From positions 33,029,501 through 33,093,500 of the forward strand of contig NC_081822.1 of the NCBI RefSeq assembly GCF_030704535.1: a stretch of 64,000 bases of DNA, written 5' to 3'. This document shows, piece by piece, positions 1-64,000 of the stretch. The notes under the pieces were generated by a model. It was given only the letters and a program-made list of their open reading frames with translations. It was not told the DNA's origin and did not search any database. Numbering within the stretch: position 1 is the first letter of the stretch; each line of letters starts with the position of its first letter. Origin of the DNA: Vitis vinifera (Eukaryota; Streptophyta; Magnoliopsida; Vitales; Vitaceae). A program made the position numbers and the translations under genes.

Positions 1-2
1 TT

Positions 3-660
3 AGGATACTTAAAAATCAAGGTTCATTTGGGCACAGAAGTAGAATCATTGTAACAAGTAAGGATAAAAATTTGTTAACTTCACATTTAGTGAACTATTA
101 TGAGATCAAGAAATTAAATCATGATAAAGCCATGGAGATCCTTAAACATTATTCTTCAAAACATAAACATCTAGAAGATGATCTTATGGAGCTATCAAGA
201 AGAGTAATTGCTTATGCTCAAAACCTTCCATTAGCTCTCAAAATCTTAGGCTCTTCTTTATTTGGTATGAAGAAACCTGAGTGCAAAAGTTACTTGGACA
301 AGCTAAAAGGCACTCATGTTCCAGAAATCAATCAAGTACTTCGAATAAGTTATGATGAACTAGACAATAAAGTGAAAAACATGTTTTTGGATATTGCATG
401 TTTTTTTAAGGGAGAGGATAAAGATTATTTAACAAAAATACTTGAGGGGTCTGGCTTCTTCCCTGCTTGTGGAATAAGAACTCTTCTTGACAAATCTTTC
501 ATAACTATTTCTAATAACAAGCTCCAAATTAATGCAAGATTTAATACATTCTATGGGTATGGAAGTTGTTCGCCAAAACTTTGCTTATTGGGCTAAATCT
601 GTAATACAAATGAAAGATTTAATACAAAGCTCCAAATCTTTCATAACTTGCTTCATGTGT
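3..660 (+). pseudogene. TNL resistance-gene fragment (NB-ARC second half), cut by window edge
   Basis: The reading frame is open from base 3 and shows NB-ARC motifs of a plant TIR-NBS-LRR receptor in order: an RNBS-B-like motif (SRIIVTSKDK), a GLPL-type motif (YAQNLPLALKILG), and RNBS-D (MFLDIACFFKGEDKD). The part before base 3 lies outside the window. Around 531 the frame breaks: the expected MHD-region peptide continues one frame over from the ATG at 532 (MQDLIHSMGMEVVRQ), so one base was gained or two lost. The shifted frame ends near 674 without reaching an LRR. Bases 538-548 and 616-626 repeat, as do the surrounding short words, which suggests a local duplication near the break. It is a non-functional relative of the TNL at 3377. 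Confidence 0.85.
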
Positions 661-1071
661 TTAGCGATGGCATAGCATGAGTTAGGCTTCCTAATTTGTT
701 TATTGGGCTACAATAGTGGTTCTTGGCCTTCTGGACTTGGTTATTAAGGCCTTAAGGTGCACCGGAAATATCACTATGTTGGAAATTTATTGAAAACTTA
801 CAAGAAAGCTTGAACTTTCGAAAAATAATAATAATAATAATGAAAATTGATTGTCATAATGTTTCTGTGTTCCTTGTGATAAGCCTCTCCCTGTTTTCTT
901 TGTATGGTTGAACTGCTTCATAACGCTGTAACTGCTACAGGAAACTCAAACAGAAAAAGAAGTTGCTGAGATTTTACACACCCCATGAAGAATGCCATCA
1001 GTTCATTATTACTATTATTTTCATTTCATCTATGGCTAGTCTTCTATGCAGAAGGCAGGCCCAATTCTTTA

Positions 1072-1222
1072 CACATACACACCAAAAAGGTCAAAAAATC
1101 AGAAAAAAAAAAATAGAAAAGAAAAGATCCATTTCAGATATTAAAGCACATACACACCAAAAAGGTCAAAAAATCAGAAAAAAAAAAAATAGAAAAGAAA
1201 AGATCCATTTCAGATATTAAAG
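1072..1222. repeat. 75-bp direct tandem duplication, two copies
   Basis: Copy 1 is 1072-1146 and copy 2 is 1147-1222. They are identical except for the length of an internal A run (one extra A in copy 2). Near-identity points to a recent duplication. Confidence 0.9.
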
Positions 1223-2185
1223 CACTTCAAGATTATATAAGGCACCTCCAAGCTCAACAACCCAATCAAGTAGGTAGTATTGTTTAATATATTAAAAAAT
1301 AAAAAATAAAATATTTTAAATTAATAAATTATAAAATTTTATATTTTATTTGTATGTTATATAATTTTATTATTTTAAGATTATTAATTTAGTAGTAAAT
1401 AAAATATTCATTTATTTTATTATATTTATCAATTTTATGTTTATTGAAATAATAGTAGATTCTTAAGATTAAATATAAATAATTTATTATTAAAGTATAT
1501 ATTTTTAATTTCAATAATAAGTTATAATTTAATAGTTTTTAATTAAATTTGAAAGTTAAAAAAAAATAATTAATTGAAACCTCAATTGTTAATGCGACTT
1601 AAGAATATACTATTATTTTGATAAAGATAAAGATAAATTTATCATAATACAAATAAATTAATATCTTAAAAAATAACAAATTAAATATCTTAAATTAATA
1701 AATTATACAATTTTATATCTTATATAAATTTATTATTTTAATATTATTAATTTATTAATAAATAAAATATTCATTTATAATATATTTTTTTATTAATTAT
1801 GATTGTTGAAGTAATACTATATTATTAATATTAAATATAAATAAATTATTATTAAAGTATACATTTTTAATTTTAATAATATATTATAATTTAATAGTTT
1901 TTAATTAAATTTTAAAGTAAAAAAAAAAAATTAACTGAAATCTTAATTGATAATTAAGGTTTTAATTAAAAATGAAACCTCAATTGATAATTGCTATTTT
2001 AGTTAAAAAACTAAAGCCTTATTTGGTAAACGAAGTTTCAATTTAAAAATAAAGCCTCGTTGCAGCTTTGATTAAAATTTTTTTAAAAAATATATATATT
2101 TTTATGAGATGATTTTTACATATTAGATGATTTTTACGTATTATCCGAAAAGGTTAATTTGAATATAAATTTGATGAAGTGGTGG

Positions 2186-2236
2186 GATATATATATATAT
2201 ATATATTATTAATTATTATTATTATTATTATTATTA
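2186..2236. repeat. (TA)n and (ATT)n microsatellites
   Basis: A run of TA dinucleotides is followed directly by an (ATT)n trinucleotide run, just upstream of the leader of the intact TNL. Confidence 0.85.
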
Positions 2237-2240
2237 TTTT

Positions 2241-2301
2241 TATAAATGGAGGCATTTTGACCCCTGGACTTAGTCCAAAACGTGAAAACCACGCTTTGAC
2301 T
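2241..2301 (+). promoter_or_regulatory. Candidate promoter of the intact TNL: TATA-like word and two W-box cores
   Basis: A TATAAAT word is at 2241-2247. TTGACC (2257-2262) and TTGACT (2296-2301) match the core bound by WRKY transcription factors, which often control immune receptors. These words are short and occur by chance, so this is only a candidate. The (ATT)n repeat just upstream leaves little other sequence at this position. Confidence 0.25.
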
Positions 2302-2535
2302 CAGATCCAGCTGGTTTTTCTTTTAACACCACTACTTTTCTCCATTGGAGTTCACTTTACTTTTCTGCTTTCAAATTGGCTTAGAAGGTAGATCCGGATG
2401 TACTTCTGCTTCCAAATTGCCTGCTGCTTCTTTTTCCTCTTCTTCTTCTTTAACGGCTGCTGCGTCTTCAATTGGTTATTCTTCTTCTTGTTGTTATTCT
2501 TCAATTGGTTCTTCTTCTTCTTCTTCTTGTGATTG

Positions 2536-3376
2536 GACAATCATCTTCCCCTAGCTTAGATTTCTCCAGCATCTGGATTCTTGGTGTCGTCTTAAAGCCT
2601 GAAAAGTGTATTCTTGCTTTTTTCATTCTTTTGGTTTTCCTATTTTTGTTTACAATTAAGCAAATTTATCCCCGTTGTTCAGTTTGATTTGTTAATTCAA
2701 AGAATTGACGTTATTTGTCATGAAGTTTTCATCTGTGGTGTTTGGAATTGAATGATCAGTTGAAGCACTTTCTTTTTTCTCTGCACAGGTTAATAGAGAA
2801 ATCAGAACTCAAATCTCATCTCAGCAAGTCCAAACCTCTCAGTTATTCAAGTGAACAATCATCTTCCCCTAGCTTTGATTTCTTCAGCATCTGGATTCTT
2901 GGCGTCATCTTAAAGTCTTGAAAGTGTATTCTTGCTTTTTTTTCATTTTTCTGGTTGGTGTTGGGAATTGAGTAGATCAGTTGAAGCATTTTTTCCATCC
3001 GTGCAGGTTAATAGAGAAATCAGAACTTAAATCCCATCTCAGCAAGTCCAAATCTCTCAGTTATTCAAGTGGACAATCTTTCCCTAGCTTTGATTTCTTC
3101 AGCATCTGGATTCTTGGTGTCATCTTAAAGCTTGAAAAGTGTGTTCTTGATTTTTTCATTTTTTTGGTTTTCTTATTTTTCTTCACAATTAAACAAATTT
3201 ATCCTCATTGTTCAGTTTGTTATGTTAATTCAAAGAATTAACGTTATTTGTCATGAAGTTTTCATCTGTAGTGTTTGGAATTAAATAGATCGGTTGAAGC
3301 ACTTTTTTTTTCCTTCTCCCTACAGGATAATCGAGAAATCAGAACTCAAATCCCAGAATTCATCTCTACTGCTCTA
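2536..3376 (+). repeat. Threefold repeated 5' leader with three splice-acceptor-like sites
   Basis: Three related units begin at about 2536, 2854 and 3071. Each carries the same core (a CTAGCTT-GATTTC word, then a GCATCTGGATTCTTGG word) and is followed by a pyrimidine tract. The tracts end in CAG at 2786-2788, 3004-3006 and 3323-3325, and each CAG precedes a near-identical segment (GTTAATAGAGAAATCAGAAC or a close variant). The middle unit lacks about 100 bases present in the other two. The last CAG lies 51 bases before the TNL start codon, so the region looks like a 5' UTR with duplicated intron ends that could be spliced in alternative ways. Confidence 0.7.
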
Positions 3377-6300
3377 ATGGCCACTTCTTATTCTCAGTGG
3401 AAATATGATGTGTTCCTGAGTTTCAGAGGAGAAGACACCCGCAATAATTTTACTGCCCATCTCTATGATGCCTTACACTGTAAAGGAATCAATGCTTTCA
3501 TTGATGCTGACAAGCTTAGGATAGGTGAAATCATATCTCCGGCACTTCTCTCAGCAATCGAAGGGTCAAGGTTTTCCATCGTAGTTTTATCAGAAAACTA
3601 TGCATCTTCAAGGTGGTGTTTGGAGGAGCTCGTAAAGATACTAGAATGCAAGAAAACCAAGGGACAGGTGGTGCTGCCCATTTTCTATCAGGTAGATCCT
3701 TCGGATGTACGGAAACAAAAAGGGAGTTATGGAAAAGCCTTTGCTAAACATGAAGAGAATATGAAGGAGAATATGGAGAAAGTGCATATTTGGAGGGAAG
3801 CCCTATCTGAAGTTGGGAATATATCCGGCCGGGATTCACGGAATAAGTAATTTTCTAGAGCTTGTTTCATTTGTTATTTTGGGAGTCCTAAATTATTCTT
3901 GCCAATGCATTCATTAAATATAAGGACAAAACCATGAAAAACTTATGAGTATCTTCAAAAAAAAAAAAAATCAGCTAAAATGAATAACATCAAACATCAT
4001 CCTATTTACTCTTTTTTTTTTTTTATTGTCTTAATTTTCACGGGTTAGTGAACTTACTGCATGCTTATGATTCAAATATGGCAGGGATGAGAGTGTTCTT
4101 ATCAAGGAAATTGTGTCCATGCTCTTGAATGAATTGCTTAGTACGCCCTCGAGTGATGCTGAGGACCAACTGGTTGGAATAGGTTCCCAAATACGAGAAA
4201 TGGAATTACTATTATGTACAGAATCAACTGATGTTCGCATGGTGGGAATTTGGGGCATGGGTGGCATTGGTAAGACAACCCTTGCACAAGCTATTTACAA
4301 TCAAGTTTCTAGTCAATTTGAAGGTTGCTCCTATCTCGAAGATGCTGGAGAAGATTTGAGAAAACGAGGTTTAATAGGTTTACAAGAGAAGCTTCTTTCT
4401 CAAATTCTAGGACATGAAAATATAAAGTTAAATGGGCCAATTTCTCTAAAGGCAAGGCTTTGCTCCCGAGAGGTCTTTATTGTTCTTGACAATGTATATG
4501 ACCAAGATATACTTGAATGCTTAGTTGGAAGCCATGATTGGTTTGGACAAGGAAGTAGAATCATTATCACAACTAGGGATAAGCGTTTATTAATGTCACA
4601 TGGAGTGAGGGTGGTCTATGAGGTTAAGAAATTAGTTCATACTGAAGCTATTGAGTTTCTTGGACGCTATGCCTCAAAACAACAAATTGTTATTGATGAA
4701 TTTATGGAGCTTTCCAACAGTATAATAACATATGCTCAAGGGCTTCCATTAGTTCTTAAAGTCCTAGGCTCTTTTTTATTTAGCATGAGCAAACATGAAT
4801 GGAGAAGTGAGTTAGACAAACTAAAAGATACTCCTCATGGTAGAATTCAAGAAGTGCTTCGAATAAGTTATGATGGGTTGGATGACAAAGAGAAAAACAT
4901 ATTTTTGGATATCGCGTGTTTTTTCAAAGGTGAAGATAAAGATCATGTGATAAAAATATTAGATGGTTGTGGCTTCTTCGCAGTTTGCGGAATAAGAGGT
5001 CTCATTGATAAGTCTCTTATAACTATTTCCAACAATGACAAAATAGTGATGCATGATTTACTCCAAGAAATGGGTAGGAAAATCATTCGCCAAACAAGCC
5101 CTAAAGAGCCTGGCAAACGCAGCAGATTATGGATTTACAAAGATGCCTATCATGTATTAAGTAAAAATACGGTGAGAACCTAATTCATCAATTACTTTTT
5201 TGTAACAAAGATTTAGTTTGAAAAATACAACATATTAATTTTGTTTAAGTAACTATGTGTTTATATAATTCTAGAAAAATCCTTTATCTTGCATGTTTTT
5301 CACTAATCCTTTTTTACTTATTTACTAGGGAACACAAGAAGTTGAAGGCATATTTTTCAACTTGTCTGATATAGAAGAGATACACTTTACAACCAAGGCC
5401 TTTGCTGGGATGGATAAGCTTAGATTGCTCAAATTCTATGACTATAGCCCCTCGACAAACTCAGAATGTACTAGTAAAAGGAAATGTAAAGTGCATATTC
5501 CTCGGGATTTTAAATTTCATTACAATGAATTGAGGTATCTACATTTACATGGATATCCTTTGGAGCAGTTGCCGCATGATTTTAGCCCCAAGAATCTTGT
5601 TGACCTCAGCCTGTCTTGTAGTGATGTTAAACAACTTTGGAAAGGAATCAAGGTATGATTATAATTTATTCATTTTTTTAATAATTTGCAATATCAGTGG
5701 AAGCTAATTTTTCTAGCTACTTGTCATTCATTTCAGGTTCTTGACAAGTTAAAATTCATGGATCTCAGTCACTCCAAATATCTTGTAGAGACCCCAAATT
5801 TCTCAGGGATCAGCAATCTTGAGAAGTTAGACCTCACAGGGTGTACGTATTTGCGTGAAGTTCATCCAACCCTTGGAGTTTTGGGCAAGCTTAGTTTCTT
5901 GAGTTTGAGAGACTGCAAAATGCTGAAGAATATTCCAAACAGCATTTGTAAGCTGAAATCTCTGGAAACTTTTATTTTTTCTGGTTGCTCAAAAGTTGAA
6001 AATTTTCCGGAGAACTTTGGGAACTTAGAACAGTTGAAGGAGCTATATGCAGATGAAACTGCTATAAGTGCACTACCCTCCTCTATTTGTCACTTGAGAA
6101 TCCTTCAAGTATTATCCTTTAATGGATGTAAAGGACCACCATCTGCCTCATGGTTAACGTTGTTGCCAAGAAAAAGTTCAAATTCCGGCAAATTTCTATT
6201 GTCTCCGTTGTCAGGTTTGGGCTCTCTAAAAGAACTGAATTTGAGAGACTGTAATATATCAGAAGGAGCAGACCTGAGTCACCTTGCAATCTTATCTTCG

Positions 6301-7511
6301 CTGGAATATTTGGATTTAAGTGGGAATAACTTTATTAGCCTTCCTTCAAGCATGAGTCAACTTTCTCAGCTTGTAAGCCTTAAGTTGCAAAATTGCAGAA
6401 GGCTTCAAGCATTGTCGGAGCTTCCATCAAGCATAAAGGAGATAGATGCACATAATTGCATGTCATTAGAAACAATCTCAAACCGGTCACTCTTCCCGTC
6501 TCTTAGACATGTCTCTTTTGGTGAATGTTTGAAAATTAAAACCTATCAAAACAACATTGGGTCCATGTTGCAGGCTCTGGCAACTTTTCTTCAAACTCAC
6601 AAGAGGTCTAGATATGCTCGGGTGAGTTCATTCTCTATCTCTGATATCATTATTTTCATTATGCAGTAATATCATACAGTTGAAATTGATGAAAAATGAG
6701 TACCACGTGGCTCCACTGTTATACTATCAAGAAATCTGAAGTTTATTTATTGAAAACAATTAGAGAAGAGTTTCAACATCATCATGATTCTCATGTACAG
6801 GATAACCCAGAGAGTGTGACCATTGAATTCAGCACTGTTGTTCCTGGAAGTGAAATACCAGATTGGTTCAGCTATCAGAGCTCTGGGAATGTAGTAAATA
6901 TAGAGCTACCTCCAAATTGGTTTAATAGCAACTTCCTGGGTTTTGCACTTTCTGCTGTCTTTGGTTTCGATCCCCTGCCCGATTACAACCCTAATCATAA
7001 AGTTTTTTGCTTATTTTGTATATTCAGTTTCCAAAATTCCGCTGCTTCTTACCGTGATAATGTCTTCCATTATAATTCTGGGCCTGCATTAATCGAGTCA
7101 GATCACCTTTGGCTGGGGTATGCACCAGTTGTCAGTTCCTTCAAGTGGCATGAAGTGAATCACTTTAAGGCTGCATTTCAAATCTACGGCAGGCACTTTG
7201 TGGTTAAGAGGTGTGGGATTCACCTAGTATACAGCAGTGAAGATGTGAGTGACAACAACCCAACAATGATCCAATACATCTCTCCACCTCCTCCTCCCCG
7301 TTCAACTCTCCTTATTGAAGACATTGATGAGGAGGGACCCAGTGGAAGTCCCTGCAGTAATGAGGATTTGTTCATCTGTCATGAAGCCAAACCGGAGGAG
7401 AGAAAAACTCTTGTGAGGAAACTGTTGGAATGCTTTTGTAGTATTTGGATTGATTTGCTTCATTCTAGGAATGGTAGTACTAGCATGGACAACAATTATG
7501 AGATACCATAG
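3377..7511 (+). CDS. TIR-NBS-LRR (TNL) disease-resistance protein, five exons, apparently intact
   Basis: Intracellular immune receptor. Exons read as 3377-3846, 4085-5171, 5329-5652, 5737-6621 and 6801-7511. All boundaries are GT/AG, the phases match, and the sum is 1,158 codons plus stop. Exon 1 is the TIR domain (YDVFLSFRGEDTR near residue 9). Exon 2 is NB-ARC: P-loop GMGGIGKTT at about 214-222, kinase-2 IVLDNV near 289-294, RNBS-B IITTRDK, GLPL, RNBS-D DIACFFKG and MHD. Exons 3-4 are leucine-rich repeats. Exon 5 is the post-LRR C-JID-type domain (VPGSEIPDWF). The ATG at 3377 is preferred because 3275-3325 appears to be intron. The second kinase-2 acidic residue is Asn, which is unusual. 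The TIR enzymatic (NADase) role is known for the family and was not tested here. No stop or frameshift was found. Confidence 0.93.
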
Positions 7512-8688
7512 TTTCCTAAAATGGGAATAAGTCAGAATGAAGATGAGATTTGCAATGGTTGGAGCTAATCATTTAAGAAAGACATACCTTTCACTCATTT
7601 CTTCAGATGCTGCTATGTTTATTTCATCAGCGAGCACTATAAATTTCTCAATTTCTCTGTAAGTTGTCCTTCTTTCCAGTTACAACTTTTGGTCAGTGGT
7701 TCAAAAATCTAACTGTTTGAGTTTGTAAAAGCTTTTGGGGTTTCTACTCAGGACTAGAGGAGAGCCCATCCCCCAATTGATTGAAACATACCTTCAACTA
7801 CCTTTGGCTTGCATTCATTATAGTGAATGATGCAATGGACATCAAAGAAACTATCAAAATACTAAGTATAACCAACCAGATATGCGTTTTGGATATCGAG
7901 TTGGATATCAAAATACTCTTTGATAAGTCTCTGAAGGATTTAAACTCAAATGAAGTCTGTCTGCTTTTGCTGTGGCAGATGATATATACCATAAATTCAG
8001 TTCAATCAATGAAGCATACTAGTTTGGATTTGCAATTAGATAGAGTCATAGTATGAGATAATTCAGGCTGAGCTTTGTTTGACCTTGGATTGAGTCGAGT
8101 TTGGTTAAAGATATTAGCTTGAACTGTATGGCATGGCATGAGTTCCCCACATGAAAGCCTAATGTACAAATGACGTTTGCCTTATATGCATACCCATATA
8201 ATTTATTGCATTTGGACATCATAATGTGGTTTTATTATTATTTTCTATTTCTTAATTGCAATTTTAAATAGGTGGTGCAAAAATTTGAACCCTTCATTGT
8301 AGAAGACTGGTGAAATTATGTATTTGTAATTTTAAACAGTAATGTATAAATTTGGTATCAGGAGGAATACTACAGAATTTTTCCTTCTCCAAAATTACTC
8401 ATGCATTTCTAGAGCCATTTCCCTGTAATGTTAGAGTGAAATTGATTTGGGTCTTAATGCTGTTTTTGCAGAAATTGGAGACAACATGCATCATGCATCT
8501 ACAACACATGTTTGGATTGATCTCAAAGAGCTTTTTGCCCAGAGAAATGTCTCCATAGCACTTGCTCCATTTCAACGTTCATGCATAATAGCTTGCCTAT
8601 CTCGACTTATATAGTAAGTTGAGATCTTATTGATGTAACTTCCTGTTTTCTAATGCAAAATAAAATAGGAATTACCCTAAGAATTCCC
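7512..8688 (+). other. 3' flank of the intact TNL
   Basis: No further gene is recognised. The region may hold the 3' UTR: an AATAAA word is at 8659-8664, but it lies 1.15 kb past the stop and may be unrelated. The reading frames here (for example 7781-8056) show no recognisable domain. Confidence 0.4.
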
Positions 8689-8691
8689 TTA

Positions 8692-9729
8692 GGGGGTGTT
8701 TGGTACACGGGAATAGGGAGTGGGAATAGACATCTCATTCATTTTCTCCCTTATTCCTATGTTTGGATAAATGTTAAGAAGACAGAAATGAAATAAAAAA
8801 TTATTCCGGCAGAAATCAAATCCAACTTATGAGTCGGATTTGCATTCATTAAAAGTAGGTGGTATTCTGATTCATTAAACCTATTTGATAATATAAAAAA
8901 ACTTAAATTATTATTTTACCCTCTTATCTTATTCTTCAAACCCGATGTTTATATTCTTTGCAAAGGTAGAGATCCATTCATTATCCACTTCTTATCTTCT
9001 TTGCAAAGTTAGAGACCCACTCATCATCCAATTCTTTGCAACAAGTGATTCTTTCAAATTGAATCAATTAAACCTTCCACGATATTTAAAAAAAAAAAAT
9101 CAATTTCTAATTATTTAAAATTTTGATAAAAAAAACGAATATTTAAAATTTTTTAAGGTTATGGATTTTATCGGATATGATACTTGTTGAAAATTAGAAT
9201 AAATTTGAATTCTTTTATTTCCTCTTTTGAAAATAGGAAAAACATTTATTAGCTTTGAGAATTTAAATATTATAATAAATAATTTTTTTTTGAAAAATAT
9301 AATTTTATAACTACTTAAGCATGACAAATTATTCAAATTTTTAATAAAAATAATAATTGAATATTTGTGCATTAAGGTTATACGATTTTTTATGGTTAAT
9401 TTTTTATTTATTGAGTATATATATATTTTTTAGTCTTATTATTTAATAACAAAAAACCTCTCAAATTTTATTTTTTTAAAATAAAAGTAAAAATAAAAAA
9501 ATATTTTAAATTATATGTAAGGATATTATTGTAAATTTATTTCTTTTTCATTTTCATTCCTATTATTATCAAACATTGGAATGGAAACAAATAATCATTC
9601 CAATATTGCATTCCTAAGTTCATCCAAATGCTAGAAATGGAATCATCAAATTCATTCCATTCCACTAAGAAATAGGAAAGGAAACAAAATATTATTTTCA
9701 TTCCCTATTCCGACGTACCAAACACCCCC
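8692..9729. mobile_element. PIF/Harbinger-like non-autonomous element with TTA target duplication
   Basis: The element starts GGGGGTGTTTGGTAC at 8692 and ends with the exact reverse complement of those 15 bases at 9729. It is flanked on both sides by TTA (8689-8691 and 9730-9732). A three-base TTA duplication with GGGGGTGTTTGG-type ends fits Tourist/PIF-Harbinger elements. The 1,038-bp interior is AT-rich and has no transposase, so it is non-autonomous. Subterminal stretches rich in ATTCC/GGAAT words are also inverted. Confidence 0.88.
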
Positions 9730-9732
9730 TTA

Positions 9733-10568
9733 GTGCTTCACAGTGAATTGCCAAGGGAACTCTTTCACTTGGGTTTTGGGTTTGGTCAAGGTGATGGTCA
9801 AGTTGACCTGATGTTCAGTGGAGTTTCCCGACCCAAGCCCAATCCAACTCTAGTTTTTCTAAACTTATGTTGAAATCACGTTAGTTCATGTTAGTTAATA
9901 CATATGTTCAAGTTGGATAGCTTGAGTGGGTTGTGTTGTTCATGTTTGGAATTCACCTAACGTGGACCAAATAATGGGCTTACTTATATTGGAAATGCTC
10001 AAACATGATATCAAATATTTATGACATTGATCATATCTTTGTTGAAGTTGCTATACCTAATAACCAGACTAAAATAATTTTAATTTAGGTTAGTTAAACT
10101 TCTTTAAATTTCACAATATTTTACTTCCTTTTTGGATATCAAGGAAATAAAGCTTTGAGGACGGGCATATCCTGGAACACGAAAAAGATAAGCTCTTAGT
10201 AGTCTTCTTTGTCTTCATCCCATCACATTATGAGGTGAGGGGGCCTGACAGATGGGGGTGGGTGTTATGATGGTTTCGACCATCTTTCGACTCACAAATA
10301 TTGGCTATATCGGTTGTTTATCAAAGCGTAATGATTCATAATTGATATGTGTCACCTAATCATTTTCAAATTCACCTTGTGGGTAATTGCTTTTATGTGT
10401 GTGTTTTTAACATTTCATATTTAATCATTTAAGATACTTTAATTTTAATTTAGTGAATTTATTGACCATCCTTTATTATCATTTTTTTAAATATTAAAAT
10501 TGTATTTGATAGAGTTGAATCATAAATTTTTTTTCATAAATGTTAAATTTTCATATAACTACTCATAC
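9733..10568. other. Intergenic region without recognised gene
   Basis: Unique-looking DNA with no long reading frame and no motif I can assign. Confidence 0.5.
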
Positions 10569-10821
10569 CTAATAATGAAAATATCAGTTTTGATGGATAT
10601 ATCCATAACTTGGTTTTATGGATATATTAAAAAATATTAGATGAATATTTTGACACAAAATATGGATGATGTAAAAATGAATCAAAACTCATAAAAATAA
10701 TAAAAAAATTTTAAAATATTATATAAGAAGTAATAATAAATATTTTGAAGTTATATATATATTATATTTAATTATAATATCCTCATTTTATATATGTATA
10801 TTTATTATTAAGTTGTACTAT
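10569..10821. repeat. Degenerate hAT-like terminal sequence, left flank of element E1
   Basis: The words GAAAATATC, GATATATCC and TTTTATGGATATAT occur here in the same order as in the left end of the hAT element at 31117. The match is diverged. A decayed inverted partner lies at about 23520-23616, suggesting that E1 inserted into an older hAT-derived element. Confidence 0.4.
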
Positions 10822-11330
10822 TGTGGACCCCGCATTTTGTCTCATGCGTTTCCCACCCGATGGCGAGCTCGATTTTTATTTGAAAAAATGATTTTATTTA
10901 TTAGAAAATGACTCGAAGTCGCCATTTTGTGGATCCCACATTTCGACTCATGCGCTTCCACTCGATGGCGAGCTCGATTTTTATTTGAAAAATGACTTAT
11001 TTTTTATTTTTTAGTAAAATGACTTGGAGTCGTCACTTATTTTTAAAGGGTAAACAAAATAAGAAAGAAAACCCTAAGTGCGATTCCTTATTTTGGAAAA
11101 GGTGGTATGTGAAAAACTGGATCGGGTTCGAGGGTCAGGTTACTTATCAGGAAGGTACGGTAGAGACCTTAGCACCCCTCTAAGTCCCTAAAGTCGAGTC
11201 TCTACTAATGAGATAAAACAATCATGGTATCTAATAATGAATCAATAAATACCCGAATCGATCATGCATATATGAGAATCAGAACATGCGTAGAGAATGA
11301 CAGGAATGGGAGCGGATGCGTACTTGGGTA
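10822..11330 (-). repeat. Conserved terminal module of E1
   Basis: Reading the minus strand gives the same order of blocks as E2 at 52260-52700: a GTAGAGAC...TTTAGGG block, the run of CCTTCC/GATAAGTAACCTGAC, AAAATAAG, GGCGACTCC-like words, GAGCTCGCCATCG, and GGGGTCCACA. In E1 the outermost segment, from the terminal TGTGGA to the GTCGCCA word, is duplicated. GTGGCGACTCC resembles the primer-binding region of Tat/Ogre-type Gypsy elements, which makes a Gypsy-LTR origin plausible but unproven. Confidence 0.7.
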
Positions 11331-11929
11331 ACGAGCCACAATGCGCTATCAAAAAATGGGGTTAATGCACAATTGATGAGCATAAAATGTAGCACCCATG
11401 TCACTAAACCGAGCAATAAATCATCACAAGTCACAATTCAATCAAATGGATTTTCAAAGGAAACATCCAATAATGTTGGGCCCCCACCAAAGCCCGTTTT
11501 ATTTTAGCATGAATTAATTTCGTAAATTCCATTAATTGGAATTACGGAATTGAATCTATGCTTATTTTAAAACATTTTAAAATCATGGAAGTTGTGAAAA
11601 ATGTATGTCGATCATGGAATTGAATCTATGCTTATTGGAAAACGGATTTTCAGGAAACCTAAAAAAAATGCTAGGGACGAAGAATGGAAGAGTTAAAATT
11701 ATTTTTAAACAAACTAAAATCTAAGGAATTATTTGAAGAATGAGGTTTAGAAAAAATATTATTCAAATTAAAGATGGTGAAATGGGACATGTCACGTGGG
11801 TCAAAGGGTGGTTGCAGCTGCATCTTTCCTGAGTCACCCCCTTGTCGACTTAGCAAACTCTCTCATCTGATGTGAAATTACCATTGAAGTCATAGTCTTC
11901 TCAAAGACTTCACAGGATCTGTTACACCT

Positions 11930-12460
11930 CTATAAGAATTTCCCAATGCTGGTGGTCAATGTGGATTTGGGAATAGCACCAATAACTGCTTCTTTCTTCT
12001 CCCTGCTCTTGAAGATGATGACAGTTGGTATGCTTCTAATCCCGTACCGTGTTGCAATAGAAGGGCTCTCATCAGTGTTCACTTTGTAGCATTTGAGCTT
12101 CCCAATGCATTGCTTTGCCAGTTCATTGATTATCGGGTGGATCATGCGGCAGGGACCGCACCATGGAGCTCAGAATTCAACTAGAATGGGGTGTCAGCAT
12201 CAAGAACAATTGACTGCCAGGTTGCATCAGTCACAGCAGATACTTCAACAGCAATCTCCTGAGCCTCGCACACGACTCCTCCAACACAGCGACCTACTCT
12301 CGAACTCCGACCTGCCGCAACCATAGAACGAGAGGCTCGACTCGGCTGGATCTTCAAACCTGAGAACTCCGGCAAGTGTGATGTTTGAAGTTTTTCCTCC
12401 CACTGTTGGAGGTTTAGAGAGTTGAGAATGGAACGCTTGCTAGACTCGATCTCCCAACCA
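11930..12460 (-). pseudogene. Thioredoxin m (chloroplast type) retrocopy-like pseudogene
   Basis: Going down the minus strand from about 12450 there is a plastid transit-like segment (LPEFSGLKIQPSRAS), a mature start (VTDATWQSIVLDADTPF), the redox site WCGPC (12146-12160), and the C-terminal half including [27 protein letters not shown] and a stop at 11930. Two lesions break it. One base is missing next to 12181-12189, producing a TAG and shifting the frame. A TGA also stands at 12170-12172 where the family has Trp before the active-site helix. Functional thioredoxin m reduces disulfides of chloroplast enzymes. Transit peptide and mature domain run on with no intron, which suggests a processed copy. 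It is joined upstream to a pectate lyase fragment in the same sense. Confidence 0.88.
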
Positions 12461-13050
12461 TGGATATGTAATCCATGCCATCCATCCGTCAACATTTCCG
12501 CTCCGGTAGCCTTCAGATCCTTCTCGTCAACCTCCACCTCCATCTTCGATCACTGCTTGATTATGGTCTTGAAGCTGTTGACGATGAGCTCGTGTTTGAG
12601 TTTGATGAGCATGCTGGTGGAGAAGGTAATACACAGGGGTTGAGTCTGGATCACAGCGTGCTGGAAAGTGCCCAGGGTGGGGTTGATGGGGTCCTCGTCG
12701 AAGGAGTCGATGACCACATAGAACTGACCGCCTTTGCCGCTCATAGCGTCTTGGCCGAACCCAATGCCGCAGTTGGTGAGGCGCAGCTGGTTGTTTTGCC
12801 AGTTGGGGTCGCACCGCCAGCAGTCGTCAACGGGGTTACCGGTGAGACACGACAACCCGTCGCTTTCCTGTATAGGGAGCACTTATCTTCCCGATAAGGA
12901 TGCATTGAGTCTCCTTTGAACTTCGTCAACAACAACTTCAGGGTTAGGGTGCTGATGGGGGAAAGGGATATCGAGGTTGAGAGTGGCTCTGATAAGAGAG
13001 GAGAGAGACCAGAGAAGGCATAATGGCAAAATGCAGGTATTAGGAAGCAT
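12410..13050 (-). pseudogene. Pectate lyase 5' fragment, fused to thioredoxin m
   Basis: The minus strand from an ATG at 13050 encodes a signal-peptide-like start (MLPNTCILPLCLLWSL), then NPEVVVDEVQRRLN, and after an in-frame TAA (12883-12885) the pectate lyase block [41 protein letters not shown] and [11 protein letters not shown]. The catalytic core should follow with a GRG motif, but the sequence becomes scrambled at about 12550 and only GLHIHG is recognisable near 12460. The thioredoxin transit peptide follows immediately. Pectate lyases are secreted enzymes that cleave demethylated pectin. The calcium-binding and catalytic region is missing, so this copy cannot work. No intron is seen across the fragment. 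Confidence 0.87.
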
Positions 13051-13489
13051 CCTTGGCACAACGACAATGGCGACAGGTATATGATTACTATTGAAATACA
13101 TTCTTGGAAATTCCTTGCTCCCTCGGGCAGAAGTGAGAAAACAGATGCTCACCCAGGACAAGTACCAGAAACAGGGGAAAGATCTAAAACAGAGCACCAA
13201 TGGTAGAAACGAAAAGGAACTCATACAAGCCACATTCCATATTTTTATCAATGGGCCTTGATGAGGGTGAGTGAAGTAGAAGGCATCCCATGGAAAATGA
13301 AGGCAAAACAGAACTCCCACATGATGTACAAGAAAACTAAACAAGAGTTGTGCTGCTTTCGAATCATCTCAAAGAAAATGAAAGAGATAGCAACCAAACA
13401 TGAACCATAAAAACTAAACACAAGTCAAGCCATCCACATAAAATATCGAGAAAAGAGACTATTTACCAACAAAGAAAAATAAAAGATTA

Positions 13490-13849
13490 ATGGCAGTCAT
13501 ACCTTTACCTTATTCTCCCTCAAGCTGCCTGCAACTCTCAGCTAAAAGATCTCTCCTCCAAAGTCTCTCTGAAACCCAGCGAAAACCACCCCTCCTCCTT
13601 CTCTCCGCTCCCCATTTCTTACTTCTCCTCCAAGCTCAACAATCACCTCCCAAAATATCTCCTTACCTAAACGTCCCCAAACGCACCTCTTTCTTTGCTC
13701 GAATATCCTCCCTGCAGGTAACAGAATGCGCTTTTCCACAACGGCTTTTGCAGATTCCCTCCTTTACAGGCGTCTCATTCTCATTGGCTCATTCAATAGC
13801 ACTAGCTGAATCTATAGCAGCCTCTCTTGAGGCAGCACGTGGCTCTTGA
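13490..13849 (+). pseudogene. Unrecognised ORF with transit-peptide-like N-terminus, possible third captured fragment
   Basis: A 119-codon frame, rich in Ser, Leu, Pro and Arg and poor in acidic residues, resembles a chloroplast transit peptide. At about 13716 the sequence CTGCAG is followed by GTAACA, a possible exon end. It lies inside E1 and on the opposite strand to the two other fragments. I cannot name the parent gene. It could be a chance frame in pyrimidine-rich DNA. Confidence 0.35.
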
Positions 13850-13877
13850 AAGAGCCTTCCACTTGGCAAAGAAAATT

Positions 13878-15097
13878 GTTAGCCCAAGGGTTCTCCTAAT
13901 CGGGTTTTGATGATAACAAACCATGGTTAAGTGACTAATTTGTTTAATGGTTAAGAATCTTAGGCATAAACTTGAAAATTCATCAAATGACCAAATGGAT
14001 ACAAGATCGAGACATTTGGAAGACTTGTGATCATAGGAAACTAATATAAAATGAATGCATGAGTGCACTTAGGATTTTCACACATTTCTTGCAACTTAGA
14101 AAACTCGGTTTATTCTTTAAAACTTTGATTTCATTAAAACTCAAGTTTTTAACTAATGTACCTTAAGCAAAATGTTTTATAATTGGCTTAATAATTCACC
14201 TAAAGATCTTGCCTAAGTGTTAGAAAAGAAAGAAATTAAAAAAATAGGTTTTCGGGGCTAAAAAGGCTCAATCGGTCGAGATTATGGCCAACTGGCTCAA
14301 TCGGTTGAGGAACCGGTCGACCGGTTGTGCTCGTCCGGTCGAGGACCGATCGAGGAAGGCCAAAAAGTTTCTCTCTCCCAATAGCCTTCTCTTCCCGGTC
14401 GAGGGGATTCTCTTCCCGATCGAGGTTCGGTTGAGGATCGGTCGAGGCAACGGTAACCTGTCATGTATTAAATACTCCAACGGCTGGTGAACCGGTCGAC
14501 CCCTAACTCGACCGGACGAGGTTACCTTTTGCTATTTTTGAATCCCGAGCTTAGAAACCTATAAATTGAGAGCTCCACTTCATTTATTGATAAGAGAACA
14601 CTTGCATTCAATAAACTACCTACGTATTCTTGATAAAAAAAACTCTCATTTCTTTCATAGTGCATTAAATCACCACTTGCATATCCTTCAGTGCACTTTT
14701 GTGTCATCCTAGCTTTGTCTTGTATTTGAGCTATCCTTAAGTTAGGTTGAGGGATTATTTCTTGTAAAAATCTGAGTGTTAAAATGTTCAAGAGGTTTGA
14801 ATCTTGAAGAGATTGTATAAGAGCCCATTGGAGCCGGAATCCAAGTGTAAGAAGATTGGAAGCTTGGTCGAAGCTTCAAGTTAGTGGAACCCTCACTCGG
14901 TTAGGAGATTGAGGAGAGTGGACGCAGGTAAAGAAGTGTCGGACCACTATAAACCCGAGTTTGAATTCTCTAAACTTTATCTCTTTATCTTGCTTATATT
15001 GTGTTTGAATTTATTGTGATTTTAAAAACCCAATTCACCCCCCCCCCCCCCTTCTTTTGGGTGTTTTTCTTAACCAAGCATAACCTTTGTTTTCTCA
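13878..15097 (+). repeat. 5' LTR of the Copia element
   Basis: It begins TGTTAGCCCAAGGG and ends CTCA, and is collinear with 21754-22976 (1,220 against 1,223 bp) with scattered substitutions and small indels. A dense cluster of CGGTCGA and CCGGTCGA words lies at 14268-14525. A poly-C run occurs near 15040-15052. Confidence 0.93.
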
Positions 15098-15099
15098 AT

Positions 15100-15111
15100 T
15101 GGTATCAGAGC
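15100..15111 (+). other. Primer-binding site
   Basis: TGGTATCAGAGC matches the complement of the 3' end of plant initiator Met-tRNA and lies two bases after the 5' LTR, as usual in Copia elements. Confidence 0.93.
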
Positions 15112-15154
15112 TAGACCTCTTTTTTTTTTTAAAGACTTAATCATCTAAGAGGAA

Positions 15155-16110
15155 ATGACTATTCTATCAAGCTCATCCCAAGCTGAAATTTTTTCAAAAC
15201 ATAGAGCTCCATTCTTTACGGGAACCGACTATTCCTATTGGAAAACTAGAATGACTTGGTATTTGCAATCTACTGATTTAGATGTATGGGATGTCATTGA
15301 AGATGGCCCAAATTTTCCCACTAAACTAGTTGATGGATTTTTGGTTCCAAAACCTAACCAAGAATGGAATGAGCTTGATAGAAGAAACTTTCAATTAAAT
15401 GCTAAAGTCGTTTTTACTTTGCAATGTGCTATGGATAGAAATGAATACAATAGAATATGTCAATGCAAATCAGCTAAAGAAATTTGGAGGTTGCTTGAAA
15501 TAACTCATGAAGGAACTAATCAAGTGAAAGAGTTAAAAATTAATTTACTTGTTCATAACTATGAATTGTTTTCAATGAAAGAAAATGAGACTATTGTTGA
15601 GATGATTACTAGGTTCACCGACATTGTCAATGGTCTTGAAGCTTTGGAAAAAACCTACAAGGAATCCGAGAAGGTGATGAAGATATTGAAGTCTCTCCTA
15701 TCAAAGTGGAATACCAAGGCCACTGCAATTCAAGAAGCAAAAGATTTGACTAAACTACCTATGGAAGAGCTCATAAGGTCATCAATGACATATGAGATCA
15801 ATTTGACAAAGAAGCTACAAGAGGGTGAAGACAAAAAGAAGAAGAGCATAGCCCTCAAAGCTACAACCAAGGAAGAATAAGATGTTGAAAAAGAAAAACC
15901 AAGTGATGAAGATGATGATTTGACCCTCATCACAAGAAAGCTCAACAAATACATGAGAGGTGAAAGGTTTAGAGGAAGGAAGTTCACCTCTAGAAGAGAT
16001 CCTTCTAAAAAGGAATCTTCATCCCATGGTGATAAGGAGAAATAGGAAGAGAAAAGAGATTTAATATGCTTCAAGTGCAAAAATTTGGGACACATTTAAA
16101 TATGATTGTC
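15155..16110 (+). pseudogene. Copia gag (UBN2-type capsid and zinc knuckle), broken
   Basis: A 241-codon frame (15155-15880) gives a gag protein with PFFTGTDYSYWKTRM near residue 19 and a long helical capsid domain. A TAA at 15878-15880 stops it, but the same frame continues with a basic region (RFRGRKFTSRRD). A second stop is at 16043-16045 and a zinc knuckle start (CFKCKNLGH) at 16068-16094. An extra T after the knuckle His then shifts the frame. Gag would form the particle that packages the RNA. Confidence 0.88.
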
Positions 16111-16139
16111 CTCTCTACAAGAGTGAAGCCAAGAGAAGA

Positions 16140-17294
16140 ATGAAGAAGGCAATGATGGCCACTTGGAGTGAAAGTGAAGAATCCTCCGAAGAAGAAAAGG
16201 AGAAGGAAGTGGCAAACATGTGCTTCATGGCAATAGATGATCTTGATGAGGGATCAAAGAATGATAAGTGGTTCTTGGATAGTGGATGCTCAAGACACAT
16301 GACTGGGGATAAATCTAAGTTTGCTTTCCTTACAAAGAGAAAGAGAGGATACGTTACCTTTGGAGACAATTCAAAAGGGAGGATCATTGGTCAAGGTAAC
16401 ATTGGTAATGACACATCCTCTCATATTGAAAGTGTTTTATTAGTGGATGGTTTAAAACATAATCTTTTGAGCATAAGTCAACTTTGTGACAAAGGATTTA
16501 AAGTGATTTTTGAAGCATCTCATTGCATTATCAAAGATATTCAAAATGATAAAACCATCTTCATGGACCATAGATGTGATAATGTTTATGTAATAAATAT
16601 TTCAAAATATGATGGCCATGATAGATGCTTTTCAAGCATGCATGATCAAAGTTGGTCGTGGCATAGGAGGTTGGGACATGTTAACATGGACCTTATTTCC
16701 CAACTCAACAAAGATGAACTTGTTAGAGGCCTTCCCAAAATAAATTTTCAAAAAGACAAAGTTTGTGAAGCTTGTCAAATGGGAAAGCAAATCAAAAACT
16801 CTTTTAAAAACAAAAATTTCATTTCAACAACTAGGCCTCTTGAATTGTTGCATATGGATTTATTTAGTCCCTCTAGGACACCAAGCCTTGGAGGAAAATC
16901 TTATGCTTTTGTTATTGTGGATGACTTCTCTATATACACTTGGGTCTTATTTTTAAGCCAAAAGAATGAAGCCTTTTATGAGTTTTCAAAGTTTTGCAAC
17001 AAGGTTCAAAATGAAAAAGGTTTTACAATTACTTATATAAGAAGTGATCATGGGAGAGAATTTGAAAATATTGATTTTGAAGACTATTGCGATGAGCATG
17101 GTATTAACCACAATTTTTCAGCTCCTAGAACTCCTCAACAAAAGGGGGTAGATGAAAGGAAAAATAGAACTCTTCAAGAAATGGCTAGAACCATACTAAA
17201 TGAAAACAATTTACCAAAATACTTTTGGGCCGAAGCGGTTAACACTTTTTGTTATGTTTTAAATAGAATTTTATATATTAAGGCCTATTCTTAA
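16140..17294 (+). pseudogene. Copia protease and integrase region of pol
   Basis: A 384-codon frame. The aspartic protease active site DSG is at residues 47-49 (FLDSGCSRHMTG). The integrase zinc-binding region follows (WHRRLGH and CEACQMGK), then the catalytic D, D, E segments (HMDLFSP, RSDHGREF, DERKNRTL). Just after this, at about 17290, the frame is lost. Recognisable pol sequence (TPYELWKNKKP) continues in another frame, so the polyprotein is split. Protease would mature the polyprotein and integrase would insert the DNA copy. Confidence 0.9.
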
Positions 17295-17299
17295 GAAAA

Positions 17300-19355
17300 C
17301 TCCCTATGAGCTTTGGAAAAACAAAAAACCCAACATTACTATTTCAAAGTCTTTGGGTGCAAATGCTTTATATTAAACACTAAAGACAATCTTGGAAAAT
17401 TTGATGCAAAATCGGATATTGGAATTTTTCTTAGTTACTCAACTTCAAATAAAGCCTTTAGAGTTTTTAACAAAAAAAACCATGGTTGTTGAGGAGTCCA
17501 TCCATGTTATTTTTTATGAATCTAACAATTCTCTCCAAGAAAGAGAGAGCTTTGATGATGATTTAGGCTTGGAGACCTCCATGGGAAAATTACAAATTGA
17601 AGATAGAAGGCAACAAGAAGAAGTTGTAGAGGATCCCAAGAAAGAAGAATCACCTTTGGCACTACCTTCTCCTTAACAAGTGCAAGGTGAATCAAGCCAA
17701 GACCTCCCTAAAGATTGGAAGTTTGTCATCAACCACCCACAAGATCAAATTATAGGTAATCTATCTAGTAGGGTAAGAACTAGATCATCTCTTAGAAATA
17801 TTTGCAATAATCTTGCTTTTATATCTCAAATTGAACCTAAAAATATAAAAGATGCTCTAGTTGATGAAAATTGGATGATTGCTATGCAAGAAGAATTAAA
17901 CCAATTTGAAAGAAGTGAAGTATGGGAATTAGTGCCAAGACCTCAAAATCAAAGTGTTATTGGAACTAGATGGGTCTTTAGAAATAAAATGGATGAAAAT
18001 GGCATAATTGTAAGGAATAAAGCAAGATTGGTAGCCCAAGGTTTTAATCAAGAAGAAGGGATAGATTATGAAGAAACCTTTGCTCTCGTAGCTAGATTGG
18101 AAGCCATTAGGATGCTACTTGCCTTTGCATGTTTTAAAGACTTTGTTTTATATCAAATGGATGTGAAAAGTGCTTTCTTAAATGGCTTTATAAATGAAGA
18201 GGTATATGTTGAACAACCACTCGGTTTTCAAAGTTTTAACTTTCCTAATCATGTTTTTAAACTTAAAAAGGCACTTTATGGTTTGAAACAAGCACCTAGA
18301 GCATGGTATGAAAGATTGAGTAAATTTCTTTTGAAAAAGGGTTTTAAAATGGGAAAAATTGACACAACTCTTTTCATAAAAACCAAAGAAAATGACATGC
18401 TCTTAGTGCAAATATACGTTGATGATATCATTTTTGGAGCTACTAATGTCTCTCTTTGTGAGGAATTTTATAAATGCATGCATAGTGAGTTCGAAATGAG
18501 CATGATGGGAGAACTTAACTTCTTCCTTGGACTTCAAATCAAGCAACTAAAGGAAGGAAACTTCATCAATCAAGCAAAGTATATAAGAGATCTCCTCAAA
18601 AGGTTCAATATGGAGGAAGCCAGAACAATGAAGACTCCAATGAGTTCATCCATCAAGCTTGACATGGATGAGAAAGGAAAGTCTGTCAACTCAACTATGT
18701 ATAGAGGCATGATAGGTTCTTTGCTATATTTGACCGCTAGTAGACCTGGCATCATGTATAGTGTATGCTTGTGTGCTAGATTTCAATCTTGTCCTAAAGA
18801 ATCTCATTTAAGTGTTGTAAAATGTATTCTTAGATATTAAAAAGGGACAATGGACATAGGCCTATGGTATCCTAAGGGTGATAACTTTGAATTAATTGGA
18901 TACTCGGATGCCGATTTTGCCGGTTGTAAAGTTGAGAGGAAAAGCACTAGTGGCACTTGTCATTTCCTAGGACACTCACTTGTTTCATGGCATAGTAAGA
19001 AGCAAAATTCGGTAGCTTTGTCTCCGGCGAAAGCCGAATACATAGCAACCGGTTTATGTTGTGCACAAATCCTTTGGATGAAACAAACACTTAGTGATTT
19101 CAATTTGATTTTTGAGCATGTTCCTATTAAATGTGATAACACTAATGCCATAAACATTTCAAAAAATCCGGTGCAACACTCTAGGACTAAGCATATAGAG
19201 ATTAGACACCATTTCTTAGAGACCATGCACAAAAGGGTGACATTACACTTGAATTTGTAAGCACAAAAGATCAACTTGCCGATATTTTTACAAAACCCCT
19301 AAGTGAAAAGCAATTTGTTGATATTAGAAGACAACTAGGGGTGATTTCTTTATGA
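17300..19355 (+). pseudogene. Copia reverse transcriptase and RNase H region of pol, broken
   Basis: The main frame 17680-18840 holds the RT start (TRWVFRNKMDENG), MDVKSAFLNG, KALYGLKQAPRAWY and the catalytic YVDD at residues 246-249. A TAA at 18838-18840 separates it from the RNase H frame 18850-19260 (YSDADFAG, SWHSKKQ and TKHIEIRHHFL). A frameshift near 19230-19240 moves the last part (DQLADIFTKPL) to another frame, ending at about 19353. A TAA at 17674-17676 precedes the RT frame. Confidence 0.92.
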
Positions 19356-19877
19356 TCAAATGATTGCTTGATTGAATATACCTTATGATTGCATGAATTT
19401 CATATCATAAGCATCATATAGAAATCATCTTAGGAAAGAGGTCAAATTTTGACCAAAAATCAAAATTCCCGTGGCATTGGACATAAAAAATTAGGGATTT
19501 CAACTGAAAAGGGGAGAGGGAGGATCACGAGACAAGAAAATGCAAAAAATTTGGCCCGTTGACCATTGACCAAGCGGTCGACCGGTTGAGGAACCGGTCG
19601 ACTGGTTCGTAGGGGCTAGGAATTTAAAGAGCCCCTCCGCGCGTTATTTCTCTCACTGTTCTCCTTTACTCCTTGAAAACCCTTCACATACCTGCTTTCA
19701 GAGACCATTTTGGGTTGGATTTTGGACTGATTGAAGGTTGTGGAATTGATTTTGGGACATTTTGAGGCTAGGGTTTTGATTTGAAACCCAGGGTTTCAAT
19801 TTTTGGGGGTGATTTCTCTCTGACCGCGCGCCTCAAGCTTGGATTCAGCCTCATCTCCATGCACATAGGGCTTCGGG

Positions 19878-20927
19878 TTGGTGTTTGCTATCTCTTGTTT
19901 GATTTCATTCTCCTTTTGGACTTTTCCTTCTCCCTATTCCGTTCGTTGGATGGCTCCTAGGCGAGAAACGGGCACCTCCAAGGCTCAAGGCAAGCGCCCT
20001 GCTAAGCCATCTCAACCTGAGCAGACGGAGGCTCGTCGAAAGGCAAGGTATGATACGACACTCTTCAGTTCTGTCAAAGACTATCAGCGGTACAAGCAAA
20101 AGTTCGCCCCAGAGGAAAGTCGTCACAGGGAGAAGTATCAATTTCTCCCAACTTTAGCATTTTGGGTTTGAGGGACTCTTCGGTTGGATGGGATGGCTGC
20201 CAGTCGTGACGATTTCCGAGTCGATCTTCCCGACTCTAGTACGGGCTTTTTATTCACGAGCGACCTATGGGCTTGGAAGACCAGTCTTGTCCACAGTTAG
20301 AGGAGTTGAGATCAGATTGAGCCCTAAGAGTATCTGCCGCATTCTCGACATTCCTTTAGTTGGACTCCGAGTGTATGAGGCCAAGGCGTGGCCCACTGTG
20401 CCGGGATTCAAGCCTAGAGAGGTTGTTCAGAGGTTGTGTGGACTCGCAGATGCCCAGGGGATGGGCAAACCATCAGCACACAGCCTGACCGTGCCTAGCT
20501 GAGTCCTTCATCACATGATTTGCCCCATCTTATTGCCACGAGAGGACATTGAGACGAGGTTTCCTACCTTGAGGCATTTATTGTGGACTGGATCCTCACC
20601 GGGAGACAGATTCACGTTGGATATCTGATGATGATGCATATGATATCCTGCGTTGAGAACACGACACAAGTATTCCCCTATGACTGCTTCCTTACCCGAG
20701 TATTCAAAGATGCCGGGGTCGACTTAAGTAGAGAGATGGACTTCGAGGCCCCCACTAGCTATGACATGTACGATGAGCAGTCCTTGAGGCGAATGAAGTT
20801 CGAGAAAGCACCCGATGGCTCCTGGATTAGGAGAGTTGAGAGACAGGCTCAGGGTCAGGGACAGATGCATCTTGGAGCAGAGAAGAAGGCCGAGATCAGA
20901 GAGATGGAGGACGGGTTAGACCCTTAG
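19878..20927 (+). pseudogene. Extra 3' ORF of the SIRE-like Copia (env-like or plant-transposon-domain protein), broken
   Basis: After RNase H and about 500 bp of leader lie three frames, 19878-20171, 20188-20502 and 20583-20927. They appear to be pieces of one protein split by stops and frameshifts. A start at MAPRRETGTSKAQ is plausible. It is followed by a basic and acidic helical region and a later DWILTGRQIHVGYLMMMHM segment. SIRE/Maximus elements carry an additional ORF at this place, often called env-like. I see no convincing signal peptide or membrane anchor, so an envelope role is not supported. Confidence 0.6.
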
Positions 20928-21753
20928 AGGGATTTTGAGTAGAGAAGGCCCGCGTTTTACATTCCACCTCCACCTCAGTCAGAGGGCATTCATGTTGAGG
21001 CCACTTTTTCAGAGCATATGATGACTGAGCCATCTTACACAACAGGACCATCATCTCAACCATAATTAACCTAGTTTCCTCACACAGAGCTACCATCTTA
21101 GGCTTCTCACACTCCTGATCATGCGCCTTGGATGAATGTCTCTGCTCAGATAAGCTCCCTTGGGACTCGTATGAAGGAGTTTGCTTTAGTCTATGAAACT
21201 CGTTTCTACTCTATGGAGGAGCACATGGATTAGTATCAGACTGGAGTCACTTCTCGATTTGATCACTTCCAGCAGAGATTTGAGCGCATAGAGAGTGTAT
21301 GGATCAGTAGCAGGCTACATTCGAGCATTTCCAGCAGAGCATTGATCGCATTGAGAGTTGTCAGGCGAGTCAGCATGAGGAGATGATGGCTTACCTCCGC
21401 TCTGTGTTTCCTCCTCCACCCCTTCAGCCTTGAGATTATCTAGAGTTCCCCATCCGTTTCTTTTTTATGTTGCCAAAGGGGGAGAAATATATAGGATCTA
21501 GGAGATCCTCATGCATGTCATTGTTATCATTGTCATATCTATCTTGTTTAGTATATGTTTTCATGTACATGTGAGGTTAGCATATATATATATATGAAAT
21601 GATATTTTCATGATCCATTGCTTCCTATTCAAATTTTCGTGTTTTCCATTGTTTTCTATTAAAAATTATTTGATTGATCCATGATTGGTTTGAGGGGTAG
21701 ATTTTTTTTTCTCCTAGATAACCAAGGTTTGTCATCATAAAAAAGGGGGAGAT
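20928..21753 (+). other. Copia 3' untranslated region with two purine tracts
   Basis: The region is damaged coding or spacer DNA. A purine tract at about 21475-21486 (AAAGGGGGAGAAA) and a second at about 21739-21753 (AAAAAAGGGGGAGAT), directly before the 3' LTR, match plus-strand primer sites. SIRE-like elements often have several such tracts. Confidence 0.7.
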
Positions 21754-22976
21754 TGTTAGCCCAAGGGTTCTCCTAATCGGGTTTTGATGATAACAAACCA
21801 TGGTTAAGTGACTAATTTGTTTAATGGTTAAGAATCTCATGCATAAACTCGAAAATTCATCAAATGACCAAATGGATACAAGATCAAGACATTTAGAAGA
21901 CTTGTGATCATAGGAAACTAATGTAAGATGAATGCATGAGTGCACTTAGGATTTTCACACGTTTCATGCAATTTAGAAAACTCGGTTTATTCTTTAAAAC
22001 TTCGATTTCATTAAAACCTAAGTTTTTAACTAATGTACCTTAGGCAAAATGTTTTATAATTGGCTTAATAATTCACCTAAAGACCTTGCCTAAGTGTTAG
22101 AAAAGAAAGGAATTATAGGTTTTCGGGGCCAAAAAGGTTCAACCGGTCGAGGTTATGGCCAACCGACTCAATCGGTTGAGGAACTGGTCAATCGGTTGTG
22201 CTCGTCCGGTCAAGGACCGGTCGAGGGAGGTCAAAAAGTTTCTCTCTCTCCCAATAGCCTTCTCTTCCCAGTCGAGGGGATTCTCTTCTTGGTCAAGGTC
22301 CGGTCGAGGCAACGGTAACTTGTCATGCATTAAATGCTCTAATGGCTAGTGAACCAGTTGACCCCTAGCTCGATTGGACGAGATTACCTTTTGCTGTTTT
22401 TGAATCCTGAGCTTAGAAACCTATAAATTGAGAACTCCACTTCATTTATTGATAAGAGAACACTTGCATTCAATGGTCTACCTACCTGTTCTTGATAAAA
22501 AAAAAGCTCTCATTTCTTTCAAAGTGCATTAAATCACCATTTGCATATCCTTTAATGCACTCTTGTGTCATCCTAGCTTTGTCTTGTATTTGAGTTATCC
22601 TTAAGCTAGGTTGAAGGATTATTTCTTGTAAAAATCTGAGTGTTAAAGCCTTCAAGAGGTTTGAATCTTGAAGAGATTGTGTAAGAGCCCATTGGAGCCG
22701 GAAACCAAGTGTAAGAAGATTGGAAGCTTGGTTGAAGTTTCAAGTTAGTGGAATCCCCACTCGGTTAGGAGATTGAGGAGAGTGGACGTAGGCAAGGAAG
22801 TGTCGAACCACTATAAACCCGAGTTTGAATTCTCTAAACTCTATCTCTTTATCTTGCTTATATTGTGTTTGAATTTGTTGTGATTGAAAAGATTTTAAAA
22901 ACCCAATTCACACCCCCCCTCCCCCCTTCCTCCTTTGGGTGTTTTTCTTAACTAAGCATAGCTTTTATTTTTCTCA
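21754..22976 (+). repeat. 3' LTR of the Copia element
   Basis: Collinear with 13878-15097, starting TGTTAGCCCAAGGG and ending CTCA. It differs by scattered substitutions, many of them C-to-T or G-to-A, including losses of CG in the CGGTCGA cluster. Confidence 0.93.
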
Positions 22977-23024
22977 AACTGCAGAAAAAATTAAAACGAG
23001 CCCCAAACGAGGGTCTACAACTAT

Positions 23025-23656
23025 ATATTATTCTACAATAATATTATGATAATATGTTTAATATTAAAATTATCGTTCATTTTAAGTCAAATGTATTTAA
23101 TTATATACAATAAATGATAGTATATGTATAATTTTTTTAATATTTTAATATTTTTATATTTAATAAATATACAAATTATATAAAATGACTTATTAAAAAA
23201 ATTATGTTTTTATATATTTGGTAGTAAATAAAATCAAATTTAAAAATAGAATAATTAAAATTAATTTATTTAATAAAATATTCTTTTCATATTTTGTTTT
23301 TAGGACAAATGTGAATATTTTATATATATGTTTTTTTCATGCGTACATAAAACCAAGCACCCAAATTGTTCGGTGGTCAGTGAAGGTTTGACCAATAGTA
23401 GCTGCTGTTTGACTGAGTCACAGCCCGTCGTTGACCAAATTGATATAATCAGGAAATTCCCAAAAAATAAGCGAAAAATGGGGGGAAAAAATCAGTAATT
23501 GCCGAAAAATAGTCAAAATATCCGGAAAGTTGCCAGATTTGATACTTCTCCACCATGCGTATGATAACTGAAATCTAATATTTCAACGAAATATCATCGA
23601 TATATCATGATTTTGCTCATTCTAAATAACAATTATAAAATGAGTTTATAAAAAAA
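23025..23656. other. AT-rich flank of E1, including a possible decayed hAT end
   Basis: No gene. At 23575-23616 the words CGATATATCATGATTTTGCTCATTC resemble the inverted, shortened hAT end seen at 31117, which would pair with 10569. Confidence 0.4.
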
Positions 23657-24270
23657 GGGAGAATTATGTTTTGGGGTAGATGGACCCTTAAATTAACAAA
23701 AAGTCCATGTAACTCTTCAAATTGAGCCCAAGACCCAATAAAAGTATGAAAATTAAGTTGAAGGATATCATCCTTCAGTATTTCCAAAAATGCCATTTGT
23801 TGATTTTGAGAAAAAAATTAATATTTTTTAAAAATACTTTTATTTAATTTAATATTTTAAAAAAATACTTTTATGTAATTTAATATTTTTTAAAATATTT
23901 TTATTTAATTTAATATTTTTTAAAAATAAATTTATTTAATTTAATATTTAAAAAAAATATTTAATTTAATATTTTTTTAAATACTTTAATTTAATTTAAT
24001 ATTTTTGAAAAAAAAATTATTTAATTTAATATTTTTGAAAAAAAAATTATTTAATTTAATATTTTTGAAAACTACTTTTATTTAATTTAGTATTTTTGAA
24101 AAAAAAAATTATTAAAAAAAATTATTTAACTTAATTTTATAAAATATTTTATATGTGTTCTTAAAGGGTATATTTATCCATTACTATTTCATATCCTCCA
24201 ACTCAATTTGAAGAATTATATGGAACTTTCGTTAATTTGGGGGTCCATCTACCCCAAAAGATAATTCTCC
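23657..24270. mobile_element. Mutator-like MITE with 10-bp target duplication
   Basis: The left end GGAGAATTATGTTTTGGGGTAGATGGACCC and the right end are inverted repeats over about 75 bp with a few mismatches. The flanks are TATAAAAAAA at 23647-23656 and 24271-24280. A 9-10-bp duplication fits Mutator-type transposition. The 614-bp interior has no coding capacity and is made of repeated TTTATTTAATTTAATATTTTT-like words. Confidence 0.82.
23820..24125. repeat. AT-rich tandem repeat inside the MITE
   Basis: About ten diverged units of the form ATTTAATTTAATATTTTTGAAAA, roughly 25-40 bases each. Confidence 0.8.
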
Positions 24271-24280
24271 TATAAAAAAA

Positions 24281-24744
24281 TAAGTTAATTAAATTACTTA
24301 AATCACTAAATTCCAACCAAGAACTGTTTTAATAGGAAACTATTTTTAAAAGAAAATTTTAAAAAATCAATAAAAATAATAATAAATATTTAATATAAAT
24401 TATTTATGTGGACTGAAATGAAGGAAAGTGAGACATAATTAAGAAGGCAAAGGACCCATATATAAAAGTGAGAAAATATTGGTCTCCCATCCCATTTAAT
24501 GTATTTTTTGGCCTATGTACCGACAAAGGTTGGCAAATTAATTGGGTTGAGGGAAGTTGCATTAAAAAATCTCTAGATTTGTTCACTTAAATATTTCGAA
24601 TAATAGTAATAATCAGATCATGTAAATGTGCTTTAAAGGGACTGAAATTTAAATAAAAATTCATATAAAAGTGTCGTTAAGACTTTATTTTTTATAAAAA
24701 TTTAAGGAAGTGTTTGATAGAACTTAATACTTATTACTTATTAC
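24281..24744. other. Intergenic spacer
   Basis: AT-rich sequence, no supported gene or element. Confidence 0.5.
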
Positions 24745-25629
24745 TCATGAAGTCTCTAAGCGACTCGTTCTCCTGCAACTTGATGTTCTGCAAGGTGCTT
24801 ATATTCTACTTATGATGAGTCGAACATAAGTAATGGCCCACAAAGGCTTCCGATACACCTCGGAAAGTATTCACGGAATTCTATGGAAGATGGTGGAACC
24901 AAGAAAGAGCTTGGCCGTGTAGGTTCGTCGGAAAGACCTTGCACAACAGTGCATCATTTCCTATATCGAGGGTCATGAGCTGTCTGAAGTGCATGATGTG
25001 ATCGAACGGATCGCTTGTTTCGTCGTATGTCGTGAATTTTGGCACTATGAACCCCTTAGATGGCTCATAGTTAATAATATGAGGGTCGAGCGGTATAGAG
25101 AGCATGTGATCCAACCGCCGGCTAATAGAGCCGGGCGGAGCTCGGGTCGCCAGGGCCCTAGCTTGTTGCTGCCTTAATGGTTGAGAGGGTCGTTCTGGCA
25201 TAGATATTGCGGTTGAGGGACCTAAACGAGCCTTTAGGGTTCCTGATAAGCAGGGTTGCCCCTCCACGCTTGGTGCTTGAGGTCCCAATCGGGCTTGCAT
25301 CACATCTGACAAACGCGGCCTTCTGACACGCCTCATCTTCATGATGTTCAGGTAGAGTCGGCGCTTTCGTCTAGCTACGTTTGGTGAGTTGGGGAAAGCT
25401 CCTCCTCAAACCGTGTCATGTAGCTGCCAGAGGAGAACTCCGTGTTCCTGGGGAAAGATTCCTCATCGGTCCGTCTTGAGGCTATTTGTTGGCTTTGAGG
25501 GTGACGACTTTGAAAGGGGCCTGATGCTGACATTTGTGCCTGCAACTCTTCATTCTCTTGTTTGAGTCGCTTCATTTGGAGGAGCAGAGAGTGCATCTGC
25601 CGATCACTCATTCGTTGGTGACTTTCCAT
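24745..25629 (-). pseudogene. Gypsy gag fragment, broken and truncated
   Basis: Two frames, 25629-25375 (coiled-coil-like N-terminus with MKRLKQENEELQAQM) and 25342-24881, together form the start of a Gypsy gag. The second contains PKFTTYDETSDPFDHIMHF and HGQALSWFHHLP, the retrotransposon gag signature. Stops near 25375 and 24880 break the frame. A recognisable remainder (ENESLRDF) reaches about 24745. No protease or RT follows. Confidence 0.82.
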
Positions 25630-25725
25630 ATTCTCACGCTAGGTGAGGTAGTCTACACTACCCATGGCTGATGATCGGCTTCTGGAGGGTGTTGACATCC
25701 TTTGCCGTTCCCACAGACACGCCAA

Positions 25726-26517
25726 TGTTAGTGTCTTTGTCCTAACTAGAGTTAGGCGGACACTTCCCTTGTTCGTGCTTCTTGAGGAGTCTGTCTAGCT
25801 TCACTAGAGTCAGACGGAGTTTTTCCCTGCACAAAAGGATGTTCGGACAGGTGGTCCAGGCATGCCCTCTCCGAAGCTTAAGTTAGACAATGATAACTCT
25901 AAATATTTTTGGGAGAGAACGAGCGTATGTGCATGCGTGTGTACCTTGTTCATACTTTTTGAGGGGTTTATATAGAGCTGATGACACCGTTCTTATCTTG
26001 TAATGATGATTACATTGACTGTCAAGCCGTTATTGTGGCGCGGACTGTTGGGCAATCATATCAAGTAAGGGTGGCTGATTGGTGTCATCTACTGACTGTC
26101 GTGCCGAAATCTTGGACTATGTAGCTCAGACGTCAGGCGGCTAGTCCGACGCTCAGACATTAAGAGGCTAGTTTGGCGCTTAGACGTCAAGCGGCTAGTT
26201 CGGCGCTTAGACATCAGTCGTCTAGAATGGCGCATGTCAAAAATCCTAAGAACTTGACTGGATGGATTTGCCCGCTTGATAGGTTCAACCAGCTTGGTCA
26301 GTCCCTTTTGTCTGGCATTGTCTGAAAGGTCATTCGGCTTGGTCTGTCCATCTATCTGGTATTATGGAAGAAGGAAAGCTTCTCACTTCTGGTGCTAAAC
26401 GGAGCTCATCTTGGTCCAGACGAAGTGATCCCAGACGGGTTATGTGTATGCTCTGGATGGCCAAAGGGTCTTGAGTCCGGGTAGGACACATGGAGGGAAG
26501 TCCCCATAGGCGTTACA
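25726..26517 (-). repeat. LTR of the truncated Gypsy element
   Basis: Ends TG...CA on the minus strand. Internally it contains several repeats of a (GA)CGTC(A)GGCGGCTAGT(C/T)CG-like word at about 26120-26225. Confidence 0.7.
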
Positions 26518-28141
26518 CATTAAAATTGCAATAAATCATAATCATAAGGATAAGAGTAACATTACAAATTCCTTTCTATAAAATCCATCGGACAACTCGA
26601 AGAAAGGTATGTACCCTAACCCATACCAAAACTCTGCCAAAAATACTCCCCAAAGCTAATTTAGCCAATTGAGGACTTTGCCCAAACAAAAATCTAGACA
26701 CTTTTTTGTAGGTTCATCTAGCAAGGAAGTGGAAGAAACTACTTAGAGGAGAAATTGTTGGTTGAGCACCAACACAACCTATACGAGATTTTTTTAAATA
26801 AAAATGAGGTAATTTTAAAAATATAACAATTAAAAAAATATTTTTCAATTCTACTACACTTCGAATGAATTTTATTGAAAAGACAACTTTAGTTGAACTT
26901 TAAAGTTGTTCTTTTAAAGCATCTTTGAAGTGCATCTACAATCATTCTATAGAGTATTCTTGACGTTGTCTCCCATGTCACGTCCCTTTCTTAGACCGAA
27001 AATCTTAAATACAACCATAGAATTAATCAAGTTTAATGGACATAGAAACTATAAAACTCATTCACAGCTCTACAATTTCCCTCTTGTCCATTTCTCACTT
27101 GCACTCTCAAACAAAAACTTGAGGACAAAGGAATCGATCTCTGCAGGCCATTCACCCTCTGTCATATCTGAACAATAATATTTTTATGAATTACATTTGA
27201 AATAAAAATCTTAGCCACTAAAAATAGATCTTCAAATGTTATGTCCTTCTCTTTCTTATTACCCGTATATATATATATATAATATAAGAATTCTGTGATG
27301 AAAACTAGTTAGATACCTTGTGTATTTAAAAATTATTTTTTAATTAAAGAAGTAAAAAAAATTCACTTCCTCAAATTTTAAAAAGATTTTTTAAGAACAA
27401 AAAACAAATTTTTGAGTTTCCTATAGGAGTTCTTATATTCTATGTAGAAGGTTTTAATTTAAAAAAAAAATGCATTCAAACGCCATGTTAATTACTTGAT
27501 CATTATGACCACTATAATAGTATTTTTTTTCCCCAATATTTCAAATTTAAAACATAAGAGTAAAAGAAAAAAAGGCGGTTTTGTTTTTTTTTTTAATCTA
27601 TCCTAAAAATTCAATTTTATGCTGATAAAAAATATATATGCATGTGATATAATAAACTAAGAATTTTAGAACCACTTACGATTTACCATTTGTTTCATCC
27701 TCTTTCTATGATCATATTTGGGAATAAGAGTTTTATATAAATTGGGAATTGTCTCCTAATTAAGATGATATTAGTTATAAAGAAAATTAAGAATCAAAGT
27801 ATTAACAAAAATATTAGGAAGAATAATATTAACATCAAATATTATTAAGAATTCCCATTATCGTTTGTCTCCATCTGATGAATGATAGCGGAATAAAAAT
27901 AGTAAAGTAACTTTATTCCATATTGAGAGTGGAGTTCCATGTGACCATTTCCTGCCATGAGGAAGTCGTGGTCTAGGGGTCGTCCTCATTAATACCTAAG
28001 CGTCAAAGTCCTTTTGAAACTGTATCTGCGTACCATAATCATATAGAATGTCTTTCTTTCCGGAAATGAATAGCCCTTAGCTTCTGCCTTCAAAGTTGGG
28101 TTAGTGATCCCACTCGCTCTTTCTCTTATAGAGATGTTAGC
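26518..28141. other. AT-rich intergenic region
   Basis: Holds a short (TA)n run at about 27267-27282. I see no recognisable gene. The 26930-27178 frame has no domain. Confidence 0.5.
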
Positions 28142-28438
28142 TTGTTGATTGATGAACCAAGAGTTTATGCCAACAATTCCTTCGATTTGTTTCATTTGCT
28201 TCTTATGGTTTACTCTCTTGCTTCAGTTAACAATACTGGATTGACAACCTTTGACTATCTTGTCTCGTTCTTTCCCATATTTGAATTACTGAAGCTACTT
28301 CAAATAAGGGATACGTACAAAAAGGAATTCAATGAAGCAATGGGCGGGGTAGATGCAACTCTTCCAGATGGCTATTGTGTTGCTTGGGCCAAGGTAATCA
28401 TTCATAGTGTGTCATGTCTCACTGGCCCTAGTCAATAG
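28142..28438 (+). CDS. Unrecognised exon-like open reading frame
   Basis: Ninety-eight codons. The stretch from about 28227 to 28393 looks like an exon: a pyrimidine-rich TTGCTTCAG precedes it, and AAG followed by GTAATC closes it. It would encode FDYLVSFFPIFELLKLLQ, IRDTYKKEFNEAMGG and PDGYCVAWAK. The composition is protein-like, but I do not recognise a family. No neighbouring exon is found, so it may be a gene fragment. Confidence 0.3.
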   Translation: MLIDEPRVYANNSFDLFHLLLMVYSLASVNNTGLTTFDYLVSFFPIFELLKLLQIRDTYKKEFNEAMGGVDATLPDGYCVAWAKVIIHSVSCLTGPSQ

Positions 28439-29880
28439 GGGATAAGTTGTTGACCCTCATTACCTTGGTAGGGATAGTGATGTAGAGTAACCCTAGTAGG
28501 TAAGGATGTTATTAGCCTTTGGTATACCATTTATTAGAAAATGTTCTATCCACTAGCAAAAGAAACAATTAAGGCTAACTACCTAGTACAAGTCCCATTA
28601 TTTGGGCATAATTTGATTAATAGTTGACGTAAAATGTTTGTTTATGTAATTATTTTAAATATGAACTAATTATGCAAAATGTGTAATGTTGTTTTATCTT
28701 TAAAATGAAAGTGTTCAATTTTTCAATGAAATGAATTTAATTATTGAATTAAATGAATTTAATTGCTAGTTGATTTTTGTAAAAAAAGAAAAAAAGAAAA
28801 AAAGATATCCCTAGGATTTAATTTTGTACTATCTTTGATTTTTTTTTTATTGAACTATATTTTTCCTTATTGAGTTGGAGAGCTCACTATGTTCTATTAT
28901 TCCACATTTTAAGTACAAGTGACATTAGTGAGGAAAGCTTTAGATTTGATTATTTAAGATTTTTTACTTAAGATTAAATTCAGTATTGATTTCTAAAACT
29001 TGTTTATGTGTTTAGGATAATGCTTGAATTTATTGTTTGGATATTTTATTTAGTTTTGGATTTGAGATTTATAATTTTTTTAATTATTCTCTATTATTTT
29101 TTCAATCAATTAGAGGTAGCTAGCAGCTAGCTACATATTGGATTTGTTAATCAAGGTCATTCTAGTGTTAGACTCTCGGGTTTAACATTTGAAATGACCA
29201 GAGTGAACTTAGCCTTTAGGTTTAGCGTTTCATGACCGTATTGTTAGTTCTATTTGGCACAAGAAGCTAAAAAAGGCAACCCTACCAAGCGCATGTGGAT
29301 GTGTGAACACTATAACCATCTATGAATGAAATATATCTTACTACCAACATGAGCATATAGAATGAATAAGGAACAATAAAAATAGATGAAAAAGAAAAAA
29401 AAAATGAAGTAATGCATGGAAAAAAAATAGAGAAAAAAAAAGAAACTCAAAAGGAAAAGATAATATAAAAAGCATGAGGGCAAATATTAAAGAGTTAAAA
29501 ATTTTCTTCAGAAGAAAAAAGTTGAAATCATATATTCACAAAATTTCGACAAATAATGAGAAGGCATTGAAAGAGTTCTCTCGGCATCATTTAGCACATC
29601 TTAAATTTTGAAAGAAAAATGCTAAACTTACCATTGTTTTGAAAAACCTTTTTGCGTAGAAGGATTAAGTCATCTCTAGAACTGTGACTATTATTAACAT
29701 CATTTTATTTTTTACCAATTATTCAATCATAATAATAATAATAAAAAATTGTTTTAATTTAATTTATAATATTAGTAATGATGATGATGAATTTGACTAA
29801 TATCTACTCACCATGCCCATTGCAAAGCAAATATCCAGTAAAGTACATAGTATTACATACATTAAGCTACCCACTATTGA
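28439..29880. other. AT-rich intergenic region
   Basis: A-rich and T-rich stretches, no supported gene. Confidence 0.5.
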
Positions 29881-31090
29881 GGCATAGAGTACTACTAACA
29901 TGTGTTCTTTCTCCTCAAGTTTCTCAGGATAATGATCTTGGGAAATAGGAATTCCATGCCTGAAGAATAGTAAACCCTTCTTGGAATCCTATATCACATA
30001 TTTGACGAAAAGTTTTCTATGTAAGTGGTTTGAGACAATGCTAATTTCCTATTCTTGTGGTCTCTTAGGACCTTAATCCTAAGAATATATTGTGCTTCTC
30101 CTATATTCTCATTTGGAAATACATAGGCAACCAAATTTTGACTAATGACAACAACCCTACATCATTACCAATAAATAGAATGTCATCTATGTATAAGATC
30201 ATAAAAATCACCATGCTTCCTTGCACTTTCTTCAATGCACAAGGTTCATCCTTGTTTTGATCAAAGTCAAAAGTCTTTACTGATTAATTGAAATGTTTGT
30301 TCATGAGCGAGATTTTTGCTTTAATCCATAAATGGATTTTGCAACTTGCATACCATATGCTCCTGGCCTTTTGCTATGAATCCATTTGTTTGCATCATAT
30401 AGATGCTCAAATCAAGATTGCCATTTAAAAATGCACTTTATACATCTATTTGTCATATCTTGTAATGGAGATGTGCCATATTGAATAAGAGTATTCTGAT
30501 GGACTTGAGCATGGCTATTGGCGAGACGATTTCCTCATAGTTGAAACTAAGTTTTTGACCATGCCCCTTCACTACAAGCTTAGCATTATAAGTCTCCACC
30601 TTTCCATCTACTCCTTCTTCCTCTTATAGGTCCACTGTCACTCTCTGGGTTTTATCCCTTTAGGTGCTTCTACAAGCTCTTGGACATGGTTAGAGTATAT
30701 AGATTCTAACTCTGTCACCATAGCTCTTTGTCAAAGATGTGTATCCATATCTCTCATTGCTTCATCATAATTTGTGAGATCAATCTTATGTTCATTTAGA
30801 ATGGCCTCAAAAGACTCTTCCAAATACATGAATTAGTCTCGTTGTATGACAAGTTTCCTACAATGATTAGGCACCAGTGCACTAGAATGGGAATGTTGGT
30901 ACTAGATCCATAGTTTTTTATGTTGTTGTGGGAGTATGATCTAGTGATCTCAAATCGACCTCACTCCTTGTCTTATTACTCAACATATAGTCATTTTCCA
31001 AATATCTAGAATTTGTATTGACAAACAACTTCTAGCTTATTTGACTATAAAAGTAATAACCCCTTGTTCCCTTTAGATAACCTACAAATT
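29880..31090 (-). pseudogene. Ty1/Copia reverse transcriptase relic
   Basis: The minus strand contains, with many stops and frameshifts, the order of a Copia RT: a motif like TELESIYSN, then VEAPKGIKP, KHFN, the catalytic YIDDILFIGNDVG (about 30160-30197), and a NIFLGL-like segment towards 29950. No LTR is identified, and the degree of decay indicates an old insertion. It belongs to a different lineage from the 13878 element. Confidence 0.8.
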
Positions 31091-31603
31091 AACAAATTTC
31101 TAATCTTGGTTCCAACCAAGGATGAAAATATCGGTAATCACGGATATATCGGTACTTCGATTTTATGGATATATCGGATATATCGGAGATATATTGGCGG
31201 ATATTCTGGAAAAAAATATCGGTAGGCTTAAAATTGTTAAAAATTCATAGAAATGCAAGAAAAACCTCATAATAATATAATTAGAAGTATAATAGACATT
31301 TTAAAGTTGTTTTATTGAAAAATTTGATATACATATGATATAATTTGCGATATTAGATGTAATTATATCATGTCGATCTATAAGAAATGTTAATTTCGTA
31401 ATTGTTCTCATTATAAAGTCACATAAAATACTTCATTTCATTAAATAACAATAATTTGTACACATTACATTGCAATGTCCCTTTAGTACCAAAATGAGGA
31501 TCGATGTGGTTCAATAGGATTGATAGATGAAGGAACCCCGGCTTACTGTTGGAGACAATATTGGTACCAACTCAATGAGCCTCTATAATATTGGTTATAA
31601 ATT

Positions 31604-34600
31604 CTAACATGCCATACATATATTTCTTGAGTCCTGCCTACTGCCTCTACATGGATAGGATACACTAAATCCTTCTTCCATCTGATATGGAATTTGGTAT
31701 GGTATTTGTCTGGAAGGGGAATAACGTGACATACTATGCTCTTCATCTGTTGAACTTGAAGGTTGACCATAACTCATCACATGAGGAGGGTAGACGTTAG
31801 CCTCATTCGAGGAGTCACTAAATTGAGTCCCTATACTCATAGATTCAAAACTCCCTGAAAGTAACTCCTCGTTATATGGTTCCATCATTCATTCTCTTCC
31901 TCTATAAGGCTTCCCAATAGCTCCTATGCCTGGACCAGCTCTTCTAGAGCCATGGTCTTCATCCTGTGTGCAGTGTGTGAAATCATTTTCACAAGTAAAT
32001 TGGCTGATTGGATATTGACTATGTCGACGTTCATCAATATCTCCTTCCCCATTATCACGTCCATCATCAGTTCCACCTCTTGAACCATCGTAACCAGAAG
32101 CAGAAGTACATGCAGCACTAGGTCTACTACTATGGCCAGCACTTGTGGAGTCAATCTCTTGGTGGGAATGCAATGCCACATGAAATGAATCATCAGTATC
32201 TTTGCTAAAACTTTTAGAGTGAACTTCTTCGAACAACACACGTTCAACATTAACTCCAAATTCTCGAGCATGAGCGGCAATTCGTGGATCAGGATTTCCA
32301 ACTTCGTCATCCAAGTGTATAGGCCTAACCCACTGGAACAACTGATTATCTTCTTTTTCACCCACCTCGGCTGAAATGTCAAGAAGATCAAGGTAATCTT
32401 TTTCAGCAACTCAATCATTTTCTGCCTCCATATCGCGTAACTTTAGCCTCATATTATAGTAACAAAAAACTAATTGCTCCAATCGAGGGTAAGCCAAACG
32501 ATTTCGTTGCTTTGTGTGGATGAGAGCAAACGTGGTCCGATTTCTCTCACATGCAGAAGATGACACAGTTTGTGAGAGAACTTTGATGGCTAACTTTCTC
32601 AATGTAGGTATTTGATTCCCATACATAAACCACCATTCAGCTGCAACGAATTTGATAATCATATAAATACTTATGTGGTGAATTTACAATAATAATAATA
32701 ATCAATTTTTTCCTATAAAGACTCACCAGGCACCATGGTTGACCTTGATGCAATTGCCGCTCGATCACCAAATCCTTTTTTTGCATCTCGAAAAAGTACA
32801 AGCTATGTATTCAACATTTAATTTGTTAGTAAATGTTCAAATAAATTGATGAATGAAATTATTGTTTTATTGACAAAAATAACAATTTTTTATTCACCTC
32901 ATTTCCAAATTGACCAAGCGATTCAATAGTTGGATCTAATTTTGCAAAAACATCATGGACAACTTGAAATAGTTCCGGATCACTACCAACGATCTTGTAT
33001 TATTTTGAACATCCAATCTCCAGCTCCTTGACGAATAAGGTTCTCTTTCATCACGTGCATAAGCTCGTACACAAATGGCATTGTGGGAACAACTTCAGAA
33101 TCCATAAGTCAAAGCACCACGTATAATGGCTCATATAATGAAACTATATTTGTCAATCTGTCCCAATACGTATGGTCAAACAATAATTGCTCCAATTCTC
33201 GTCCAAGTTTTGTTCGACTGAGTTTGTGTTGTGCCCATTCATCACTCATAAACAATTTTTTCAAATCAACCCTTTTTTTGAGAAGACTGTCAAGAGCAAT
33301 ATAATTGGTAGCAAACCTTGTAGCTCCTAGTCGAACAATGTCTCCACCACAATACTTTCTCATTTGTGCTAGTAACCAACCATGATTGTAAATGAAGTTA
33401 GTTATCTTGCGAGCATTGTTTATCACATCGATAACACTGGGTCTTTTACCGATGTCTTCAAAGATTAAGTCGATGCAGTGCGCCGCACACGGAGTCCAAT
33501 ATAAGTTATACTTCTTCATCAATTGTTTCCCTGCTTTCATGAATGCCGACCCATTATCTGTGACAATTTGGACCACATTTTCCTTACCGACTTCTTTGAT
33601 AATAGTCTTCAAAAGCTCATATATATACTTGTGGTCTTTGATATAGTTCGATGCATCGACTGACTTAAGGAACACTGTGGTCCCTTTAGAATAAACCATG
33701 AAATTAATAATACTTAATTTCGTGGGCCCTGTCCATCCATCTGACATTATTGTGCACCCATATGTCTTCCATTTTTCCCTTTGTTGGTTCACATAAGCTT
33801 CCATTTCTTTGTACTCCATTTCCAAGTATTTGTTCTTTATTTCATATGGAGATGGAGGTCGATTCCCATTCCTGCACTTCATATGTAAAACATGTCACAA
33901 AATACTATACTTACTAAAAGTATAACACAATATAACATTTGATAAATTAGTAATTACCTGCTTGTTGTGCACCAATAATCATATTCTTTAAGTGATGAGA
34001 CTTTGCTTTTGTGGGTGCAACACTCTCATAAATGAAGAATTTGCTGATTAAGCATCCCATCGTTTCTTTAATTGCACCACCCTTGAATATATCTTTGATA
34101 TTTTTTTGTCTTGCTGCAAAAGACTTGTAAAGCGAAGGGGCAATAGGGGGTGAATGATGCGAATGTCGCATACTCTGTGATTTTCGCATTGTCGACGGTA
34201 TACCAGTAGAAGACTCTCCCGATTTGCGTTTTCTTCCTACAATATTCTCATGTTGTTCACGTTCCCAATTAGATGCTTTCGAGGCATGAACTGCAGATCG
34301 ATATGCATCTCGCTCATTTGGGTGCATATCTGTCGGATACATATACTCATCTTCATCCTCAGCATCTTCATCATCATCATCTTCGTTTACTAAATGTGTA
34401 TGATGCGTCCCCATTGTGCCATGTAATTGACTACGAATGTCTTCAATGTCAGCATTTTTCTTTGCTTTTGCTTTTTGTTTGTCATGCACCAACAATCGTA
34501 TCTCTTCTTTCACTTCGGGCGGCACTCTTGGACACTTTTTGGTGTTGTTATGCGGGTCCTTATGTGTTAAATGAGACTTGAATCGTGTGATGCCTCCACT

Positions 34601-34717
34601 TTTCATTACCAACCCACAGAAATTACAAATTGTTCCATTTCGGTTACCCTCAATTGGTGAACAATACTTCCAAGCCGAATCTCGCCCTGGCACGACAGAA
34701 CCACCTTCACTAGCCAT
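31604..34717 (-). pseudogene. hAT transposase (BED zinc finger, DUF659, C-terminal dimerisation domain), broken
   Basis: Exon 1 (from about ATG 34717 to 33950) has a BED-type finger (CNFCGLVMKSGGITRFKSHL) and a Ser/His-rich, acidic linker. Exon 2 (33882-33109) has the DUF659 core (GWTGPTKLSIINFM, VTDNGSAFMKAGKQL, CAAHCIDLIFEDIG). Smaller exons at about 32810-32720 and 32650-32411 include the dimerisation motif WWFMYGNQIPTLRKLAIKVL. The tail (32365-31604) is acidic and Ser-rich. Damage: exon 1 to exon 2 does not keep frame as I read it, TGA at 33109-33111, a disrupted stretch near 33000, and TGA at about 32411-32413. The protein would cut and join the element's ends. Confidence 0.85.
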
Positions 34718-34744
34718 GCTAAATCTATTGCAAGAAAAATACAC

Positions 34745-35745
34745 TTAAATCTAAATCTATGTTAATTAAACTAATTAACTAATTTAGCTAAGTTAATGTT
34801 TTAAATGTAAATATAATTCTATTCTATGATAAATTTACTAAATATAGAAATTAATCATAATTGAATATGAAAATAAATCGCGATAAAAAAAAATTGAGCA
34901 TATTTAATATTCCATATATAGTAGTTCATGTTAATTTAACTAATTAAATAAATTACCTAAGTTAATTTTTTAAATCTAAATGTAATTCTATGATAAATTT
35001 ACTAAATATTGAAATTAATCATAATTGAATATGAAAATAAATCGCGATAAAAAAAATTGAGCATATTTAATATTCCATATATAGTAGTTCATGTTAATTT
35101 AATTAATTAAATAATTTAGCTAAGTTAATTTTTTAAATCTAAATGTAATTTTATGATAAATTTACTAAATGTTGAAATTAATCATAATTGAATATGAAAA
35201 TAAATCGCGATAATATAAAAAATTGAGCATATTTAATATTCCATATATAGTAGTTCATGTTAATTTAACTAATTAAATAATTTAGCTAAGTTAATTTTTT
35301 AAATCTAAATGTAATTTTATGACAAATTTACTAAATATTGAAATTAATCATAATTGAATATGAAAATAAATCGCGATAATATAAAAAATTGAGCATATTT
35401 AATATTCCATATATAGTAGTTCATGTTAATTTAACTAATTAAATAATTTAGCTAAGTTAATTTTTTAAATCTAAATGTAATTTTATGACAAATTTACTAA
35501 ATGTTGAAATTAATCATAATTGAATATGAAAATATATCACGATAATATAAAAAATTGAGCATATTTAATATTCCATATATAGTAGTTCATGTTAATTTAA
35601 CTAATTAAATAATTTAGCTAAGTTAATTTTTTAAATCTAAATGTAATTTTATGACAAATTTACTAAATATTGAAATTAATCATAATTGAATATGAAAATA
35701 AATCGCGATAAAAAAAATTGAGCATATTTAATATTCCATATTTAA
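34745..35745. repeat. Tandem array of about six 165-bp units upstream of the hAT transposase
   Basis: The word TTGAGCATATTTAATATTCC recurs at about 34894, 35057, 35223, 35389, 35555 and 35718, a period of 163-166 bp. Units are nearly identical and 80% or more AT, each with ATAAATCGCGAT (ATATATCACGAT in one). The array lies in the transposase promoter or leader. Confidence 0.92.
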
Positions 35746-36188
35746 TATTCCATAATTAATCATGTTAATTAAATTAATTACATAATTTACTATGTTAATT
35801 AAATTAATTAAATAATTTAGCTAAGTTAACTAGTTTAATGTAATTCTAAATGTGAATCTAATTCACAAATAATCATCTAAAATAAATATATCATAACCTA
35901 AATTAATTCAATAAAAATATACAAATTAATTACAATTGAATGTAAACATACTAATTAATTAAAAATACATGAATTAATTATTGCAAACAAAATTAATTAT
36001 AATTTCAAATAAACATACCTTAAAATGATTGAATAATTGAGCAACCTTGGAAAAAATTGGAGTAATAAGAGAGCAAATGAAAAATCAAAGCAAAAATAGA
36101 TGAAATTGATGCAAAATTGGCTATTTATAGATGAAATTTGGGCCAAAATAGTCGTTGGAACCTTAAGTTACCATTCAAAATTAATTTT
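35746..36188. other. hAT promoter-side spacer
   Basis: AT-rich sequence followed by unique DNA upstream of the 69-bp duplication. No gene. Confidence 0.5.
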
Positions 36189-36337
36189 GGCCGTTGGATC
36201 ACAATTTGGAAGCAATCTGGCCGTTGGATCTCTTTGTTAATGTTGGGATTCAAATCTGGCCATCGGATCACAATTTGGAAGCAATCTGGCCGTTGGATCT
36301 CTTTGTTAACATTGGGATTCAAATCTGGGCGTTGGAC
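36189..36337. repeat. 69-bp tandem duplication next to the hAT/TNL junction
   Basis: Copies begin at 36189 and 36258, with a third partial copy at 36327-36337 that stops where TNL sequence starts. Each unit contains GGCCGTTGGATC twice. Confidence 0.9.
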
Positions 36338-36538
36338 CAACTGGTTGGAATAGGTTCCCAAATACGAGAAATGGAATTACTATTATGTACAGAATCAACT
36401 GATGTTCGCATGGTGGGAATTTGGGGCATGGGTGGCATTGGTAAGACAACCCTTGCACAAGCTATTTACGATCGAGTTTCTAGTCAATTTGAAGGTTGCT
36501 CCTATCTTGAAGATGTTGGAGAAGATTTGAGAAAATGA
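36194..36538 (+). other. Chimeric frame joining hAT repeats to NB-ARC
   Basis: A 114-codon frame starts in the 69-bp duplication and passes without a stop into the NB-ARC P-loop of the TNL duplicate. It ends at the TGA at 36536. The transposon part encodes a repeated IWPLDLFVN peptide. Expression is unknown. It is probably a chance fusion. Confidence 0.6.
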
Positions 36539-39500
36539 GGTTTAATAGGTTTACAAGAGAAGCTTCTTTCTCAAATTCTAGGACATGAAAATATAAAGTT
36601 AAATGGGCCAATTTCTCTAAAGGCAAGGCTTTGCTCCCTAAAGGTCTTTATTGTTCTTGACAATGTACATGATCAAAATATACTTGAATACTTAGTTGGA
36701 AGCCATGATTGGTTTGGACAAGGAAGTAGAATCATTATCACAACTAGGGATAAGCGTTTATTAATGTCACATGGAGTGAGGGTCTATGAGGTTAAGAAAT
36801 TAGTTCATACTGAAGCTATTGAGTTTCTTAGACGTTATGCCTCAAAACAACAAATTGCTATTGACGAATTTATGGAGCTTTCCAACAATATAACAACATA
36901 TGCTCAAGGGCTTCCATTAGTTCTTAAAGTCCTAGGCTCTTTTTTATTTAGCATGAGCAAACATGAATGGAGAAGTGAGTTAGACAAACTAAAAGATACT
37001 CCTCATGGTAGAATTCAAGAAGTGTTTCGAATAAGTTATGATGGGTTGGATGACAAAGAGAAAAACATATTTTTGGATATCGCGTGTTTTTTCAAAGGTG
37101 AAGATAAAGATCATGTGATAAAAATATTAGATGGTTGTGGCTTCTTCGCAGTTAGCGGAATAAGAGGTCTCATTGATAAGTCTCTTATAACTATTTCCAA
37201 CAATGACAAAATAGTGATGCATGATTCACTCCAAGAAATGGGTTGGGAAATCATTCGCCAAACAAGCCCTAAAGAGCCTGGCAAATGCAGCAGATTATGG
37301 ATTTACGAAGATGCCTATCATGTATTAAGTAAAAATACGGTGAGAACCTAATTCATCAATTACTTTTTTGTAACAAAGATTTAGATTGAAAAATACAGCA
37401 TATTAATTTTGTTTAAGTAACTATATATTTATATAATTCTAGAAAAATCCTTTATCTTGCATGTTTTTCACTAATCCTTTTTACTTGTTTATTAGGGAAC
37501 ACAAGAAGTTGAAGGCATATTTTTAAACTTGTCTGGTATAGAAGAGATACACTTTACAACAAAGGCCTTTGCTGGGATGGATAAGCTTAGATTGCTCAAA
37601 TTCTATGACTATATCCCCTCGACAAACTCAGAATGTACTAGTAAAAGGAAATGTAAAGTGCATATTCCTCGGGATTTTAAATTTGATTACAATGAATTGA
37701 GGCATCTACATTTACATGGATATCCTTTGAAGCTGTTGCCGCATGATTTTAGCCCCAAGAATCTTGTTGACCTCAGCCTGCCTTGTAGTTATGTTAAACA
37801 ACTTTGGAAAGGAATCAAGGTATGATTATAATTTATTCATTTTTTTTTAATAATTTGCAATATCAGCGAAAGCTAATTTTTCTAGCTACTTGTCATTCAT
37901 TTCAGGTTCTTGAAAAGTTAAAATTCATGGATCTCAGTCACTCCAAATATCTTGTAGAGACCCCAAATTTCTCAGGGATCAGCAATCTTGAGAAGTTAGC
38001 TCTCACAGGGTGTACGTATTTGCGTGAGGTTCATCCAACCCTTGGAGTTTTGGGCAAGCTTAGTTTCTTGAGTTTGAGAGACTGCAAAATGCTGAAGAAT
38101 ATTCCAAACAGCATTTGTAAGCTGAAATCTCTGGAAACTTTTATTTTTTCTGGTTGCTCAAAAGTTGAAAATTTTCCGGAGAACTTTGGGAACTTAATTA
38201 GAACAGTTGAAGGAGCTATATGCAGATGAAACTGCTATAAGTGCACTACCCTCCTCGATTTGTCTCTTGAGAAACCTTCAATTATTATCCTTTAATGGAT
38301 GTAAAGGACCACCATCTGCCTCATGGTTAACGTTGTTGCCAAGAAAAAGTTCAAATTCCAGCAAATTTCTATTGTCTCCGTTGTCAGGTTTGGGCTCTCT
38401 AAAAAAACTGAATTTGAGAGACTGTAATATATCAGAAGGAGCAGACCTGAGTCACCTTGCAATCTTATCTTCGCTGGAAAATTTGGATTTAAGTGGGAAT
38501 AACTTTATTAGCCTGCCTTCAAGCATGAGTCAACTTTCTCAGCTTGTAAGGCTTAAGTTGCAAAATTGCAGAAGGCTTCAAGCATTGTCGGAGCTTCCAT
38601 CAAGCATAAAGGAGATAGATGCACATAATTGCATGTCATTAGAAACAATCTCAAACCAGTTGCTCTTCTCGTCTCTTAGACATGTCTCTTTTAGTGAATG
38701 TTTGAAAATTAAAACCTATCAAAACAACATTGGGTCCATGTTGCAGGCTCTGGCAACTTTTCTTCAAACTCAGAAGAGGTCTGGATATGCTCAGGTGAGT
38801 CCATTCTCTATCTCTGATATCATTATTTTCATTATGCAGTAATATCATACAGTTGAAATTGATGAAAAATGAGTACCACGTGGCTCCACTGTTATACTAT
38901 CAAGAAATCTGAAGTTTATTTATTGAAAACAATTAGAGAAGAGTTTCAACATCATCATGATTCTCATGTACAGGATAACCCAGAGAGTGTGAACATTGAA
39001 TTCAGCACTGTTGTTCCTGGAAGTGAAATACCAGATTGGTTCAGCTATCAGAGCTCTGGGCGTAAAGTAAATATAGAGCTACCTCCAAATTGGTTTAATA
39101 GCAACTTCCTGGGTTTTGCACTTTCTGCTGTCCTTGGTTTCGATGCCCTGCCCAGTCACGACCCTAATTTTAACGTTTTTAGCTTATTTTGTATATTCGA
39201 TTTCCAAAATTCCGCTGCTTCTTACAGTGATAATGTCTTCCATCTTAATTCTGGGCCTGCATTAATCGAGTCAGATCACCTTTGGCTGGGGTATGCACCA
39301 GTTGTCAGCTCCTTCAAGTGGCATGAAGTGAATCACTTTGAGGCTGCATTTATGGCGTTCACCAACAACTTGGCCCTGGTGGTTAAGAGGTGTGGGATTC
39401 GGCTAGTATACAGCAGTGAAGATGTGAGTGACAACAACCCAACAATGATCCAATACATTTCTCCACCTCCTCCTCCCCGTTCAACTCTCCTTATTCAAGA

Positions 39501-39558
39501 AATTGATGAGGGGGGACCCAGTGGAAGTGCCTGCTCTAGCGAGGACTCATGCACCTAA
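36338..39558 (+). pseudogene. Partial duplicate of the intact TNL, lacking the TIR exon
   Basis: Nearly identical to 4166-7350, introns included. Exons correspond to 36338-37339, 37496-37819, 37906-38794 and 38974-39558. The TIR exon and start of NB-ARC are absent: homology begins at DQLVGIGSQ directly after hAT repeats. Lesions are TGA at 36536-36538 (an Arg codon in the intact gene) and a 4-base insertion at about 38195-38200, which shifts the LRR frame until 38207. One in-frame codon is also lost near 36783. The P-loop, GLPL, RNBS-D, MHD, LRR and C-JID-type domains remain readable. The C-terminus ends earlier (SEDSCT) than in the intact gene. Confidence 0.92.
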
Positions 39559-41223
39559 CACATTGAGAGGACCCAAGCCATGATTCCACTCAAGGGACAA
39601 TCCATTCATCAATGCACTGGCTTATGGGCTTTGAGTTCAAAGAAAATTCATTTAACTTTATCTGATATTTATTTTTCCTAGTAATAACTACTTATTAGTT
39701 ATATGCCATTAAGTGAAACGTACTTGAACTATCTGATAATTGCTCTAGTCTATGTGATGGATATTATCTTTGGCCATAAGCCTAAATAGATAAAGAAAAT
39801 GAAATTGAGGAAGGAGAGAGTACGTGCAGGTATCGCTCTTGATGAAGAGGTGAACTTGTTTATAGTATTTTCAATTCCATGCTGAAGCATTAAATCAGTG
39901 GAATTAAGTACTTCATATATTAGAGATCAATTTGCTTATTTAGGCCAAAAGGGATTCGAGAATGATTTATAAAAGAATATTTGACAGAATTCTTTAATTT
40001 CTACCTTTTTGTTATTGCTTTAGATTCAAATTTACAGTAAGTTCATAGCAGTGGGTAGGTCAGTGTTATTTAGTAGTTTTGTAGGTTTCTTGGAATTAAT
40101 TACGGGGTGCTTGGCGAAAAGATTTTATCTGATAGTTGTGTGTTCTCTTTTATCTTATTTTATTTTTATTTTGAGTTATTGTTTTTCTACCTCGAATTCC
40201 TTGTGTTGCTACATTAGGCTATGTAGTTCAAGCTTGATAATTTTGTTTCATACCTTTGAACTTCAAATCTTTCTAGATTGTGTCTTACTCTTAGTTGAAG
40301 GCCTGAGGTTATTGATTTATCAACTAAGATGACACATAGAAGTTTAGAAAGGCTAGAAAAGGCAAACTAATGGTAGGTATGGCTTGGGTTGGATCGAGTT
40401 TTTAAAACTTTACAAAATGGTTTCTTAAAAAGGGTTTAAAAATAGCTCGAGCGCTCAAGCTTTGGATCAAGTGCTCGAGCATTGGATCAAGCACTTTGAG
40501 GGTGCTCAAGCTCTACCAACTAAATCTTCCAAAATTATGGAGAATTGTCTTTGGCTTATGCACTTGAGTATGCACTAACTCCAAACACTCTTTGACTCTA
40601 TATCTTTTAGCAGTAAAGGGTCTCTTCATCATTTTACTTTTTATACAGGATTCATAGACTGAAAGATCTTCTGGAATTAGTGAATGCAATATTCTAGAAT
40701 TGATCAATCTTTGGATCCTAAATTAATATGACATAGGATCAAGTGTTAAAGTTGAGCTTGATTAGTGCTAGGTTCCTTTCTTCTAAGTGAGATATGATTA
40801 TTCTCATTACTTGGCCAAATGGATAATGGAGATGCAAAATAAATATTATCTATTAGCATTACTAAGCATACAAACAAATCACTCAATTTATCAAAAACTT
40901 GTTTATTATTAAAAATATTGAATAATTTAGTTTATATAAAATAGAAATCAAAATTAAATTATTCCTAGACTTGGGAACATAAAGATAATCTTTGAGTTCT
41001 AGAAGATAATTATTATCTAGGATAAAGGTACATAAAAACTATTACTACCTACACCACAATCCTGACATTAAAAGCTAGCATTAGGTACATGTCCCTATTA
41101 TTTTGTCTTCTCCTTAGTTGAAATCCCTATAAAGAATTACAAATATGGTAAGTGAGCCTAGAATCTATCCACCAAGAATTGGTGGAATACACCACTAAAC
41201 ATAATTGAACTAAAAGCTCATGA
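39559..41223. other. 3' flank of the TNL duplicate, intergenic
   Basis: No recognised gene. A short stretch at about 40445-40505 repeats GCTCGAGC and TTGGATCAAG words. A 40051-40332 frame is hydrophobic but has no domain I recognise. Confidence 0.45.
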
Positions 41224-41614
41224 TGCATACTTGGTTGTTTCTTCAGGAAAATTGAACACTCCTTTTTCCATTGGCCTTTTCATTCCACAAATGAAACACT
41301 TACCTTACCATTTGTTCTTCTTCCTCTTGGCCTTGAACTTTCCCTTTTGGTTTGTGGTTTCAATATTGTTCTTCTTCTTCTTACAAAAAGAACCTAAAGA
41401 ACTCTCGACTACCATATGGATGTGCTTCTGGTACTTGAGAATCCCCTCATCCATTTGGAGTTCCCCCATTAGTCCAAGTAAGCTCATCACTAATTTATTC
41501 ATAATATAGTTGAGCTTGAATTATGTGCAAGAGTTTGGCAAGGTCTCTAGGGCCATGTCATCCTAGTTTTCCCCATTAATCTTAGCTCCAACGATGTCCA
41601 TCTTGTTAAAGAAA
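41224..41614 (-). pseudogene. Copia gag relic with degenerate zinc knuckle
   Basis: The minus strand at about 41310-41230 reads KCFICGMKRPMEKG, a damaged CX2C zinc knuckle, preceded by a Lys/Asn-rich segment (41400-41310) and gag-like sequence to about 41610. Stops interrupt it. It follows the minus-strand LTR-like sequence, as expected for the start of a Copia. Confidence 0.55.
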
Positions 41615-43188
41615 CCTATTGGGAACCCCGAATTACTACGTTCCCATGCCCTGGATCGCGTAGGATGCATGCAAATCTATCATAGGCTCTTTAAATATAT
41701 CACAACGGATAAACAAGTATTCAAAAAAAAAAAAATGATACCATAGAAAATATGGATAGAGAATAAAATCACATACCTTTGATCTGGATGTTCTCGGATT
41801 GATTCCAATCGATGTAGATAACTCTAAAGTCGTAATGGATCTCGTAAACACCATGATCTTTCACCTAATAACTCTTCCTTGTTTCTAGGCACTAAGATGG
41901 TAGAGATCTCAAGGGTGGAGGCTAAGGTTTTCTCTTTGGACTGAAAAGGGAGAACGACCAAACCTAGAAACCCTAATCCCTAAAGGGGTATTTATAGTCT
42001 TCTTACTAAGCTTAAGTGACTTGAACCCACTATAGGTTTGGGTCACTTCATCTAACCTAAAAAGGTTGTTAATTGATTAATTAATCATACAAGACTTAAT
42101 TAATCAATTAGCCTAATCTAAATATACCACTCACTTATCTTTGTGCAACCTTGTGTAATTACCAAAATGCCTTTATGCACAAAAGTGAACTAAAAACCCA
42201 TCCAACCCTCATAAACTGTGTCATTAAGGAATATGAGCTTAGAGTGGGGACCATTGAGACCCATAAGAGTATTGGATCCCTTATAATCAAGTTTTGAAAT
42301 TGACTCAACATCCCACTACAGAAAGTTAACTACACTTTAGTTCCTATGTAGATTACAATGAGACACCAAGTGCTCAGGTCCGTGACCTACTATCAACTAC
42401 ATGCAGATTCCTTATGGACTACTATTATAATCTAACATGGTAATGCTATCACCTATCAAGATTACATCTCAAATCCTTGAGTTATAGATCATACTTATTA
42501 TGTGATCAATTAACATATTCTAACTCCAAGGAGCATATGTCAATTCCACTAAAGGAATTAATGTGGCCACAAATTTCATGATCACATGTTCTTTGGATCA
42601 CCTAAGATAACACACTGTCTCAATCCCATGAGATATCATGGTGCCTATATTGAGAATACTTGTTGCCACCAACCTCCATCAATAGTGACCCAATCCATAG
42701 GGATATATGACCACTTTAGGGTTTCAGCCATAGGTTAAAGCCTCTTGTTGACGTTGGCACAGACTCAATATCCTCTCAAGGTTGAGAATCTGTGTAGTAT
42801 AGTAGCTTGGGGAATCATGACAATTGATAGTCTTGCGTCATGATTCACCGTAGGTCTTGTCCAATGTGCATCACATACACTAGTGCATTCACCATGGGAA
42901 ACCCATCCCAATGGCCAAGATAAGACATCCCTTCAATTAGAAGGTGGTGCACTATAGTCTCTATTGGATTGCCCAAATCCATGAACCAACTATGGACAAC
43001 TTATCTACTTATAAGGGACCCATGACCTGTATCTTCTGTGCAACTCCTAATACACCCAAGTCATGTACAATGTAAGAAATATGGACTGCATGCTCAAATC
43101 AATGTCAGTATACCAAAAGGGTAGCAAGGGGATAGTTAAGTCTAACTTTGTTACATCATGTCTTACTTTTAGGGGCTTAATCCTAACA
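41615..43188 (-). repeat. Copia LTR-like sequence, minus orientation
   Basis: On the minus strand it begins TGTTAGGATTAAGCCCC at 43188. Towards its end it holds a plant 5' UTR-like stretch (AGGGATTAGGGTTTCTAGG), and gag-like sequence follows. I do not see a clean primer-binding site, so the inner edge is approximate. Confidence 0.6.
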
Positions 43189-43364
43189 AAACCAACCATA
43201 CAAATCATATAATCTCTAACGAGAGTTCCTTCTAACATCTTAGCATTCATGATGGACCTAAGGGGACAATTTATTTAGTTAACTTGACTTTACCACCAAA
43301 CATCTAATGCAAACAAAGGATAATATCATAACTTGTTGTCATAACCACGTCTTGATGTTGCAAC

Positions 43365-44415
43365 TATTAGGATTGAGCCCTAAAAAGCATTACATGATAT
43401 AATAGATAGAGATTCATTTATAAATTTATTTATTCATATTTCTTCGTTTATCTCTATTATCCCATATACATTAATTGGTTTCTTGAGCATATATGGCCAC
43501 ATTACTTACATTGTACATGACTTAGAGTTGCATAGAACATCCAAGTCATGGGGTCCTTGCAAAGTGATGAGTAGTCTACAATCAATTCATGGATTTGGGA
43601 AATCCATCTAAAATTGTGCTACACTACCTCCTAATTAGAAAGATGACTTATCTTAGTCATCAGGATAGTTTTCTCATTATGAGTGCACTACTATATGTGA
43701 TGCACACTGGACAAGACCTACAATGAACCATGACATAAGGATATTGGTTCCCATGATTCACTAAGCTACTATACTATATGGACTCTCAACCTTGAGAGAT
43801 ATTAAGCATGTGCTAAAATCAACAAGAGTCTTTAACCTATGGGTGAAACCCTAAGATGACCATATATCCCTATGAATTGGGTCATTGTTGATGAAGGCTA
43901 ATGATAATAGTTATTCTCAATAAAAACATCATGATATCTCATGGGATTGAGACAGTGTGTCACCTTGGGTGATCCAAAGGATATGTGATCTACAAGACTA
44001 TGGTCATAACATTTCCTTTAGTGGAAATTTGACATATGCTTATCAGAACTAGAGCATGTTAATTGCTTAAGGATTGGAGACATAATCTTGATAGGTGATA
44101 ACACTACCTTATTATATTACAAACATTAGTTCATGCGATTTATGAGAGCCAAAGCTTTCTCCCTCTTATTGCCCACCCTTTAAAGTGCCAAAATTATGGT
44201 TAGAGTTATCACGTGGAAGATCTTAGGTGTATGAGACTTTCAGATAGATACATTAGACTCTTCTTCACCATGCAAAATTGATTTTGGAATATCCAAATCA
44301 TAGGTAAAGTTTTCTAAAGCATTGTTCTTCTAGATCATGTTAATACAAGTTTTATTTTTATGCTTCTGTTGCTAGGATCTAAAGTCCTAGGGAGTATTCA
44401 TGCACCTAACCTGAA
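43365..44415 (+). repeat. Copia LTR-like sequence, plus orientation
   Basis: It begins TATTAGGATTGAGCCC and is the inverted, diverged counterpart of the 43188-side LTR up to about 44125. After that it is not alignable by eye. No internal coding region follows. Confidence 0.6.
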
Positions 44416-46110
44416 CTTGAACTTGGGATAGGGAATAAAGAAATATAAGTTTCCCTACAATAGCACATTATCCAAAGATTCAAGTATGATACACTTAGTT
44501 TTTTGACCTGCCTTATGTCAACTATGATAAGTATCCCTCTCCTCTTACACAGATCGTTCATTAAGAGGATTTGGAGCAAATTCCTATATTACCCATTTTA
44601 GCTCCTCTAAAATAAGTATCATGTCCAAATTCCTTTTTCCAATCTACATAGTTTGATCCACTCAATTCATTAGTTATGAGAATGACATTAATCATATTAT
44701 AAGACATGATATCTGTAACAAAAATAAAACCCATGCATTAATTAAAATTGAGTATCCACACAAAGCAAAAATAAATTTAGAAGAAAAATAAAGCTCTTAG
44801 GACTATCCATTTGCAAGGTATCATAAAAATCAAGCCTACAATGGGCAGGTCATGACCTTAATATTAGTTAGAGATTTTCTCAAATCATTTTTTCTACCTT
44901 AACCATGAGCGATATTTAAGGCAAGATTAACATACCTTATCTATTTACCTCTTGAACTATGCAAGTGGAACTGTGGTAGGTGATTTGTTGGGATGGTTCC
45001 TCCCACTATAGACATGTATAGTCTTATCCATATGGAATGTTCATATCCCTTGATTCTTATGACCCTATCCATGAATGGGGTAGTGATGAGCCCAAATCAA
45101 CATGGCTTTGACAATGGTTGGGCTTTGGTAAGACTCTCTCCTACTTAATTTTTTGGAAATAAGAGTTTTCTCTAAATTAATGGTAATTCCTTAATGGATA
45201 AAATATTCCTTATGAAAATAATTCCAAAATGTTTATTTCTTTAAAAGGAATTAAATAATCCATTTTGGAAATTATTTTCAAAATATTTTATTTCCATTAA
45301 ATTACTATTTACTTTTTAACACTATTTTGGTAACCTTCTTAATTATAAATTATCTATCATGAACTTTCCAAAATTAACTTACTTTCCCAAATTGGAATCT
45401 TGTGCAAATAAGAAAAAAAAATTATTTTATAAAGATATATTTGAAAAATTAAGAATTATTCCTTCAAGGAAAAATTTTATTTTTAAAAATCTCTAAAATT
45501 TAAGAGGATTTTAAATAAAATAAAAATAAATTTTTGAAAAGGAAAGTAAATTCTTAATCCTTTTCCAACTCATTATTTTCCTAAAATAACTTGTCTAACC
45601 ATGCACATTTCAATTTAATAGGTAAACTATTTTGGAAAAATTACATGAAAATTCATTTCATAATTAAGAAATACAAAATATCCATTTTTAGGCCAAACAC
45701 ATGCCAAAAGCAAATATAGACATAAAAACATATAAGGAAATAAAATAAATATTTTCTCATGGCCTTTTAGGATCCTATTGCACAATTTTGGTAACTCAAT
45801 TAGGATAGAATCCAAATTTACCAAAAATAAACCTACAACCAAAAATAGGGTTAGATAAAAAAAATAATAAAAAAAATGCCCTTGACCTCACATATATCTC
45901 AAATACCAATTTTACCCCTACTACTTACTTATTGTGGTCTGTATCACTAGAGTGTTGGATGGTCACTTAAGTACCCTTGGACTACTTGATGGCCGCTCGA
46001 GCGTCCATGGAGTACTAGATGGCCACTCGAGCACTACCACTTGCATCTTTGGCCAAGTGTAAAATAAATGTTGAATGCCTGGTGATGTTTTGATTGTGTA
46101 AGAAGATGCT
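44416..46110. other. AT-rich intergenic region
   Basis: No gene recognised. At 45960-46035 several GG(C/T)C(G/A)CTCGAGC words occur, similar to those near 40445-40505. Confidence 0.45.
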
Positions 46111-47737
46111 AATTCAACATTATTGTTTCCAGAAGTAGAATACCAGATTGAATAAGTTCTCAAAGTTAGGGAAGTATAGTAGGAGAGCTACCTCCAATTT
46201 GGTTTAATTCCAAGTTCCTGGGTTGTGCTTTTTATCTTGTCATCATTCTTGAGGAACATGGCTTTCTTAGTCTTATATTCACAACTTGTACCTTAACATA
46301 TTTTGAAGCTTGTCTTTGGACTCCCATCTTATATAATGAGAACCCTTCTCCACCTCGTGGTAATATAGGGATTGGGTCAACTCACGTGTGTCTATTTTAT
46401 GTACCATTTCTTCTCTGCATCGATTGGCATCAAGTCACTCAAGTCATGGCCAAATTTTTTGTGAACTCCCACACAAACTCCCACTTTCATTTTTGAATTA
46501 GGAGGTGTGGGATTGGTTTAGCATATAGTGATGAAGACGTGAATCATGACAATACACTAATCATCCAATCCAATTCTAATTACTGTTGTCCTCACTGTTA
46601 GATTATTTGGCTTAGAGCAAACCATGAAATGTTGCCCTTTGCAATTATTTACTTTGGATGTAACAGATGATATGATGATGACTTGGATCACAATATCCAA
46701 GAAGAGGAGGAGGTCGGTGGAAGAAGGTCATCTAATGATTAGGGGGAGCCCATTGAAGTCTTATCTTTAAAGATAAGGATGTCATAGAATTACTTGACAC
46801 CATAATCAGGAAAAGCCTCGACGAGGGTGAAGCTAGTGGAAGTAGGTGGTCTAGTCATGACTTAGTGTTGCAAACTAACAAAAATAACTAATAAAACAAG
46901 TCCATGTGTTAGGGACAAAGCCCCTGTACCCCCTAAAAATCTCATAATTTTATCTTTATCACATGTTGCATCGCGAACTTTTTAGGTCAAACCAAAAAGA
47001 ATTCGAGTTACCAAACTCTTAACACTTAGAATCGGAGAATTATGATCATTACGAATTCCAAGATTGGGGGGCCCAGTGGAAGTCTTCCCTTTGAAGATGA
47101 GGATGAAATAGAATTACACAACTTCACAATCAGGAGAAGCCTTGACAGGGGTGAACCCAGTAGTGATGACTTAGAATAAGAGAATTTTGATTACTTCTAC
47201 TAGGTTGAAAAGGAGCCTAGTGGAAGTCTTCTCTTTAAAGATCAGGAGGAAGTAGGATTACAAGATTTCATAGTTAGAAGAATCCTTGAGGAGGGTAAAC
47301 CCAATGGAAGTAGGTGGTATAGTAATGACTTAGAAAATTCTGATCATTACAACATCTAGGTTGTGAGGGAAGCCAGTGGAAGTGTTGTTCTCTTTGAAGA
47401 TGAGGACAAAATAAAATTACAAGACACCATAATTAGGAGGAGCCTTGAAGAGTGTGAACCCAATGGAAGTGGATGCTTTGATTATAAGGACTCTCACAGC
47501 TGCCGTGGATTAGTATCTGAGGAGAGAAAAGATCTCCAAATCACAACTAATCTTCCTCGGAATCCCATTTTTGCTTTTCGATTGATTTTCTTGTTGGGAA
47601 CGGTTATGGGAATATTAGGCTTCTTCTTTTGGATAAAATTGATTAAGGATCTTGCATTTGCTTATTCCTTGCACTGTATCTCTTATTCAAATGGTGATGG
47701 ATTTCTAAACTTCTTGGTAAGTTACACTAGACGGTAG
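46111..47737 (+). pseudogene. TNL 3' end relic with fourfold acidic tail repeat and membrane-like segment
   Basis: From 46111 the sequence follows the last TNL exon (a decayed VPGSEIPDWF, then ELPP-WFNS-FLG, then RRCGIGLAYSDEDV at about 46500) with many stops. After it a unit encoding roughly ASGSLLFEDEDEIELQDTII followed by a RRSLDEGEPSGSRW-like stretch occurs four times, starting near 46745, 47066, 47213 and 47368. The last copy is open (47363-47737) and leads into a hydrophobic stretch (FRLIFLLGTVMGILGFFFWI) and a stop. An extra block of about 170 bp (46869-47030) interrupts between copies 1 and 2. TIR, NB-ARC and LRR parts are not found nearby. Confidence 0.8.
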
Positions 47738-49413
47738 TGCATATATTTATATGTTTTCATTATATGAATGGAATCTTAACTTCAAGTATAAATTCAAGGT
47801 TTTCTATAGTAAGAAAATTATGTTTTTGTTAAATGCATGGAACCTTAACTTCAACCATAAATGCAAGGTCTATAGTAAGAAAATTACTTGTTAATGATTA
47901 AATAAGAGAAACTCTTATTCATGTCATGGAACAATTTTCATGACAAGTGAGTTACCTTATTATGCTTTTGGTGAGCCCACGTTTCTACGAAGTGCTGAGG
48001 CAGTAAGAATTCATGACTTCTTGTGATGATTTACTCACCCATGGTTAAAGTTCTCATCTTATGCTATCAATTAGATATAATAGAATTAAGGACCTTTTTG
48101 AAGAGTAGAGATCGCCAAACTTTTTGAAGAGTAGAGATCGCCAATTTCTATATATATATGAAAGGGAAGAGAAAAGAAAGTGGAGAGCGTATGATGAAAG
48201 CTTCAAAATCAATCCTAAAGGAGACTAATGAAAATAAGTAAAAACATTCCTTATAGGTTAAATATCATACTTAATCATTGTCTTAATGTAATTAGTTAAA
48301 TAATAACAATAACATCCTGATTAAATTAATTACTGAAAGTGGATTTGATAAAAACTAATCCATTAGGAACATAATTGCTCTTTAATTTTTGTTTGCAATT
48401 ACCTGTGGGACACTTTGCCTTGTGGTGGTTGTGTTATTGAAGACTTTGATTATATGGTGACTAAAAAGGACTCAGCATGCTTGACAAGGACCTGGTGTAG
48501 AGGAATGAAAAGTTGAAGCAATGAAACTTGAACAAGAATCTCACCTATGGATAACACCTAGAGGGGGGTGAATAAGTGTTTTTTTAAAACAATTAGAGAT
48601 GGTGTCTCACAAATACTCATAGTTCCCGTGTTCTTGTCTTATAAAATGATCTTGTTTTTCAACCTTATAAACAAACAAGCAAATCACAAGCAACAATGGA
48701 TGTATCAACACTTTCCCAAACAAGTTATTCAATGTAAACCACATGCAAATGAGACAACACTCCCCAAACATAATATTTAAAAAATTGCATCAATATAAAA
48801 ATTCATTTTCACATGCCCCTTATCATCAATCAACAACAACTAACATATATCTTGTTCTTTCAAAGATTCTATAGACACTTTTTAACTCATGCTTGAATTA
48901 ATTCAATCACCGTAATACAATGAAAAATATCATTAGTGCATGAAATGCTAGTAGACATAAAAGATAGAGATGAACACAAGAAGCAATACTTAGAGAATTT
49001 GAAAGAATGAAAGCTTTATTACTTAAGAATGCTTTATTGTGGCTTGAAATCTTTCAAGTGTTTAATGATTTGCCAAATGAGACCATCATCCATTTAGAGG
49101 CATCATGGGAACTCTCTAAGAATTGTGATGGTTCCCCACAAATTTAGGACTCCTTGGAGATTACTGCGTACAAGCTATGTATAAATTATGCATAAGAATT
49201 TTCCAGAACCATAGTATTCCAAGGATTTTCACCAATGTGTAGACGTCTTTAGGTCATTCTAAAAGCTTCTTCCCCCTCTGAAAGCTCAAGTGAGATTATT
49301 CAAGTAGGATGTGACAATCAACTATTGATTTTTTATAAAGTCTCACTCAAAACCTTCTCTAAATAGCTCACTTTTTTAATTGAAACCCATTTTGTTGTAT
49401 CTTTAAAACCCTC
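47738..49413. other. Intergenic region with possible retroelement remnants
   Basis: A 26-bp tandem duplication lies at about 48093-48145 (CTTTTTGAAGAGTAGAGATCGCCAA twice). ACACCTAGAGGGGGGTGAATAAG at 48557-48579 resembles a word common in plant LTR elements, but no full element is visible. Confidence 0.4.
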
Positions 49414-49994
49414 TGTAGACCCCCCCTAAGGCTGCGAAGCAGGGGGAAGTTTCCTTGCTTTTTTCTTTTTTATTCTCAGGCGGCTGATGAGAGGTGGGCT
49501 TGGGGCAGAGAAGTGCGGCTGATGGGAGATGCAGCAGGGAGGCTTGCGGGAGAAGCCAAAGAAAAGCTAAAAAGAAAAAGTTGGCTTGAGAAAGGAGGAA
49601 CCAGTGAGAAGCCGAGGAGGAGGGGAGTACCTCTGCGTTTAGACGAGTGCTGAAAGGCGAGCACATCTGGCGCAGAGAAGAGACTTCCAGGTACGAATAC
49701 TGTAGATTTCCTACCCATTTTCCCTATTATATCGCTCTTCATGCATTTTTCTAGTCGTCTTCTGGCTTGCATTTGTTACTTGGGTATATTATTGCTTTGT
49801 TTTCCTTGTCATCTTCTCCTGACATGCACTTCAAAGATAAATCTGGAAGCTCAGCGAGTGAGCCACCGAGTCCCTGGTAAACGATCCATCTTGACCATTT
49901 CTGGGTATTAAATACTCCATCTTCTCTTCTCAGTTGTGGTATGTTGCTCTGTGACCACCAACACCGCAACTCTCAAGATTGTTAGGGTTAGAAA

Positions 49995-50470
49995 ATGGAA
50001 CCTGGTAACGAAGTAAAGGATGACGCCTCTGTAGATTCTCTGACTTCAGTCCTGGAGGATGAGGGTATTTGTGAGGAGCAAATTAAAGTTAAGATGGAGG
50101 ATGACATACTTCTTGCCCTCGATGCAAAAAGTGGAGATTCTTCTCTTATATCCAGAACCATGTCAAAGGAAGAAGAGATGCTGATGAAAGAATGGGTGAA
50201 GGAAGAGGATGCAAAACAAGTAGTATCTCAGGAGGCCCCCCACTTGAATGACAGCCAGTTCACTAAATTGGATGAGCTTCTAACATAGACCCAGCTGTGC
50301 TTAGAGTTTTTATTGAAAAAAAAATGGATTCCATCATATTTAATCGTGTGGAGGAGAAAGGGAGTGAAATTGTTGAAGTAAAAAAGAGGGGTCGAGGTTC
50401 AAAAAGAAAAGAGGAATATAATAATAGGAAGGCCAAGAGAGCAGTTGCAGCCATGCTAGAAAGTATCTAA
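49995..50470 (+). pseudogene. DDM1: Fragment of chromatin remodeller DDM1 (N-terminal region)
   Basis: The frame 49995-50288 starts MEPGNEVKDDASVD and has an acidic N-terminus, then SQFTKLDELLT, a sequence characteristic of plant DDM1. A TAG at 50286-50288 interrupts it, an A-run change near 50315 shifts the frame, and the next part resumes at 50324 (MDSIIFNRVEEKGSE, then KRGRGSKRKEEYNNRKAKRA) and stops at about 50468. The helicase domain is missing. DDM1 is a SNF2-type ATPase needed for DNA methylation and silencing of transposons. The parts run together without an intron, suggesting origin from RNA. It is in sense orientation to the conserved end of E2. Confidence 0.78.
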
Positions 50471-50599
50471 GGCATTACCATTGAAAATATCTTGTGGTTG
50501 ATGGTGGGGTCTAGATGTAAATTCATGATATGCACGTTGCAAGACTTTGCTTTATTTTTCTTTGGGCTGCTAGGATGTTCAAACATCATTTGAAAATTC

Positions 50600-52195
50600 C
50601 CACCTTGGCCACCTCTAAGTGTGGTCACTTTGGCATATGGCCCCAGTAAGCTTTTGACTTTTTATTTGTCTTCTTATTATGTTAACAATTTTCCTAACTC
50701 TAGGTTTCAAAATTCCTTTCATGATTCCATTTCTCAAATAATTTTTAAAGCTTTTATTTTAGAATAGTATTCCGGAATTCCCATTTTCGTATTTATTTAT
50801 TTAATCATTATTCTTTTTGTTATTATTATTATTTTATTTATTTACTTTTAAAATTCTATTTTTAAGTAATTCTAAAATTCTGATTTTCAAATTTAATTTT
50901 TAATATAAAAAATTTCATTATTCACGTTGATTCATTTAAATATTATTTTTGTTATTATTATTATAATTTCATATTTATTTATTTCTTTCTTTTAAAAATT
51001 CAATAATTAAAGTTCAATTCTTAAAAAAATCTGACTTCTAAATTTAATTTTTAATATAAAAAATTTCACTATTCACGTTCATTCATTTAAATATTATTTT
51101 CGTTATTATTATTATAATTTCATATCTATTTATTTATTTCTTTTAAAAATTCCAATCATTAAAGTTCAAATTTTCAAAATTCCGTTTTCCAAATTTAATT
51201 TTCAATCTCAAAAATTTCACTATTCACGTTCATTCGTTTAAGTATTATTTTCGTTATTACTTCCAAATCTAATTTTCAATCTCAAAAATTTCACTATTCA
51301 CGTTCATTTGTTTAACGATTATTTTCGTTATTATTATTATTCCATTCATTTACTTATTCACTTGTTCATTTATTTAAAATTTCATCCCTAAATAATTCTT
51401 TAAATTTCCAATCCCTAAGTCCAATGTCCAATTTCTAAAATTCTAATTTTCGCAATTATTTATCCAATCTTTATTATTTTCGTTATTCTATTCATTTATT
51501 TATTCATTTGTTCGTTTATTTAAAATTCCATCTCTAAATAATTCTTTAAATTTCCAATCCCTAATTTCAATTTCCAATTTCCAAAATTCTAACTTTCGCA
51601 ATTATTTATCCGATCATCATTATTTCGTCATTATTATTATTCCATTCATTTATTTATTCACTCATTCATTTATTTAAAATTTCATCTTTAAATAATTCTT
51701 CAAAATTCCAATTTCCAAATTTAGGTATTTGAAATTCTAATTTTCCTATCTCCGAACTTAATTTTCAGTTTTCAATATTCCAATTCTCGTATTTTATTCA
51801 GTTACTCATTTATTATTATCATTATCATTATCATTTTATTCATTTCTAAAAATTCCGCCTTCGAATGATTTCCAAGTTTTCCAATTTTTATAATTCAATT
51901 TTCATAGTTTCTACTTCTCAAATAATTTTCAATTCTGATTTCTTTCAAATTTTAATTTCCAAAGTCCCAATTTTCATAATTTATTATTATTATTTTTTAA
52001 AAAAAAAAATCCCAATCACTCAAATAATTTTCAAAATTCCAATTTCTTTCAAATTTAATTTCTAAAATTCTCATTCTTACATTTAATTTCTAAAAATCAA
52101 ATTTTTAAATAATTTCTAAAACTCCAATTTTCAAATAATCTTTAAGACTCCAATTTTCAAATAAATTTCAAAAATCCAGTTTCCCTCGAACAGTT
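50600..52195. repeat. Low-complexity AT-rich tract in E2
   Basis: Many loosely repeated units containing AATTTCCAATTTTC, TTCACTATTCACGTTCATTC and CGTTATTATTATTATT words. Three copies of a TTCACTATTCACGTTCATTCGTTTAA unit lie at 51060-51310. No coding capacity. Confidence 0.8.
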
Positions 52196-52259
52196 TTAAA
52201 TTTGTTTAGTGATGCATGTGATATGTTTTGTGCTCTTTATTATATACTGACCCCATTTT

Positions 52260-52700
52260 TATGATAGCGCATTGCTCGTTCGTGGCCTAGGTACGCATCC
52301 ACTCCCATTCTGGTCATTTTCTATGCATGTTTTGATTCCCACATGTGCATGATCAATCTGAGTATTCATTGATTCCCTCATCAATTGCCATTGCTTGCTT
52401 CATTTTATTAGTAGAGACCCGACTTTAGGGGCTTAGAGGGGTGCTACGGTCTTTACCGTACCTTCCCGATAAGTAACCTGACCCCCGAACCTGATCCGGT
52501 TTTTCACAGACCACCTTTTCCAAAATAAGGAGTCACACTTAGGGTTTTTCTTTCTTATTTTGTTTACCCTTTAAAAATAAAACAAAAATAAGTGGCGACT
52601 CCAAGTCATTTTCAAATAATCAATAAAAAATCAATTTTTCAAATCAAAATCGAGCTCGCCATCGAGTGGGAAACGCATGAGCCGAAATGCGGGGTCCACA
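52260..52700 (+). repeat. Conserved terminal module of E2
   Basis: Collinear with the reverse complement of 10822-11330. Blocks are CGCATCCACTCCCATTC, TTAGTAGAGAC, GGGGTGCTACGGTC, TACCTTCCCGATAAG, CACACTTAGGGTTTTTC, AAATAAGTGGCGACTCC and GAGCTCGCCATCGAG, ending GGGGTCCACA. Confidence 0.75.
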
Positions 52701-52705
52701 CCCTC

Positions 52706-54604
52706 ATTGGCTTTAATGTTTAGAGTTTATTCCTCACTTTTCATGCCTAGGCATTAGCCTTAGGAGCCCAATAAGAACCATCTTAGGTCAGAATGGCTCA
52801 TCCAACAAGCACCTAAGGTACTCTACAAGGTACTCCTAAGCTTCAGCTTCCAAGTGACAAAGATGGGTCTAGCCAACTAAGAGCGAATCTAGGTCACAAG
52901 CTGATATTAGCACAATAAAACCATATTTCAGGGGCATTCAATGGTCAAAAGGGAGGTCCTAAGGATCTATACAACCTCAAATAAAATCATATTCATAGGA
53001 CATTCCATGGTAAAAAATGGCTCAAGTCTGATAAGCACTTAGAAGAACCCTTCTCCTCAGCCTCAACTATTACACACTAGATATATATCAAAATAAAACC
53101 ATACAAAAAGGTGGCCAAAAGCAGAGTTAACTTAGGATTTCCATTAAAATCTCAAACTAAGCGCTTAAAATGTACACAACATGAAAGCAATTGTAACCAA
53201 AGGATTACAAATACTGAAAATATATTTAAGATCTTGTGAACACACTTAAAAACAATAAAACAAGCTAAAAAATACATGCATTCAATAGTTCATAACATGA
53301 AGAAGAAGACCTCCCCTTGAAACACCTCAATGGTTCTTTCTTTGGCTTCCAAAATGAGTGCTTCTTAGGTTATTAATTAGTAGGTCTCGTTAAGGCATCA
53401 AAATTGAGGTAGGAAATCCTATGTCAGGTGGGAAACAGCAAATTGATGATAGACATGGTGGGTCCGTGTCATCCTCATATGTACCCTGTATGAAATTGCG
53501 ACAAAGATGGCACTATACTTAGAGCCATCATCAACTGAAACTGCCTTTGTGGGAAGCATAAATGGCAGCAACATCAAGGTGGCGCATCTTGGCACTATTT
53601 TTCCCTATGGTTTGAATCTGTATAGTGTGGAATGGGGCTTGGTTGGAACCATCTTCTAGATCTCCTACAAGCCCCCTGCTCAACTTCACATGACTCGAAC
53701 TAGTTTGTAGTTTTCCCCGTTCCTGAGGTTTCCAAGCATATATGCCCCAAGCTTGCAGATCATGCTCCTTAATATTCGAAGAATTACATAAAGGACATGC
53801 TACATAGGAAAAAAATGAGTAGCTGAGTTTAACTCGCTTAAGTTTGCTCAAGTATTGTCATTGCGGATGGAGCACGGTTGATACCCAAAGTTCACTTATA
53901 ATCTGCTTTCAGTCTTACTGAATTCTCAATTTTCAATTTCACTCCAGAGTCTTTATTACGAGCCTAAAAACATTGAACTCTTTTGCACTTCCCTTTCTTT
54001 GCTTTATCAAACTCAAAGAAAGTTTTATAAAAGGACAATCTCAAAAAAAAATTTAAAAATAAAAAAAAATCAAGAGAATATGCAGGTTTTAAGATTAGTG
54101 AACTGCATACATACATCATCAACTATATACATTGATTAATAACATTTCATTTAATCACTAAATAATAATTTGAGCAAAATAAATATCAAGCAGTAATATT
54201 ATGGGATTTTTTTTTTTCTTTTTTCCAATGGTAAAAACAAGAGTGACCACATACCGAGAAGTGGTGAGATTCAAAATGGACCCAATGGTAAAAGGTAGCA
54301 AGAAGCAAGAAGCAAGAAGCTTAGAATAGTAATGAACACCCAAACAAGAGCAACTTATACGGTTGGAACTCAAACCTTTGCTGGAACCAGGAATGCGAGT
54401 CAGTGTGAGAGTTCCTCTGGGTTCCCCCACACGAAGGCTTCTCCTGATGGTATGTTATAATACTGATTTGATCACATCTTCAAGGCCACTTCCTCTGGGT
54501 TGGGCCTCATGAAGGCTTCTGAATATGATTTTTTAACCAAGTCTCTCTCATGAAGATCATCAAGAACAATTTCAGTAGCGGTCCTTTGGTGAATGTGGTA
54601 GTCG
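52706..54604. other. Intergenic region
   Basis: No recognised gene. The 53851-53531 minus-strand frame has a possible CX2C pair (CPLCNSSN) but no family I can name. A poly-purine stretch lies at about 54040-54080. Confidence 0.45.
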
Positions 54605-57600
54605 CTACTGGTATGAGATACGGGAGGGTTTGGCTGCATGCCTTCTTGGCTCATCAAAGGCAATTCCACTGGAATAATCCCCTTCATCACTGGTACCTTT
54701 AATGTACACTGGACAAAACCCACAACTCTTCACAACGCAGCCCCCGCTTGAACTAAATGAAAACTTAATGTGACTCCATTTCTCACGACTGAAGCTGAAA
54801 AATGATGGAACATACGCCAGCCATACATGATCTGATTCAATTGGTGTACGTTGAAGTTGGTAAGTCCAGCTACCAAAGAAGGAACATATGCGATGGGAAT
54901 TGGAATTGGAATTAAGATCATGGGTATCCAAGTCGCAGTACATACACCAAGCCCGGGAGTCGTGCTGCGGTGCCATAACAGCAGAAAGAGCAAAACCCAG
55001 GAAGTTGCTATTAATATACCAATCTGGAGGAACCTCTATATTTATTTCATGCCCTTGGCTATGATGCCTGAACCAATCCGGTATTTCACTACCAGGGAAA
55101 ACAGTGCTGAACGGGATCGCAACGTTAGGATGCCACTGCAAAACAAAAACGAATATTGAGGATGCTGAGAACGAACCCACATCTCCTATTATTTTTGGTA
55201 GTAAAACTTCCAATTTTTAAAATTCATTTACAAATGATACAAAATTTTAATATAAATGTCCCTTTGCTGCATTGTTACTATTTCACATCTTAACCTACTC
55301 ATTTTCTTCTATTATTATTATTATTATTATTATAAATACTATTATTATTACTAGTACATACAAATATTTATTTCAACATGATTATTCCTAGTAGTATTTT
55401 TGTTATTAACAATAATAATACTATAAATATTTATATTAATACTATTTTTTTACTATAGTATTAATAGTATAGTAAGCTAATACATGAAGTAAATTAATAT
55501 ATCATTAATAACTATAATTGTAATAGCATGATAAGGGACAAAATGATTTAAACAAAATCGTTAATAATAAAAATATAACATGATAATAATAACTATAATA
55601 TAATAATGACAACAATCAATTATAATAATAATGCTAATAATAATTTTCTATGTTAAAATAATAAAGTAACAATGACATTATTTAATAGTAATATTAATTG
55701 TAATTATAATACCATTAATTTCATATTATAAGTAATAACTTTAGTAAAAATATTAAGGATTATTTGGATATATGAGTTAAAATAACTATTAAATCATAAC
55801 AATGACATCTCTCTTTAATTTTGTTGAGAGATGACTCTTTTTGGATGCATTTACTATTTTCTATATTTTGTTTTCGTAACTTCATTTTAAGTGTGATCTT
55901 TAACTTTTTCTTTTTTTTTTTAGCTTTATCTTGAACTTGCTCCCTTTCTTTCTCAATTGATAACACTATGAAAAATTTATCTTATCTCATAATGCCCTAC
56001 CCTATTCTGTTATCTCTCAAATAGCTCATTCTCATCCCTATTCAAGATATTCATATAAACTATTTGGAGATTATATTTTATTTATCATAAATTTAACTAA
56101 AGTTAAATTCTCATTAAAAATGTTCATTGAAATTGTATTGGATTGAATTTGGTTTACAAGAAATGTAACTACGATTAAGTTTTCATTTCATCTACAAAAA
56201 TAACTTAATTATGGTAACTTAAACTACATTATAGTTAAATTTCATTTTAAAATAACTTGATTAAGATTAAGTTCTTTATTAGAAGGTTTATTTGGATTCA
56301 ATACCGGATTGCAGGGCTTGGCGAAAACAGGGTTAGATAAAAGATTTGCTCATGGACAACTTTTTATCCTATCTAATCTTTAACATTATAAAAGTTCAAA
56401 TGAAACCCTAAAAAAACTCCCACAAAAATAAAGAGAATAATAATAATAATAGAAAAAAAAGAATTAATGGATTAAAAGGGATAAAAAAATCCTATATTTA
56501 TAAATCTAACTTCCTTAAATTTTTGTCTTGAAAAGGAATTTGATTTTAATATAAATGTCTCACAATCTATTGATTATTTATATGTTAGTTTTAAAAGAAA
56601 ATATTATTTTTGTGAGAAAAATTAGGAAATTTTTGTCCTATACGGATGCTTTTTAAGGTTAAAAAGGTTAAATAAAAAAGTAGATGGTTAGATTTACAAA
56701 ATATCCCTTCTAATCAAATTATTCAAAAAAAAAATATCAAATATATATAATACAAGTGAAATAGAACATAAAAGACAAAATTATAATACGGACATTTAAA
56801 AAAAAAAAATCCTTTTATTGGAATTCAAAAGTTGGGATGAAATGTGAAAGTACGTTTTGTATCGTTTGGGTCAAGTTAATACAAATTCTCCCGTTTTAAA
56901 AAATAAAAAAATTAAAGACATTCATATGGTACATAATTAGGAGAAGCAAAAATCATGAAGGCACAGCGAAAGTAGCATTTCTGCAGAAATGTGGAAATTA
57001 TGATATGAAAACGAAAGAACTTACGATAGCATAAGTGTCCCTCCATGTACCTGGGACAGCATGCGATGCCACACTCTGTACATCATGCTCCATCTTACTA
57101 TGACAGTTCCTCAGTTTGAAGCAATTACCAAATAGAAAACCTCCAAAACGTTTGAAAACTGACTGAGGGGAGATGAGTTCCAGTGATGTGCAGTTACTTG
57201 CATTCATACATTCTATACTTGAAGGAAGCACTGGCAGTGCTTGAAGCCTTCTGCAATTTGTCAACTCAAGCCTCTTCAGCATAGAAAGTCGTTCCAAGTT
57301 CCAAGGTAGGTGAATGATGGAGGTTCCACTAAGGTTCAGATACGTCAGTGAGGTTAAGGTGCAATGAGGACTAATGAAACGTGATCTTCTAGGCGCAGAC
57401 GAAGGAGATGCATTATGATTTCTCAGGACAACACTGGAAGAATGTTGTTGTCTTATGGTGGAATCATCTGAATTGAGCTCACTTAAGCAGTCTAAATTCC
57501 CTGAGTTCTCTTGAAAATTTCCAAGTTCTGACCAGCCAGAAAAGTCTGTTATAGCAGTCCCATCTAAACAGAGTTTTGATAAATATGGCATATGCTGTGG

Positions 57601-58346
57601 AACTTCTTGTAACTTCTCTAGCTTTGAGCAACCCGAGAGAATAAAGGTTCGAAGGGATACCAACCAACGGATGCTTGGAAGATGCTCAAGGTTTATGCAG
57701 TTTTCCATATTCAACAAAATAAGTTTGCTCAAGTATCCAAGGGATGGGTGAACCTTACGCAAATTTGTACATCCTTTGAGAACCAAAACTTCAAGATTTG
57801 TGGCTCTCGAAAAATCGGGAGTTTTTTTTAGGTATTGGGAGTAACTGACATCCACAAATTCGAGGTGTCCAAAGACCTATAAGCCAAAAAAAAAAAAAAA
57901 AAACCCACAGAGAAGCTATAAACATTTAGATTTCATTATGAATATCACACAGTATCCCAAAAAGAGAAAGTAAATCAATCATACCTTTTGTCCTTTCCAG
58001 AGCTGAGTAAGATGGCTACGAGGCATGCAGAAGTGAACAAGATTCTCGGACTCAAAATCGGATGGCAGTGATTCACATGGGTATTCATCCCAATGTAGAT
58101 ACCTCAACTCATCGTAATGAAATTTGAAGTCATCAGAAATGTGCAATTTACATTGCATCTTTCCCCCGGTATCTCGAAGATTAGATCGGTAGATTTCAAG
58201 CAACCTAAGATTAGTCATCTGGGAAAAGGCTTTAGTGGTAAAGTTCATCTCCTCTAAACCAGATAGGTTGAAGAATATGCCTTCAACTTCTTGAGCTCCC
58301 TAACAACCAAGAGCAAAGAATAAGTTAAAAGAATGCAAATTTATTA

Positions 58347-58349
<3 letters not shown>

Positions 58350-58387
<38 letters not shown>
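58350..58387. repeat. (TA)n microsatellite in TNL intron 2
   Basis: An uninterrupted TA run of about 38 bases between the NB-ARC and first LRR exon of the minus-strand TNL. Confidence 0.9.
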
Positions 58388-58390
<3 letters not shown>

Positions 58391-60434
58391 GCTTAAACAA
58401 AAATGATATATACTTCCAAAGTTTAAATTTGCCTATGAAAAGGAAATTTCAAATTACATTCACACCGTTTCCCATTTCAAAATATGAGAGATATCCTTCT
58501 GTTCCCATAATCTGCTGCGCTTGCCAGGCTCTTTAGAAGTCTTGCGAACGATTTGCCAACCCATTTCTTGAAGTAAATCATGCATCTCTAATCTATTGTC
58601 CCTAGTAAGGGTTATAAGAGATTTATCAATTAGATTTTCTATTCCGCTAACCACAGTGAAGCCACAACTTTCTAATATTTTCCTTACAAAAGTTTTGCCT
58701 CTTCCTCTAAAGAAACATGCAATATCTAGAAATATATCTTTCTCATTATCTTTTAATCCACGAAAACTTATTTGAAGCACTTCTTGAATTTCCTCATTAG
58801 GGAATTTTTTCAGTTGATTCAACATATCTGTCCAATAGTCAGCATTTCTATCACACAAAGAACAACCCAAAACTTTGAGAGCCAATGGAAGACCTTGAGC
58901 ATAAGATGTTATTTGATCCAAGAGCTTCATAACATCTCTTGTAGGGGTTTGTTTATAAAGGCATAATGACTAAAGAGCTGAATGGCATTATCATCCTCTA
59001 ATTTTTGTACTTTATATACTACATCAACACCTTGCACAGTTAGAAGATGTTTATCCCTTGTTGTTATAATAATTCGACTTTGTGGGCCAAACCAATCATG
59101 TCCCCCTACTAATGTTTCTAACATGGATTGGTGATTCACATCATCAATAACAAGAAGGACTTTTTTAGAATGAAGTCTTGCCTTTATTGAAGTGAGTCCC
59201 ATATTTATATTTTTATTCCCTAATACCTTTGAAAGAAGTTCTGCTTTTAAATTATCCATACTTGTGCTTTTTAAGCCTTCTAGAAAGCAATAACCTTCAA
59301 ATTGACAGAAAAGACGCTCATAAATAACTCTGGCAAGGGTTGTCTTGCCAATGCCGCCCATACCCCAAATTCCTACCATAAGAACTTTAGTTGATTCAAG
59401 ACACAATAGTGACTCCAATTTTCTTATGCAACAATTCATTCCCACTAGATTCTTCGAATCACTTGAGGATACACAATTTAAATCTTTGGAAATATCCGTG
59501 ACAATTTCTTCAATAAACTGAGTCTCAGACCTGCCAGTTTGAAGAACAAATAAAAGCAGTTTGATAACCCATAAATGTTGAAACACTTGTAAGTATGGCA
59601 AGACACATGGTCTTGTTCATTACAACTTCGGAAAAGAGGAAATTAAGCATAATAAGATGATCAAGATATAATTGGTCGAATTTATCTTACGAGAATTTTT
59701 GTGTTGTGTTAAGAACAAATGTCATAAATAACCATCTTAAATCTATCATATCTAACCTAATTTTCATTTGTATACAAATATGACAAGGTGCATAACCATA
59801 ACTAAATATATTAATAAACACAAAGATGTATTCATGTACCTACTAACAATCAGATTTATTAGAAAAGAAAAGGACAAAGATGAATTTTTGTTAAGAGTAT
59901 TAATTAGTCACAGTTGCAAAATACTTTTCATCTTGCACAAGATGTATAAAGCACAGAAGTTCAATGAAAAGGGTTGTAGCATCCCAATTGTAAAATGGTT
60001 TACGCAATCATGTACTCCTTTTTCATTCACTTTTATTTTTTCAAATATAGAAGGCTTGTAAATTTACTCATTGGTCTTCAACTTTTTATCTCCTAAACAC
60101 ACCTAAAACCCTATCCTAGTTCCTATCTCCTTCCCACTCAACTTCTTCATTTAATTTTTTCCCTACTTTAGCAAAACAAAAGAAGCAAAAATGAAAGATA
60201 GAAATGAAAGGTGTAGAAGTGAAGAAAACTAAGATAAAGAAGATGAAGAGGAAGGAGAGATGAATCAGGGCTCAATAGACAAAGAAGATCATAAGCTATG
60301 AGTGTGTGTCCTCATATATAAGTATGTTGAGGAAAGAAAAAAAAAAAAAAAAAAGAAGAATAAAGGGATGGAAGGGGACTACAAATAAAAGTCTTAGAGA
60401 TGACAATTTCTTGCGTTTTTCAGGTCAGACGGAT

Positions 60435-61370
60435 ATGGGAGCATAGTAATCGGGGATGGGATGGGTTTGGATTTTTTTTAAAAACCCGGATAGGGTTTGA
60501 GGCGGGGTCGGGTTTTGTAATCATTTACACCACCCCGCCCCACCCCACCCCAGATATAAAAATGCAAATTTACCCTTTATATCCTACAAAATACCAAAAA
60601 AACTCCACCTATAAATATCTTCTTCCTCTTTCATTTCTAGGGTTTATCTCAGGCAATGCAAACATCCTCTTCTCAGTTCTCATACTTTTTTTTTTTTTAT
60701 TCGAACTGATTTTCCAAATTAAAAAATTTTCTAGCTTAGATTTTGAGTCGTTAGTTTCAAATCCATATTCATTTTTCTGGTAATTTTTTTTTTCATATTT
60801 ATTTTCAAATATCAATCACTAAAAACTCATTGAAAACCAGAAAATAACAAAGGGAGAGTTGGAGAGTGAGCAACGAAGAGAGAGATGCCGATGGCAATGG
60901 TGCTTTGGAGGCTTTTATCATCCATCAACAAGTCAATTTGTAGCGTCTTCAATGGCGGGTCCATCTATTACATGGTTCTTTCTTTCTTATTTATCTGTTT
61001 GATGTTGAGAAAATACTAGAAAAGACAAAATACTGGAACAAATTTTGGTGGTTCTAAGCTTGTTTATTTATTTTCTTTTTCCTACATTTTTTGAGCACTA
61101 GATTTCTTTGGAAGTGCTTGTTTTGATTCTCATGATCCATTTTTTGTTTTGGCTTCATTTTCCAAACAATGGAAGCAAGACCCGACCCAACCCGAAAATA
61201 CATACTTGGGACGGGTGGGACGGGATTTTAATATATGTTTGAAAACGGGAATGGTAGAACATATCCCACCCCACCCCGGGTTTGGGACAAGGATGGAAAA
61301 TAATTACATATTTTGGGATGGGAATGGGATAGGGATGCCCCATCCCAAACCCACCTTATTGCCATTCTTG
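60435..61370. mobile_element. Possible DNA transposon or MITE in intron 1 of the minus-strand TNL
   Basis: The left part (AATCGGGGATGGGATGGGTTTGG) and the right part (CCCATCCCAAACCCACCTTATTGCCATT) are roughly inverted, and GGGTCGGGTTTT/AACCCGACCC words also face each other. Such GGGGTGGG-rich inverted ends occur in plant hAT and Mutator MITEs. I could not define exact ends or a target duplication, and no transposase is seen. Confidence 0.4.
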
Positions 61371-62483
61371 GGAAGTCCTTCTCTAGAAAATCGGTTCTTT
61401 CCTATTAAAGGTGCCCTTCAAACATTTAATATAACTTAAAATTGTATTTACCATTAATTTTACTAGTTTTCATTATAGTTTCATTTCAAACTATTCTTTT
61501 TTTTTTCATGTCTAAGCCTACATAGTTGTCTTAACAAACCTGAATATTTGAAATTGTATAGGTCATAATGTTTAAAAATCATTAAAGAAAAAGTCATCCT
61601 AGCTAAAATTCTTTTTATATAAGAACTTCTTAAATATTGTATACATTAGGCCACCCCAGTAACCCAACTATTTACAAACAAGTCCAAAATGGTTCTACCT
61701 GTCTAACTGAGTTCCAATAACTAGTGACTCATCTTGTCTGAGTGAATCTCAAACTTTTAATTGATGAATAATTTATGTAGGAAGAACCATGTCACTTTGC
61801 AAGCCCTAAATATCATATTGAATAAAGGTATTTAAACATATTTTTAATTTTTTTAAATCTAAAGCTAAATAATTTCAGCAATTTTCTTTTCTTCCTTTAC
61901 ACTGTTCAAGATCTAAGCAAGTACCTGTGCCCTTAGTGTTCCATAGAATGTCGAACGTAAGGGTTTTTCACTTAATTATTTATGATTCATAATAAACCTT
62001 TTGAGCAATATAATGATGATAATAATAAGGAGCTAAGCTTTAGAAAATTACTTATCACGAGATGAAGTGAAGCCAGATATCTTGCCAACTTGGGTGAGAG
62101 CCTTCCTCCATCCCTGCACCCTTTCCATATCATACTTCAACTTCTTTTCATGGTCTGCCTTCAGCTTCTCTTCATGGTCAGCCAAGGCTTTTCCGAAACT
62201 TCCCCTCTGGTTACCAACATCTGACGGATTCACATTGTAGAAAATTGGCACAGCCCTCCGTTCTTTGGTATTTTGGGACTGTAATATCTTCACCAGTTCA
62301 TCTAGGCACCACTTTGAAGATGCATAGTTTTCTGACAAAACAATGATGGAATGTCTTGATCCTTCAATTGCTGTAACAAGTGCCGGAGTTATCAACTCAC
62401 CTCTTCTAAGCTGACAATCCATAAAGGTCTCAATTCCTTTTGCACGCAAGGCCTTTCAGAGATGGTCAGTAAAAGTGTAGCGG

Positions 62484-63293
62484 GTATCTTCTCCTCTAAA
62501 ACTAAGGAACACATCATACTTCCAGTAAGAAGAAGAAGAAGAAGAAGATGCCATAATGGGAGAAGGAAAATAGGCTAGTTTCACAGAGAGATCTAAGCTG
62601 TACGAACTCTAGTTGACAGATCTTGATGCTAAAGAAGCCAACAACTTATGGACGGATCCACTGAGGGCAGGTTGTTACGTGTGAGAGCACTCAAAAGAAT
62701 TCTATATTATGATTATTGTTTTCTTAATTTATTTATTTATCAAAAATATTTGTTTAAAGATGCTGTGGATGACTTAATGCAATAATGTTTTTTTTTTATT
62801 TATTCAAAGACCATTGATAGTTGGAAATGTGTGAATGATGACTTGTCCTTATTGAACGCTGACACCAATGCTGGCCCCACAAATTCAAAAGAAATATTTT
62901 ATCGTTACTTTAGAGTCGTGGCTTTCTTCCTAGAAGTTTCATAGGAATTTAATGCTTCGGTTCTTGAGACGCCCATCTAAATTGTAGTGGGTATCTTCTC
63001 CTCTAAAACTAAAGAAACACATCATACTCTCAGGAAGAATAAGAAGAAGAAGATGCCATAATGGAAGAAGGAAAATAGGCTAGGTTTAACAGAGAGATCT
63101 AAGCTGTACGAACTCTAGTTGATAGATCTTGATGCCAAAAAAGCTAACTACTTATGGAATGGTCCATTAAGGGCAGGTTGTTACATGTGAGAGCACTCAA
63201 ATAATTCTATATTATGATTTTTTTTTTCTTAATTTATTTTATTTTTGAAAAATATTTGTTTAAAGATACAGTGGATGACTTAATTCAATAATG
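62484..63293 (-). repeat. Duplicated promoter and first codons of the minus-strand TNL
   Basis: About 62484-62790 and 62982-63293 are direct repeats with scattered differences. Each contains the start codon region (ATG at 62554 and at 63059), the Ser-rich start, and about 230 bases upstream. The outer copy has a stop shortly after its ATG, so it is a dead duplicate. The spacing is about 505 bp. Confidence 0.88.
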
Positions 63294-64000
63294 CTTTTTT
63301 TTTATTATTATTATACAACTCAAGAGGCACATACACCACCAAGTTGTTGAAGTCCTTATTCAAATATGCCTATGATTATTTAAGTTCAAATAATTTCTTA
63401 TAATGGAAAAGAGATCTTTGAAATGGGATCTATCATAAGCTCGATTCACACAACTTCAAGAAATCAAATCCATCTTAAATTCAATGAATGGGAAATATCA
63501 AAAGCTCTTGTAGTTGTTAAACATAGCTTCTATACAAGAAAAAATCATTTCTTCATATGATATTTTCTTTACTTTGATGTCCCCTCCTTAATATTCATTT
63601 TGGAGGAAATTCTTTTCTAATGTGTTCTCATAGTGGTGGTTACAACAGCCGCATTAAACCAGAGACCCCTATTCACAAAAGTTCTTGTGCCTAAGTATTG
63701 TCGTTGTAATTGGTAAATATTTTAAATTAGTCATGTGTGAAAGCATTTTTCTTAATTTATTTAATGCCTTGGATCTTCTCAATGAGTAAGAGTAGGTATC
63801 AATATTAAATACAAAATATAAAGACTTTGCAAAGAATATAAAATGATTATTTTCATATATTTGTTTGAAGCGTTTGTTCAAAGATGTTTGAAATTTTTTA
63901 ATATAATAATGCTTAAATTCAATTAGATAGTGTTTATTTTTTTTACTTAATTCTGAATAGAATTTTAATACTTAGTTGTGTTAAATATTAGGTTATTTAT
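63294..64000. other. AT-rich intergenic end of the window
   Basis: No gene or element recognised. Confidence 0.5.

Follow-up and report, generated by a model that had tools for sequence, protein, structure and literature searches.

Solo LTRs of a grapevine retrotransposon family carry pieces of spliced host transcripts in a variable U3 slot, probably taken up by template switching

The analysed window, a stretch of 64,000 nucleotides of the Vitis vinifera genome (NC_081822.1, positions 33,029,501 to 33,093,500), contains two related elements, E1 and E2, each carrying fragments of different host genes. Their features are as follows (positions are those of the window).

49414..52700, plus strand: E2, a solo LTR of 3287 bases with ends TGTAGACC...GGTCCACA, flanked by CCCTC at 49409-49413 and 52701-52705
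49992..50311, plus strand: N-terminal DDM1 fragment, cargo of E2 (PDB phmmer match and parent gene G000:C4)
50680..52190 (limits approximate), plus strand: low-complexity A+T-rich tract of E2, in the stretch from cargo to conserved end (self-repeats)
52204..52700, plus strand: conserved LTR 3' end (module) of E2 (matches to E1, the genome and other LTRs)
10822..13874, minus strand (the LTR sense): 3' part of the E1 solo LTR, with ACTAT at 10817-10821
22978..23019, minus strand: 5' end of the E1 LTR (TGTAGACCC) on the far side of a nested insertion, with ACTAT from 23020
13875..22977, no strand assigned: nested insertion in E1 (a putative Copia according to the initial annotation), foreign to the family, with end repeats at 13875-15098 and 21752-22977
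12553..12882, minus strand: pectate lyase fragment, cargo of E1 (PDB phmmer 3.5e-25, Jun a 1)
11925..12244, minus strand: thioredoxin m fragment, cargo of E1, corresponding to one exon of the parent gene (Pfam Thioredoxin 1.8e-20)
10928..11409, minus strand: conserved LTR 3' end (module) of E1, 76-79% identical to other LTRs
10822..10927, minus strand: duplicated U5 end of E1, joined via the start of the primer binding site (AAATGGCGACT)

The initial annotation, made from the letters alone, had described E1 and E2 as elements with common ends, 5-bp target duplications and different host-gene cargo, and this description is confirmed by the flanking ACTAT and CCCTC and by phmmer and Pfam searches of the cargo. 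E2 runs from TGTAGACCC at 49414 to GGTCCACA at 52700; E1 has its GTGGACC side at 10822 and its TGTAGACC side at 23019, with ACTAT on both flanks, and is interrupted by an insertion whose end repeats are direct and 90% alike. The limit placed at 10822 is correct, together with its ACTAT, but the last 106 bases are a duplication of the U5 end, possibly the scar of a strand transfer. A stretch of some 500 bases at their GGTCCACA ends is common to the two elements (11409-10928 versus 52204-52700, 82% identity), and no further match outside this region was listed in the comparison at E 1e-8. Tracts similar to the low-complexity tract of E2 are present in other LTRs.

We searched the genome (495.6 Mb) with the 3' end of E2. 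At 90% identity or more, 40 places were scored, E2 itself included, and among these matches are six same-strand pairs spaced 10.8-18.7 kb apart, every one of which has AAATGGCGACTCCRCTGGGG after its first member in the LTR sense. Complete copies with two such LTRs, a search for which had been suggested, were thus found. They have two direct LTRs with TG...CA ends, target duplications within the 4-6 bp range, a primer site (TGGCGACTCCRCTGGGG, a longer, 26-base form of which is present at 10 genomic positions) and a purine tract (GAGGGGCATATT) before the 3' LTR, as LTR retrotransposons do. The LTRs of two pairs are 99.87% and 99.71% identical. Perfect 5-bp duplications flank seven solo LTRs and two complete pairs among 19 fetched loci, as well as one further complete copy, the C9 element (complete elements: CTGTC for L038/L036, AATGT for L039/L040, GTTTT for C9), so the termini coincide exactly with the duplications in other insertions too. 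The LTRs of the family are 2.2-6.2 kb long. Their shared module, estimated beforehand at 450 bases, is real and represents the LTR 3' end, but extends over about 670 bases in an alignment of 13 LTRs. Tandem arrays upstream of the 3' LTR differ from copy to copy, indicating that this region is prone to recombination. Taken together, the evidence supports the view that E1 and E2 are both solo LTRs and that they belong to a single, abundant family of LTR retrotransposons. A family of DNA transposons of the Pack type was ruled out by the LTR-type ends, the duplications, the primer site, the purine tract and the missing introns described below.

The variable slot lies towards the 5' end of the LTR, on the U3 side, and its contents differ among copies that have TGTAGACC...GGTCCACA ends and 5-bp duplications. 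L044 and L047, for example, are 94% alike over their last 750 bases, and upstream of these no alignment was obtained at E 1e-10. A uniform interior, which would have spoken against a modular family, is therefore not what the other copies contain. The proposal of a slot for host-gene cargo needs qualification, as many copies fall into groups, each with one common slot sequence, and recognisable genes (pectate lyase, thioredoxin m, DDM1, HMGA, GAUT and RRM) were found in only four of 12 slots. ORF searches on both strands gave no recognisable gene in the other eight, so most slot DNA is unexplained; PDB searches with two further ORFs of L049 were uninformative. Pfam identified four gene families among 92 sense ORFs of the slots and none among 96 antisense ORFs, and the pieces identified through PDB (DDM1 and pectate lyase) are likewise in sense. 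All six recognised pieces thus read towards the module, as had been noticed for E1 and E2.

Comparison with parent genes is informative about the source of the cargo. The HMGA cargo lacks parental introns of 116 and 79 bases, the piece past the second intron being short (46 columns, 78% identity); it starts within exon 1 and stops within the 3' UTR, and no poly(A) tract is present at its end. In the GAUT cargo a 389-base intron (432-820 of L056) is removed exactly; 110 bases of exonic sequence are missing as well, as are the two ends of the gene. Thioredoxin cargo is 95% identical to its parent (L055, 648-968) from an AG acceptor to the splice donor GTAAGT. The DDM1 match of E2 (PDB phmmer 3.3e-17 over 49992-50285) has a parent that is 95% identical over 50062-50311, with homology beginning at an AG splice acceptor, although the preceding DDM1 residues are present in E2; for thioredoxin and DDM1 the comparison covered the matching parent exon without its neighbours. 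Read by eye, DDM1-like codons in E2 continue in another frame to about 50467. Because the HMGA and GAUT introns are missing and the thioredoxin and DDM1 homology ends at splice sites, these alignments show that the cargo derives from spliced mRNA. Splice junctions in all four cargoes compared with a parent bear out the earlier suggestion of very long solo LTRs with captured transcripts.

The same junctions make it most improbable that the slot is simply fast-evolving U3 DNA which received gene pieces by exchange at the DNA level (gene conversion, end joining, or insertion of Pack-MULEs or Helitrons). Such exchange fits the absence of a recognised gene from most slots and the sequence patches common to otherwise unlike slots, which indicate that some recombination occurs, but it does not account for the precise removal of the HMGA and GAUT introns or for the exon limits in thioredoxin and DDM1. 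Spliced cargo would also be expected if LINE-type retropseudogenes of host transcripts had landed in LTRs and spread with the element, the family having no capture mechanism of its own, and the presence of two genes in tandem in one slot could reflect repeated landing. We nevertheless regard this origin as unlikely, since the HMGA cargo has internal limits in exon 1 and the 3' UTR and ends without poly(A), the GAUT cargo lacks exonic sequence and both gene ends, and the recognised pieces are uniformly in LTR sense, while retropseudogenes are expected in either orientation.

We therefore favour, as the probable explanation, a Tat/Ogre-like family whose LTR slot takes up pieces of host mRNA by template switching, with E1 and E2 as solo LTRs. 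Each LTR combines an invariant integrase end (TGTAGACCCC), a slot with interchangeable contents and the conserved 3' part, mostly with a low-complexity tract as well; the 3' part should contain the core promoter, R, poly(A) signals and U5. While synthesising the minus strand across the 3' U3, reverse transcriptase may jump to a co-packaged host mRNA and then back; the cargoes examined include no directly caught switch point. As U3 is copied into both LTRs, a single accident would yield a heritable pair of cargo LTRs, and later LTR-LTR recombination would leave solo LTRs such as those in the window. An alternative site of capture would be the hypervariable region ahead of the 3' LTR, where the varying tandem arrays lie, with a later shift of the purine tract bringing the cargo into U3. 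This seems hardly credible, because TGTAGACC follows the same GAGGGGCATATT-type tract in all four cases read (L036, L040, L049 and the C9 element) and none of them has a shifted purine tract.

Template switching in U3 predicts paired cargo. In the C9 element, whose two termini are intact, HMGA cargo is present at each of the LTR positions. Two LTRs with just 80% identity in their 3' ends share one GAUT cargo (95% alike), which has therefore been reshuffled. DDM1 cargo, which is identical to the host gene over an uninterrupted 59 bases, occurs at 11 places in the genome, and these include four pairs on the same strand with the spacing of LTRs; E2 is the one DDM1 place that was read, and for most DDM1 and GAUT places, which were located by search, a position in an LTR is presumed. 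The HMGA reading frame is open at all six of its places. Retention of HMGA as a working gene is unsupported, as dN/dS against the parent is 0.71-1.15 in all five comparisons. Ten mutual comparisons of five cargo copies, based on few changes, gave 0.28 to 3.71; the three values below 0.5 all fall within L051, L052 and L053, a group in which there may be constraint.

The likeness to Tat/Ogre elements suggested previously holds for the very long LTRs and the tandem arrays in non-coding internal DNA; membership of the clade is putative. Neither reverse transcriptase, archaeal-type RNase H nor integrase was detected in the 28 ORFs analysed, out of 34 listed for the 5.6-6.4 kb that precede the 3' LTR in two elements; of the 5' internal parts, 1.2 kb was covered. 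Pfam matches of these 28 ORFs to GluR_Homer-bdg (1.8e-10, three members), ETRAMP (0.0011) and SCAB-PH (0.0049) were judged to reflect repeat composition or chance. The Ogre primer site is typically complementary to tRNA-Arg, as TGGCGACTCCRCTGGGG may also be. The Tat clade (Ogre/Retand) of Ty3/gypsy elements, as portrayed in part of PMC6317226, combines LTRs of several kb, 5-bp duplications, a tRNA-type primer site and non-coding tandem arrays, and a passage of PMC11963269 discusses the long region from pol to the 3' LTR. Measured against these portions of the two sources, the grapevine family is alike in LTR length, duplications, primer site and arrays, and differs in holding pieces of spliced host mRNA in its LTR slot.

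Pack-MULEs and Helitrons also combine conserved ends with changing host-gene cargo, but theirs is genomic DNA with introns, whereas the grapevine family has LTR-type ends and cargo without introns (HMGA, GAUT) or bounded by exon limits (thioredoxin, DDM1). Bs1-type elements carry captured sequence between their LTRs. The grapevine family resembles them in having spliced host sequence within a mobile element, but its cargo is not placed between LTRs: it lies between TGTAGACC and the conserved LTR 3' end in E1, E2, L042, L049 and the C9 element; it is consequently present twice per element and can persist as a solo LTR. Maize Bs1 and LTR elements of rice and sorghum carry host coding sequence, with several genes per element, according to sections of PMC13317346 and PMC3726574. 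BARE-2 and Veju variants, as treated in part of PMC13317346, owe new sequence in the LTR or element to abnormal template switching; the donor there was another retrotransposon or unknown DNA, whereas in grapevine it was host mRNA, several times. Gene capture by LTR elements is thus already known, and a host-gene slot within U3 is apparently undescribed: the titles and abstract openings found in our literature searches contained no description of host-gene capture inside LTRs.

DDM1 is a host remodeller that silences transposons. It is conceivable, as a long shot, that the U3 slot is a standing site of mRNA capture in which some captures pay, with small RNAs from DDM1 cargo lowering DDM1 and weakening the silencing of the element, a counter-defence that would explain the 11 places of this cargo. 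More generally, sense fragments of DDM1, HMGA and GAUT could enter small-RNA pathways. Slot exchange accounts for the fact that such LTRs appear mutually unrelated. Capture in U3 means that the piece is doubled, that host exons adjoin the control region of the element and that they persist as solo LTRs. The family thus offers a series of datable cases in which reverse transcriptase apparently jumped to host mRNA, making the template-switch model directly testable within one genome.

Reading of the sequence bore out the ends, sizes and 5-bp duplications claimed in the initial annotation for E1 and E2, the two TG...CA elements among the following features of the window.

10822-23019, minus-strand sense: E1, ACTAT duplication
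49414-52700: E2, CCCTC duplication
4163-7366 and 36334-39545: 3.2-kb direct copies, 96% alike
57623-59427: inverted relative (68%) of these direct copies
34759-35855: tandem array, unit of about 166 bases

We searched the genome (495.6 Mb, 21 contigs), in which the window occupies C18:33029501-33093500, with the E2 module, the conserved 3' part of the element. The LTR family is abundant, as the search returned 3224 first-look candidates, of which all 40 scored matched at 90% or more; with 40 of 3224 scored, the resulting copy number is a lower bound. Nineteen of the 40 matches were fetched, each with 8.7 kb upstream. Seven of these are solo LTRs of 2.2 to 4.7 kb with perfect duplications, four are the LTRs of two complete elements whose duplications are also perfect, and one, an inverted pair, likewise has a duplication. 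No duplication was found in the other seven (L032, L034, L043, L044, L045, L048, L049), and at the ends of L045 and L049 that the primer site follows none is expected. Full-length elements with two such LTRs, for which a search had been suggested, thus exist, and the LTRs of the two complete pairs are 99.87% and 99.71% identical. The primer site, AAATGGCGACTCCRCTGGGG, follows the 5' LTR (in variant form in L045), and a purine tract, GAAGAGGGGCATATT or a close form, precedes the 3' LTR. The 40 matches include six same-strand pairs spaced 10.8-18.7 kb apart, all six with the primer site after the first member in LTR sense. Elements of the E1/E2 type are LTRs. A longer primer-site form (TGG plus a tRNA-like end) has exact 26-base matches at 10 places in the genome, which may be retroelements or tRNA genes.

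Approximately 670 bases at the 3' end are common to 13 aligned LTRs; upstream of these, most share a low-complexity tract, and beyond that the similarity is confined to patches. The copies are neither uniform nor all distinct inside, because L044 and L047, 94% alike across their last 750 bases, do not align upstream of these (E 1e-10), while several groups among 20 further, shorter loci (1.5 kb upstream each) have one common sequence in this variable 5' part, or slot. Slots are therefore also inherited, and a single interior in every copy, which would have overturned the finding, is not what the copies show.

ORFs of at least 45 codons were taken from 12 slots; a complexity filter left 115 in sense and 110 in antisense, of which 92 and 96, respectively, were compared with Pfam. 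Sense ORFs matched Glyco_transf_8 (1.6e-25) and RRM (2.3e-13) in L049, Thioredoxin (1.8e-20) and related models in E1, and Linker_histone (4.2e-6) in L042; the 96 antisense ORFs gave no Pfam matches. These matches were placed on the LTRs by reading translations, three also by genome searches, and PDB searches added a DDM1 piece for E2 and a pectate lyase piece for E1. Altogether four slots hold six gene pieces, all in sense orientation; the other eight gave no gene that could be named.

Comparison with the parent genes shows that the captured pieces (cargoes) derive from spliced RNA in all four cases tested. The HMGA cargo, 89% alike to its parent on contig C1 (locus L054), exactly lacks intron 187-302 (GT...AG); a second intron of 79 bases, ending at 880, is likewise missing, the match beyond it being short (46 columns, 78%). 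This cargo extends from within exon 1 into the 3' UTR, where it stops with no poly(A) tract. The GAUT cargo, 93-94% alike to its parent on C15 (L056), exactly lacks intron 432-820. For thioredoxin (parent on C19) and DDM1 (parent on C4) one exon each was compared: the former has 95% homology from the AG acceptor to just before GTAAGT, and E1 continues upstream with the apparent transit-peptide part, as read from translation; the latter has 95% homology beginning at the AG acceptor, the parent match running from residue 24 of 98, with earlier DDM1 residues present in E2.

Several cargoes have multiplied. HMGA cargo is found at six places at 89% or more, including L042, and occupies both LTR positions of an element on C9 which, read at its ends, has GTTTT on both sides, a primer site and a purine tract. 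The 14 DDM1 matches comprise one parent, two second pieces and 11 places, eight of which make up four same-strand pairs with a spacing of 16.2-17.2 kb (E2 was read, the others are known from matches alone). The 123-codon frame of the GAUT cargo is the same at six places, one of which has a stop; besides these, the matches include the parent and, on C6, one more copy that is broken. E1 thioredoxin cargo has one place at 100% and two short matches at 84-86%. Two GAUT copies on C15, at 11678607 (-) and 11698194 (+), lie in opposite directions 19.6 kb apart; the latter is in L032, where there is also a short LTR end, inverted, 6 kb upstream.

L032, outside the 12-slot set, shares 879 bases of GAUT cargo (95%) with L049, and relative to the parent both have lost the same 110-base exonic piece as well as one single base, while their conserved ends are 80% alike. 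Therefore, a single GAUT capture came onto different LTR backgrounds. The RRM-bearing stretch of L049 has no match in L032.

Some LTRs are unusually built. L046 (C11:19022932-19032832) contains two LTRs whose 5' sides are fused to give a near-perfect palindrome (96%) of 6104 bases. Its two GGTCCACA ends face outward, and a GCTTG duplication is present; the structure looks like integration via two U5 ends and could yield hairpin RNA. In L049 (C6:8385470-8395370) the purine tract lies to the left of the LTR, which is 6.2 kb long, and the primer site to its right, as when tandemly arrayed elements have an LTR in common. Tandem arrays, unlike between copies, lie just upstream of the 3' LTR in L036 (3592-5809) and L040 (2399-5137; LTR-sense numbering). 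The U5 end of E1 is duplicated: the last 106 bases of the element (10822-10927) repeat 10928-11038, and the two are joined through AAATGGCGACT, with which the primer binding site begins. Because TGGCGACTCC recurs within the LTR, this resembles strand transfer landing on an inner copy.

LTR elements with captured genes are already known, as two papers indicate (PMC13317346, PMC3726574). Among titles and abstract openings from literature searches, whose coverage leaves out most subscription journals, none describes capture inside the LTR.

The cargoes are spliced (4/4 tested), in sense (6/6), tail-less (HMGA) and present in both LTRs (C9 element). Their position corresponds to the stretch passed by minus-strand synthesis right after the first strand transfer. 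We infer that reverse transcription would switch there to a co-packaged host mRNA and then back. The outcome would be a spliced piece in sense, free of a tail, placed between the integrase end and the conserved part, whose 3' 670 bases presumably suffice for transcription. Normal reverse transcription would then copy the captured piece into both LTRs.
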